Assembly: GCA_030272155.1 (NCBI GenBank)
Contig: CP126197.1
Location: forward strand, 1,674,001-1,738,000
Origin: Tetradesmus obliquus
Lineage: Eukaryota; Chlorophyta; Chlorophyceae; Sphaeropleales; Scenedesmaceae
DNA: 64,000 bases
Direction: 5' to 3'
The stretch's first letter is position 1; each line of letters starts with the position of its first letter. Under the pieces are notes generated by a model. That model searched no databases and had not been told where the DNA came from. It saw only the letters and a list, made by a program, of their open reading frames with translations. Shown here piece after piece: positions 1 to 64,000 of this stretch. The position numbers and the translations under genes are program-made.

Positions 1-281
1 GTCTGTGTTCAAGGGTTTAAACGTGAAAGCAGGTCAATCATTGCAAGCATAATGCAGCATAATGAGCACTCACATCTCTACAGCTTGACATCTAGCTAAA
101 GTAGCTATATGCTTGAGCCGTTGACCAGGTGGCAGCCAGCAAGCAAGCACTTAGAGGTCAGCAGCGGTCTCTGTGGTTTGAACTTTAACATGAAACAGGC
201 TCCGGCTCCTATCAGCTATCAGTTGCCACTGCCGCCGCTGCTGCTGCTGCTGCTGACGATACCGTATGTGACACAGCCCAA
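1..281. other. 3' flank of the DUF4470-MYND gene
   Basis: Probable 3' untranslated region and intergenic DNA. The first 55 bases resemble 41156-41200, suggesting a dispersed repeat. Small ORFs here are shadows of CTG tracts. Confidence 0.4.
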
Positions 282-3200
282 CTACGTGCTGCTGCAGGCG
301 CGCTTGTGCCGCGGCCAGTCTGCCCGCTGGCACTGCACACAGCAGTACCTGTCAGCATCGCTCCTGCAGCGGCTGCAGCGCAGCAGCTGCTGCACCACGG
401 CACCACCCGCACCCCTGCTGCCTGGCTTGGCCCCACACACTCTGCAGGCACCACCAGCACCTGCCTCCGCTGCCGCTGCTGCTGCCACTTGGGGTCTTGC
501 ACCTGCAGCAGACCGCCCAGCCGCTGCTGCTGCTTCTGCTGCAGCAGCACGCACTGCACCAGCATCAGCTCGGCTCACTGGCCTGCTGCTGCCCCCGCTG
601 CCAGCGCCAGCTGCTGCGCCGGCTGCTGCCATTGCGGCCTTCTTGAAACTATCAGGTATTGCATCCATGAGTGTAGCCGAGTCACCCAGCAGCTCCGGGT
701 ACACAGGGCAGATGAAACTGGCCAGCCAGTGGCTGTTGGGGCCCAGGGGCAGGTGCTTGACCTGCCATGATGTGGGCTGCATGCGGCGTGCGTTGCGCTG
801 TAGGAGAGAGCGCAGCAGCTGCAGCTCGTGGGTGGAGCAGAAGGTGGTGGATGAGGCACCCTGGGCAGCAGCAGCAGCAGCAGCAGCAGCGGCGGTGGCG
901 GTTGCAGGAACCGGATCAGTGGATGGTCAGACAGATGTGGCATGGGATGGCAAGTGACTGCTGACGCCGGCAGCAGGCAACACGGCAGCACCGCACTGAA
1001 GGAAGCTGCAGCAGCAACACATGAGGTGCTTGCGCTGCCACGGTGTGGGTTGCATGCGGCGTGTGTTGCTCTGTAACAGAGCTCGCAGCAGCTGCAGGCT
1101 GCAGCTCACGGGTTGAGCAGAAGGTGGTGGATGAGGCGCCCTGCGGGCAGCAGCAGCAGCAGGTTGAGTATTGTGCATTCAAAACATAGAGTTGTGCATT
1201 CAGTGTGATGCATGCAGTTAGTGGCTGCTAGCAGACGGTGGTGGGCGAGCAGCCCTGGGACAGCAGCAGCAGCAGCAGCAGCAGGAAAGCAGCAAGCCTG
1301 TGAGCTAGCACTCCTGCCGATGTCACCAGCTGTTTGTGTGCCCTTCCCACACTTCAGGGCATCCTGCATCTTGCATCCATACAAAAACACTTGGCCGACC
1401 ACGCTGCGCTGTGTGAGAGGTGACTCTTGGCCGCATACAAACGCAAGCTTGGCAGCCACGTCTGACACTTGAACGACAGCCACGTATCACCACATTATGC
1501 ATGTCACGCTGCCACACACCTGTGCCATGATGACCTCCTTGAAGCGTCCCAGCTCCTTGTTCATATCTATCTTGCCCTGCTGCAGCAGCGCCATGCCCTG
1601 CTCATTGTCAACCACACTCAGCACAGCCAGCGGGCGGTTGGTGGAGGTCAGCCGCCGCAGCGGTGTGTGCACGCGAATGTACATGGCATGAGCCTTGTCG
1701 CTGCCTTGTGGCGCGTCCTTGTTGATGATCTACGGCGGCGGCAGCAGCAGCAGTAGCAGCAGTAGCAGCAGTTGAGCAAGCAGACGATCAACCGGCAAAG
1801 CAGCAAGGGAGAGTGTGCGCCTTGTTGCTGCCTTGCGGGGCGTTCCACTTCAAGTTCAAGTTCAAGTTTGGCAGAAGCAGCAGTAGCAGCTTTCACACAT
1901 CTAATTAAGCAAGCGGCAAACCGGTGTGTGCACAAGGATGTACATGGCAAGAGCCCTGTCGCTGTCTTGCAGTGCGACCTTATTGATGATCTAGCGAGTA
2001 AGCAGTATGCGAGTGCAGCAGTTCAGCAGGGGGTGGTTTAGCAGGAGAAATAGCAGCACGGCAGGGTGGAAGAAGATCACAACATTGGAGGTGCTTGTGT
2101 TTCACCCAGTGTGCTGCCCAGCAGCAGGGCTTGCTCTGACCTGGTGAATGAGCAGGTGGTCTTTAGTGCACATTCTCTTCAACTACTTTGCTGCAAAGCA
2201 TGGCAGCTGCTGCCGTTACTTACTTGGTGGATGAGCAGGTTGTCTTTAATGGCCCGCACAAAGATGATCTTGATGGTCTCCCTCAAGTCCCGGAAGGGGT
2301 CACCCAGCTCCAGGTTGCCATCACGCATCTGCACAAGTGTTTGTTAAGACAACACCGACACAATTACAACTCATGGAACATAGCAAATGACAAGGGTTCA
2401 CGCCGCAGCAAGTGCAGCAACTTACCAGCAGTACAGGGCATGCGGCACGCCGTGCCTTATTGTGTCGGTGTTGAGGTCCAGTACCCTCAACGCAGTGGCA
2501 AGCTAAAAAACTCGTCTCAGGCTGTTGTGCGGATGGTCAAGCATCTCACTCCCACCTGCTCCACCATCTCAGCGTGGTCAAACATCTCACTCATCCACAG
2601 CGGCCACTGCTCATTCGACAGAGGCAGCGCCTCCAGCTGCCTCTCCACATCCAGCTGCCTGATCAGCCCACCACCCGCTGCAGGCACGACACGATACAAA
2701 GTATTCAACGCATGCATGGTCAGTGCGGCAGTGTCTGTGCAATCGGTGCAGCAAACACATCCGTCGTAGTTGTTCAACACCCGTGGGTGCAGATGCATGG
2801 CTTGCAAGAGCAGTATGTGACTGCGACTTGGCTGACCTCCTGAGTTCAGTAGGGGCACAGCAAACAGCTGCATTTTGAGGCGCATAGCCATGCTTGTAAG
2901 CGGCCGCACCTGTGCTGCTGGCCAGGTCGCAGGGCCAGTCTGGGTCTGCTGACTTGGGCAGCCGGGCAGTGATGGTGCGGCTGCCTTTGGATAGCGTGTA
3001 CTCTGCGGGTTGCAATTCAGAAACAAGCAGTGTAAGCAAGAGCGCATGCAGTCACCAGCCCCAGACACTACAGACAAGCTAGGCCGGTGGGGATGATTGC
3101 GGTTGCTGGTTCGGCCTACGCTGGTGTCCATTCTCAACAGCGCAAGCCAGCTGGATATACCGCGGACAGTCCCAAGCAGTTCCGGCTGCAAGGTACTATG

Positions 3201-3615
3201 GCCGCTGCCTCAAAACCGATAGTGTTCACCGCCACAGACAAACACTCTCACGCAGGCCCATACAGGAATCCCGACAGCAACTCATGCCTGATTTGCAGCC
3301 ACTTGAGAGCTTGTACCGGACGTTCAACTGCTATCCAAGTGTGCAACACCTGTCCAGCTATGCTATTTGCAATGATCACCCACTTGCTGATGAGCTGTCC
3401 ACAGGGTGCAGCAGCCGCAGCTTAAACCCTCCCAGCCCTGCAGGTTTAGCCAGGGTAAACCCTAGCTCGTGCGTCACGTGCCCTGCAGCCGCATTCATCA
3501 CTGCAGGCAGCACAGCCAAGCCAGAGCAGGGCTCACTGCCACTGGCTTTCAGAGTGGCTGTATATGCCACTGCATCTTCTTGCAGCTGCAGCAGCTGCAG
3601 CCCTGGCGCCTCCTG

Positions 3616-3655
<40 letters not shown>

Positions 3656-4658
3656 AAGGGGCTTGCATCTAGGATGAGCCCACGGCTGTTCAAAAGAGGT
3701 GTTGCTGTGAACTCTGCCAGGCGCTGCGGCATGCAGTGCCAGACGCCCAGCTGCTGCAGCAGGCCTACTGTTGTTGTGGCTGGGTCGAAGCCGTGGTCGG
3801 CTGGCAGCAGGAAGGACACCTGGATACAGCGGGAAGGGCCAAGACGCATTTGAAAGATGTGCAGTTGGTGATCAAAAGAATTCAAGGCTTGAAAATGCGT
3901 GTTGGTACATGGGGATGGTGGGGGAGTGGTGGGAGACCTTGCCGCCGTGGCAATCGGCTGTAGGCCATACAGGCTGCGATGCCGCTTTGTTTGCCGATAA
4001 CACAAACAGATGTCTTGGTTTGGGGTTGTGTCAGCACCTGTTTTGGAATCTTGAATGCGACTGCATCAATTTGCAGGTACACAATCATGACGCAGACCCC
4101 AGCTCCCTTACCTGCATCGGCAACCTGTCTGGTGCCCTTGCATCCACTGCCACTGCAATGCTGTCTATCACAGCCACTCCAGGTCCCACATCCTTCCCAC
4201 TCTTCAGTGCAGCATCAACAGCAGCAGCCACACCTATCGCTGCTGCCACCCCTGCATGTGTCGTGCCTGCCATCATCTGCTGCAGCTGCAGCAGCATGCT
4301 GCTCACATCGCTGCTGCTGCTGCTGCTGCCACGCTGCAGCCTTGCTACAGCAGCGTCTGTCAGCAGCACCAGGCGCAGGAATGGAGTGCTTGTGATTATA
4401 GTGCAGGCAGCACTTGGGATTACGCTGCCTGAATACAGCAGCGGCGGTTCGGCACAACCACTCAGCTGCTGTGCAGGTAATTCAGCTGCGCTGCTGCTGC
4501 TGCTGCTACTGCCACCTGATGCGTTGATGTTGCTGCTCTCTGCTGCTGCTGCTGGCAGTTCTCGCAGCAGCCACTGCCAGGCTGCTTGCCAAGCTGTCTG
4601 GAACTGAGGCTGCAGCTGCCAGTGCTGCGGCAGCTGCTGCAGCAGCTGCACTACACTG

Positions 4659-4697
<39 letters not shown>

Positions 4698-6921
4698 GTG
4701 TCACTCCCTGCCGCGCCTGCTGCTGCTGTTGCTTTGCTGTCACCCAGCTGCAGCTGCACTCTGCTTGCCAGTCCAGCCACCAGCCTTGCTAGTGTTGCAG
4801 GAGTGTGCAGCAGCAGGCCGCTCCTATCCTCTGCATACTTGCCAGCTGCACTGGCACAGCAGAGCTCCTGCAGCCGCAGCAGCGCATCAGACAAGCCGCA
4901 TGCTCCTGGCTTTGGAGGCAGCAGCAGCTGCGGCAATGCCAGGCCTGCATCCTCACATGCTTCTGCAACTGCTGCATTGCCACCCACTGCATTGCCACTG
5001 TTGGAAGAGGCTGTAGCTGCTGCCTTGCTCTTGCCAGAGCCAGCAGCAGCAGCAACGCTGGGTACCGCCGGTGCGAACTCCAGCTGCCGCGTGTTACTCG
5101 CCCGCGTTGCTATCCTATCATGCAAGCTGTAAGGCTCCATCTTGCCAAACCGCGTCTCTGTAACAAGCCGCAGCCCCAGCAGAGCCGGCAGCAGCGCAGG
5201 GGGCCCTCCCAGCACTGTTGTGAGGTAGGCGGTGATGCTGTTTGCTCCGCTGCTGTTCCACGTCATTGCATCTGCTGTGAGGCGGCTGCTGGGGTGGGGA
5301 GCCAGGCGGAGACCTGCCGCCAGCAGCACATTCAGCAGCCCTGCAGGACATGGAATCAACGCAGATCAGGTGTCAGGGAACACATCATGCCACATGCATC
5401 TGCTGTGAGGCGGCTGCTGGGGTGGGGAGCCAGGCGGGGACCCGCTGCCAGCAGCACATTCAGCAGACATGCAGGACATGAAAATGAGACAAATCAGGTG
5501 TCAGGGAACACATCGCACCACATGCATCTGCTGTGAGGCGGCTGCTGGGGTGCGGAACAAGGCGAGGGCCTGCCGCCAGCACATTTGGCAGGCCTTTGGG
5601 GTGCATAGAATTGCGAATATACACATCGGGTTGGTTATCGCAGCGGCGTCAGCGCTGGCAGCACATTTAGCACGCCTGCAGGGCGCGAAGCAGCCCATAT
5701 GCACTGCATTGGTGGCATGTGAGCTAGTGAGAGGCCTGTACAGGCGCCTCTGGCACAAACACAAGCCAACATCTGTTTGTTGCCATACATCAATAACCTG
5801 CCACCCACCACTTTGGCAGTTGTATAGATTTATAAACTTGACTTACCTGCATGATCGCCGACATGGGACACGTCAATGGCATGGAAGCGCAGGCTGTCTC
5901 CCAAGCTGCTGCCGGGCACCACATGGGTGGAATGGAAGTCAATGATTGGCCTGTACAGTTCCCCAGCTCACATGTGTTTCTCCATACATCAACAACCTGA
6001 CATCGACTTCTTTGGCAGTTCTAAAAGACACCACTCACCTGCATGGTCACCAACATTGGACACGTCAATGGCATGGAAGCGCAGCCCATCCCCCAAGCTG
6101 CTGCCGGGCCCACACAGCTCCACAGCATCCAGACAGCACAAACACAGCACTTTTGCTGAGTTGATGAGGCGGACAGGCCCCTCTGCTACAACTCATGCCA
6201 GCTTGTGCTGTCCCAGAATCACCAGCCTCCCGCACACCGAATTGCATCTCCCAACAAATGAACATACCAGCGAAGCTCACCTGCATGGTCACCTACGTTT
6301 GACACGTCAATGGCACTGTGGCACAGTCCATCGTCCCGCTGGTACACACAAAATGCAAGCACCAGTAACCCACCACACACGGCCTGGAGGTCTCAAAACC
6401 ACCAGTCACCTGCATGGTCACCAACATTGGATACGTCAATGGCATGGAAGCGCAGGTTATCAACACTCTTCACACACTGGACGCACCTCCCAACAAATGA
6501 ATATACTAGAAAAAAACCCCACCTGCATGGTCGCCCACATTGGACACATCAATGGCATGGAAGCGCAGGCCATCACCCAAGCTGCCGCCAGGCCCACACG
6601 GTTCCACAGCATCCAGATAGCACAAACACAGCACACTTTTGCAGAAATAATGAGACGGACAGGCCCTTCTGCTACAACTCATGCCAGCCACCTTCCCCAC
6701 ACTGACCAGCATCCCAACAGTTTAATATCCTACTTAAACTCACCTGCATGGTCACCAACATTGGACACGTCAATGGCATGGAAGCGCAGGCTGTCCCCCA
6801 AGCTGCTGCCAGGCCCACACAGCTCCAAGCCATCCCCACCATGCAGCACAAACACCACCCCTCCGCTGCTGCTGCTGCTGCTGCTGCTGGCGTGAGCTGT
6901 ACTACTGCCTGCAGCTCCTGA

Positions 6922-6960
<39 letters not shown>

Positions 6961-9057
6961 ATGTTGGTATGCAGCCACCATGTCTCTCAAGCAGGCTTGT
7001 GCTGCGCGTGTCAGCAGCCCTGGCTGCTGCTGCTGGCTCGACTTGCTGCCTGTCTGTCTGGCCGCCCCGCTGCGCAGCAGCTGTTTGTGGCTGAACTGCG
7101 GGAAGCAGTCCCAGGGCCGCGTCGCATCATGCACCTGGAAGGAAAGAGCAGCAGTTTTTTTGCAATGCATGCAAGTCAGGCAAGGGCCGGGTTGCATCAT
7201 GCACCTGGAAGAAAAGAGCCGCAGCAGTTTGCAATGCATGCAAGTCAGGCAAAGGCCGGGTTGCGTCATGCACCTGAAGCAAACAGACCATCACCGCATC
7301 ATGTTCAGCGCAATGCAGCCAAGTGCTGCAGTTGCATGTGCATCAGCAGCCAAGCATTGTATAGATTCCTTTCTCAATAAAGTAGCTGTTAAAAATAAGA
7401 ATAATCGTAAGAAAAAAAAGACTGCTCTTTAGAACTCGAGCTCATAAAATTTTTTATGACTTTTTTGCTACGTCCTTTTGGTCCGTGACTTGGCAGCAGG
7501 CCTGGCTGCATGCACTTGTGAGCCAACTGCAGCACATGCTTGCTGCACAAACATGATGACAACACCATGATGATGCTTGCTGCTCAACATGCTGTTTGAG
7601 GCTGCTGTGTGTTTACAGCAACGCCGCGGTAGCGTTGCTCTGCAGCAGCTGCTGCTGTGTGGTATGGGTACTCACCCTCCAGCCGCACTGAGCATCGAGC
7701 AGTGTGGGGTTTACTGCGGGGCCCTGGCAGCTGCTGCCGTCTGCACAGATGCTGCCATGCAGGAAGTATGTCTGCAGCAGCGGCAAACAGCATTCACCAT
7801 GCAGCAGCACGCAGCACGCAGCACACGGCAGCAGAGCAGACAGCGTTAGCACCGTATGACGTACAAGACCACAATAAGGCTGTCATCGATTTGCAGGTGA
7901 GTTGGTGCGATGCCTAGTTAGCTGCTGGTACATACTGCTATATCAAACACATGTTCGTGTAACTTTGTTCTTACATGTGTAAGCACACCGCAAGGTCCTA
8001 AGACAGCATTTAGCCTTGCACACCACCCATGGCTCCATTGCTGTGTCTATTTAACAATGTCAATAGCGGCCATCGTAACAACCCCTGCAGACACACATCC
8101 AACTCCTTGCACAGCATTTTCTGTGCTGCTGCTGGCAGCAGCCTGCTGTCAACCAGCAGCCCATCCAGCTGGCTGTCCAGGCTGGCGATGCCCGCTGACT
8201 CAGCAAAGGCATTGAAAGCATGCAGCCCAGCACACCTGTATGGCACTGCTGCCATGGCTAGATGGCATTGTTGCTGACACTGCATGGCTTGAACAGTAAC
8301 ATGATGATGGATGTCAATCACAGCCAAAGGAAAAAACCCAAAAGCCCACCTCCAGCTCCTTGCACAGCATTTTCTGTGTGACTGGTGGCAGCAGGCTGCT
8401 GTCCACCACTAACCCATCCAGCTGGCTGTCCATGCTGGCAATGCCCGCTGACTCAGCAAAGCCTTGTAAAGCATGCAGCCCAGCACACCTGTACGGCACC
8501 GCTGCCATGCCCAGATAACAAGGTTCCAACACTCTGTGGCTTGAACAGTAACACGATGATGATGGAAGTGAACCACAGCCAATGCAAGAAGCCCTGCAAA
8601 CCCACCTCCAGCTCCTTGCACAGCAACTTCTGTGTTGCTGCTGGCAGCAGCCTGCTGTCAACCACTAACCCATCCAGCTGGCTGTCCAAGCTGGCAATGC
8701 CCGCTGACTCAGCAAAGCTGCGCTGCTTTGACTGACTGTCAAAAGCTCGCAGCCGCCGGTTGATGGCAGTCTGCATGAACAACTCACTGCAGCAGCAGCA
8801 GCAGCAGCAGCGGCAGCAGCAGCAAACATAAGGAATTTGATAATAAATTTTAAACAGGGCATGGGGTTCAGTACAAGGTGGACTTCGCGGCAGGCGTTGG
8901 TCATAGGTTGCAAGACATCACATTCAAAGAACCCATTATCTGCAGACCCTATGATCCACTGTGCTTCACCCACCGCTCGGCTGCGAGTGATTTTGGGGTT
9001 TTGTCACAGCGCAGCCAGCTGCGCCACACAGCACACAGCTTGCTCCGCACGCCTCCA

Positions 9058-9101
<44 letters not shown>

Positions 9102-9969
9102 GCTGCTGCTGGAACTGCTCCCAAAGCGGATACAGTCTGGCAGTTGGTCGTCAATCGCCTGCAGCAATGCACAACCGATGTCACCAACTAAATGCTTGCA
9201 TCAGGTGTACGCTGCTGTTTGCCTTGTGATGACGCAAGATGCCCCAACAGGAACCCTGTGCAGGCGCATTGCATGCTGTGCAAGCTTACTGCATGGGGCT
9301 CGGTTCAGCCACTGGCCGCCTCTTTGTTATCCTCTTGACCCACCTTTTGCAGCAGTAGGTCCAGCCTCTGCTTGTGCTCAGCTGAAAGTTGAGCACAGAA
9401 CCACAGGGACCACAGAAAATTGACATCATCTGCTTTTTCAGGGTCCATTTCTGCTGCAGCTGCCAGCAGCAGCGCATTTCTCGCCAGTACAGCATCTGAC
9501 ACGTCATTCAAATGCAGCTGACAGCTGCAGCGGGCGCCGGCGTTGACCAGAGCCGCTGCTGTGGTCAATGCATTGCGTATGTCGCCGCAGCCTAGTAGAA
9601 GCACCTACAGTTGTCAGGAGGCCACAAATGGCGGTCAGTCAGAGCAGCGCGTGCAGGCCGGCTTGCCAGTGCTGCTGCTGCTGGACATTGCTGCAGGAGT
9701 CCATTGGAGGCAAAACTCGTTTTATTCATTTGTATAAGGCCACAAGAAGTGCTGCAGCAGCGCAGTACATACGGTCTGGCGTGCAGTTTGTTGGCCAGCT
9801 CTTATCTGTGATGTGCTATCTGTGCTGTGCTATCTGTGCCCACCTTGCAGTCTGCTGGGGCATTGTCTCCTGCAGGCAGCACGGCTATAGCAGGCGTGTT
9901 ACCAATGGGGTATTGAAAGCCCCATCGATGGTAGAGGACCTTTCTAGATGTGACAGCAGGGAACGCCAT
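282..9969 (-). CDS. DUF4470 domain protein with C-terminal MYND zinc finger
   Basis: Multi-exon gene read from 9969 down to a stop at 282. Phase-consistent exons: 9844-9969 (MAFPAVTSRK..., with YPIGNTPAIAVL), 9344-9604 (LLLGCGDIRNALTT and LARNALLLAAAAE), 8974-9158 (Ser-rich), 8606-8786, 6744-7134 (ends RFHAIDVSNVGDHAG), 4112-5340 (starts GLLNVLLAAGLRLAP), 3384-3819, 2910-3002, 2556-2800, 2426-2502. Later pieces: about 2221-2322, 1520-1729, a short exon near 1390-1470, and 282-866. Motifs of the first exons match the DUF4470 domain found N-terminal to MYND fingers in fungi and algae. The last exon ends in a MYND finger: CRVC, then CSRC, then CCVQCQRADWPRHKRAC. MYND fingers usually bind proteins; the substrate here is unknown. 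Two joins are unresolved: 2426 to the next exon would create TGA, and the 1.4 kb exon frame is unclear. Introns carry about 15 exon echoes. Family call good, exact model moderate. Confidence 0.75.
1021..2195 (-). repeat. Exon-edge echoes in 3' part of the DUF4470-MYND gene
   Basis: 1021-1146 repeats the acceptor side of the MYND exon (the SSTTFCST...ELQ part) with a frameshift. About 1815-1850 and 1935-1990 repeat the acceptor side of the 1520-1729 exon. 2128-2195 repeats the donor side of the exon near 2221-2322. All are diverged, and each lies on the side predicted by the part it copies. Confidence 0.7.
5395..6610 (-). repeat. Two opposed exon-echo ladders inside one DUF4470 intron
   Basis: This intron separates exon 6744-7134 from exon 4112-5340. 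About 5395-5475 and 5525-5600 copy the acceptor side of the downstream exon (LLNVLLAAG...). About 5850-5930, 6035-6115, 6285-6330, 6405-6455 and 6520-6610 copy the donor side of the upstream exon (RFHAIDVSNVGDHAG plus GT donor). Copies differ by scattered substitutions and small indels, which argues against assembly duplication. Confidence 0.8.
7185..7285 (-). repeat. Two echoes of the acceptor side of exon 6744-7134
   Basis: The acceptor plus VHDATRPW-coding start at 7134 recurs near 7200 and 7268, upstream in transcription direction. Each copy keeps CAG followed by GTGCATGATGC or a close variant. Confidence 0.7.
7371..7485. other. AT-rich patch inside a DUF4470 gene intron
   Basis: An A/T-rich stretch with AATAAA, a run of eight A and T-rich runs stands out from GC-rich surroundings. 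No gene is seen. It may be a decayed insertion or a tail left by retroposition. Confidence 0.35.
8089..8522 (-). repeat. Two long echoes of exon 8606-8786
   Basis: About 8089-8270 and 8345-8522 repeat the exon's 3' half (AESAGIAS-DSQLDGL, then KELE or KELD), the GTG donor and some following intron, so the repeat unit is about 180 bp. Both lie downstream in transcription direction. Reading frames are mostly open. Confidence 0.8.
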
Positions 9970-10374
9970 CAGCGCTGCTGGGCTGTGCAGATCTAGTTGC
10001 TGCAAAGGATGCACGCCATGGAAGCAGCTGGCATGTGCAAACGCTGATATAGGGAAACAGATCGAACAGGGATTTGGCGTGCACAGGCAAAGCCACACCC
10101 ACACCCCGGAACTCAGTTTGAAGCAGCGGAATACGAAACAGCAACCATAATATGACAGTGACACCCTGAGGCAGCTTCAGTTCCCCAAGTCGTTGTTTGC
10201 TTTACATTTACGACCGTTTTGCAAAGTTGCGCTGGGACGCCAGACGGAAGGTGTGGTCTTGCCAGCCCTGTCCGAAGTAGCTGCTTGTGTGAGCAGTCGA
10301 TCAGACACCTTACATCCAACCTCTTATCCCTGCCTCGTCGCTGTGCACTGTGACTCTTGTCTGCGTTCTTGCGA
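9970..10374. promoter_or_regulatory. Candidate bidirectional promoter
   Basis: About 400 bp separate the divergent starts of the DUF4470-MYND gene (minus) and the RAP protein gene (plus). No TATA box or named element was recognised, and 5' untranslated exons may lie here. The call rests on gene orientation only. Confidence 0.4.
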
Positions 10375-10781
10375 ATGCCCTTACTGCCGTGGCAGCCGTA
10401 TCCACTTGCAAGGGCCCTCCCCAGGCACAGGTCTGTGAAGACCTCTGCCAGCTTGGACCGAGGCAGCAGCCACAATGGCTCGGCACGAAACACAAATCCA
10501 TCGTCAAACAGCAGTCAGCAGTGGCATACGAGGCGCGGCAGGCAGCAACCGCAGTGGCAACAGGAGCCAGAGCAGCAAAGCCAATTGCAGCAGCTGCAAC
10601 GGCAACCAGAGCAGCAGCCAAGGCATTCGCCGCAACAGCAGCAGCAGCAGCAGCAGCAGCAAGAGAAAGCTCCTCTGTCTCCTGTGCTCAAGGCTATGTT
10701 TGGCAGCGTGAAGCAGCAGAGCCTAGGGCAGCTGCAGCACCTGCTGGAGAACCATGTACACCACATGGATGGCTCAGGTAC

Positions 10782-10824
<43 letters not shown>

Positions 10825-12140
10825 CAACAGCTGCAGCCCTGTGTCCTCCATTTGGATGTTGTTAAGTTTGTGTGATGTGCTTCAAGGCAGCAGCGGGGAG
10901 TGTTTCATACCTGCAGCAGCAACGGCAGTCCGCAGTCAGCCTCGTTGGCATGCCCCCGTTGCAGTTTCCTGCAAGCAATTGTCTGCAAGTGCCGTGTGCA
11001 TCAGCCTCAACATCAATCAATTAAAGCACACGCAATTGTTACCACCAGTCGCCAGCAAGCAGTTGCGCAACGCTGTGCTTTAGACATGCCACGCCTATTC
11101 ACAACTTTCCCACCTTCCATCGCAGTGTTGGTGGCAATGCTGCTGCGGCTGGCAAAGCTACGACCGCCCCCTCCCAGGCAAGCCAAGGAGCAGCTTCTGC
11201 CAGAGATCTGGCACCATCTATACCCCCACCTGCAAACCCTGCAGCTACATGAGCTCTCGCTGGCCCTGTGGGCAGCAGCCAAACTGGACTACAACCAGCC
11301 GGCGCTGTACAGGATCTGCCTGCAGCTGTTTCTGCGGCAGTTGGATAGTGCGCCAGCGCGGCATGTGTCCAATGTTATGTATGCGCTGGCAGCAGCGCCG
11401 CTGCATAATGCGGCGCAGCACGATCTGCGGGTGCTGCCGCAGCTGCTGCCTGCCTTTGTAAAGCTGGCCGAAGCAGGAGAGGTCAACCCGCAGGTGTGAC
11501 GACAGCTGCTGTAACATGAAGTGTTGTGCAGCGGATCTTGAATTTGGACAAAGGTTTTGCTGCAGCAGACGAGTACTGCTGGATGAGCAACCAAAGCAAT
11601 ATGACACAGTGTCACAGTGTAACATGGCTGATTTGTAGCAGTGTCTGGCAATGACAGACCTGTCACTTCTGCTTGGTTGTGCAGTCAGCTGAGCTTCATT
11701 AGTCATTGTCTCAGCATTGGCATAGCAGGTGTAGTCCTTATTCTTGCCAGCTGCTGTTGCTGCCTCTGCCCATCAGCATAACATCAAGCCATTAGCTACT
11801 CAGACATGCTGCGCTGCTGCTGGGCCTTGCAGGACGTCTCAAACTGCTTGTGGGCACTTGCCAAGCTCAACCTGCAGCCTTACAGCTCAGACAAACGCAA
11901 AATACTGGCAGCGATGCAAAGCCAGCTTCATTCTGCAGCGCCGCAGTCAGTAGCGAATGTACTGTGGGCTCTAGCGAAGATGAAACACTGTCTGCCAGCA
12001 CCTGTTCTACTGCAGTATCTGCAGCAGCTGCTGCGGCAGACAGAGGCAGCGTCGGCACAGGATGCATCTAATGCTTTGTGGGCGCTCGCCAACCAGCAGC
12101 TGCCGCCGATGCTGCTGCAGCGGGCTCCCAGTGGGGACCT

Positions 12141-12179
<39 letters not shown>

Positions 12180-12460
12180 GTGCTGGGAGGTGCTGGAGGC
12201 AGCAGTCGTTGAGCTGCTGCGGCTTGCCTTGGTCAACAGCAGCAGCAGCAGGCAGCGAGGCCGCACTGGCGGCAGCGGCGGCAGCAGCAGCAGCGGCTAC
12301 CTTTGCAATGCACTATGGGCTGCTGCAAAGTTGAAGGTGCAGCTTCCACCACAGCTTGTAGCAGATGTGGTGGGCTGTGTGCATTCCGGGCTGCAGCATG
12401 CACCTGCTTCTGCTCAGGACGTCAGCAGTGCGCTGTGGGCAGCAGCGAACATACACATCA

Positions 12461-12502
<42 letters not shown>

Positions 12503-13733
12503 GGCATGTGTTGCTGAGTCAACAGCAGCTTGATGACTTGCTTGCAGCCCTGCTGGATTCCACAGCACATGACCAGCCTTACATCAACAACGCCAGGCCG
12601 CAGTCTGTTTCTAACAGCCTGTGGGCAGCAGCAAAGCTGGGCCTTGCTGTTGATCAGCCGCAGCTGCTGAAGCTGCTGCAGCTGTTTGTGCAGCTGCTGG
12701 ACAGCGTCGACGGAGGAACACAGCAGGAGGCTGCCAATGTGCTGTGGGCGCTGGCAACCCTGCAACAGCAGCAGCAGCAGCAGCAGCAGTGGCAGCAGCA
12801 GCACGTTCGCTGCCCGCAGCGGCAGCTAGTGTCGTTAGATGCTGTTATACCAATTTGGGATGCCTTTGGTAGTCAGCTGCAGCTAGCCAATAGCCAGGAG
12901 GTGTCCAATGTTGTGTGGGCTGCAGCACGCCTCGGGCTGCTACCCACACCCCAGCAGCTGCGGCTGATGATCAGCCACCTAACAAACCTGCTGCCAGCTG
13001 TAGCAAACCAGGAGATTGTAGCCGCACTATGGGCTGTAGCAGCAATCCAGCAGCTAGCCCCGCAGCAGCAGCAGCGGCTGCGGCTGCCGCCGCAGCAGCT
13101 GCAGGCACTGCTGCAGGCGCTTGCACCCAGCCCGGCTGCAGCAGCGGAGCTGCCACTGGTGCAGCTGTGTGGCTGCCTTTCAGCTGTGGCTCAAATGGTG
13201 CCGTGTGTCTTGCCGCAGCAGCTGCTGGGGCCAGAAGGGCGTGCATTGCTGCTGCAGCGAGTGCCAAGCTTGAGCCTGCAGGCTACTGCTGCAGTGGCGT
13301 ATGCGCTTGCACAGCTAGGGGTGGTAGAGGCTGCAGAGCTGATGGGTGCATTGCTGCAGCGGGGGCTGCAGCTGACACAGCAGCAGCAGCAGCAGGAGCA
13401 GCAGCAGCAGCAGGAGCAGCAAAGAGGGCCGGGCCGCAGCAGCAGGAGCAGCACCACCAGCCACGCACACAGCAGCAGCTTCAGTAGTGCAGCTGGCGAT
13501 GATGGCAGTGTAGAGCAGCAGCAGCAGCAGCAGCAGCTACAGCCAGTGCTGGACCATGTCTTTGCACATCAGGCATTGGCAACATTGTGTTGGTCGGGTG
13601 CGGTGCTGGACCTGCAGCAGCAGGTGCCGCTGCTGCGGCAGCTTGCGGCTGCTTATGCGCAGCGCTGGCAGCAGGCCAGCAGCGTGGACATGTGCCAGGT
13701 GTTCATGCTGCACCTGTGGCTGCAGGACGTGGA

Positions 13734-13771
<38 letters not shown>

Positions 13772-14946
13772 TGAGGTCCCGGAGGCGACAGAGAGCATCA
13801 AGTGTTGCATCTGACGCTGCTGGAGCTGCCAGCAATAGCAGCAGCAGCAGCAGTAGTCCATCCACCACAAGCAGCGCAGCAGCAGCAGCAGCAGCAGGCG
13901 GCCTTTTAGGGTGCTTGTCAGAGCAGCAGCTGCAGGTCTGTCAGCAGGCATGGCTGCAGCAGCTGGCAGCCAACCGTGCCGCTGCATCGTCGCAGCTACA
14001 GCAGTCTGTGTTTGCAGCAGCACAGCAGCTTCCGGGCCTCAATGCACCTCCTGTCATGGAGTACCTCACTGAGGATGGCCTCTTCAGCATTGACTGTTAT
14101 GTAACAACAGCAGCAGGAGTGAAGCTGGCGATAGAAGCTGACGGCCCGAGCCACTTTAGGTTGCCAGATCAGAAGCCCACTGGCACCACGCTGTACAGGA
14201 ACAGGGCGCTTGATGCGCGAGGGCTGGCGCTTGTGTCTGTGCCGTATACTGAGTGGCAGCAGCGGGCACACAATGCAGCAGCAGCAGCAGCAGCGGATGA
14301 GCAGGCTGCGCCTGCAGCAGCAGATCAGTCAGCAGGTGCTGTGCTGTTTTTGCCAGGCAAGAAGATGCGGCGGGGCAGTGCAGCGTCAGGCAGGCAGGCA
14401 GCAGTGTCTCCACACCAGCAGCAGTACCTGCAGCGGCTGGTGGAAGCGGCTGTAGCTGCCGCAGCAAGCTCGGCAGCAGCAGCAGCAGCAGATAGTTCCG
14501 CTGCAGATGCCACCAGAGCTGCAGCTGCCAGCCTCTCGAGTGGTATCAGTGGTAGGGTTGCGGATGTGCCTGGAGATGCTGGCGTGGCTGCAGCAGCACA
14601 AAGCTCGGCTGGTGCTACAGGCAGCAGTGCCCCAGGGCACAGCAGCACTGGCAGTGCCGCTGCAGCTGGGAGACCTGCCAGTGCGCTGCGCAGGCGGCGG
14701 CTGCCACACCAGCAGCAGCCACAGCAGCAGCAGCAGCCTCCTGACAGCAGTTCGGAAGCAGAGCAACTGAGTGCTGCCGGTGCAGCTGTGGCCGCATTGC
14801 CTGGTGGTGCTGCTGGTGTCCTGCAGGGGCCTGCTGTTGTCCTGCAAGCGCATGCAGCGGAGTCGGCGGCAGCAGCGGCAGCAGCAGCAGCAGCAGGCGG
14901 AGGCAGGAGGCGCAGGCGGAAAGCCAGCGCTGCTGTCTCCGTGTAG
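10375..14946 (+). CDS. OPR/HPR-type helical-repeat protein with RAP domain
   Basis: Three exons with matching phases: 10375-10777, 11126-11493 and 11833-14946, giving about 1294 residues. The first ATG in frame opens an Arg/Ser/Ala-rich N-terminus resembling an organelle transit peptide. From exon 2 on there are about ten helical repeats of the form xxSNxLWAxAKL (for example DVSNCLWALAKL and SVANVLWALAKM), separated by poly-Gln runs. Near the C-terminus is a RAP domain containing KLAIEADGPSHF followed by LYRNRALDARGLALVSVPYTEW-type sequence (14122-14256). In algae such proteins bind and stabilise or process specific chloroplast or mitochondrial RNAs; the RAP fold resembles restriction nucleases. 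The tail after RAP is Ala/Ser-rich low complexity. The RNA target cannot be read from sequence. A candidate TGTAA poly(A) signal lies near 15157. Confidence 0.85.
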
Positions 14947-16180
14947 CATTGCTGCGCTGGTAGCCGCAGTGCAAAGGCATGCGTGGCTTGATGCTGTGCT
15001 GTTCATTGTGCAAGCAGGGGCACGTTTGGCAGTCCGTGTAAGTTTGTGGGCACTGGTACTCATACATTTGTGTGTGGTGGGATTTGACTCAGGCGTCAAG
15101 TGTGTCCCATCAACCATCGCAGACGGCTTGCTGTTGATGATTTTGTCCACCTGCAAATGTAACAACTAGCGATGCAGCTGACCAGGCCCTGGGTATATAT
15201 ATGTTGCTGCTGCAGTGACAGATGCATGTGCTGTGGTCCACACTGTCACAGTGTCACAGCCCACAATGTGCCACAGCCCACAGTGTGCCCGGGGCTGTGA
15301 CAGCCTGTGGATGCGGATTGACTGCTCAGCGCTGCTTGGAGCTCCTGCTGAGCTTACAGGAACGATGAGTCGTGATTGACAGGTTCTCAACGGCCTGCTT
15401 AAAGATGTGTGCAGCTGGCGCACTTACTGGAACATCAGCAGTCACCCATTGCCAGTGGCAAGTGGCAGTGACGAGTTGGCACCTGGAGACTTTGCCGGTT
15501 GTTGCCAGAACACAACATCCGCACGCACATTCTGCATTTAACTGCAACAGCAATGCTCTTTGAGGTGGCGCCGAGACTGAAAGGAGTGTGTGACCAAGGA
15601 CGAGGCACCTTCTCTTACCGTCCCTGTCACCGTCATGCTGGGGTGACTGCTGCGATTCTGCTGAGGAAAGCTGCTAAACAGACAAGCCTGACGTATCATT
15701 CCGTACGATATCACGATCAAAAGCACTTCACACGTCAAAGAGCACAACTAGACAAGTGGTTGTCTGTCGTCCGCTACCTGAACGTCGGCAGTCCATACAG
15801 CAGAAATTGTTTTTGGTGCAAGTTTGTTTGGTTGGCCGCGTTGCAAGCTTGGGTTCCTCAGGTCTGCAGCAGTGTGGGGAAGTGCGGAGAAGACAGGAGC
15901 CCCAGCATCGCCAGCGATAGCTACGTACGCAGCTAGTGAGGCGTATTTTAGGCGTATTTTGATCGAGGTAATGTCGCAGCTGGCCCGTCCCGTGCCAGCG
16001 TTCAGCCAGCTTACCTGAATAGCGTGCGTGCATGCAAAGCAGCTTTCACAGCGCATCTTTCCGATAAACAAGTATTATTCAATCCATCGGCACATCTTGC
16101 AGGTGCGCATCGTGTGCGGGAGGCTTGCCAGAGACAGCACAATTGCAGCACAGCAGCACCAGCAGCAAAGCAGCAAGCCC
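14947..16180. other. Intergenic region between RAP and protease genes
   Basis: It holds the 3' end of the RAP gene, a short tandem CACAG/CCACA-rich patch at 15235-15300 and presumably the protease promoter. A 145-codon ORF at 15499-15936 resembles nothing I recognise and is not called. Confidence 0.5.
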
Positions 16181-17949
16181 ATGCAACAGCGCAGACGCAG
16201 GTGGGGGCATCCCCATCTGATGCTGCTTTTGCTGTTCTGCGGCTGGAGCGGCCAGCAGCTGCTGGCAGCAGCGCAGGAAGCAAACTCCAGCCTGTCACCG
16301 GCTCCTGCAGGGGCAGGCGCAACACCATCTCCCTCTCCTATTCCTGCAGCAGTAGACAGCCCCAGTCCTGCAACAGCAGCAGGCCCACCATCACCTTCGC
16401 CTCAAGCCTCTACACAAACGCCATCACCAGCAGCACCCCCGCCAGTACCAGAACCCACCCCACCACCTCCCCCTGCGGGTGATGCCGGTGCTGCTGCTGG
16501 CACCACACCTCCTGCCACACCTCCACCAGCTGGCGGTGCAGCAGGGGCAGGCGACGGCAGCAGCAGCAGCACAGGTACAGGTGCAGCTGGCGCAACCGGC
16601 CCTGCAGCTGGCACTGACAGCAGCGCAGCAAAAACACAGCCACCAACCCAGCCACCACCTACAACAGGCGGCACTGGCAGCACTGGCAGCGGCACCCCTC
16701 CAGGTACTGCTACACCCCCTGCAGGTGGTGCTGGCGGCACCACCACACCCCCAAATGTCACACCCTCAGCAGGCAGCGGTGCCGGCAGCAGCGGTACTAC
16801 TGCGCCAAATCAGCAGCCGCCACCCGCCACAGAGCCGGAGAAAAATGTGACGCTTCCCGGCTATGTGCTTCCGACGCCCGACGAGACGGCAATCGACGGC
16901 ATTACCCCGAGTGACGATGAATGCAAGCTTATGTCAGCGCTGTATGCAGCAATGGGAGCAGACGGCAGCAGCAGCAACTGCGGCAGCGGCAAGAGCTCCG
17001 GCAGCAGCAGCAGCGGCAGCAGCTTGCAGGATATCGGCAGCAGCATGCAGCAGAACAGCGAGCTGGCAAAGAGCAGTGCACGGTTCAGGGACGGATTGTT
17101 TACAAATAAGAACGGCGCTAGCTTCTGCGTTTCAACAGCTGGGGCAGCAGAGATGGCGCAGAGCAACTCGCGCAGCGCCGCATTCCAGAGCATAAATGAC
17201 ATGCGGGAGCTTCCTGACATTGTGGACCCTGCATGTGAAGATCAGTATGCAGATCAGCAAGAAGGATGCCCTCCAAGGCCTGGCAACAGCGGTCCGGTGT
17301 TCTTTGCGGATACAGAAGGAGATGCAGCAAACAGTCCAAGCCCTAATCCTGAAGGCAGCGCAGATGCAAGCCCCAGCCCGAGCCCTAGCCCCAGCCCGGC
17401 ACCGATCGACATGCGGAACTGCAGCAGGAAGTTCACACGGGTGAGGGTGTGAAGTTGGGCGTGAATCTGGTTGTAGTTTTTGCATGTGAACTTCTGTATC
17501 AGTGCTGCATTGTCTCTTACAGTGCTTGCACATTCAGCATATAGTTTTGCATGCTGTTGCATTCATAGCATGCTGCTGGTTGCTGAGTTGGGTTGTGGGT
17601 GGCTCAAACAGGATGTGCTGCAACACACTTTCTGACAAAAAGGCTGCAGCACATACATCACAATTGAAACCTGCAAAGCAACCTGCCACGCTTGAATTTG
17701 TTGAATGCTGCTGTTGCCGCTTGCAGGTTGGCACACAGCCCCGCTCTGTCGCTGTCGTGCTGCTCAAGTGGCGCCGCGAGTATTACAAATCCAAAGAAAA
17801 GTGCTGCGAGGAGCAGAACAACGCAGAAGGCTGCGACTGCAAGTGGGGAGGCCGCACCTGGGACAACCTGTTCCCTCCAAAAACCTACAGCAGGCTGTTC
17901 ACTGATGAGTGCGACAAGGGACCGTCACTCAACAGGGTGGGTTTGCTGC

Positions 17950-17982
<33 letters not shown>

Positions 17983-19768
17983 GTGCTTGCTGCTGCTGGT
18001 TGCTCATTCCAGTGCACTGTTCATGGTACTGGTGCTGTTGTGCTGCTGCGCCGTCAAATTGAAAGATATTTAGCAGAAAGTGCCAGGCAGGCGTGCTGCA
18101 TCTCACAACCATTCGTGAGTACAACAGTCCCTGGCATGCTATATGCTAGGGAATGCTGCAGTCACGGCTGGCTCCCAGATGCAGCACGCCTGCCTGGATC
18201 CACCCTGCTATATTGCTGCATGGCATGCTTCGGCAGTCCATCTGCCTTGACCCACCGGCCCACTGAGACATAACTGAAATCCTTTCGGTTGCGGCAAGTC
18301 TGCCTGAGATCACGCTGCTGTCCTGCCTTCCATTCACTCATGTATTTCCCGATACTGTTGGCCCCACGCATGCCCACTTTGACATGACCGGCGGTCGCGT
18401 AACGCGCCCCAGCAAGCACACCTGGGCTTCTCCCTGCTGTCTTGCTTCCCATGCTAATCGTGAACACAAAGATGCCGTTTCCAAATGTCCTTGCAGGCCT
18501 ACTTTGACATGACCGGCGGCCGCATCACCTTGCACAGCAAACTGCGCGTGTCTGTTCCCCTGCCTGCCTGATCTGACCAAAAACTGCTGTGCATTCTGCT
18601 CCCCTACACGGGTCCCAACCCACAGGCCTACTTTGACATGACAGGAGGCCGCATCACCTTCCACAGCAAGCTGCGCGTGCCGGTCCCTTCCGGCTTTAGC
18701 CTCTCCGGCGGCCGCAGCACTGTTACAATCCGTTATAACAACGGCACGGAGTGGGTGGACCCGAACGCTGAATCCCCCAGCCCCTCTCCTTCGCCCTCAC
18801 CGTCCCCTGAGCCTTATGTGATCCCGGAAGATCCTATTGAGACGCCCACCAGCTACCTAGATCCAAAGGGAGTGGATGTGTATGGATGGGCTACCTTGGA
18901 TGGCATGCGCAACGAGGATGGCCAATGCAGGTGAGCCGCGGGGCAGCACTTGCAGCTTCGCTGGCGATTGGTTGCTGAGGAATCACTCGGCGTGTAGGTT
19001 GTGCTATTTGGATCCAAAGGGTGTGGATGTGTACGGATGGGCTACCTTGGACGGCATGCGCAACGAGGACGGCAACTGCAGGTGGGCAGCGTGGGCACCG
19101 GGCAGTAACGCCGCCACGCAGTGCTTGCAGCTGTGGCTGCGGCTGCTGAGATGTCACTCAATGTGTATGTTGTTGTTATGTTGTGGAGGGGCAGAGGGCA
19201 GTTTGCAGCTGCCGCAGAGGCGCCCACGCAGTCTGCAAGTGTAGATGTAAATCATTGCACGCCTCTGTGCGCTGCTCCCACCAACACCAGTCAATCTTAC
19301 TCGGTGTAATAATTATGTCTTTTATCCGGCGTTTTCTCTGTTTCAATGTTATCTCTCTTGGCTGCTTCTGCAGGGACTGGTGCAGCGAGGCGATCAAGCA
19401 GCTGGGCGTGAACGACACTGACTACAACCACATCGTGTGCCTGCAGCACCTGGGCTCGCCCGCGCTGTGCGACACCTGCAAGGACGGCGCCTGCCTCGGC
19501 ACCTGCCCCGCTGACTCAGGCATCACCACGGTAGGTGTGGTGGATGTTGTGGATGCACACAGAGCGCTGATGCATGTTTCAGCCCCACACGATTGCGAGG
19601 ATGTCTTATGTCCGTGGTGTTGGGAAGCTGCTGGCTGTGCTGCATCGCTGCAACCTCCAGGCGCAACTAAGCTCAGCGCTCGCCAGCACTGCTGCAGGTT
19701 CATCAGCTGGTGTTGAGCATGGTGTACTGCCTTGCTCCTAATCTGTGGCAACAGCGCTCCTCAAACTT

Positions 19769-19814
<46 letters not shown>

Positions 19815-22377
19815 AGGGCTGCGGCTGCGCCACCTGCTACTACGCCTGGGGCGGCCAGGTTGGCTGCTCCGAGCCCGCTCCCCCTGGCATCAAGACTGGC
19901 CTTGGTGCATGGATGGGCGTGTGGAGCGGCGACATGGCTGAGTTTGCTGGGGGCGAGTTTGTGAGCATGGACCAGGGGGCCAAGATGTTCCTGGGGCACG
20001 AGATCGGGCATAACATGGTGAGCGCGGCGGCAGGGCGTGCAGCATGTTCTGCATCTTATGTGTGCACTACTATGTTAGTGAGCGTGGACCAAGGGGCTAA
20101 TGATGTTCCTGGGGCTCGAGATGGGGCACAACATGATGAGCGCAGCAGAGCGTGCAGCCTGTTCAGCATATTTTGTGTGTGCTTTTATGTTTGTGAGCAT
20201 GGACCAAGGGGATGAGATTTTCCTGGGGCACGACGAGATCGGGCACAACATGGTGGGTGTAGCAGCAGGGCGGGCAGCAACCTGACCTGTGAACATCCCC
20301 AGCATCTTATGTTGTGTGCTGTTCAGCACGATGTCCCGTGCTTGGAGTGCATTCGCAGTCTAGTGTGGCATCTTGCGACAACGAACATGCCATATGGCAA
20401 CTCACCCACCCACCCACCCACTATTGGTACATCTGCTGTTGCTCACTGCTGCTGCTGCTGCTGCTGCTGCTGCCACAGGGTCTCACGCACACAGGCTCCC
20501 TGGTGTGCCCCTTCACCGAGGATGGGGTCATCAATCGGGAGCCGTCAGTGTGCAAGCCCTCCTGGTATGGAGACAGCACCAGCTTTATGGGAAGTGGGCA
20601 GACACTACAACTGCCGGCTGCCATCAGATACAAGGTGAGGATACGCCCGTTCTTAGGGGATTATAACAAGCCAGGTGTTGCGTTGTACAGTGCAGAGATC
20701 ACATATATATGCTGCAGCTGCCACCAGCTGTTTGCTGCTATGTGAGCTGGACAACAACAGCTTTTGAAGGCAGGACGCTGGTAGGCCGGTTGTTGCGTGC
20801 ACGATGGCAACAGCACCAGCTTCGTGGGCAGCGCGCAGGCACCAGACACTGCAGCTGCCGGCAGCCATTTGAGACAAGGTGAGACAGGGTAGCGTCCCTG
20901 ATAAGGTATGCTGCTACGTACCTCATCAAAACCAAACACGACCCCCAAGTTTAACTATTGTATCTGCAGGTGAAGTGGTTGCCGCGCAACACCTTAAAAC
21001 TCCACGCGCCAGGCAGCGAGCGCCGCTGGATGTTGCGGCCCATCACCATCCGCCGTCCCTCATGGCAGACCGGCCGCCGCGTGCGCTGGTTTGGCAACGG
21101 CACCGTCGGCAACTCTGCAGATGCCCTTGCGATCCGCATTCCATTGGTCAACCCTGCGGATGGCCGCGCTACGATTGGCGGGTACAGCTGCCCTTGCAAT
21201 CCGCAGCCGGACGGGGATGCCACGAGTCCCGGTATGTGTCCGGCTTGTGCTGAGGCGCTGCAAAAGGCGGGTGGCAATCCTTGCAAGGATGGGCCGTGCT
21301 GCACAGACCCCAAGTGCGCAGACGCAGGGCTAAGGTGGGTGCGGCTGTAGAGTTTTGACATTGACTATTTCCTGCATCTTTCATCACGTGCAGCTGATGC
21401 TGTATCGGACTCCACATGCATGTGAGCAAAGATTGCGGTTGCAGCGTGGCATTGTGCATGCCCAGGGAGCTGCCATAACCCAACGATTACGGCTGGCGGT
21501 ATAGCCATATGCATAATGGAAGAGCCCACAAACCCCAAACCCAACCCCGCCTGCCGCCTCTTCTTTTGCGGCCGCTGCACCTGTCACTTTATGGAGCTGC
21601 AAACGCTGACAACCAGCAAATTACTTTCCTGAAACGATTAACTTATGTTTTGTATGGCTGTTTGCTGTTTGTGCGCCTGCAGCCGGTACTATGTGGAGCT
21701 GCACATGCCCTTCCGCAATGACTACGGCTCAACATACCGTGGTGTTGCTATCCGCATGATGGGAGGGCTGAAACCAAGCCCTGCACAACCCTAACACAGC
21801 AACAACAGTCTGACGATCTGCTTATGTTCTTCTGGCTGTTCGCTGTTTGTGCGCTTGCAGCTGGTACTATGTGGAGCTGCACATGCCCTTCCGCAACGAC
21901 TACAACTCAACCTACCGCGGTGTAGCCATCCGCATGTTGCAAACCCAGCCCTCAAACTTCAACCCTGCCTGCTGCCGTCCTTTGCGCCTGCTGCAGCTGG
22001 TATTGCGCAGCGCTGCAATCGCCCTTCCAACCAGCAAACCACCTGCTTTCAACATTGGCTGATTTTCTTCTTGCCTTCTCTATTGTTGTGCCTGCAGCTG
22101 GTACTACGTGGAGCTGCATATGCCCTTCCGGAATGACTACGGCTCAACATACCGTGGCGTAGCCATCCGCATGATGGGAGAGCTCGCCAGCAACAACTGC
22201 ACCAGCACACGCCAAGTTCCCACACATGTGGAGGGCGGCTCGCTCAAATATCTGCTCAACATCCCGGACCCTAGCGGCGAGGCAGTTGGCAGCAAGTTTG
22301 TCGACACGCTGCGGGGTGTGACTGTTATCTTGGAGCGCTGGACGAACACCAGTGCTGTGGTGCGAATCATTGCGTGA
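16181..22377 (+). CDS. Gametolysin-type secreted metalloprotease (peptidase M11)
   Basis: Eight phase-consistent exons: 16181-17440, 17727-17936, 18626-18930, 19374-19530, 19817-20017, 20479-20634, 20970-21334 and 22098-22377, giving about 977 residues. The N-terminus has Arg residues then a hydrophobic signal peptide (LMLLLLFCGW), followed by a long Pro/Ser/Gly/Thr-rich region with SPSPSP blocks as in algal hydroxyproline-rich wall proteins. The catalytic motif is split by an intron: HEIGHNM ends exon 5 and GLTH starts exon 6, giving HExxHxxGxxH at residues 705-715. A Met-turn candidate (STSFMG, Met748) follows. M11 enzymes degrade algal cell-wall glycoproteins during mating or hatching; the substrate here is inferred. 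Cys-rich segments (CKWGGRTW, CDTCKDGACLGTC) suggest disulfides. At least ten exon echoes occupy the introns and 3' flank. Confidence 0.92.
18378..18560 (+). repeat. Two acceptor-side echoes of protease exon 3
   Basis: Partial copies of the exon 3 start (YFDMTGGRITFHSKLRV) near 18381 and 18499-18560 precede the true exon at 18626. The second keeps a CAG acceptor but then runs to a stop. Confidence 0.8.
18998..19081 (+). other. Candidate 84-nt cassette exon (echo of exon 3 end)
   Basis: It copies the last part of exon 3 (LDPKGVDVYGWATLDGMRN). It has an upstream TAG acceptor and a GTGGGC donor, is 84 nt long, and keeps the flanking phase with no stop. Inclusion would insert 28 residues and repeat this segment in the mature protease. 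Use is not shown. Confidence 0.55.
20068..20890 (+). repeat. Donor-side echoes of protease exons 5 and 6
   Basis: About 20072-20125 and 20190-20255 repeat the end of exon 5 including the HEIGHNM coding part; the first is frameshifted, the second reads HDEIGHNM. About 20795-20885 repeats the end of exon 6 (STSF-GS-Q-LQLPAA) with its GTGAG donor. The 20479-20634 exon lies between them. Confidence 0.8.
21678..22030 (+). repeat. Acceptor-side echo ladder before the protease last exon
   Basis: Copies of the YYVELHMPFRNDY-coding start occur at about 21685 and 21860, with a decayed third near 21990; the true exon begins at 22098. The first two retain CTGCAG or TTGCAG acceptors in the right phase and would end translation with different tails. 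Confidence 0.85.
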
Positions 22378-22465
22378 GCAGCGGTTGCGCCAATGTGACA
22401 TTCGAACCATCAGCAGCAGGGACAGCAGCAGCCGCCGCTGCAGCAACAACAGCAGCAGCAGCAGC

Positions 22466-22902
22466 GCCCCACACACGTTGAGGGAGGCTCGCTCAAATAT
22501 CTGCTGAACATCCCGGACCCAAGCGGCGAAGCGGTTGGCAGCAAGTTTGTCGACACGCTGCGGGGTGTGTCTGTTATATTGGAACGCTGGACGAACACCA
22601 GTGCTGTGGTGCGCATCATTGCACGAGCGGCAGCAGCAGCAGCTGCGGCAGCGTTGCCGTTAGCATCAATGCCTGAGCTGCAGCATCATTGCGTGCGCAG
22701 CTGCAACAATTCTGCCATAGGCAGCATTGCATGCGCAGCAGCAGCAGCAGCTGCTGCTGCTGCTGCTGCAGTGCCAGGTCTGGTACCGTGCCGTGCAGTG
22801 CAGTTGCACAAACGCTTGTTGCAGGTAAATCCACGCGCTGCTCAGTATTACTGCGTGCGTCTGCTGCGTGACAGCTGCTGGGAAGCAGCTGTGCAGTTGT
22901 GA
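22466..22902 (+). repeat. Echo of the protease C-terminal coding end in its 3' flank
   Basis: 22466-22630 repeats THVEGGSLKYLLNIPDPSG through SAVVRIIA at high identity but without the stop codon. It is followed by poly-Ala coding repeats (CAG/GCA). Probably pseudo-coding. Confidence 0.75.
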
Positions 22903-25545
22903 CAACCCGCAACAAGCTTTTCAAGCACGCTACTCACAAAGTTACTGCAGTAGTTGGTTGACCGACAGGCTATTCCACACGCAGTGACCTTTTGCTGCTA
23001 GCAGTAGTAGTACTGCTGTTGACAGAAAGATTGCAAGCGGATGCATGTCAGCAGGCTTCCAGTACAACGCAGCTGTTGTATGCTAGCTGCTGCTTGGATT
23101 GCTGCAGTGCTGTCAGTGCGCCCAGCTCCATTTGGCAGGGGCCCACGCTGCCGCTGTTGCATGTTGCATGCATGTTGCACCAACATGCACATGTGGGCTG
23201 GTGGCTACGGCGCAACTAGTATCTGTTTCCGGACGAGGAACTGCACCAACCTGGGGGCACAAACTGTCAAAAGAAGCATGCAGTGTTGAATCATGGGATT
23301 CTTTTGGCAGCTGGTCTGCACAGAGCTAGCAATCGCTTCCTATATATGCTCCCAGCTCCTGTGATTGGGGCTGCACGCTCATCCAGTTGATGTTGTGTGC
23401 AGCCGTGTTCTCGTGTGCATATATATGGGTGCTGTGGCCGGCGCGGTACGGCTGTGATCATCACCAGCAGGGTTCTTCCAGCTGGTGACAGCTAGCAGTA
23501 GCCTGGGTGTGGCAGCGCTGCTGTGTCATGTTACAGCCCTGACTGGCCTGTAGCATGCCTGCAGGTCAAGCAACATGCAGCGCAGCCGCAGTCCCATGGT
23601 AGGCACCTCCGGCGCCCGCAAGCATGCACAGTTGAGCCACACACATGTGCAGTTGTGGGTGTGGGTGTGGCAGAGCTGCATTGGCTTGAGTTGTCGACGC
23701 GATCGTGACAGGATACAGCAGGCAGGTCGGTCCTGCAAGATGCACCACACTCGGCCTGCCTGCTGCTGCCCCATGGTAGGCGCATGCGGCGTCCGCAAGC
23801 ATGCGCATTTGAATCACGCACATGTGCGGTTGTGAATGGTGGTCAAGCATCGCAGCAACAGGCTGTGCATTGCACTGCATGCAGCAAGGCGAGTGTGCAC
23901 ACATCTGTGCATTGCACTGCATGCAGCAAGGCGTGTGTGCACAAAGCACGGGCAGCAGCTGGATTCCTGCTGCTGCTGGGCATTAGCCTGGCCAGGTGCA
24001 GCAGCGGCTGCCACGCTGCTGCTGCATGCACAGCGTCAACTGATCAACCAACGTGTTTGCTGATTGTCAAGGGACGCCGCAATGCACATGACGAAAAGTA
24101 GGCTGGCCATTGAGGGGCTTTTCTGCATCCAGTGGCCGGCATTGGCATGGGCATTATGCCCAGGCGATTTTAGGCTGAGATTACAAGGTGTGTTCGTGGG
24201 TGGCACTCTTCAGAAGATCAGGCTGCTTGAAGAGCCAATGGCAGGCTGCGCGCTCCTCTGCCTTTGATCTGCATTACTTGCATAAGCGCTGCACCTCTGG
24301 GCTCACTGCGGTGTTGCCAGATTGCTAGCTGCTGCGCTATAGTGCTAACTACCCGGCTATTGTTTGGTGCGTTGCGGCAGCTGACATTGCGGCTGTTTGT
24401 TCAGAACCAGGTCTGCATGCATTGCGGCGTGGGGTGGAAGGCTGCTCGGCGTATGCATGTCAGCCCATTCGCATTGTAACTGCCTTGCACACAGCACGCG
24501 CTCTAGAGCTCAAGTTTGTGCCAAGGCAGCGCATGTGGGAGCGCAGGTCAGGCAACGCCACATACTACTAGTAGATTGCGAGATCTCTACATCAAATTGC
24601 ATCGCACAATTGCTAACATGCAGTAGCATGACCTGTGTCAACACCATGCCCAAGTGCAACCACTAGTGTCGCCCTAACACAGAGTCCAAAGCTGCGCAGG
24701 TTCATATCCTGTTCCTGTTACCATGTAAGCCATAGCTGGATAAGCAAATCTACTGGCATGCTAGATTGTGTAAAATTTTAGTGCCTAGTGACAGTTTGCA
24801 GCGACATCAGAGCCCCTAGTCTGTTGGGCACCACACGCTGCCCTCAGATGTGTGCAAAGCACCCACTGCCGAATCTAGAACAAAGGCGTCTGTAAAGGGG
24901 CAACCAGCACAGGTGCTGTTTCTCAGCAGCAGGGCGGTGCATAGCATGCAACCAGCATGCAACCAGCATGCAGCAGCAGCACTTAGAGCCACCACTGGCT
25001 GGTTTGAGCTGATCTAAGTAGCGCTGACAAAGCATGTGCGCCTGACTGCTGCATCACCAACTGCCATCAGGCTCACACTCCTGCGCGGCTGCACTGATAG
25101 CACGTGCCAGCTGCATCACCAACTGCCATCAGAAACGAAAAGCCGAGAAAACCAGGTAGCCACGCTGGTAAGCGCTGTATAGTGTGTGGTGCAGTGCTTG
25201 TGCTGATCACACACTTGAAACAAATCTTATTATGACATGCGCTGCAGTGCAGCGTAACACACCCACTTTGGAGGCCCCAGAAACAAACCAAGGAGAACAA
25301 AATACCACACTAACGCTCACAGGACAAACACACAGCAGCTTGCAGGACAAAGGCAGTTGCAGTGGCTGCTCCTGGATACACTGCGGCAGCCTCAGCACCC
25401 TACGCCCCGCCCATTCGAGCTCCTGCACATCTTTTTGCTGAGAACATCACTTTGCCGCCTAGCTCACCGCCTGGCTGCATACCTGTTGCATCAGCGCACA
25501 GCCAGGGGTACTGCTGGACGGACATTCTCACACCACCATCGAGAA

Positions 25546-25577
<32 letters not shown>

Positions 25578-25578
25578 G
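22903..25578. other. Intergenic region with local tandem repeats
   Basis: No convincing gene. A unit of about 80 bp occurs at 23592-23660 and 23770-23840, and a unit of about 46 bp (CTGTGCATTGCACTGCATGC...) occurs at about 23864-23950. TATATATG-containing patches lie near 23341 and 23419. ORFs here are short and of mixed composition. Confidence 0.5.
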
Positions 25579-28500
25579 TCATACTGTCGCAGACACGAGG
25601 GAGGTCTTGCGCCCCGCGCGTGTGCGGCTCTTGCCGCGCCCGCTGCTCTCCAGCTCTAGCAGGTACTCGTCATCAATGTCACCTGCAGTTGTATGAACAG
25701 GGTTGAATACTGTTGCAACATGTGATGGTTGATGGTTCTCTGACATGCAACGCTTGTGGCTTACGGCTGCCTCTGGCATGACATCCCTGGCAACTGACTG
25801 CCCTCTTTCTGCTGCTGCTGTGGCCGCATCTGTGACGGAGCAGCCAATTGAGAGAGCTGCAATGCAACAGCAGACGGTAACAAGCACATCCACGCAATCC
25901 TGATCTGGAAGTGCGGTTTAAGATGCCGCACCTGTGACGTAGTGTCCATCGAAGCAGGCTGCGTCCCAGGTTTTGATGTTGGGGTTCATGCTGTAGCCCA
26001 CAGCCAGCAGGTCTTCCACATCCTGGTACACCAGCCCGTCAGCGCGCAGCACATTGCAGATCTGCGGGCGGAGCAATGACATTTAGTGTAACAGTGTTAG
26101 TAACAACTTGATATTGGGGTTCATGCTGTAGCCCACAGCCAGCAGGTCCTCCACATCCTGGTACAACAGGCCGTCAGCGCGCAGCACGTTGCAGATCTGC
26201 AGGCGTAGCAGTGACATAACATGTAACATTGTTAGTAACAGAGGTAGCGAAGGCTCTGGAACAGCGGGTCAACAGCGTCAATAGGGCAGTGGGTGCTACC
26301 ACCTGCCGACTTTGTGGGTAGGCAATCAGCTTGACACACACATGGGTAGGCACCTTGACGGATGTCAATTGTAACAAAATAACAAAATAATAACAAGCCC
26401 TCACCTCCTCCTCGGTGAGGCCGTGTGCCACAAACTCCTTGCGGTTGGGCATGTCCACGCCGTACACATTGGGGAAGCGCACCGGCGGCGCTGACGACGC
26501 CAGGTACACCTGCAGATGACAGGCAGCCAGCAGACGGGTTACATTAGCAAATAGCAATCAAACCGATGCCAACTGATGCGGGCACTGTTGACGCAGACAA
26601 CGCCAGGTACACCTGTCGCAACCGGGGTCGTGGAAGGCAGCTAGCAGGCCAGAAACAACGCTTCAGATGCAGGCAACAGGTCAAAGGCCACAACAGCAGC
26701 AGCCGGGGTATGTATGTCCGCAGAGTAAGATCCAGCATAGGAAACTGAACACAGGGGTAAGCAACGTCACGGGTAGCTAAATACAGCCAAGACTATCTTG
26801 GATAAGAAGACGTCACATTCGATTAAGCCGCCTCACCTTGCGTGCCCCCGCCTTGCGAACCATGTCCACAATCTGAGCCATGGTGGTACCCCGCACGATG
26901 CAGATGTCGTCGATCAGCAGCACGTCAAACATACCTCGCAACCATGCTGACCAACACTGAAGCTTGTTCAGCCACAAGGTCAACATGTCAGCCGCGACTC
27001 TGTAGAATGAAAGGTTCTTCATCAAGATACGAGTTTTCAACCGCTGGTCAAACCTTCCTCACCTTGCGCGCGCCCGCCTTGCGCACCATGTCCACAATCT
27101 GAGCCATGGTGGTACCCCTCACAATGCTGTCGTTGATTTGCAGCACTCTCAACATACCTCGCAACCATGCTGACCAACACTGAAGCTCGATCAGCCACAA
27201 GGTCAACATGTCAGCCACGACTCTGTAGAACGAAGGATTCTTCATCACGATACAAGTTTTCAAACGCTGGTCAAACCTTCCTCACCTTGCGCGCGCCCGC
27301 CTTGCGCACCATGTCCACAATCTGCGCCATGGTGGTCCCCCTCACGATGCTGTCGTCGATCAGCAGCACGTTGCGGCCCTCAAACACGGCCGGCATTGCG
27401 TTCAGCTTGCGCCGCACACTCATCTCACGCATGCGCTGGTCAGGCATGATGAAAGTGCGGCCCACGTAGCGGTTCTTCACCAGGCCCTCACGGTATGGCA
27501 GGCCCATCTCAGCTGACACCTGCAGATCAAAAAAACATTACATTGTCATTTTGTTGTTACAAATGTGCTACATTGTTATGGGTGTTTTGAGGGTTGATAA
27601 ATGATGAAGGTGCGGCCCACGTAGCGGTTCTTCACCAGGCCCTCGCGGTATGGCAGGCCCATCTCGGCTGACATCTGCATTCAAACAGTGGTGTTACAAT
27701 AATGTTACAAATGTGTACAATTTCTCTGGGTGTTGTGAGGGTTGGGGCAATTCTGAAAGTGCGGCCCACGTAGCCATTCTTGACCAGGACCTCGCGGTAC
27801 AGCAGGCTCAGCTGACACCTGCAATTTAAGATGTTGACAATGTTGTGCAAACGTGTCACATCGTTCTGGGTGTTATAAGGAACTGCTGCCGGGCGTGATC
27901 CATCAGGCACAGCACAACATCTAGCATATTTGAATCAGCAAGTTTCAACACTTGATCAGTGACAGGGTGCCGCACCTGGATGGCTGCGGGGCGCGAGCCA
28001 TCAGGCACAGGCACAGCACATTGCACAACATCTAGCACAGAACATGGTGAGCAGGTGTCCCACCTGGATGGCTGCTGGGCGTGACCCGTCAGGCACAGGC
28101 ACCACCACATCAATGTCCCAGTTGCGCTCCCTGACACAGCAGCAGCAGCAGCAGCAGCAGCAGCCGGGCACACACATACGTGAGTCAGCACAGCAGACAC
28201 CACAGTGTGCATACTTCTGCATGCACCGGCTGCCACTAAAACTTGCCTAGCCACACACAGCGCGCTGCAGTCAACATCAGGCCAGTCGGCGCCTTCATCA
28301 GCACACACTGCAAGCAACACTGCAAGCAGCACTGCAAGCCGTGATTGCCACAAGCACACCATCAAGCTCGCAGTCACTGGCCTGTCACACACTTGACTCT
28401 CCACTCACTTAATCTTGCCCGCCAGGCGTGTGCCCAAGCCCAGCTGGAAGTTGTACACATTGACGTCATTGAGCACGCTGTCAGGCCTGCGGCAGCAGCA

Positions 28501-30380
28501 GCAGCAGCCAAAAAACATGGTGTCAGCATTGGGAGCAGGCGCAGCTGGAAGTTGTACACGTTGACGTCGTTCAGCACACTGTCAGGCCTGCAGCAGCGGC
28601 AGCAGCAGCAGCAGCAGCAGCAGCGGCAGCAGCAGCAGCAACCCAGCAGCAGCAGCAGACAGGGCACAATGTCAGCATTCCCCAGAAACGTTCAGACCAT
28701 CGGCCTGGGTAAGCAACCACAAGCATCCCGCCGGAACCGTAACAATGTTATTGTGGGCAAGCAGCAAGGGCAGCACGCCCAAGGACCAGTGTATCTGCTC
28801 AAGGCACACAGCATGTACACAGCAACTTACCTGGAGAGGTAGATGTACTAGAAGATGCAGGGGTTGAGCTGGCCAGGCACGCACTGATTGATCATCAACC
28901 ACACCAAGCCAAAACCCTGCCACAAGCTCAGCCTAAACCCTCAACCATGACAGGTGACACAAGTCTGAGATGCACCCGCACCTGGAGAGGTAGATGTACT
29001 CGAAGATGCAGGGGTTGAGCTGCCCCGGCACGCACTGCCGTGTCACCAGCTGGCCATCCTCTGTGATGATGACCATCTCGCCAGGCTGCACGTCACGCAC
29101 GCGCTCAAATGCAATCGGGCCAAATGCGCAGTCCTCGCTAGCAATGGCCCATTCAGTGCCCTGCAGAGGTTAGGCAGGTTTTAGGCAGGTTTCAGGCGTT
29201 AGGGCGTTAGTCACAGCGTGAGGTTGGTGATCCGGTGGTTTGGGGCGATGGCCCCAGACGTGCAGTCCTGGCAAGCAATGCCCACTCCGTGCCCTGCATG
29301 CGCTTGCGCGAAAGAGCCAGACACATAAGCAGGGAGGCATTGATGCAGCATGTGAGGCCAGGATTTGGCGCATTAATACAGTCCCCACTGGTGATCGCCC
29401 AAACCAACCATCCCTAGCACACGTCATAAGCAGGACTGCCTTCATATTCTCGGATCCAAGTCACAAGGCTCAATCAAAATCAAAACAAAGTTCAGCTATG
29501 CTCAGCCGCACCTTGCCGTCCAGGCTCTGCCTGCGTCCTAGTGACAGCGGCCGGATGCCGTGTGGGTCCCTGAAGGCCACCAGGCCCACAGGTATAACAA
29601 AACCCGGCAGAGCAGCTGCAACCCAGCATTTGTCACAACAACCATCCCTGCCACATATCAACAGCAGGACCGTCTTCGTGATCTTGGATCCATTTCAACT
29701 AAGGCACAAATTGTTGCCCAGATAAAGCAATAGTTCAGATCTGCCCAGCCGCACCTTGCCGTCCAGGCTCTGCCTGCGTCCCAGCGACAGCGGCCGGATG
29801 CCGTGTGGGTCCCTGAAGGCCACCAGCCCCACATCCCCGCCACACCCCTACTAGTGAACTGGCTGCACAACCAACCACCCAGCAAACCACATTCGCATAC
29901 AGCGCCAGATGCTGCTGTGCAATGAAGTTCAAAGAAGAAGCAACTCCAGCAGTTGATAATCACCAGTCACACAGACACACATGCAACCCGCCGCACCTTG
30001 CCGTCAAGGCTCTGCCTGCGTCCCAGCGACAGCGGCCGGATGCCGTGGGGATCCCTGAAGGCCACCAGCCCCACGCCCTTCACCAGGCAGATGCAGCTGT
30101 ACGCACCCTGCAGCAGCAGCAGCAGCAGCAGCAGCGGCGGCGGCGGCGGCGCATGCTTAGCTCAGGGATCGGTGAAGCAGCAGGCAATTGATGCAGCGCT
30201 GACAGCAGCTGTATGGAGTTTGCACCAAGTGCAGGCATCAGAGGAAACAGCTGGCACTGATGCGACACAACACTGCAGCAACTGCCAGGTCTCGCACCTG
30301 CAGTGTCTTCATCATGGTCTCTCCCGCCTCCAGCACAAAGTCCATCTTGTGCTCATTGGGGTCTGTCTGCGCCTCAGACT

Positions 30381-30424
<44 letters not shown>

Positions 30425-30951
30425 GGTGATGGTAGTGACGTCAGATGGCTGCAGGTGCAAGAGCTGTGCGTGGTGTGATGATAATGGCCAGCACACGCAG
30501 CCGTTGCGAAGCATCCGTTTGCAGGAGGTCTGCCTCTGCATGCCAGGCGCCGTGCACACAGCTTAACACGTCATCCATGCCACAGCTGAACATGTGTGCT
30601 TGTGCAGCACGTGTGCATGTGTACAGCACGTGTGCATGTGTACAGCACCTGTGCATGTGTACAGCACGCGTGCATGTGTACAGCACGTGTGCATGTGTAC
30701 AGCACGTGTGCATGTGTACAGCACGTGTGCATGTGTACAGCACGTGTGCATGTGTACAGCACGCGTGCATGTGTACAGCACGCGTGCATGTGTACAGCAC
30801 GCGTGCATGTGTACAGCACGTGTCCATGCTGACAACAAGAGCGTGTTGCTGCAACCCACACACCTGCACGAAGCGCTGGTGTGCGCGGTGGATCTCGTCG
30901 GCAAAGATGTTGAGCAGCACCTCACTGTCGCTGTCAGTCTTGAGGTGCCTG

Positions 30952-31009
<58 letters not shown>

Positions 31010-31986
31010 GGTCGGCAGAGGTGATAATGTGCCTGGTTGTGAAGGGAGAGCGTGCCACATATGAAGGCTGCAGACTGTGCATGCACACAAGCAACGCCGC
31101 TGTATATGCTGAGAATCACCTGCAAGACACAGTTGAACTGCCGCTGCGCAAACCTGTGCATGACGCTGCTGCTGCTTCTGCTTCTGCTGCTGCCGCCGCC
31201 CTACAATCGCCCCTGCCCCGCACCTGTTGAAGAAGCTGCTGCTGCTGTTGAGCATGTCGCGCAGCTCATCCGTGTTTGTCAGGTTGCCGTTGTGGATGAG
31301 GTAGATGCCCAGCGGACTGTTCACAAAGAACGGCTGGGCCTCCTGAGCAGATGCTGATCCAGCGGTAGGGTAGCGCACGTGCCCGATGCCAACCTGGCCT
31401 GCAGCCAGCATGGACAAAAGGTAAACCATCAGACACCCCGTGATGACGGTGCAGTCATGACTTCGGCCTATTAGCTGACAATGGTTTAACCTGATCCCTA
31501 AACCCGCACCTTGCAGCTTGTCCATGACGCTCTTCTTGGCAAACACGTCCTTGACCAGCCCGTTGTCCTTGAACTCGCGGAACTTGGCCCAGTCGGTTGT
31601 CACCATGCCGGCACTGTCCTGGCCACGATGCTGCAGATGTCAGCAGCAGCAGCAGCGGCAGCAGCGGCAGCAGCTGTGCGGGTCAGAGGGCTTGCAGTTG
31701 GCGCAGCACCCACCACACAGCACTGAGGATGCTGTGCATAGCCAAGGGGCAGGCTGCGCCTGACTACGTCAACAGCAGGCCCAGTGCGGTGCCGTCATGC
31801 TGCAGCCTCTCACAGACTCACCTAACGACTTACAAGACTCACGGACAAGCCACATCAATGAGCCTGCAGCTTGATGTCACTGCCGCCCTCACCTGCAGCA
31901 TGAGCAGTCCCTCGTACAGCTCCACGTTGACGGGCCCCTCCTGCTTGAAGATGCCGATGATGCCGCACATGCGCACAGGGGCCCTG

Positions 31987-32030
<44 letters not shown>

Positions 32031-32150
32031 TGTCAGGTAGATGTGTGCAGCTACATACAGGGCAAGCGGGAAAGAGCTGCGCATTACAGGTCCAGCTTAT
32101 GGATCTCACTTGCTGGCGATGCCCTCAATGCTTTGCCTTTTTGGTGCCAT
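25579..32150 (-). CDS. purF: Amidophosphoribosyltransferase (glutamine PRPP amidotransferase)
   Basis: Fourteen exons in agreeing phase: 32110-32150, 31893-31983, 31510-31630, 31224-31398, 30864-30948, 30298-30378, 29997-30107, 28982-29160, 28409-28486, 28064-28130, 27286-27519, 26405-26509, 25932-26061 and 25579-25682, giving 533 residues. It catalyses the first committed step of purine synthesis, making 5-phosphoribosylamine from PRPP and glutamine. The N-terminal Ntn glutaminase domain starts MCGIIGIF (Cys20) with [24 protein letters not shown] and SDSEVLLN. The transferase domain has [33 protein letters not shown] and the PRPP loop [13 protein letters not shown]. The order and absence of Fe-S cysteine ligands point to the E. 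coli/yeast type rather than the Bacillus/plant type (by family knowledge). No transit peptide is obvious. Introns hold about 13 exon echoes. Confidence 0.95.
26105..27155 (-). repeat. Exon echoes around purF exons 11-13
   Basis: 26105-26205 copies the acceptor side of exon 13. 26578-26620 copies the exon 12 start. 26837-26935 and 27059-27150 copy the donor side of exon 11, including the PRPP-loop coding part ([21 protein letters not shown]) and the GTGAGG donor. The real exon is 27286-27519. Confidence 0.85.
27603..28592 (-). repeat. Exon echoes around purF exons 9-11
   Basis: 27603-27680 and 27755-27825 copy the acceptor side of exon 11 ([13 protein letters not shown]). About 27880-27912 and 27965-28012 copy the donor side of exon 10 ([10 protein letters not shown]). 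28536-28592 copies the acceptor side of exon 9 ([13 protein letters not shown]). Confidence 0.85.
28833..29840 (-). repeat. Exon echoes around purF exons 7 and 8
   Basis: 28833-28890 copies the donor side of exon 8 (CIFEYIYLS). 29250-29300 copies its acceptor side (GTEWA). 29503-29592 and 29750-29840 copy the donor side of exon 7 ([19 protein letters not shown]). True exons are 28982-29160 and 29997-30107. Confidence 0.85.
30605..30827. repeat. 19-bp minisatellite, about 12 copies, in a purF intron
   Basis: The unit ACAGCACGTGTGCATGTGT repeats head to tail with only C/T and T/C variants (ACGCG versus ACGTG). It carries a CACGTG palindrome per unit. Because 19 is not a multiple of 3 and the unit has no stops, several frames stay open on both strands. 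The apparent His/Cys-rich ORFs are artefacts. Confidence 0.9.
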
Positions 32151-33799
32151 GATATTAGTGGTGGTGGTTTGCTCTGGGGTGGCATGAGGTGGTGTGGTGT
32201 GTGCAGGGGAGTGGCTGGGCTGGCGGGCTTGCCATTGAGTGTCTGCTGCTAGCACTGCTGCTGTGATGTGCAGCTGCTGGTGTGCAGTTGATGGCAGAAC
32301 GATTACTTTAAAGTTGGTGGGCATGCGCTGCACCCCTGTCTGCTGCACACAGCCGGCTGTTATGAGTAAGCTGTCTCATGGTGTGTGCTGCTGCTGTTTT
32401 GTTGGTCAAATATGCTAATGGATTTATCCACTGGCCTAGCCTGGTGGCATCTCTGATATCCCTGAGTCAGCAACTGTCAGCAGTGACCAACCACTACAAG
32501 AATACACACCACCGAGCATGACACCATGCTATCACTCTCTCCGACTCGACAACAGAAGCATGTATGCTGCGGAGAAACAGCTGCGCAGGAAAAGTTGGCT
32601 GTGCTTGTTGCAGCCTAAACCGAAGCAGCAGCTGTCGCTAGGGTGGAGGCAAGCTTAATCCGCTGCATATAACTGCACTGGCACATGAATTGCGATCATC
32701 CCATCTGCGGCAGCTCTCACACCTTCCCAAGGCAGTTAAAGCTGATAGCTATTGAATTCAAACATGCCAGACGCAATCTGGCACTAAGACTTTCTCAGCA
32801 TGCCTAGACACAGAAGCAGCAACCAGCAGCAACCCTAGCGGCTGCTGCTGTGTCAGCATGCAGCTGCTCCCGCAGCATGCTTCACTAACTAACAGATGCG
32901 CATAACACAAGTCCCTACCTCATGGGTACGCCAGCTGCACCCCTTCCAGCTGTGTGGATTTGCTGGCTAACGGTCCTGCTCCAGCTGCTGCCTACAAAGC
33001 TGCTGCTCTGGCTTGCAGCAGGCAAGTAGGCCTGCACTGCTGCTGCACGCCTGCGAGATGGCATCCGAGCTGCCACTTTCGGACAGCCCTGCTGCTTCGC
33101 TGCATCCAGCTTTTGGCTGGCCTGACGATGCAGCTGCATTTCGAAATGTATGCTGCCTGTGGTGAAGCGATCAGCCCTTTGAAACAGGGTTTGTTTAGAG
33201 CACAATGAACCTGTTGTAGCGAAGGAAAGCAGCAATTGTAGGCTAGGATTTGGCGCAGCAAACGTGCTGGACCCACACAACGTGACCAGGGAGGTCTGTG
33301 ATTTCAAGCTCGGCGGCCTGCGTCTTAAGTGGTGCTAGCAGAGCCAGATGGACTCCTCACACACTCCTGGGAGGCCCATCGTGCGCAACACGACATGTTA
33401 CACTCTGCCGGTCCGGCTCCCTGAAGGCCTGAAGCCGAACACAAGAAAGCAGCGTTCGTTCATCAGATGTGCTCCTGATTTCACCGGACTTTGGAAAGAT
33501 CGCCTCTCGTCAGGTGTCATGGGACCAGCTCACAGTCTTGGTACAACTTGCACCGTGCTGCTACAACCCTTCAAAGACTGAGCAAGTCACTACTTGCTGG
33601 TTGCTGGTTGCGTACGTGTTGTCCCCTCATACTAACCCAAAGTTCAAGCATATTTGGTTGATGATCAGTTGAATATGCTTCTGTAACCCACCACTTCTGC
33701 ATCCTTCAAGGCTTGCCCAAGCAGCAGTTGCAAGTGGAGGTTGCACTGCTTGTAGTAGTCGCCGTATCTCTTCAGTCTGTGCAGAAGTAGTAGTCTAGT
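32151..33799. other. Intergenic region upstream of purF and the small coiled-coil gene
   Basis: Divergent promoters are expected at both ends. Short ORFs (for example 33348-33581 plus and 32915-33307 minus) match no family I know. No repeats stand out. Confidence 0.4.
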
Positions 33800-34339
33800 A
33801 TGGCAGCCAACGTAGCAGCTTCTCTGCTAGAAATCGAGAGGGACCGCCTTCTTGGCTCTATATCGCACTTGGAGCGCTCAGTGGATGAGCTGAAGGCAGC
33901 AATCGCAGCAGAGGGACCTGATCAGGACTACAGGGACGCTATAAATGAAAACGTAGTTGTTATAGCCAAGTACAAGGCGCGCGTGGCAGCGCTAGAAGAG
34001 GAAATCCAGCGTGTCAAGTCAGGCAGTACTTCACTGCTGTCAGCAGTGCCAGTGGTGGACGAAGACAACATGCAGCAGGCCATCTCGCAGCTGCGGCAGC
34101 AGATGGGGCTGGCACCTTCGTCTGCAGGAGATTCAGCTTCACAGCAGCAGCAGCAAGGCAGCACAGCAGCAGCAGACCAGCAACGTGTTTCAAACATGGA
34201 GTCGGACCACAGTGCATCAGCAACATCTGCTGCTGCATGTGGTGCTGCTGCTGAGGCCAGCAGCGGGGCAGAGCAGGAGCAGCAGCAGCAGCAGCAGCCG
34301 GGGCAGCAGGCTCAGGAGAGTAGCGGCGTATGGCTGTGA
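33800..34339 (+). CDS. Small coiled-coil protein, Tma17/Adc17-like
   Basis: Intronless ORF of 179 residues from ATG 33800. Residues about 8-75 form a charged heptad-like coiled coil (SLLEIERDRLLGSISHLERS, then DYRDAINENVVVIAKYKARV and ALEEEI). The pattern of a helix with HLxRS, an acidic linker, then RENE-like, Y-x-RV-x-ALE resembles yeast Tma17/Adc17, a proteasome base assembly chaperone. That likeness is by eye and could be chance. The C-terminal half is Gln/Ser/Ala-rich low complexity. It stands alone, with no echoes, consistent with lacking introns. Confidence 0.55.
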   Translation: MAANVAASLLEIERDRLLGSISHLERSVDELKAAIAAEGPDQDYRDAINENVVVIAKYKARVAALEEEIQRVKSGSTSLLSAVPVVDEDNMQQAISQLRQQMGLAPSSAGDSASQQQQQGSTAAADQQRVSNMESDHSASATSAAACGAAAEASSGAEQEQQQQQQPGQQAQESSGVWL

Positions 34340-37300
34340 GAGTCCAGTGCACATATTCGCACTGGCCTTTCACATATGTTTTACATGCAGATGTTGCCGT
34401 TGATGGGCTGCAACTCCATGTGACATGCTCATATATGCAGCAAGGTCGTGTGGCATTGTCGTACACAGCCCTTGCAGCAGCTTTATATGCATTGCTGCCG
34501 CATCGCCACCCCTTATGTTATGCTGCCTGGTTTGTGGCATCATGTCTGCTGCAACAGAGTCAGCATCCGATCATCAACTCGGCCGCAACTGTTAACACTG
34601 TGTTGCGGCTACAACACAACCCTGATTTTCTTGCTCCTGTACTGCTGCCAGCTGCCATGCGGTTTGTCTGGTAGAATAGCATTGGTGCACGCTTCTCGAC
34701 TATGCAGCTCTCGTGCTTTATTACAATGACCAGTGGTCTTGTTGTTTCCTCTGCCCAATAATCCCGTCATCTGCTCCCCTGGCGGGCAGGGTTTGGTTGC
34801 AACCTTCGAAATGAAAATGGGCTTTTCAAGCGTGGGGCGAGTTGCAGATGTACACCAAAAGTTGCAGTGGCTGCATTGCATTGTATGGTGTTAACATGGA
34901 GTTTGCAGAGTTTCTTAGCATGCAAAGCAGGTGTTTGCAGCAAGGCGTGCATGCGCTGTTGGCCGTGTGCATGCATGCCGCAGCTGTTGAGTCTGCCGCA
35001 AGTTGGGCGCGCGTGGTTGCAGCTGTGAGGTGCAACAACATTGGACATGTGCTTTTGTGCGGCATGTGTGCAACTGTCTGTACATGCTGCGCTTGCTTGA
35101 GGTGTGTGGCTGTGCATTCACTTCGGTCCTTTGGCCCAAAGGAACGATTCAGCAGCCGTTTGAACTCCTCTTACGAGCACATGCATGCAAATCAAGCTCA
35201 ACTATTGCTTCTGCAATAGACAGATGTGAGCAGATGTGGCATCCTTGTAAGGTTACACTTTGCTCAATCACTGCAGCATCTTGCCTCGCCAGTACTGCCG
35301 TCTTTTTTTGTAGAACCCATGCCAGAGATCACATGTAAAGCAATTGAGCCATATCCTGAAAGCAACATCGCAAATCTGGAGCAGTAACCGAACGTGCCGC
35401 CAGTTTTAGCAGCAGCCTGAGCGGCCCAAGCGGGAGACCCTGAGCACTGCCGGCTGCTCGCTGAATTCCCAACCACACAACTGCAACGCTTTTGGAAAGT
35501 ATGTACACGTTTTTCTGTCAAACAAGTGTGCACTTGCAGCAAGAGGAACAAAGCACAGCAGTGTTTGCGTGTGTGACTCCCGCCAAAGGCTCGAACATGT
35601 TAGCACTGCTGGCATGGTACCCAGCTCTCGCATCAGGCTGGGCCACCACACAAACATTTCCACAAGATGTGAAGACGATTCACTGCTGCACGATGCAGCA
35701 GCACCCGCGCGTGCAACGCCTGCAGTGAACAGTTGCGATCAATAATTGTGCAACTGCTGTGTACGGCAGCGGACTGGAGCAGTGCCAGCACACTGTCCCT
35801 GGCAGGCAGAGCAACAGCATGGCCACAACACACAGTCATAGGAACACGACATACCCACCAAGATTGACCAGCAGCAGCCGATGCACAGTCAGCTGCTCCG
35901 CTGCAGGGCTGCATGCAGCTGCCACTGACACCCGGAACAGCAGCTGCATGGCGCTGTTCTTTCGAATGATGCAGCACCTTGCAGAAGCCCACACAAATGC
36001 ACACCCCACACCCACACTGATAACCCTGGGTAGCATACATAACGAAGACATGGAAGACGCCCCAGCTGCAAACACTACCACAGCTACTGTCTGGCCTCAG
36101 ACCATGCTAACACCCTGTTGAGGCGTATGCCATCTAACATGGTGCCAGGACCCACATGTAACCATCCTCTTTCAAAGCAGCACACACACACCTTGATGCC
36201 AGCGCAGCAGGGTCTGACCGGACCCGGGACCCAGCTGAAGGATACAAGAAGTGCACGGCACCACCCTCTCTCGCCTCCCGTTATGGCACCTGCCAAGCAA
36301 GAACACAAAAAAAAACCTCGTGATGATATGCACAGCAGCTCAACGGGCGATCCTGCCCCTGCACTACCAGCCGTCGCTGCCTACCAAGCTGATGCAGATC
36401 AAATAGATTGTCAATGCGGCGAAACAGCTACTACTAGTAGTACGCCAGATCAACTCGCCTGCCTATCAACCAGAATGCTGGCAGGACCTCGTCTACGGCA
36501 CCAAGAGGAGGAAGCAAGGCATAACAACCAGAATAACACGCGGGCACACGTGCTGCTGCACTGCATCACAGGGTGCAGCTAACCTTGGCCCTGCGTCATG
36601 CCAAACCAAGGTAACTCTCTTCACCAGCCACAGCCCCCCTCATAACTTCCTTCAGACTCGCACTGACAGCACATACACTGTCTACATTCAGCTCAAAAAG
36701 CATTTTCTGAGTGGATCGGGTCACTCCACTACACCAGCATTCACGCCAGGCTAGATGGCAAGAGTTGCTTCCCATACACATACACACACCTTGCCCCAGC
36801 CACATGCATGGCATCAGCATGTCATCCCCATCATACAGCAGAGCATCCAAGCTGCTGACAGCCACCACCTGTTATTTTAACATACTAACTTTTGGAAATG
36901 ATTGGTAATGCCTCGTGGTACGTATGGCAGCAGTCCACACCGTGAACACATAAGTTATAAAAGTTTTAAATTAAGCACCCTGCGAGCAGCCTAAGGCTCA
37001 ATGCAGGGGATACAAATACAAACATACAAACATAAGTACATAATTGCTGCCTGCCAGGCATATGTCGGCAGTCAAGCAAGCCGCTTTATAAGAGTATGCA
37101 AGAAGGCCACCGGTGCGGTGATACAAGGCACGCATAAATGCAAAGGCACAGCCGCATGCGCCTCGCAAACGGCACCTCATTGCTGCATTGCTCCGCCCGA
37201 GACACTTGCCGCCACTGCAGCAGCAGCCAGCTTTCCGTCCTGTTCCCATCTGCTCAGCATCAGTTGCTGAAAAAGCAAAGGAAGGATCATGCTGAGCATG

Positions 37301-38376
37301 ACCCATATCACAGCACACCACAACAGAACCCGCATATCCAAACCCAGGACATGCGCACCATGCCAGCTACAGCCTCTTGAGACCCTAATGGCCCATGCAC
37401 AGAAAGTAACATAACACAGTGACACCAAAGAATAAGATGCCACGCACCGTGCGGGAATGCTTCCTGCATATATGCAGTGCCGCGTGCCCATACCAATGCC
37501 AATGCGAGTGGCGCAACATAGCGCACGCCGGAACAGAAAAAAACATAAGCAAAGCCAAATGGTCGCCGCCAAAGCACAACCCCTCGCAAAAGTCAAGTAC
37601 AACCAACAGATGATCTTAGCTCGCCGCCTCGCACCGTCTGCCTGTGCTGCTGGCTGCATAGCCAAGCACCATGCAGAGATGTAACGGCAATAACAGATGC
37701 GGTGCTGCCAGAATAGAAGCAGCCTCTCGCTCTGTGCCTCAGAACAGGCCCAGGCTTGATACACGGCATGGCAGGCATATACGCCTGCACATGCTACACC
37801 ACATGCACCGCACGGTGCAGCAGAAAAAGTGGCATCGCTTCTCTCAGGCCTCTCTTTCCTCAAATCTCTGCATCTTCGCTCACATACCGGGCAGATCCAC
37901 AGTGTAACACTGTTATTAACAGCAACAATGGCGGCACTTGACACTGCTGTGCCAGTCCTATAGCGCCATCGACTGTGAAGCTCGCTGAAACCCACAAAAG
38001 AATCACGAATGAGCGCACCTCAAGACAGGCATCAGCACGCACACTCGAAGCCCAACGGCAATGCAGAAAGATGGGCAGTCACCAACATCCAAGTGCCATT
38101 GCTGCCATGCTGTGGATCCGCTAATCATCAGCAGAGTACCAAAAACGCCACAGCAATAACGGCATCGGCCCCGCGCTCAACTCGAGGGGCATAAACAGAG
38201 CTTTCAAGTGCAAGCAAGTAGATAAACGTGTGAATCCACTTCAACTGCAGCAACTGTACCAGGACCAACTGCAACTAGCCAGGCGGTAGCTCACGCACCA
38301 CGCGCCACACAGCAATGCATAAAGAATGGAATCCACCAGCCAACCAACTGCCACTGCTGCCCTGCTGTGATCAAAT
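34340..38376. other. Intergenic region, no confident gene
   Basis: It contains scattered short ORFs (up to 272 codons on the minus strand at 37177-37995) without recognisable domains, repeats or clear splice sites. The minus strand near 36100-36190 is related to 61205-61290. A minus-strand ORF at 36596-36868 ends before GTGTGTG and may be an exon of a decayed element. Confidence 0.4.
36105..36190 (-). repeat. Dispersed repeat, copy A
   Basis: On the minus strand this reads GTGGGTCCTGGCACCAT and then a diverged stretch ending GGTCTGAG. It matches plus-strand 61205-61290 at roughly three in four positions by eye. Both encode VGPGT-LDG---NR in one frame, so this may be a fragment of a coding mobile element. 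Confidence 0.6.
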
Positions 38377-40156
38377 TTACGCTGCAGCAAGTGTGCCTGG
38401 ACCTGCTGCAACCAGCCATCCTTCTGCGCTGCATTGCATGTCCTGCATCATCATCCCCCTCACAGCAAAGTCACAGAGCACCCAAGTTGCCAGCAGTACA
38501 GCCTGCACAGACAGCGCCACAAGCACAGCTCCCTTTTGGGGGCCCCAGGAGCTCTCCAGCCGCAGCCCCCTGCTCGCAACAAACTGCGCCTTCATAATGT
38601 ACTCGATTGCGTACTGCGCTACACAAGGCACCACCAGCAGCAGCACCACATGCACAAACACAGTCAGCATGAGCAGGGACGACAGCCCAGAGGAGCACAC
38701 TGCGGACTGCACGTGTGCCGCATGCGCGCTGCTGCTGCTGCTGCCCATGATCAGACTGGGTCCTGCAAACATGGCAGTTGACACTGCCCGGCAGCCGCCA
38801 ACTGCCATCTCCGCAAGGCCCGGCCGGCTCAGGTACCAGCATGCGCTGGTCGAGAAAATTACAAGCGAAATAACAAACGTGACGAGCTGCAGGGGCACGG
38901 TCAGCCGCAGCGGCAGCATGAACGTGCAATAGCCAAGAGTGACCAGTGGAGGCCCAAACACTGGCTTGACGAGCTGCGCCAGCTGGCGCCAGCCGAGGCG
39001 CATGGTAATGCTGCTGTGCGCTGCTGCGACGCCTGCTGCTGATGCTGCTGCCCACGCCACAGCAGATCCTGCAGCCATAGCCATGCTGGCGCCTGCTGCC
39101 GAATCAACAACCGCTGCTGCAGCCTCTGCTGCCAGGAATGAGCCTGCTGCTGTCCCGGCTGACTGCCAGCTCGCAGGAACTGCTGCTGCGGTTCTGTTGA
39201 CCGCAAGGCTGGCAGCAGTCGCTGCAACAGGCCGCTCGTGTTGAACACTGAGCCCTGCAGTGAGGGCTGCCAGCCTGGCAGTGCTCCTGCGAGCTTCTCT
39301 GCATCCAGCGGCGTTGACAGCAGCGCTGTCAGCAGCATCAGCACCACTCGGCCCACTCTGTTGCTGATTGTGGAGCTCAGGCGCTCCTTTGAGTAGTCGC
39401 GGGGCCGGCGCACAATGAGCAGTAGGTTGCTGAGGGCTCCAACGGGGTAGAGCAGCATTGCGATGCGCTCATGCGGCAGCAGCGTCTGCTTGCAGGAAAG
39501 GGTAATAAAGTAAAGGGAGGTGCAGCGCAGCCCAGGCAGAGGCACAGCAGAGTGACGAGGGCAGCACAAGGAACTGGGGAGGCTAAGAAGCACGCATAGT
39601 GAGCTAGTCAAGCTTTGGCGCTTTGGTTTAGATCGTGCTCTGCCACTTTGAATACTGTTGACGGGCAAAGCAGAGGAGCTACATACTGCTGGCAGAGACA
39701 AGCAGTAGTGCTAGCAGTTGCGAGTCCAACATGTGCTGCCAACGTCTGCTAGGCAAGGCAGGCTCCTCACCGCTGTTGAAAGCACTTTGAAGGTCTTGAT
39801 CTGCATCATGTTCATGATGAGGGCATGCGTGATTGCGAAGGCATCGATTACGAGCATGACCCTGCAGAACCAAACACCAGCAGGAGCAGCAAGAGCAGGG
39901 CGAGGGTGACTGCCGGGTCAGCGCCTGCTTGCCTTCAAAGAATCGATACTATGACCACCTCTAAAGTTATTGTATCAGCAACGCACCGCCCCAGTGAGAA
40001 AACCCCCGGAGCGGCAGCTCACCGTTGAGACCAAAATTCGCTCTCTAGGTAGGACGGCAGCCGCAGCAGCGGGCCACAGGAGACTTTCAAGTCATCATAG
40101 GTCTCATAGCTGCCTGCATCTATGTCAGCACCAGTACTTGCTGTGGAGCTGGCCAT
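38377..40156 (-). CDS. Polytopic membrane protein of unknown function
   Basis: Exon 1 is 40023-40156 (MASSTASTGADIDAGSYETY...), exon 2 is 39771-39861 (VMLVIDAFAITHALIMNMM), and exon 3 starts at 39485 (TLLPHERIAMLLYPVGALSN) in matching phase. The C-terminal part, ending at the stop at 38377, is in another frame of the same region and has strong membrane segments (TVPLQLVTFVISLVIFSTSA, MLTVFVHVVLLLVVPCVAQY, GAVLVALSVQAVLLATWVLC). A switch between frames is needed somewhere between about 39250 and 39090; no consensus intron is visible there, so it may be an unusual intron or a one-base error. Six or seven transmembrane helices are likely. I do not recognise the family. Confidence 0.55.
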
Positions 40157-41690
40157 CTTGTGGCCACCACGTGGAGTCAAGCTCTTCCACTAATCAATCA
40201 AAGCCACCCGGGGCTGTGACACCCTAACCAAAGCCGTCTTCAGCGCAGCAGAGAGGCGTTGCAGCTTGTATAAGGCAGCCCGCGACAGGAAGCGCATGTT
40301 GGATTAGTCTATCGCAGCATGTGTGTGTATGGTGCTGGAGCAGTTCTGCTGACGTACTTAAACGATTATTATCTTCTTTTTGATTTTTCGTCTGCTCGCA
40401 AGTACCCAGGTACTGCGATGGCGGGGGCTAAATTTGCGGTGACAACCCACCACGCACCCCGGTGCCATCCCTGGTTGCCAGTGCCAGTGTGGGCCGCGCT
40501 CCTATTATTTCCCGCCCGAAAGACTCTATTATTGTTTTATTTATATGTAACAGGTGTCAAAAATGTACGATGTGGTCGTGGCGTCTTGGTAGTTCGCAAC
40601 ATGTTCACTCTGCAACAGCCAGTTCACATTGATCTGCACCACCACAAGACTCGTTGGGCTGAGCAACGGCGACCGGCAATCACAGCAACGCCAGTGATCA
40701 CACATGTCGGGGATGTAAAGCAGGCGGCAGTGTGGCTTCATCAGAGAGTCAGCAGCTGCTGCTAGCATGTGCTGCCAGCAACGCCAGCTGGCCTCAGCGC
40801 CTGAGGGATACCTGGCAGCCTGCAGTGCAGGCCAACACCCCAGCAGCGTCCTAGCTAGATATCAACACAGCAGCCAGGATCTCCGCAGGCTTTCAGCGAA
40901 AGACACCCATCAGAATGCAACACAGCACTGGTCGCAACCCTCCCAATATAGCACAGCCTGTGATCCAGGATGATCCTGTTGCTATGAATAACACGGCTGT
41001 CCTGAGGACACCTGTGCGTAGTAATGCGTATACCTTTTATTATTCCGGAGACAAGTAGCCGTGAAGTTTAGTCAATTTACACCTTTACCGGAGACTCTCC
41101 TCTGCTAGCAGCAACCGCGGCCGCCGCCGCCGCCGCCGCCGCAGCAGCAGCAGCATATAAGGGTTATAACGTGCATGCAGGTAAATCATTGCAGGTCAAT
41201 CAGCATACACCAAGATGCTGTCTGCTGCTTCACAACTTGCAGATCCTGTCTGTGGCACATTGTGCCATAATAATCCGGGATGAAACCCCCGGGGTTGGGG
41301 CCCAAAACAACAGTGCACCGTATACACAGTACACAGTGGCTACGTAGCCACTGGCTGGGTGCACACTACTAGTTGTTAGTAACAAGTGATGAGTTGGTAA
41401 GTTGGTTATCAACCGCCACTCAATGACTAGGGGCACCTGGGCAACAATTAAACCTCTCAAGTGGGAGGATTGAACACAACTGACAACCAGCCACAATGCT
41501 GCCACACCGGGCGACCACCATCGCGGTGTGGCCACATCTCCCTCTTCTGCTGCTACCCTGGCCTCTCTTCTACTACTTCAGCTTCATTACACTTGAAGCA
41601 TGCTGATTCTACGACACAAACTTGGCGCTTCTGGAGACTCGCAAGCGTTGACAGCCATTAATGCCAGGCCATCAGCGCACAGCTCTAAGG
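40157..41690. other. Intergenic region with a GCC/GCA tract
   Basis: It has the promoter side of the membrane gene and the 3' flank of the IMPACT gene. A (GCC)n-(GCA)n tract lies at 41117-41154. Just after it, 41156-41200 resembles the first 55 bases of the window (AAGGGTT-TAACGTG...GGTCAATCA). No gene is supported. Confidence 0.45.
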
Positions 41691-44523
<2,833 letters not shown>

Positions 44524-44953
44524 GCAACGGTTGGGTGCTAAGCTGATGCTACAGTTCAATGAAGGGGTTGATGGATGTATTTGGGTTGGTGGTGCTACGC
44601 GTCCTGCTGCTGCTTTCTTCTGTTATTGCTACTGCTGTTGCTACTGCTGTGTTTGAACTGTCGCTGCCGGCAGCAGCAATATTTGATTGCGTATTTGTCT
44701 AACGTGTCCACATCAATCGTTCTGCGACGATTTCAGGGTCCCCAGCGATGTTGTCAGTGTTCGGCACTGCCGGGCAGGGTTCTCCGGCGTACTGCTAGGC
44801 GTTTGACATCATTTCCAGCTGCTCTTGGGGCTGGAGCTTACTTTGAATCACTATTATATACGATACGTCTTCTGCGTGAAGAGCCCGACTAAACCTTGGG
44901 ACACAGAACAGACAGCTGACCTGGCTTGCTGATGAGCAGATCAGCAGCCAGCA
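44524..44953. promoter_or_regulatory. Candidate bidirectional promoter
   Basis: 430 bp separate the divergent starts of the IMPACT-family gene and the Gln-rich coiled-coil gene. No named motif was identified. The call rests on orientation and spacing. Confidence 0.4.
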
Positions 44954-45673
44954 ATGCCACCTGACAGCATCTGGAGTGAGATACAGTCAAGAGTCAAAAA
45001 CAACAAAGAGGTACGCCGTTCTGGCAGAGCCTGCTTTGTTGCAAACACAGCATTGGGCAGGGAGCCACCAAGTCACTGCAGCAGAAAGGGAACACTAACG
45101 TGCTGCTGTACTGTGTTTGTAACATCTTCTGCAGAAGCAGCTTGTGAACGAGCTCCAGGCACTAGTGGGGAGGCTAGAGGCCTGCTTGCAACAGCTGCAG
45201 CAGTCCAGAGCACTGGCCACACAGTACGAGGTGAGGTGAAACGGCCGCGTGCAGTGCAAAGGATGCGGAATCTGCACCATCAAGCACGGCTTGCACTTGC
45301 TGTCAGCCAATAGCATCCTACGTCAGCTGCCTATGGTCAAGCACTTGATACTATGACTGGCAGCAAGGCCACGCACGCAGCCATTGCAGCTGCATGTCAG
45401 CAGTGAGCTGCTGATGCTTTGTATGCTCAATATCAACTGCTGTGTTGTCCTGCAAGGGTCACGGCCTGCTGGCCTGCCAGCTTGCAGCAATTTCTCGTGC
45501 TTTAGCACTGTAGCACCCCTTGTAGAACAGCTCAGGGGGGGCAGCAGCTGCTGAACAACACGCGCAAGCTTCTGCTGGACCCCTTGCAACCCATCACTTG
45601 CATGATCGTCAACCTGTTTGTTACACTCTCGCAGCTGTCCTTGACATGCCCTGCAAGTCCTTCATGCCTCCGT

Positions 45674-45728
<55 letters not shown>

Positions 45729-46192
45729 CTTTACAGGGTGTGTGGCGCAGCCTGCTAGCCTGCCGCAGAGCAGACCTGATGCCTGCAGTGCCGCTTGCAG
45801 GAGAGAGGCTGGCACAGGTGCAGGCAGCAGCAGGGGCATGCACAGCATGTGCGCAGCAGCTGCTGCCTGCTCTGCAGTCAGGTGCAGGAATGCTGGCGGC
45901 ATTTGCTACTGTGAACCGGGCAACAGCTGAGGAGCTAGGCCAAACAGAGGCACTGCAGCTGGTGAGTATGCAAAGTGACAGCAGGCAGAGCAGCCGGGCG
46001 TGGTGATTTGCAGTTTGCTGTTATATGTCAGCGGCGGGTGCAAATTTATGCGCGCATCAACACAAGCTGTTATGTGCACAGAAATACATGCCCCAAGGGG
46101 AGTACGCGTGATCAGGGGTGTTGGCAGCACAGCATTCTGCACTGCAGCTGGCAGCTGCGCAGCTGTTCCACGCATGACTGTGCATGTGTGTA

Positions 46193-46232
<40 letters not shown>

Positions 46233-46623
46233 GCTGCTGCTGCCGCTGCTGCTGCTGTTTGTCTCTGCAGGCCCTGGAGAAGCTGCAGCTTGCAGGGCTG
46301 CAGGACCAGCTGCTGTCAGCACTAGAGCAGCTGCTGGCAGCAGCGCAGCAGCAGCTGCAGGCACATGCAGCAGCTGAGGTGGGCAGACAGCAGCAACAGC
46401 TAGCATTGCAGGTTGGTGGCCGTCTACAGCTACCTGCCGGCAGCAGTGTTCAGCAGGAGCAGCAGCAGCAGCAGAAGCAGAGGAGTCAGCAAGAGCAGCA
46501 GCAACAAGGGCAGCAGGGCACACACACCAGGCCAGCAGGAAGCGCTGCAATCAGTGGCAATTGCAACGACAGCGGCAATGGCGCAGAAGCCGCAGCAGCA
46601 GATGCTGTTGGTCGTGCCGCACC

Positions 46624-46669
<46 letters not shown>

Positions 46670-47293
46670 GCACAGGCAGCGAGTACTGGCACCCTTTCGC
46701 TTGGCCAATTGGATTCTGTCGCTCAACAGCAGCTGCCCAAGTGTCTGCAGCAGCAGCAGCTGTTGCTGCAGCCACAACACAGCCACCCCCGGCAGCCTCA
46801 GCAGTGGACCGGCAGTTCTGCCGAGCACTTACAGGCTACAGCACAGATGGCCCAGCTGTCTGCACTACAAACAGCAGCAGTGGGTGGTGGCGCCGCAGCA
46901 GTAACACCACCAGCAGCAACCTGTGCAAAGGAGCATGGCAAGTTGCCGCGGAATCAGCAGCAGCATGAGCAGCGGGATGATGTGCAGCAGCAAGTTGGCG
47001 CCTTTGGCTCCACCAAGTCAGTACAGCCGAGCGTGCCACAGCAGCAGCAGCTGCAACAGCAGCAGCGGCGGCAGCGGCAGCAGTCTGGTGAGGCATACTT
47101 GCACCACTACAACTGTCATTGCAGCACTCTGGGCTTGGGTGGCGCAGCAGCAGCGGCTGTGGCACAACAGCCTGGTGCAGCTGGGTCATACCTGATTGGA
47201 CGCAATGCAAATGGCAGCCTGCAAGGTGTGGGTGCTGCTGCTGGTGGTGGTGCCTCCGAATGGTCGCCAGGAATTCAAACTCAAGCTGAGTAG
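44954..47293 (+). CDS. Gln-rich coiled-coil protein, function unknown
   Basis: Five exons in phase 0: 44954-45010 (MPPDSIWSEIQSRVKNNKE), 45135-45230 (KQLVNELQALVGRLEACLQQ...), 45536-45607, 45737-45961 and 46271-47293, giving about 490 residues. The exon 3 donor (GTCAAC at 45608) is weak, so that boundary is uncertain. The first 200 residues are helical and leucine-rich, suggesting a coiled coil (GERLAQVQAAAGACTACAQQ and EKLQLAGLQDQLLSALEQLL). The rest is Gln/Ala/Ser-rich low complexity from CAG repeats. Introns 3 and 4 end in long CTG tracts directly at the acceptors. I recognise no family; a scaffold or nucleoporin-like coiled coil is possible but unsupported. No exon echoes were seen. Confidence 0.65.
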
Positions 47294-48076
47294 CCTCAAT
47301 ATGTCATAGCTGCATTTTATAAGGTTGATTGTCTGGTGGTGGTGGCGGCTGGATGGGTCTCAGACAGCAACAGTGTGTTTTTCAAGGAGCGGCTGCAGTT
47401 TCTGGCAGTGGTTCGTGTCATGTACCATGCCCGAAGAAGTGCCGTTGTAGCATATGCTGATGGGTCAACGATACTTTCATGTCATCATTGTCTGCTAGCG
47501 TGCAGATAGACGGCATTCATCTTTGTAATGACAACATAGTGGCTGCCTTGTTGTCACTCATGGAAGTGCCTGGCAGCCGCCTGGGTATCATTTTCTCTGT
47601 CTGGTGGCACGAGACATGTGCAGTGAGCTCGTGTGACACTGGTGCAGCACCGGTAGGCAGGCCTGCTGCACCCAGAGATTTTGCATCCTGAACAGAGGGG
47701 AAAACGCTGGTCAGCATTTGTTGCCACCCTATCGTAATGGGTGATGCTGATGCTCCCTTATTGTGCACAAACCTAAACCTCTTGGGTCCGGGTCTTGCAT
47801 ACTGAGTGCTCAGCACTGCTGCCGCAGTATGAGCATGTGGTCACGTGGTGTGTGATGATTGGTATTTTAGCAGCGACGTGTGTCTTTCCGCTCCATAGCT
47901 TGGCGTTGTTCGGGTCCCCACAGAAATGTCGTGACACCCTGTCCTGCTCTCCTACAGTCTGATCCTGTACAACTTCCACAACCCCCACTGATTGCACTCA
48001 CTCCCACAGCAGGATCGTTTGGATTATAACTTGATGGGATCGCTGTAGATGAGTCCGTGTTCGTATCTGGCAGGGC
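47294..48076. other. Intergenic region between coiled-coil and K+ channel genes
   Basis: It holds the 3' flank of the coiled-coil gene (TGTAA near 47523) and the probable channel promoter. Minus-strand ORFs of 70-100 codons (47517-47816, 47867-48082) have no recognisable domain. Confidence 0.4.
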
Positions 48077-48748
48077 ATGCACGCGATTGCCCGTCGCAGG
48101 GTTGGCAAAGCACCACCTGCGCTCGACTCAGCAGACTCTCCTAGAACTCGTGCTGCTAAGCTACGGCGTCAGCTTCGTATCTGGAAACCTGCAGCGCTGC
48201 TACGCAAGCTCAGCAGCTGGACTACAGCCCTGCTGCTTAGCAACAGCAGCAGCACCACATTCCAAGTTTTGATGAAGCAAGTTTGGCGATTCTATCAGGG
48301 TCATGGAGGAAGCAGCAGCAGCCAAAGCCTTGATGAGCTGGAAATGCAGTCGCTTGTTGGCAGTGGTGGGAGCCAGCCAGCTGCTGCTGGTCGCAGGTCA
48401 GCCAACAGCCATGGCAGAGTCAACAGAGCGCCCACACCCGACAAAGGAGACCGCAGCAGCAAGACCTACAGAGCTGCAAAGAAGGGAGTCATGCATGCCA
48501 GGGCAGCAACCAAGGTTAGCAAACCCTGCAAGACAGCCGCAGGGCGGTTGTGTAAAAGACAGTACAGTACAATGTACCGCCTGGTGTGTTCTCGCAAGCA
48601 ATGGCAGCATCTTCTTGGCACCGTGTGTCGCCAAAGTAAATGCCACAGCCCATCACAGGTGCGCTTGCCTTGGCAGTAATATTTCATCCCATCCATCACG
48701 TCCTGATGATTCAGCGCCTCGTGCATCATGCTGTGTCGCATTGCGCAA

Positions 48749-48782
<34 letters not shown>

Positions 48783-51700
48783 GCTGCTGCTGCTGCTGCT
48801 GCCGCAGTTCCAGCAGCTCAACCTGGTCAACAAGAGCAGGGAGGAGCTGGAGGAGGACGCTGAGCTGCCACACTGGGTGGTGCACCCACACGACATACGG
48901 TGCGCAAAACACTGCCACCACGCTGAATCGCAAATCACAACTGCTGCCTGATCCAAGTACGATCAGTAGCAGCAGTGTCCAGCAGTCTGCATGCTGAGCT
49001 GCTGTGCTGGGTGGTGCACCCGCCCAGCGACATCCGGTGCGCAATCAAAATGTTGATGTGTGGCTGTGTTCAGATAACATGCCAACACAACCGCTGCGCA
49101 ATTGTATACCAATCAGTAGCAGCAGCAGCAGCAGTCTGCATGGCAATTGTCAGTGGCCCCTAAAGCTGCAATGGCTGCGTGCTGCTGCTGCGCCCTGCAG
49201 GGCTCAGGTCTGGTGGAGCTTCATCATTGTCACTGTGGTGGTCACGCTCTTTGTGGAGCCCTACAACCTGGCCTTCTCAGAGTACCCAGGGCTCTAGTGA
49301 GTGCTAGCAGACTCAAACTCAACGCTGTGTGCAAAGACGTGCAGCAGCAGCGGTTTTGTGGCGCTGGTCTCCTCAAAAGGCCTGGGCTTTCTCGAGTTTG
49401 TGGAGAAACAGCTTACATCGTGTGTTGAGGCTCAAATGATTGTGCAAGGATTTGCAGCAGCTGTGGCAGCTGTTGGTGGAACCCTACAGCCTGGCATGTT
49501 CGAAGTGCCCAGGGCTTTGGTTATAGAAGGGATGTGCAGCAGCATCTGGAGCAGTAGCAACAGCAGCAGCTGGACTTGCTATAGCTCGCACAATGCTAGC
49601 AACTGTTTGAGGATGTGCAGCAGCTGCTGCCAGAGGCAGCAACCACAGCTGCTGGTAGTGGTATTGGTCTACCACACTACAGACATGCTGCAGCAAACAG
49701 GGGCGTATGCTGCTGCAGTCACAGCCACATCATTATCTGCTGGCACTGCTGTGTTCCCGCCTATCTGACATGTTGCAGTCCTCTGGGCGCCCCTGACACG
49801 CTGTTGCCGCTGGCCAGCTTGCGGGTGTCGATGCCGGCCGGTACTTTCACACTACGTGCAGGCTTAGGTGGCGTCCTACTCTGTTAACCTCAGAGGCCCT
49901 GCTATGCAGAGGCTGCCACAGTGTTTCTGTACGCTGCCTTCACACCACACTGCCAACTCATCACCCGCCTGCACCGCGTATGCTGCCTTGCTTCTCTTTA
50001 CTGGATCCCGCACACATGCAGCCCCCTGGGCTCCCCTGACACGCTGTTTGCGCTGGCCAGCTTCCTGGTGTTTGCGGCCGACCTGGGGCTCAACTTCTTC
50101 GTGGCACACTACGACACGCATGGTGATCTGGTGACAGACCTGCCCAGCATCGCAGGTGGGTTAACCATCTGAGGGTAGGGTTTACAACCTGAGGGTAGGG
50201 TTTACAACGTGAGGGTAGGGTGGCAGCCACTATCTGACACTGCCTGGTTCAGCAATGGACTTGATGTCAATATATTTGTGGCGTACCATGACACACATGG
50301 GGACGTGGTCACAGACGCGCACAGGTTCAGGGCTGGGTTGTGGGACGGCTGCGTGCAGCAACACCACCTTCTGTGATACTGGCTGATTGACAGCAGCACA
50401 GGGCAGCAAGTGCTGTGCGAGGAAGTGCGTTTGGCGTCATGCTGCTGTTCTGCATGTGTGGCTGGTGTGATGGGCAAGTTGGCCGTAAGGAACAGACAAG
50501 AGTGCCTGATGCAACTGTTCAACGCAGCCGCTGATTATGCCGCGGCAGCCATGGCGCCTTAGTTCCTTGCAGTTTTGGCGACGCTTATGCCCCGCACTGC
50601 CTGCTGCCCTGCCGCGTGTGTGCTGCTACAGCTCAGTACATGAAAGGGCGCCTCTGGGCTGATCTGGTGAGGCACACGCCTGGATTGCAGTTGTTACAGT
50701 TAAACCTTGCTGTGCTCAGCGCCCTTTACTTCGCCTGCATACGTAATGCAGCATCTTAAGCTCGGGCAGTCAGCGGATCGACACCTTACGGAGCTGTACT
50801 GCTACAAGTGGTGTGGCCGGTAGGCAGCATCAGCGCACTGGATCTCGCTTAGCCTTGTTCAGCTTCTTGACTCGCCTGCAGCAGACACGGCTGCATGCAT
50901 GTGGCAAGAGCCTACTGCTTACTCAGGCGTTGCTTGTTTTTGATGATGCGTTTGCGCAGGTCACCACCATTCCGTTCGATTGGATTGTGCTTGGGGCACT
51001 GGGCCTGCAGCGCAGCAACAGTATCACAGCATGGTGAGGCCTGAGTCCACTCACGACACGTGTTACAATCAGCACCTGCAGCGCTACAGCTGTGCACCTT
51101 GCCACCGCGCCACACTCACACAAGCTACTAGATAAAGTTTATGTCGGCAAGCACACACGCGCCGCACTGCTACCGTCAGCTGCACGCTGCCAGCAACTGG
51201 CCTGCACAGGCCTGCCTTTTTTGGTGTGCAAGCACGCAAGGCCCTGCACATCACCACTTGACCCGACTTTCAGGTCACCTCCAACCTGATGCGCGCTATG
51301 CGCTGTGTAGGATAGGGATAGATGGGGTTACATGGTGTGTTCATGCGGCATACGCCACCACAGACACCCGGTATTCTGGCGCTGTGTATTCTTGTGCTGT
51401 TTTCTCATGCGCATGCAGGTATGTGAGCCTGCTGCAGCTGCTGCGGCTGGGCCGTGCCTAACACAAATGCCAACGTGCTGTGTGCTACGCTGCATGTTGT
51501 TTCTGCGCATGCAGGTATGTGAGCCTGCTGCGGCTGCTGCGTCTGGGCCGTGCATACCGGCTGTACAGCTGGGTGACGCTGATGGCGTACCGCCAGACCA
51601 TCAGCCTGCTGGTGCTCACGCTATCCCGCAACTTTGCGGTGAGGGATCGTCAGCAGCAGCAGCGCCGGCAGCAACGGCAGCAGCAGCAGCAGCAGCAGCA

Positions 51701-54700
51701 GCAGTGTGGCTTTAGGTCAGCCTGCTGGTGCTCACGCTGTCACGCAACTTTGCGGTGAGTTGACTGCAGCAGCAGCAGCAGCAGCAGCAGCAACGGCAGC
51801 AGCAGCAGCAACGGCAACGGCAGTAGCAGTGTTGCTCTAGTTCAGCCTGCTGTTGCTCACGCTGTCCCTCAACTTCGCGGTGAGGGATCATCATCAGCAG
51901 CAGCAGCAGCAGCAGCGGCAGCAGCACTTGTAATCAGGTCATCATATATCTACAGATCATGCCGTGCTGCAGTCGTTGCACATTTGAGATGCCGTGTGCA
52001 GTGACACCGATTGGTACCCATGTTCACATGCTGCCTGCGTGGTTCCTCTTCTTCATCATCATTGACTGCTGCTGTTGCTGCTGCTGCCGCCTTTGGCTGT
52101 GCGTCTTCACTGTCCACTGGGGCGCTTGCGGCTCCTTCTACAGCTCTAAGCAGAGCGGCTGCTGACGCACCTGACGCTGCTGCTGCTGCTGCTGTGCCTT
52201 TCCTGCTGCAACTGCAGCTGTGCTTCTTCACTGTCCACTGGGGCGCCTGCGGCTCCTTCCACAGCGCCAAGCAGAGCAGCTGCTGACGCACCTGACGGTA
52301 CTGCTGCTGCTGCTGCTGCTGCTGGTGTGTGATTCCTGTCTTGGTTGCAGCTGTGCTTCTTCACTGTGCACTGGGGCGCGTGCGGCTTTTTCTACATCGC
52401 CAAGCAGAGCGGCTTTGCGGCGCAGTCCTGGGTGGGCGCCAACATGGACTGGGTCGGGGGCGGCTCCTCCTTCGACAAGTGAGGCACAATGTCTGCTGTG
52501 TGTTTGCTGTTTGTTTGCTGAGTGTGTTCAGGCATGCCTGCTGCAGTGGGGGCCTGTGATCGTGCTGCCTGCCGTTGAAGTGTTACTGAAAGTTGCTGCT
52601 GCTAACGTTTTGCTGCTGCTGCTGGTCATGTCTGCAGGTGGATCTACTCCATGTACTGGTCCATCATCACCTTCTCCACAGTGGTGGGCACGCCTAGCTG
52701 GCTTGCAAGATACCTAGCTTCTGCACTTGAGACTGCTCGTATGCCTTTTGTCTATGCACTGGTTACACCACGTGCTGTGCATGATATAAGCAACCCAACT
52801 GATCTTGACCCTTCAACACTCTCTAGGGCTCCTGGATGTTGCTGCCACACCCATTTGTGGTGTGGAGCATGCAGTATTATGACATACTGTTATGTTATCT
52901 GGTGCCCTGCCGCAGGGCTATGGTGACCTGCATGCCTACAGTGTGCCCGAGGCAGCTTACGTGGTGGTGTTCATGTTTGTGAGCATCGGCGTTGCTGCCT
53001 ACTTTGTGGGAACAAGCGTGCTGCTGGTGGCAGAGAACGAAAAGAAGACAGGTGAGTGCTGCGTTTGAAAGCTGTTACTACTTTGAAGAATTATGCCACA
53101 TGCGTGCAACATATGTTTGTGAGCATCAGCTAGCGCGGCCGCCTACCTTATGGGCACCAGCGTGCTGCTGGTGGCAAAAAGCGACATGAAGACAGGAGGT
53201 TGAAAGCACCTGACACGGTATGGTCATGTGCAACCAGGCACCTGTACAGCAGCTGCTTACTGCACTGGCCTTCCTTTCGTCGCTATAAATATTGAGTCGC
53301 TTTTGTACCTCTGCCTGTGCAGGCGCGTACAGGGAGCGGCTCATCCTACTGGACGAGTACGCGGCCACGCATGAGCTGCCTCCTGCAATGAAGCAGGAGC
53401 TGCAGGGACACCTGCAGCTGCACTTCTCTTCCGCAGAGACCAGCGATGAAGCAGTGCTGGGCGTGTACCCTGCCACACTGCGAAGGTGTGTTGAGAACCC
53501 GCTATTAAGTACCCCGTGTTGTAGTTGGGCGCTGAGCTGTAGGGCAACCTGCTCTCCCGTAGAAACCAGCTATGAACCTGTGGTGGCGGTCTACCCAGCC
53601 ACGCTGCGCCGGTAAGGGCTCACTTTGATGATCAGGGTTCAAGAACTAGGGTTGGGCTTTAGGATAAGCAAGGTGCAGGGTGCTCTGCAGCCGCACCGTT
53701 GCGTAGTGATGATTAAGTGAGTCAAGCACAACATCACACTTGCCTGAATCTTCTGCCTTCTGCAAACCCCTTGCTGCAGGCGCATCCTGCGTCACATGTA
53801 CAGCCGCCCGCTGCGCTGCTGCTGGCTGTTTGGCGGCTGCGGCCAGAAGTTCCTTGACGCGCTGCTGGCCACAGCCAAGGTGGAGCTGTACATGCCCAAG
53901 GTGAGAGGAAGGTCAAAGGCATGAGGCCAACTTGTACTGATCCTTTCGTGGAAGATGTTGGCGCTGGGATTGACAACACATGGCCTTGAATTGGCTGAGG
54001 TTGCATGCTGGCCACAGCCAAGGTGGAGCTGTACATGCCCAAGGTGAGGCAATGATAAGGCCTGCCTGTGTATTGTACTGCTGTAAAAAAGCAAGAAAGA
54101 CACGACAGCTCTTGGACGCCACAGCCAAGGTGCAACTGTACATGCCTAAGGTGGAGATGGGATGAGCTGAGTTGATGTGACTGAAAATGACAGGTCTTGA
54201 AAGACGTGATAGTGCTGTAGGTAATAGCTACGCCGCAGCTCTTATGCTTTGTGTAAACAGTATGTGGGCAGCAGATATGCAAATAAGCGCGAGCCAAGGG
54301 TAGCAGCAGGCTTTCCATCCTAATTTTTAAGGAATGAGTTTGTAAACCTTGCTGGCTCTCCCAGGTTGACATAGTGACAGCCGGCGACCAAGTCAACGAG
54401 CTGATGCTGATCGTTGCCGGCGAGGCAGTTGCAATCAGCAGCAGCGGCAGTGCCGGCTGTGCCCTGCCAGACGGCTTGTCACTAGCTGTCGATGACGGCG
54501 CGGGTGACACCAGCAGTGGTGGCAGCTGGTGGGAAGTTCACGGTGGGGATGGCGGCAGGCAGCGTGAAGTTCACAGTGGGGGTGGCGGCAGGCGGAGTGA
54601 AGTTCCTGGTGCCAGGGCGCGCCTGCTGGGGGCTGGTGACCCTGCTGGCGAGATGGCCTTCCTTACTGAGACGCCTTGTATGGAGGTGAGGGTGGTGCGG

Positions 54701-57700
54701 CTGTCAAAATTTGGAAATGCTGGTTAAATTTGAATCGTTTAAATAATAACAGAACATCTGACGCTGCTGGCGAGATGGCCTTCTTCACTGAGACGCCTTG
54801 CATGGAGGTGAGGGTGGTGCAGCTGTCAGCAATTCTAAGGATTTGCTGCTGAGTTGTCACATAACAACATAACAGTAGGAATGACATCTCCATGTGTATG
54901 GGTGCTTTGGCTCTTGGACCGCAGGTGGGGCAGTGGTACGATGCCCTGAGCATCACACAATGTGCTTTGGAACATTATTCTGCTGTCTCCGCCACCTGCA
55001 TGATTGCTGTGCTGTCAACAGCCACCAGGCAAAAAACGCAACATATGGCGGCCGACATTCTGCACTTGCCCACCTGCTGCTGCGCTGTTACGTGCCGTCG
55101 CTGCCCCCAACCGCAGTCTGTGCGCACCACAGGGATGTGCCGTGTGCTGGTCATCACCCGGGCGCTGTACCAAGCGCTGGCGGCCGACTTTGCATCGAGC
55201 ACACGGGCAGTGTTGGACAACTTGCTGGCACGTGCAGAGCAGGTGAGAGGCATGCAGTGCTGCGCTGTGCTTGCGCAGGACCGATAATAGGGGTGGGTTT
55301 GAGTTTGTTATCTCTGCAGGCCTCCTGCTGTCCAAAATCCGCAGGTGCTGTGTCAATCAGTGACTCCCTTGGTTCATGCGGCAAGGGAGGTGTGCTTTGG
55401 TCTGCTGAAAACACTGTGTTGAGAGCAATGGTTCTTTCTGCTGCAGATGATTGAGGCGGAGTTTCCAGGCTGCTCTGCTGCTACCATCACTTCTCAGCTA
55501 GACAGCCTGTCAGCACAGCAGCAGCAGCAGCAGCAGCGAGGCGCGTCACCAGCAGAAGGTGAAGGCCTGCTGCACAGCAATGCAGCCAGCACCATGGCAC
55601 CAGAAGCGTGGGCAGCCGTCACACCAGCAGCAGCAGTAGCAGCAGCAGCAGCAGGTCGAGGCCCAACAGCAGCAGCAGCAGTGCCGCTGCCGCCAGTAGA
55701 CCCCTGGAGGCTGCCGCTGCGCAATGAGCAGCAGCGGGTGGTGCTTTTGAATCTGTTGAGGGTGCGGGCGCTGGTGCAAGGCACGTTGGCGCGGCTGGAG
55801 CAGCAGCAGACACACGAGTTTTTGAATGCGTGCTCGGCCGGCAACATCGACCTCATACGCACGGTGAGCTTGAGACGATGCATGTGAAAGGGCAGTTGCA
55901 TCTGCTGGTCCTCTGTGGTGCTGCTGCTGCCACTACTGCTGCGGCACGCTAGCCGATTAGGGTCGCCCTGTGCGTCCTGCACGATGTGCATCTAGTTGAA
56001 ACAGTTGACGACAACGCTGCAGACACATGAAAACTTCCACTGCCACAATGTACCGTGCTTATCACTGCTGATGCTGCGCCAGGGGTTTGACGGAAACTGC
56101 TGCACTTATGACCACCGCATTGAGCTCATGCTGGCTGCCAGCAAGGGCCACGGGCTAGCGGTGTCAATTTCTCTCGCCAATCGAGACTCTGCAAATCAGC
56201 CAATTATCTCCACCTGCAGTCCGCTGCGCATACAACGACACCTAACTGCTGCACATTACGTGCACATTCTTGACCTCACTGCAGATGCTGCGCCAGGGGC
56301 GTGACGTAAACTGCTGCGATTATGGAGGCCAATTAGGCCTTATGCTTACCGCCGCCGATGCATGCAGCTTATGCCCTGCTGCTGCTGGCTCTGCATATTC
56401 TTTGCGCTGCAGATGCTGAGGCAAGACCGTGATGTAAACTGCTGCGACTATGACGGCCGCACCGGGCTGATGCTGGCTGCCAGCAAAGGACACGGGCTGG
56501 CAGTGAGCCTGCTGCTCCGCCTATGGCGGCTCCACAGGGAATCATGCTGACTGGTGGGCTCACACATTGCTCTCTTGACCGCACTGCAGATGCTGCGCCA
56601 GGGACGCGACGTCAACTACTGCGACTATGATGGCCCCACTGGGCTGATGCTCGCGGCCAGCAAGGGCCACAGGCTGGCGTGTGTGCTCTTCCATTGCTGT
56701 TTGACTTGCACTGCAGATGCTGCGGCAAGGCCGTGATGTGAACTGCTGTGATTATGACGGCCGCACTGGGCTGATGCTTGCTGCCAGCAAGGGCCACGGG
56801 CTGGCGGTGAGCCTGCTGCTGCGCAGCGGAGCAGCCCCAAATGCAGCAGACCTGGCCGGCAGCAGTGCACTGCTGGAGGCTGCACGGGGCGGTCACGACG
56901 AGACACTGCAGTGAGTGTTATTTTGTTATTTACAAATGCTACAACAAGTGTGAAAGGCGTTTGAGATGCAGCAGACCTGGCGGGCAGCAATGCACTGCTG
57001 GAGGCCTGCGCTGCCTCCAGCGCGGGGGGGGCGGGGGGGGGGGGGGGGGCATGCCGAAACGCTGCAGTGAGTGGTGATCGTAAATTAAGCACTTGTCATT
57101 TAAGAACTCAGCCTCACGGCATTCATGTCATACGCGTGCATGGTATGCTGCCTGCTGTTGATGTAGCAAGCTGTAGCATTAAACGGCGTCCTAGGCCAGT
57201 ACCAGGCAACTGCGTTGTTTGCACATGTTGAGGCTTGCCCAGCCGCTGCATGATGCTGGTGCTTTCACAGATTTCTCTTATGTGTAATAACAAGCACCTG
57301 CTGCTGGCTTTATGCAGGCTGCTGCTGCGTGCTGGCGCGCGCCTGCAGATGAGTGAGGTACGCCAGGCAGCGCTGCTGTGCTCTGCTGTATCAGAAGGCG
57401 ACCTGCAACTGCTGCGGCGGCTGCTGGCGGCTGGCGCCAACCCCAACGCAGGAGACTACGACAAGCGGCGGCCGCTGCACATTGCGGCAGCAGACGGCAA
57501 CTTGCCTGCGGTGAGGGCGATGGAACGCAATACCATCTGTGGTAGTGGTGGTGGGGCCAGTGTGCACTGAAACACTGACTTGTTCAGCAACAGTTGTGTC
57601 CATGTGTCGACAGAAGGCCATGTTGTGACGACCGGGGCCTGGCGGTTTCCGGCACTATTATGATGTTGTGTTGCTGCTGCCCTACTCACACGGCACACTC

Positions 57701-59320
57701 TTCATACGCAACACTTCATCTGCAACCCTGTCAGTGTAACATGTTCTGTAACACGTTGCTGTGCAGGTGCGACTGCTGGTGGAGGTGGGCGCTGCCGACC
57801 CCTCCCTGGTGGACTGCTGACATGGCACACTCTTTATGCAAAACACTTGATCTATAAACTGTTGGTCTAACATGTTGTATGCATGTGTGGAAAACACGTG
57901 GATGTGCAGGTGCGTCTGCTGGTTGAGGCGGGTGCTGCTGACCCTTCCCTGATGGACCGGTGGCCTGGCACACTTTTTGCAAAACACTTGATCTGTTACC
58001 CTGATTTTGTGACATGTTACATATGTTTTAACACGTTGCTGTGCAGGTGCGTCTGCTGGTTGAGGTGGGTGCTGCTGACCCCTCCCTGGTGGACCGCTGG
58101 CAGCAGACGCCCCTGCAGGAGGCATCCCGCAGCGGGGCAGCTCCCTTGGTCAGCTATTTAACAGGCAAAACGCCAGCAGTAGGTGCGTGTATCAGCTGCT
58201 TTCTGCAGGTTGTTGTGTTGTGGCTTATGCAGTCTTCACAGGGTGCCAGGAGCCACATGTTACGACCTTGCGGAGTGTGTGGGTTTGTGGGTGGGTGGGT
58301 ATATGGGTGGGTGGGTATATGGGTGTGCAAGGATTGTTACCTGGTTATGAAGCACATTGTCACGACTGTAGTGTCAGGCGACAGGTCAGTGCCTGCAGTC
58401 TCTTCTTGTGCAACCCAGCTATATATAGCAGGCAGCCTCTTCCTGCAATACGCTTGCGCCAGTGGCGTGTGCCCTGTCACTTCTTCTTCCTTGCTGGTTG
58501 GCTCATCGGCCACATATGTGTCCCCTGTCCCCTTCGCCTGCCTGCCTGCCTGCCTGCCATCTTCAGCAGCCGTCACACCGCCACCACCACCTGCAGCAGC
58601 AGCAGCAGTGCCGCTAGCTGCTGAACCCATCAAGCCCCAGAAGCAGCAGCAGCTGCCGGAGCTGCAGGCCTGGGCTGGCCCTGACAGCCTGGCGGCACTG
58701 GCGCAGCTGGGCAGCCAGGGGAGGCTGGCAGCAGTGGCGCAGCTGCTAGAGCAGCAGCTCAGCCTGGTGAGTGCAGTCGTTCAACTTTACAAGCGCAGGA
58801 GCTCTGCTGGAGAGTATGCTGTGTGTGTTGGCAGCCTCGCAACGCACCAATCACAGGGCTAGGATCTGCTTGGTGTGTCCGTGGAGTCACAATCACAGGC
58901 AGCCTGTGTATTGCTTGCAAACATGATGGTGTAGTGCTCCCTTCTGTTGCCGCTCCATTGGGGCGCGAGGCCGATGGCGTTGATGCTATGGCTTGATGGG
59001 TAACATGATGATGATGAGGCAGCCTGCACCGCAGCAGCCAACACGCCACATGCAGCCGCACGGCACATGCTGTTTTGCTGTGCTCAGTAACACAGTGTCA
59101 GTTTGTACTTGTCATGCCACCTTTTTTAACAGTCAACTGCCAGGATCCCTGTGTGCACTCAGCGCAGGCTGCTGCAGCAACTGGGACCAGCAATAGACAC
59201 ACCCGCCTTGTTTTATGTTTTCACAGCGCTAGCAGCACGAGCCAGAGTCAGCTGTGCTGTCCTCTGCCTCGTTTGCTGCTGCAGGTACGGCTGCTGGTGG
59301 AGGAGGGTGGTGCAGCTGGC

Positions 59321-59355
<35 letters not shown>

Positions 59356-59389
59356 TGGTGCATCACCAGGAGCTGTGGCACTGAGCTGA
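48077..59389 (+). CDS. Shaker/AKT-type voltage-gated K+ channel with CNBD and ankyrin repeats
   Basis: Twenty exons in agreeing phase: 48077-48514, 48808-48899, 49201-49296, 50022-50155, 50632-50666, 50960-51033, 51515-51638, 52351-52478, 52638-52683, 52916-53051, 53323-53485, 53780-53900, 54365-54685, 55117-55242, 55447-55863, 56717-56910, 57318-57510, 58047-58182, 58570-58766 and 59285-59389, giving about 1091 residues. S1 is WSFIIVTVVVTLFVEPY; S2 DTLFALASFLVFAADLGLNF; S3 VTTIPFDWIVLGALGL; S4 LLRLLRLGRAYRL with spaced Arg. The pore reads WSIITFSTV then GYGDLHA (390-396), the K+-selective filter. A CNBD spans about 490-678 (GEMAFLTETPCMES, VRTTGMCRVL), lacking the Arg of true cAMP pockets, as in plant channels. 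Ankyrin repeats lie at about 818-1000. It conducts K+ across a membrane, most likely the plasma membrane. The start ATG is tentative. Over 20 exon echoes fill the introns. Confidence 0.93.
49000..50325 (+). repeat. Exon echoes around channel exons 2-4
   Basis: 49000-49045 copies the exon 2 end (WVVHP-SDIR). 49468-49530 copies the exon 3 end (VEPYNLAFSEYPG-like). 49775-49840 copies the exon 4 start (LGAPDTLLPLAS). 50250-50325 copies the exon 4 end (HDTHGD-VTD). Each lies on the predicted side. Confidence 0.8.
50171..50222. repeat. 20-bp tandem repeat with telobox-like core
   Basis: About 2.7 copies of CTGAGGGTAGGGTTTACAAC lie just inside channel intron 4. The TAGGGTTT core equals the plant telobox (AAACCCTA on the other strand), probably by chance. 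Confidence 0.7.
51413..51460 (+). repeat. Acceptor-side echo of channel exon 7
   Basis: It copies ATGCAG and GTATGTGAGCCTGCTG (YVSLL-LLRLGRA), about 100 bp upstream of the real acceptor at 51514, but reaches a stop straight after. The acceptor is intact, so missplicing would truncate the channel at S4. Confidence 0.85.
51716..51879 (+). other. Two candidate 39-nt cassette exons (echoes of exon 7 end)
   Basis: 51716-51754 (VSLLVLTLSRNFA) and 51841-51879 (FSLLLLTLSLNFA) copy the S5-coding end of exon 7. Each has a TTTAG or CTCTAG acceptor, a GTGAG donor, 39 nt length and phase 0 on both sides with no stop. CAG-repeat intron sequence lies after each donor, so the repeated unit is exon end plus donor plus (CAG)n. 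Confidence 0.55.
52096..52290 (+). repeat. Two acceptor-side echoes of channel exon 8
   Basis: 52096-52165 and 52212-52288 copy the start of exon 8 (LCFFTVHWGACG-F), each ending in a TGA that the real exon at 52351 lacks. The second keeps a CTGCAG acceptor. Confidence 0.85.
53110..54812 (+). repeat. Donor-side echoes of channel exons 10-13
   Basis: 53110-53200 copies the exon 10 end (GTSVLLVA). 53558-53615 copies the exon 11 end (ETS-E-V--VYPATLRR). 54004-54045 and 54115-54155 copy the exon 12 end (ATAKV-LYMPK). 54762-54812 copies the exon 13 end (GEMAF-TETPCMEV). All lie downstream of the real exon. Confidence 0.85.
56040..56690 (+). repeat. Four acceptor-side echoes of the ankyrin exon
   Basis: Copies of the MLRQGRDVNCCDYDGRTGLM-coding start occur at about 56070, 56290, 56413 and 56590, ahead of the real exon at 56717. 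The first has lost its AG acceptor and the others keep CTGCAG. The 56413-56502 copy is open for 30 codons and ends at a GTGAGC donor in phase 0. Confidence 0.85.
56962..57070 (+). repeat. Donor-side echo of ankyrin exon 16 with a poly-G run
   Basis: It copies the AADLAGS-ALLEA end and GCAGTGAGTG donor of exon 16 and contains an interrupted poly-G tract at about 57024-57049, a likely source of sequencing error. Confidence 0.8.
57764..57965 (+). repeat. Two acceptor-side echoes of channel exon 18
   Basis: 57767-57820 and 57909-57960 copy GTGCAG plus VRLLVE-GAADPSL. The first ends in a stop and the second runs on without a clear donor. The real exon starts at 58047. Confidence 0.85.
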
Positions 59390-62300
59390 GGAAGCTGCCC
59401 TTGCTGGCATGCCAGGGATGTCGCTGTACAGCACATCTGGCGGTCACCTCTCCAAAAACCGTGGTTGGGTGTTTCGACTGACGTAGACGTAGACGCAGTG
59501 CGGGCAGTGTTCTGACTTGATGTTTAAGGCCGACAGGGTTTGGCAGCAGCAGAGAGCATCACAGCCAGTCGCTGCCTGCATGACGTTGATTGTTCATTGG
59601 CCTGAGCTTTTGTCTTAAACTTTAGAATTTCATCCCTCATGAGCTCTCGGTCCAATGCCAGTTGACAACTCAACTCTGCTTGCGTGCAGTGGCTGCATGC
59701 AGCGCACACAGAGACATATGCTTGAACATATGCTCAGAGAATACTTTTCAGTGGAGAAGAACATCGGCTTTACAGCAACTGCGTCAGCAGCATCAATGCA
59801 CGTTGGTTGCACGTGGAAGTTGTGTATGTCTTGCTTTCGTTGCCTCATCTTGGCAGCCCCTTCTTTCCCTCTAGTACCTGAGCAGCAGCAGTGCTGTGCT
59901 GTTGGCAACCTTCTTTCCCGTAGCATCTTCTTTCTACCTAGGAACTCTGTGGTGTTTCAATCAACCAATGTACAAGCTGTCGTGATGTGATATGTGTCTA
60001 GATGGTTTGTTGGGCAGGGTCTTCGGGTTGCAGTTGTGCAGTTTGGCCTAGCCCTGTGTTGTGCCAAATTTTTCAACCAGCGAGGACAGAACGTGCTGTG
60101 CCAGTTGCAGCATGATGCTCGGGTGCATATGCACCGCAGCTAGTAGGTTGATGTGCATCAGCTTCACTTGTGATGGCGAACCAATGCCCAGCACACTGCA
60201 TACGCTTGTTTGTGACCAGCAGCTGACAATAAGTATCTTGGTGCAGCGTGGTGCTGCAGGCGCTGCGTGACATGCCGTGGTCCTCCCTTTGTTGAATGCC
60301 ATGCATCCACCATATGGTCAGAGGTCAGCTCACGCGACTCAAGCTGCTGGATGACGCAATCAGCCGCCTGCAGCGCTCCTGATTTGTGTTTGCAGCAGCC
60401 GCCGTCGCTTTGAAAGCCACTGCCGACGGTGTTGATGCTTACATGGGTTGACGTACAAGATAGGCGCTTGCCCCACCAAAGCATGACAAAATGCACATCC
60501 ATGCATGCACAAGCTGCAGAACTAGCACAGCAGGAGCCAATCGGACAAAGGAGCTGAACGGTTACGTCAGGGTTGTGCACACATGTGCCACATACAGTGT
60601 ATGCATGCTACTGCCGTCGAGCGACTGATGATGGAGGTGCAGACGATAACAATGTTAACAATTACTTGATCCGTCACACTGTGTGCGATGGCAACACATC
60701 CGAGCTTGGTCTCAGTTGCTGCATATATGCCCGATGCTGCATCAAACAAGAGAGAGAACGAGCATGCGCAGGGACAGATGTGCTGTCATCAGCCGCCAAC
60801 ACTCTGGAATGCATTATCCAGGCTCTGCAGGCAAGCACGCAATTGCAAGACAGGCTGAAACACCTCCTGGTGATAGTACATTACATTGCAATGACTGTTG
60901 GAACTGGTCCTGACCCCATGCACTTGCCCAGCGAGCTGCTGCTTTGCTCATGCGGTGGCTCCCATGTGGTTGCATTACATTACATTACATTACATTACAT
61001 TACATGCTCCACTCAACGAGGAGTGGGAACCCCAGTCAGGAGCCAACGAGAGGCTCATAGGGGGTTGCACTCGAGTGGAGCCATCCCCATTTGGGCGCGT
61101 AGCCAGCAGTGTGGCGATGCACATTGTACACACAGGTAACCTCGCCCATAGGAGGCAATGACAGGCTCAATGGGCAAAGAGAAAGCAAGACCTGGACACA
61201 GCAATATTTGTGAGAGGATAGTTACAGGTGGGTCCTGGCACCATCTTGGATGGTATGAGCCACAACAGGTTGAACACAGGTCTGAGACCACAAAAGGAGA
61301 GTGTGCACCGTACAGCAATGACCATTGGTCCTTTCCGAAAATCCAGCTGCCAAATCTGTTCGTGGACATCAACTGCATCGCACATGGAATCGCAAGCGGC
61401 TCCTGGCGGCGTCCATCCATGTACACGTCGTGCAACAGCACCTGCCAGTGGGTTGCTTGGTTCACCCAGCAGGCGATGACATGATCACTTTTATGAGACA
61501 GTCACCTGCTTTGGTGGCTGCTTTTGTGCACTGTTGCCATCTGATGCGGTGTCACCCGGACCAGCTGGGTATGGTACAAACGTAGCATCTGCATTTTGCA
61601 ACAAATCAACACAGCTTGCAAGCAGACAGCCATGCTGGCATAGCAACCTGCTGTATGTGGCAGGCACAGTAAGGCACAGCTGCCAGTGCTGCTGCTTTGG
61701 TTTGCTTGCATCCCAACTGCACAGCAGGGCCCCCACCTGCCAGCAGCAGCAGCTTCAAACTGCTAGTAATTTTGAGCTCCAGAATTCGCCTTGATCACAC
61801 AAGAAGGATGTTTGCAGGAAACTGTGTAGAATACTAGTCCTCAACAAACTCTGTGCAGCCACACTAGCTGCACGCGCGCAGCAGCTGCCGGTGGGCCTGA
61901 AGCGGTGTTGCGCAGTATGTCACAGATATGACAGTTGAAACTGTATGTGCAGCGCACAGCGCCAAGCAGCAGAGCGCAACAGCAGCGGCAGGGCACTTGG
62001 CACACCAGAACTGCAGTGCCTGATCAGCCAGCAAGGGAAGCCCAGAAGTATTACATTACACATCAAAACATGTTGCAGGCAGCAGCACCCACAGCAACAC
62101 TCTACAGCGCAAGTTAACATATGTAACAGTCGAGTCGGGGCACTTCAGGGCAACGTGTTTTTAGCTCTTTTCTTGCAGTACACTGTGCCACTGCTAACAG
62201 CTCAAATTGATTTAGGTTCGTCGTTGAAAGCTTGACATTTATATGTAGGCCACTTGTTCGCTACGTTTGTACCATGCCCAGCTGAGACCGGTCAAACTCC

Positions 62301-62392
62301 ATGATGCCGCAGGCTGTTGTTTGACCTGACCAGTTACTTCTGTTCACACTGCTGCTAGAAGCACAGCTAACATATCCATACGTTTTGGATTC
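59390..62392. other. Intergenic region with dispersed repeats
   Basis: No confident gene. It contains an (ATTAC)n microsatellite at about 60973-61005 and dispersed repeat copy B at 61205-61290. ORFs of 60-188 codons lack recognisable domains. The stretch before 62393 may be the 5' part of the mobile element. Confidence 0.45.
61205..61290 (+). repeat. Dispersed repeat, copy B
   Basis: Inverted relative to copy A at 36105-36190. Shared core AGGTGGGTCCTGGCACCAT, then LDG---NR coding. The flanking sequence to about 61490 stays open on both strands and may be part of the same element. Confidence 0.6.
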
Positions 62393-63270
62393 ATGCCTGC
62401 AGGGGGGCTGTCCATGGTGCGCAAGCACCCTTCAGGATGGAAGAGCAACCGCAGCACCACGGCCATGAGGGTGGCGGCGGTGGTGTGTGTGATAATGGCT
62501 TTGACCACAGCTGACGAAAAGTTTACGCCCGCATATTATTACAGAGAGCAGTACCCTGACTACGCCAAGGAGGTACACGGGGACCTGAACCGGTTCTGCA
62601 AACTTCATCACAAGAACTTCACAGCAAACGGCACAGTGGCTACACCCAAGCATGGCGGCAGGCCCTCAAATGTCCCACATGCTGTCGCCTTCCATGCCAG
62701 CACAATATTCAAGGCTGGCAAGGTGGTAAAGGCCTACCCATCGGCAGATTCAAAGAGAAAGGTTGATGTGCACGTGTGGTGGACTTCAATCGAAGTCGCA
62801 TGTCAGGAAAATGACACACTGCGCCAGCTGTGCACTGACTACAACATCACACCCAAGAGACTGCTGAAGTACATGAAATGGGCTGACCCCGACCTGGTGC
62901 GCAGGAGAATAGATGTGAAGCTGGACTTGACAAAGATACAGAAACAAAGGCGAAAGGCAGCAGCTGCGGCGCTGTGGCAGAAGTACCAAAGTGACCCCGA
63001 CATGCTGCAGCGCATATATTTCGTTGATGAGTGCAAATTCTGGATGTCAGACCTGGCAGGCGGCTCCGTCAAGGTCTATTGTGATGCACACGATGAAAAC
63101 GTGCATGCTGTGCTGCCATGCAAATGGATGCGCAAGGGCAAGGACGCAGAGCCGGTCAAGTTGCACTTTGTCTGCGCCGTCAACGCTGTGCACGGGCCCG
63201 TCTACTGCAAGTTTGTCACCGGCACAACAGACAACAAGGACCATGCTGGCAACCTCAATGTACCGTACAT
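62393..63270 (+). mobile_element. Tc1/mariner-like DDE transposase fragment
   Basis: ORF from ATG 62393, open to a consensus donor (ATG then GTGAGTG) at 63270, about 293 residues. It has a basic N-terminus with a GRPS motif, a middle part that could be a helix-turn-helix (YNITPKRLLKYMKWADPDLV) and a charged helix (KIQKQRRKAAAAALWQKYQS). RIYFVDECKFWMSDLAGGSV then resembles the strand with the first catalytic Asp of Tc1/mariner-family DDE domains. The later catalytic Asp residues are not in this exon, and no continuation was found before the converging ORF, so this copy may be truncated or continue past the window. A CAG at 62402 suggests the exon may instead start there with upstream exons missing. 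Family call by pattern only. Confidence 0.5.
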
Positions 63271-63285
63271 GGTGAGTGTGCGCTG

Positions 63286-63993
63286 CTACTGCGCAGGCGC
63301 CTGCCATCGAAAGACATGCCAGCCCTGCTGTACTGTGTAGTAACAGTCCCGCAGTGCTTTTTTTAGTGCTGTAGTGAAGCTGCAGCGCTGCCCGTCCTCT
63401 GCTGTGAACATAACAGCAGAGTAACTTGGTGACAGTACAATGACACCACCTGCAGCAGCAAGCTGGAAACCAATGTGCAAGGATTGGTGCATGTCACATC
63501 CGCGCGTGCTCACGCGCAGCACACTGCCCCCTGGCTGCAGCCAGTTGTCATATGCTGCAGCGCAGAACTCAAAGTCGCGCTCCAGCACCTGCTGCCTGCT
63601 GCTGCTGTAATAACCCTTGTCATGACATGAGCCATCAGCTTGAATCAGCATGTTGTGCTGTGCATGGAGGAAATTAATCCGCCCATCCCACCAGTCCACT
63701 GCTACCTGAGCACACATACTGCTGCTGATGCCTAACCAATACAGCATGCACACCAGCTGCTCCTCGCTTGTGTGCATGTAGCCCATGCATGTGCCAACCA
63801 TATCAGCCAGCACACATGCACACATCTTGCACTGAAGCGCTGCTGCTGTGGCGACTGCACGCGGCGCGCAGAACTTGAAGTGCTGCACACCTGGCAAGCA
63901 GCCAGTCAAGCCCCAGAACAATCTCTGCCCCCTCATAGACTTGGTGATGTATCTGACCTTGTCTGCACTGAGCCTGATGTAGAAGCGTCCCAT
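63286..63993 (-). CDS. Unknown protein, possible PD-(D/E)XK nuclease-like domain, partial
   Basis: ORF of 235 codons ending at 63286; ATG at 63993 is 7 bases from the window edge, so the true start may lie outside. It has many Cys and aromatic residues, unlike the CAG-driven low complexity elsewhere, and reads as real protein. The segment HNMLIQADGSCHDKG, then a basic/acidic helix (QQVLERDFEFCAAAYDNW), then GGSVLRVSTRG follows the order seen in Vsr-like and RAP-like restriction folds (DG-x-x-H, then Asp/Glu, then L-R-V/I). This is a pattern reading and could be chance. It converges on the transposase-like ORF with 15 bp between, suggesting both belong to one mobile element. Confidence 0.45.
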   Translation of the reverse strand: MGRFYIRLSADKVRYITKSMRGQRLFWGLTGCLPGVQHFKFCAPRAVATAAALQCKMCACVLADMVGTCMGYMHTSEEQLVCMLYWLGISSSMCAQVAVDWWDGRINFLHAQHNMLIQADGSCHDKGYYSSSRQQVLERDFEFCAAAYDNWLQPGGSVLRVSTRGCDMHQSLHIGFQLAAAGGVIVLSPSYSAVMFTAEDGQRCSFTTALKKALRDCYYTVQQGWHVFRWQAPAQ

Positions 63994-64000
63994 CGCATCC

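Follow-up and report, generated by a model that had tools for sequence, protein, structure and literature searches.

How did the introns of the window, a 64,000-nucleotide stretch of the Tetradesmus obliquus genome, come to hold copies of the edges of their neighbouring exons? A sequence-only reading had described such copies (echoes) as an exon edge plus its splice site, with 5' edges copied upstream and 3' edges copied downstream of the exon without exception, and had taken this polarity as a sign of repeated local duplication across exon-intron borders. We compared echoes with their exons in two genes of the window and in a wider set of predicted exons.

Partial exon copies in purF and the ankyrin K+ channel gene

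Exon boundaries were taken from spliced alignments of database proteins for purF (amidophosphoribosyltransferase; 25582..33064, minus strand; protein P0001; 14 exons) and for an ankyrin K+ channel gene (49201..59386, plus strand; protein P0121; PF00520). The P0121 alignment comprised 19 pieces, of which the unreliable first one was dropped, so that 18 channel exons were used and exons further upstream are not covered. Each exon was searched against its gene on the plus strand (E <= 1e-3), and matches within 1 kb and outside exons were counted, those inside exons being left out. The triplet-rich channel exons 13 and 18, with low-complexity matches in both directions, were set aside.

The search confirmed that introns hold partial exon copies and revealed 31 of them, 13 in purF and 18 in the channel gene; the ab initio set described below gave a similar picture. 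They comprise 13 donor-side edges, 16 acceptor-side edges and two internal fragments. The description as exon edge plus splice site therefore held for the edge in 29 of 31 copies; it did not hold for the two internal fragments, and the splice dinucleotide was kept in 26 of the 29 edge copies (GT in 12/13, AG in 14/16). Each of the 29 edge copies sits in the intron next to the edge it matches, 5' edges upstream and 3' edges downstream. At least one echo was found at 19 of the 60 splice junctions, and the offset between exon and echo is a multiple of three in just 5/29.

In purF (all minus strand) the 3' edge of exon 7 is echoed at 29755..29832 and 29512..29589, with three and six differences respectively, all silent. 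Exon 8 has a 5' edge echo at 29254..29293 and a 3' edge echo at 28831..28886 (donor GTAAGT versus GTGCGG; one stop codon), exon 9 a 5' edge echo at 28536..28587, and exon 10 a 3' edge echo at 27976..28021 and an internal fragment at 27885..27912. For exon 11 we found two 5' edge echoes (27754..27818 and 27601..27673) and two 3' edge echoes, at 27063..27146, with intron homology in a 223-bp unit, and at 26837..26925. The 5' edges of exon 12 (26592..26612; short and weak) and exon 13 (26108..26196; with intron homology in a 135-bp unit) complete the set.

In the channel gene (all plus strand; exon numbers as used here) echoes were found of the exon 1 3' edge (49469..49516), the exon 2 5' edge (49780..49828), the exon 5 5' edge (51419..51460) and twice of the exon 5 3' edge (51717..51754 and 51842..51879). 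The 5' edge of exon 6 is echoed at 52097..52160, with the acceptor lost (GG), and at 52218..52281; the 3' edge of exon 8 at 53113..53195, with the donor lost. For the 3' edge of exon 10, the echo at 54006..54043 is identical in 38/38 bases and has an unrelated intron flank; a second lies at 54118..54150. The exon 11 3' edge echo (54759..54807) translates as MAFFTETPCME, against MAFLTETPCME in the exon. Exon 11 itself carries one in-frame 33-bp repeat of 2.2 copies (Tandem Repeats Finder), tolerable to selection. The 5' edge of exon 14 is echoed four times, at 56071..56163 (acceptor lost, TG), 56285..56353, 56413..56520 and 56590..56679, and an internal fragment of this exon lies at 56966..57005; the 5' edge of exon 16 is echoed at 57767..57822 and 57910..57964. 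Upstream of the exons used, a repeat pair (48859..49044, plus strand) with ab initio exons on both copies is probably an echo of an upstream exon. A search on both strands (E <= 0.01) added a few distant exon-exon matches and, for channel exon 14, two weak, short matches in inverted orientation.

Duplication across one junction leaves the spare edge on the side of that junction, so the polarity is forced by geometry and does not support a special system. Duplication of whole exons followed by truncation predicts downstream 5' edges too, of which there were 0/29 in the two verified genes. A paralogue is ruled out as echo source for purF, which a genome search placed at a single locus; exon 7 as query matched its own locus only, in three places. 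Channel exon 14 has two matches on C12, of 77% and 85%, and local echoes of 90, 86, 81 and 78%, and judging from these sequences a paralogue may have been the source of the decayed channel echoes.

Local repeats in the window and at random loci

Masked self-BLAST of the window, proposed beforehand as a check, revealed 79 repeat pairs, of which 76 were direct, all with an offset of <= 0.9 kb; of the remaining three, two were self-palindromes and one was a widely spaced inverted pair. Clusters of local direct repeats, which are candidate echoes, lie in the DUF4470 gene region (5267..8718, minus strand), in the region that the sequence-only reading calls M11 protease (18494..22622, plus strand) and in the UPF0029 (IMPACT-family) gene (42301..43540, minus strand). 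The exon models of the DUF4470-MYND, M11 and IMPACT genes are ab initio only. Pfam supports DUF4470 and UPF0029; it gave no match for the M11 model, and MYND was not seen. A protein search for the MYND-type gene returned 0 of 7988 scored candidates at E <= 1e-40. From ~8.7 to 18.5 kb masked self-BLAST detected no direct local repeat pair, consistent with the claim that the intronless gene lacks echoes. One 541-bp intron stretch searched against the whole genome gave a single match.

The wider survey covered 20 random 10-kb stretches (200 kb) and the window outside purF and the channel gene, with 349 exons predicted by a purpose-made gene finder trained on 264 kb. These exons gave 293 unfiltered local matches: 3' edges 91 downstream and 26 upstream, 5' edges 54 upstream and 12 downstream, 54 direct and 6 inverted internal matches, and 50 whole exons. 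Removing matches that cover >=70% of the query exon or fall on a larger predicted exon left 150, with 3' edges 69 downstream and 8 upstream, 5' edges 43 upstream and 2 downstream, 28 internal and 0 inverted. These counts, like the other results from the wider set given below, depend on the predicted exons and on the filters, and the matches are not independent. Thus 112 of the 122 filtered edge copies have the expected polarity; the polarity without exception that had been claimed applies to the verified genes (29/29) and fails in 10/122 copies of the filtered set. A rough extrapolation from 264 kb would put such copies at tens of thousands genome-wide.

At the random loci 258 of 267 repeat pairs were direct, 227 of these within 1 kb. 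Direct orientation, short distance and arrays of similar period support the view that local duplication across exon-intron borders has been repeated. The random loci also hold candidate copies of whole exons: 15 of 44 distinct whole-exon matches there had both splice dinucleotides, the clearest at L008 9262-9327.

Homology at the splice junction

Identity between donor echoes and their exons (n=69, ab initio) was 0.91 over the last ten exon bases, 0.77 over the six donor bases and 0.36-0.44 beyond; acceptor echoes (n=43, ab initio) mirrored this profile, and that of the protein-fixed genes (n=13 donor, 16 acceptor) was similar. In most echoes homology stops within ~10 bases of the junction, even at 93-100% exon identity. 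GT was intact in 60/69 and AG in 38/43, with different neighbouring sequence in 38 and 26 of these respectively. Of the 112 echoes, 20 had clear intron-side homology, 16 had weak homology there and in 76 it was undetected; among those with >=93% exon identity, 25/40 had none. At some echoes there are tandem arrays of similar period, and some units include intron. The inner ends, inspected by eye, are variable, with no common motif and no consistent splice sites, and the idea that echoes are alternative exons joined to the exon body was rejected on these inner boundaries.

LHCB paralogues in this genome have similar exons and mostly unalignable introns. A kinase pair (L022/L023) is inverted and shows an identity gradient; as a gauge of intron versus exon divergence it is only suggestive.

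Codon positions of the differences

The 112 echoes were binned by identity to the exon. Differences at codon positions 1/2/3 numbered 2/5/33 at >=95% identity, 38/25/141 at 90-95%, 38/31/72 at 85-90%, 63/56/119 at 78-85% and 6/1/10 at 60-78%. In the >=95% bin 31 of 39 changed codons were silent. CpG hypermutability was considered as source of this bias and rejected: without CpG transitions the bias was weaker but persisted, with silent shares of 16/23 (>=95%), 79/141 (90-95%) and 109/255 (<90%). If the exon is constrained and its echo neutral, the expected silent share is ~0.43, computed from a random silent share of 0.27-0.28. The older echoes (<90% identity) have this neutral value and fit neutral decay; their coding frame is not kept, as the frameshifting gaps and the neutral silent share indicate. 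Across the 112 echoes 23 of 26 gap events were frameshifting, and there were six stop codons.

Position 3 differences occurred in 28 of the 32 echoes without differences at position 1 or 2. Comparison of echo with echo was likewise rich in silent changes, with 66 silent, 54 replacement and 1 stop, and at >=90% identity the silent bias was the same with clear intron homology (48/21/1) and without it (77/38/0). When differences at position 3 were regressed on those at positions 1+2, the slope was 0.13 (95% -0.03 to 0.32), far below a neutral ~0.9, and the intercept was 3.3% of sites; noise flattens the slope and inflates the intercept, so that the intercept is no clean estimate of divergence at birth. 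The silent excess of young echoes and the stop of homology at the splice site, both absent from the sequence-only reading, are more informative features than polarity.

Origin of the echoes

We favour, at about an even chance, local duplications that cross a splice junction and are filtered by selection, with exon and echo stemming from versions of the gene that had diverged (haplotypes). Such duplications would be frequent, extending between a breakpoint within an exon and a second one in the adjoining intron, at offsets mostly of 90-300 bp. Splicing would hide the spare edge, so the duplication would be tolerated and the echo would persist as a non-functional leftover; whole-exon or exon-internal duplications would usually harm the protein, which would make selection the filter. 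Polarity would follow from the junction-crossing geometry, and some echoes would later have multiplied as tandem units.

Exon and echo would often come from two diverged gene versions, by either of two routes: the duplication may be templated by the other haplotype, with homologous copying from one break end and then end joining, or the exon may later be replaced by the other haplotype via recombination or conversion. The echo would start with silent, allele-like differences, a working splice site of its own and, in many cases, an intron flank that cannot be aligned; neutral decay would follow. The strain described by Biondi et al. is a diploid with high heterozygosity (PMC12636532). That the silent bias is the same whether or not an echo has intron homology speaks against templating by the other haplotype: a bias confined to echoes without intron homology was looked for among the 112 and not found, and the echoes did not divide in a simple way into copies from the same chromosome and copies templated by the other haplotype.

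More tentatively, introns might serve as an archive of other alleles, stacked echoes recording several past versions of a gene. Where introns have diverged too far for pairing, a break in one would be repaired with the other haplotype as template, the copied tract entering or leaving the next exon before the ends are joined. Each event would deposit a piece of that haplotype's exon edge next to the exon in use.

Plain tandem duplication on the same chromosome, crossing splice junctions and followed by neutral decay with no part for haplotypes, is possible but somewhat doubtful. The similar-period arrays, the echoes with clear intron-side homology and the neutral pattern of old echoes fit it, and geometry alone gives the polarity; however, it does not account for the many highly identical echoes without intron-side homology or for the silent excess of young ones. 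The three copies of purF exon 7 differ at six variable sites, all silent, yet one pair of spacers is unalignable and the other ~70% identical.

A process that copies exon edges specifically, such as a repair of breaks that is linked to splice sites, to nascent RNA or to intermediates of splicing, appears improbable. Loss of homology so close to the junction agrees with it, as does the presence of exon sequence in 101 of 114 repeat clusters versus 78.8 expected from random shifts. Against it stand the variable inner ends, the units that include intron and the echo donors that can differ from the donor of the exon, and the silent bias would be left unexplained. That selection maintains the echoes for a function, be it as splice sites (alternative or decoy) or as alternative ends of exons, seems quite improbable: most splice sites are intact and young copies are rich in silent differences, but old copies are neutral in pattern, with frameshifts and stop codons, few offsets are multiples of three and the inner ends have no consistent splice sites by eye. 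From these sequences a present function of the echoes is unsupported. Wrong insertion of other-haplotype fragments during assembly, suggested by the allele-like young echoes and by heterozygosity of the species (PMC12636532), is very unlikely: an edge of purF exon 7 and one of channel exon 14 each come in more than two versions with silent divergence, arrays share spacers, decay forms a continuum and, suggestively, the UniRef T. obliquus model P0123 starts ...GQLATAKVELYMPK versus the exon's ...DALLATAKVELYMPK, as if from an echo.

Relation to known systems

Exon duplication and mutually exclusive exons share with echoes local exon copies that have splice sites; echoes differ in being partial, one-edged and mostly decaying. 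In coupled homologous and non-homologous break repair, copying from a homologue and then end joining would yield the geometry of an echo, and we propose it as a possible parallel. AGGT intron gain (PMC3443670) resembles echoes in that exonic sequence carrying splice-site motifs is duplicated in tandem, the spare copy being spliced out; there, however, duplication inside an exon creates a new intron, whereas with echoes an existing junction is crossed and an existing intron lengthened. Introners (PMC9860276) likewise alter intron content by inserted sequence with rapid turnover, but form dispersed families of similar introns, whereas echoes match the neighbouring exon only. Dispersal of the introner type was not found, the purF exon 7 query hitting its own locus only and the window repeats being local.

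Tandem duplication and partial exon copies are individually known. Our literature search found no genome with these copies at so many splice junctions as in the two verified genes. Echoes provide paired sequences for measuring intron growth and the filtering of duplications by splicing, and can be used to gauge whether haplotypes that have diverged recombine imprecisely. They also call for care in annotation: the ab initio gene finder repeatedly predicted echoes as exons.

Placement of exon copies

Spliced alignment of database proteins established the exon structures of purF (25582..33064, minus strand, 14 exons) and of the ankyrin K+ channel gene (49201..59386, plus strand, 18 exons used). 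A plus-strand search, with two triplet-rich channel exons excluded and exon-internal copies outside the count, revealed 31 partial exon copies in introns (echoes), comprising 13 donor-side edges, 16 acceptor-side edges and two internal fragments; none was a whole-exon copy. The sequence-only reading had placed spare 5' edges upstream and spare 3' edges downstream of their exon; this holds for all 29 edge copies, each of them in the adjacent intron. The splice dinucleotide is kept in 26 of these 29, and 19 of 60 junctions have at least one echo. When both strands of the two genes were searched, inverted matches were only of low complexity or weak and short. Channel exon 11 itself contains a 33-bp in-frame tandem repeat of 2.2 copies (window 54533-54605).

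Ab initio exons were predicted with a small gene finder trained on 264 kb, and 349 predicted exons gave 293 local matches, of which 150 remained after filtering. Copies of 3' edges were downstream in 69 cases versus 8 upstream, and copies of 5' edges upstream in 43 versus 2 downstream; 28 were internal and none inverted. The claim of a polarity with no exception stands in the two verified genes but not in this filtered set, with its 8 and 2 exceptions. Before filtering there were six inverted internal and 50 whole-exon matches. Both splice dinucleotides are present in the target of 15 of the 44 distinct whole-exon matches. Many of the 44 are echoes miscalled as exons by the gene finder; some may be real whole-exon copies, the clearest candidate being L008 9262-9327 (a comparison locus).

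The polarity requires no directed mechanism. After tandem duplication of a segment running from an intron into an exon's interior, the remainder of the exon would follow the last copy alone, leaving the spare 5' edge upstream; the mirror duplication, from exon interior into the downstream intron, would leave a spare 3' edge downstream. Were units of the observed sizes placed at random in the two genes, about 30-32% would be one-edge duplications with 20 bp or more of exon; intron-only ones would make up 49-53%, and whole-exon or exon-internal ones 10-12%.

Homology at the junctions

Plain duplication would not predict three of the features seen: junction-bound homology, persistent splice sites and the codon pattern. 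In 69 donor echoes of the ab initio set, identity was 0.91 over the last ten exon bases and fell to 0.77 in the six donor bases and to 0.36-0.44 farther on; the 43 acceptor echoes gave the mirror image, and echoes of the verified genes a profile of the same shape. Among 40 echoes with at least 93% exon identity, intron-side homology was absent in 25, weak in 4 and clear in 11. Splice dinucleotides were intact in most echoes (GT 60/69, AG 38/43), and in 38 intact-GT and 26 intact-AG echoes the neighbouring sequence differs from that of the exon. The purF exon 8 donor, for example, reads GTGCGG versus GTAAGT in its echo.

Codon pattern of young and old echoes

Codon positions were compared in the 112 ab initio echoes with the described polarity. 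Differences at positions 1/2/3 numbered 2/5/33 at 95% identity or above, 38/25/141 at 90-95%, 38/31/72 at 85-90%, 63/56/119 at 78-85% and 6/1/10 in two echoes below 78%. With CpG transitions removed, silent shares were 16/23 (at least 95%), 79/141 (90-95%) and 109/255, or 0.43 (below 90%). The neutral expectation for an echo beside a constrained exon is about 0.43, with a random share of 0.27-0.28 counted once each for echo and exon. Old echoes are in line with neutrality, whereas young ones depart from it (Fisher p = 0.003, the matches not being independent).

In the verified genes, exon and echo differ by 109 silent and 62 replacement changes and two stop codons. In the ab initio set, position 3 differences occur in 28 of the 32 echoes that lack differences at positions 1 or 2. 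Regression for position 3 gave an intercept of 3.3% of sites and a slope of 0.13, which is too low for the model's neutral part; the intercept is therefore probably inflated by noise. The three copies of purF exon 7 vary at six sites, every one silent, whereas of their spacer pairs one cannot be aligned and the other has about 70% identity. Where channel exon 11 reads MAFLTETPCME, its echo reads MAFFTETPCME, a version shared with two other database entries.

Source of the echoes

Young echoes resemble pieces of a different working version of the exon, not of the adjoining exon itself. Introns lose alignability fast in this genome. Among LHCB-type paralogues (L024-L031 and L033 on contigs C14, C5 and C8), whose introns are mostly unalignable, shared segments are 76-94% identical and mostly end near predicted exon edges, with a few extending 30-60 bases past them. 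Diverged haplotypes would yield such pairs. Duplication might have been templated by the other haplotype, or an ordinary tandem duplication might have been followed by replacement of the exon with another allele. The prediction that silent bias is confined to echoes without intron homology failed, and therefore neither route is strongly favoured. At one edge each of purF exon 7 and channel exon 14, three or more silently diverged versions occur, which demands more than one event or lineage. Two further matches to channel exon 14 lie 12 kb apart at C12:5092652-5092844 and C12:5105073-5105158 (77% and 85%); they may be paralogues, whether or not they carry echoes themselves. Separately, an inverted pair of kinase-like genes (L022, C11:4523000-4527500; L023, C11:4530300-4534800) shows an identity gradient, one predicted exon being 97.4% identical and its adjoining intron 44%.

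Six stop codons, frameshifts in 23 of 26 gaps, offsets divisible by three in only 5 of 29 and, in old echoes, a neutral pattern all argue against function and for inert echoes. An assembly artefact is argued against by edges with over two versions, spacers common to array units, a continuum of decay and, suggestively only, a UniRef T. obliquus model (P0123) that starts with the echo-like ...GQLATAKVELYMPK.

Genome background

The window (G000:C7:1674001-1738000) belongs to a 104.66-Mb assembly of 17 contigs. In protein searches its purF product shared 99% identity with a Tetradesmus obliquus entry in UniRef, and the K+ channel matched OEZ86_007599. Biondi et al. (2024) reportedly described a phased, telomere-to-telomere genome of the diploid S. 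obliquus UTEX 3031. Heterozygosity in this diploid strain is extensive according to PMC12636532, in patterns that could fit hybridization, and gene-body methylation is extensive too. Assembly sizes differ between DOE0152z (208 Mb) and UTEX 393 (about 109 Mb) (PMC5552973). Among the open-access matches listed, no title or abstract opening described the echo pattern. Neither "intron" nor "exon" occurs in the searched text of two genome papers, PMC12571836 and PMC7590803, while that of PMC7955037 lacks "intron" and has "exon" solely inside "exonuclease"; the announcements PMC5552973 and PMC5255914 do not mention the pattern.

Local repeats

Self-alignment of the window, proposed in the sequence-only reading as a check, bore out the local arrangement: after masking of simple repeats, 76 of 79 matches were direct with offsets of at most 0.9 kb. 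In 20 random stretches, 258 of 267 repeat pairs were direct, 227 of these within 1 kb, with 0 (two stretches) to 44 pairs per stretch. One stretch, L005, contains a satellite-like array (2519-10000, on C6; period about 447 bp, shifted copies 99.98% identical). In all other loci, 101 of 114 repeat clusters include exon sequence, versus 78.8 after random shifts. Intron-only repeats thus fall short of the chance expectation. Part of this deficit comes from divergence, which is faster between two free copies than between one free copy and an exon under constraint. With short-period arrays set aside, each verified gene region has one exon-free cluster: the repeat scan identified a 19-bp minisatellite of 12 copies in a purF intron (30601-30828), and the channel region has a repeat pair at 48859-49044, probably one of an upstream exon outside the exon set.

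CAG/CTG triplet arrays are numerous in introns and exons of the window. They make up most of some echo spacers, for instance at L004 5690-5890; triplet tracts may therefore contribute to the onset of duplications. The window also contains a perfect tetranucleotide array, (GGCA)76.5, of 306 bp (43781-44086), self-palindromic stretches at 13059-13117 and 18083-18197, and a sole distant inverted repeat pair (36092-36176 and 61207-61290; 85 bp, 80% identity). A mostly single-exon prediction at 62393-63424 has no Pfam match and may be transposase-like.
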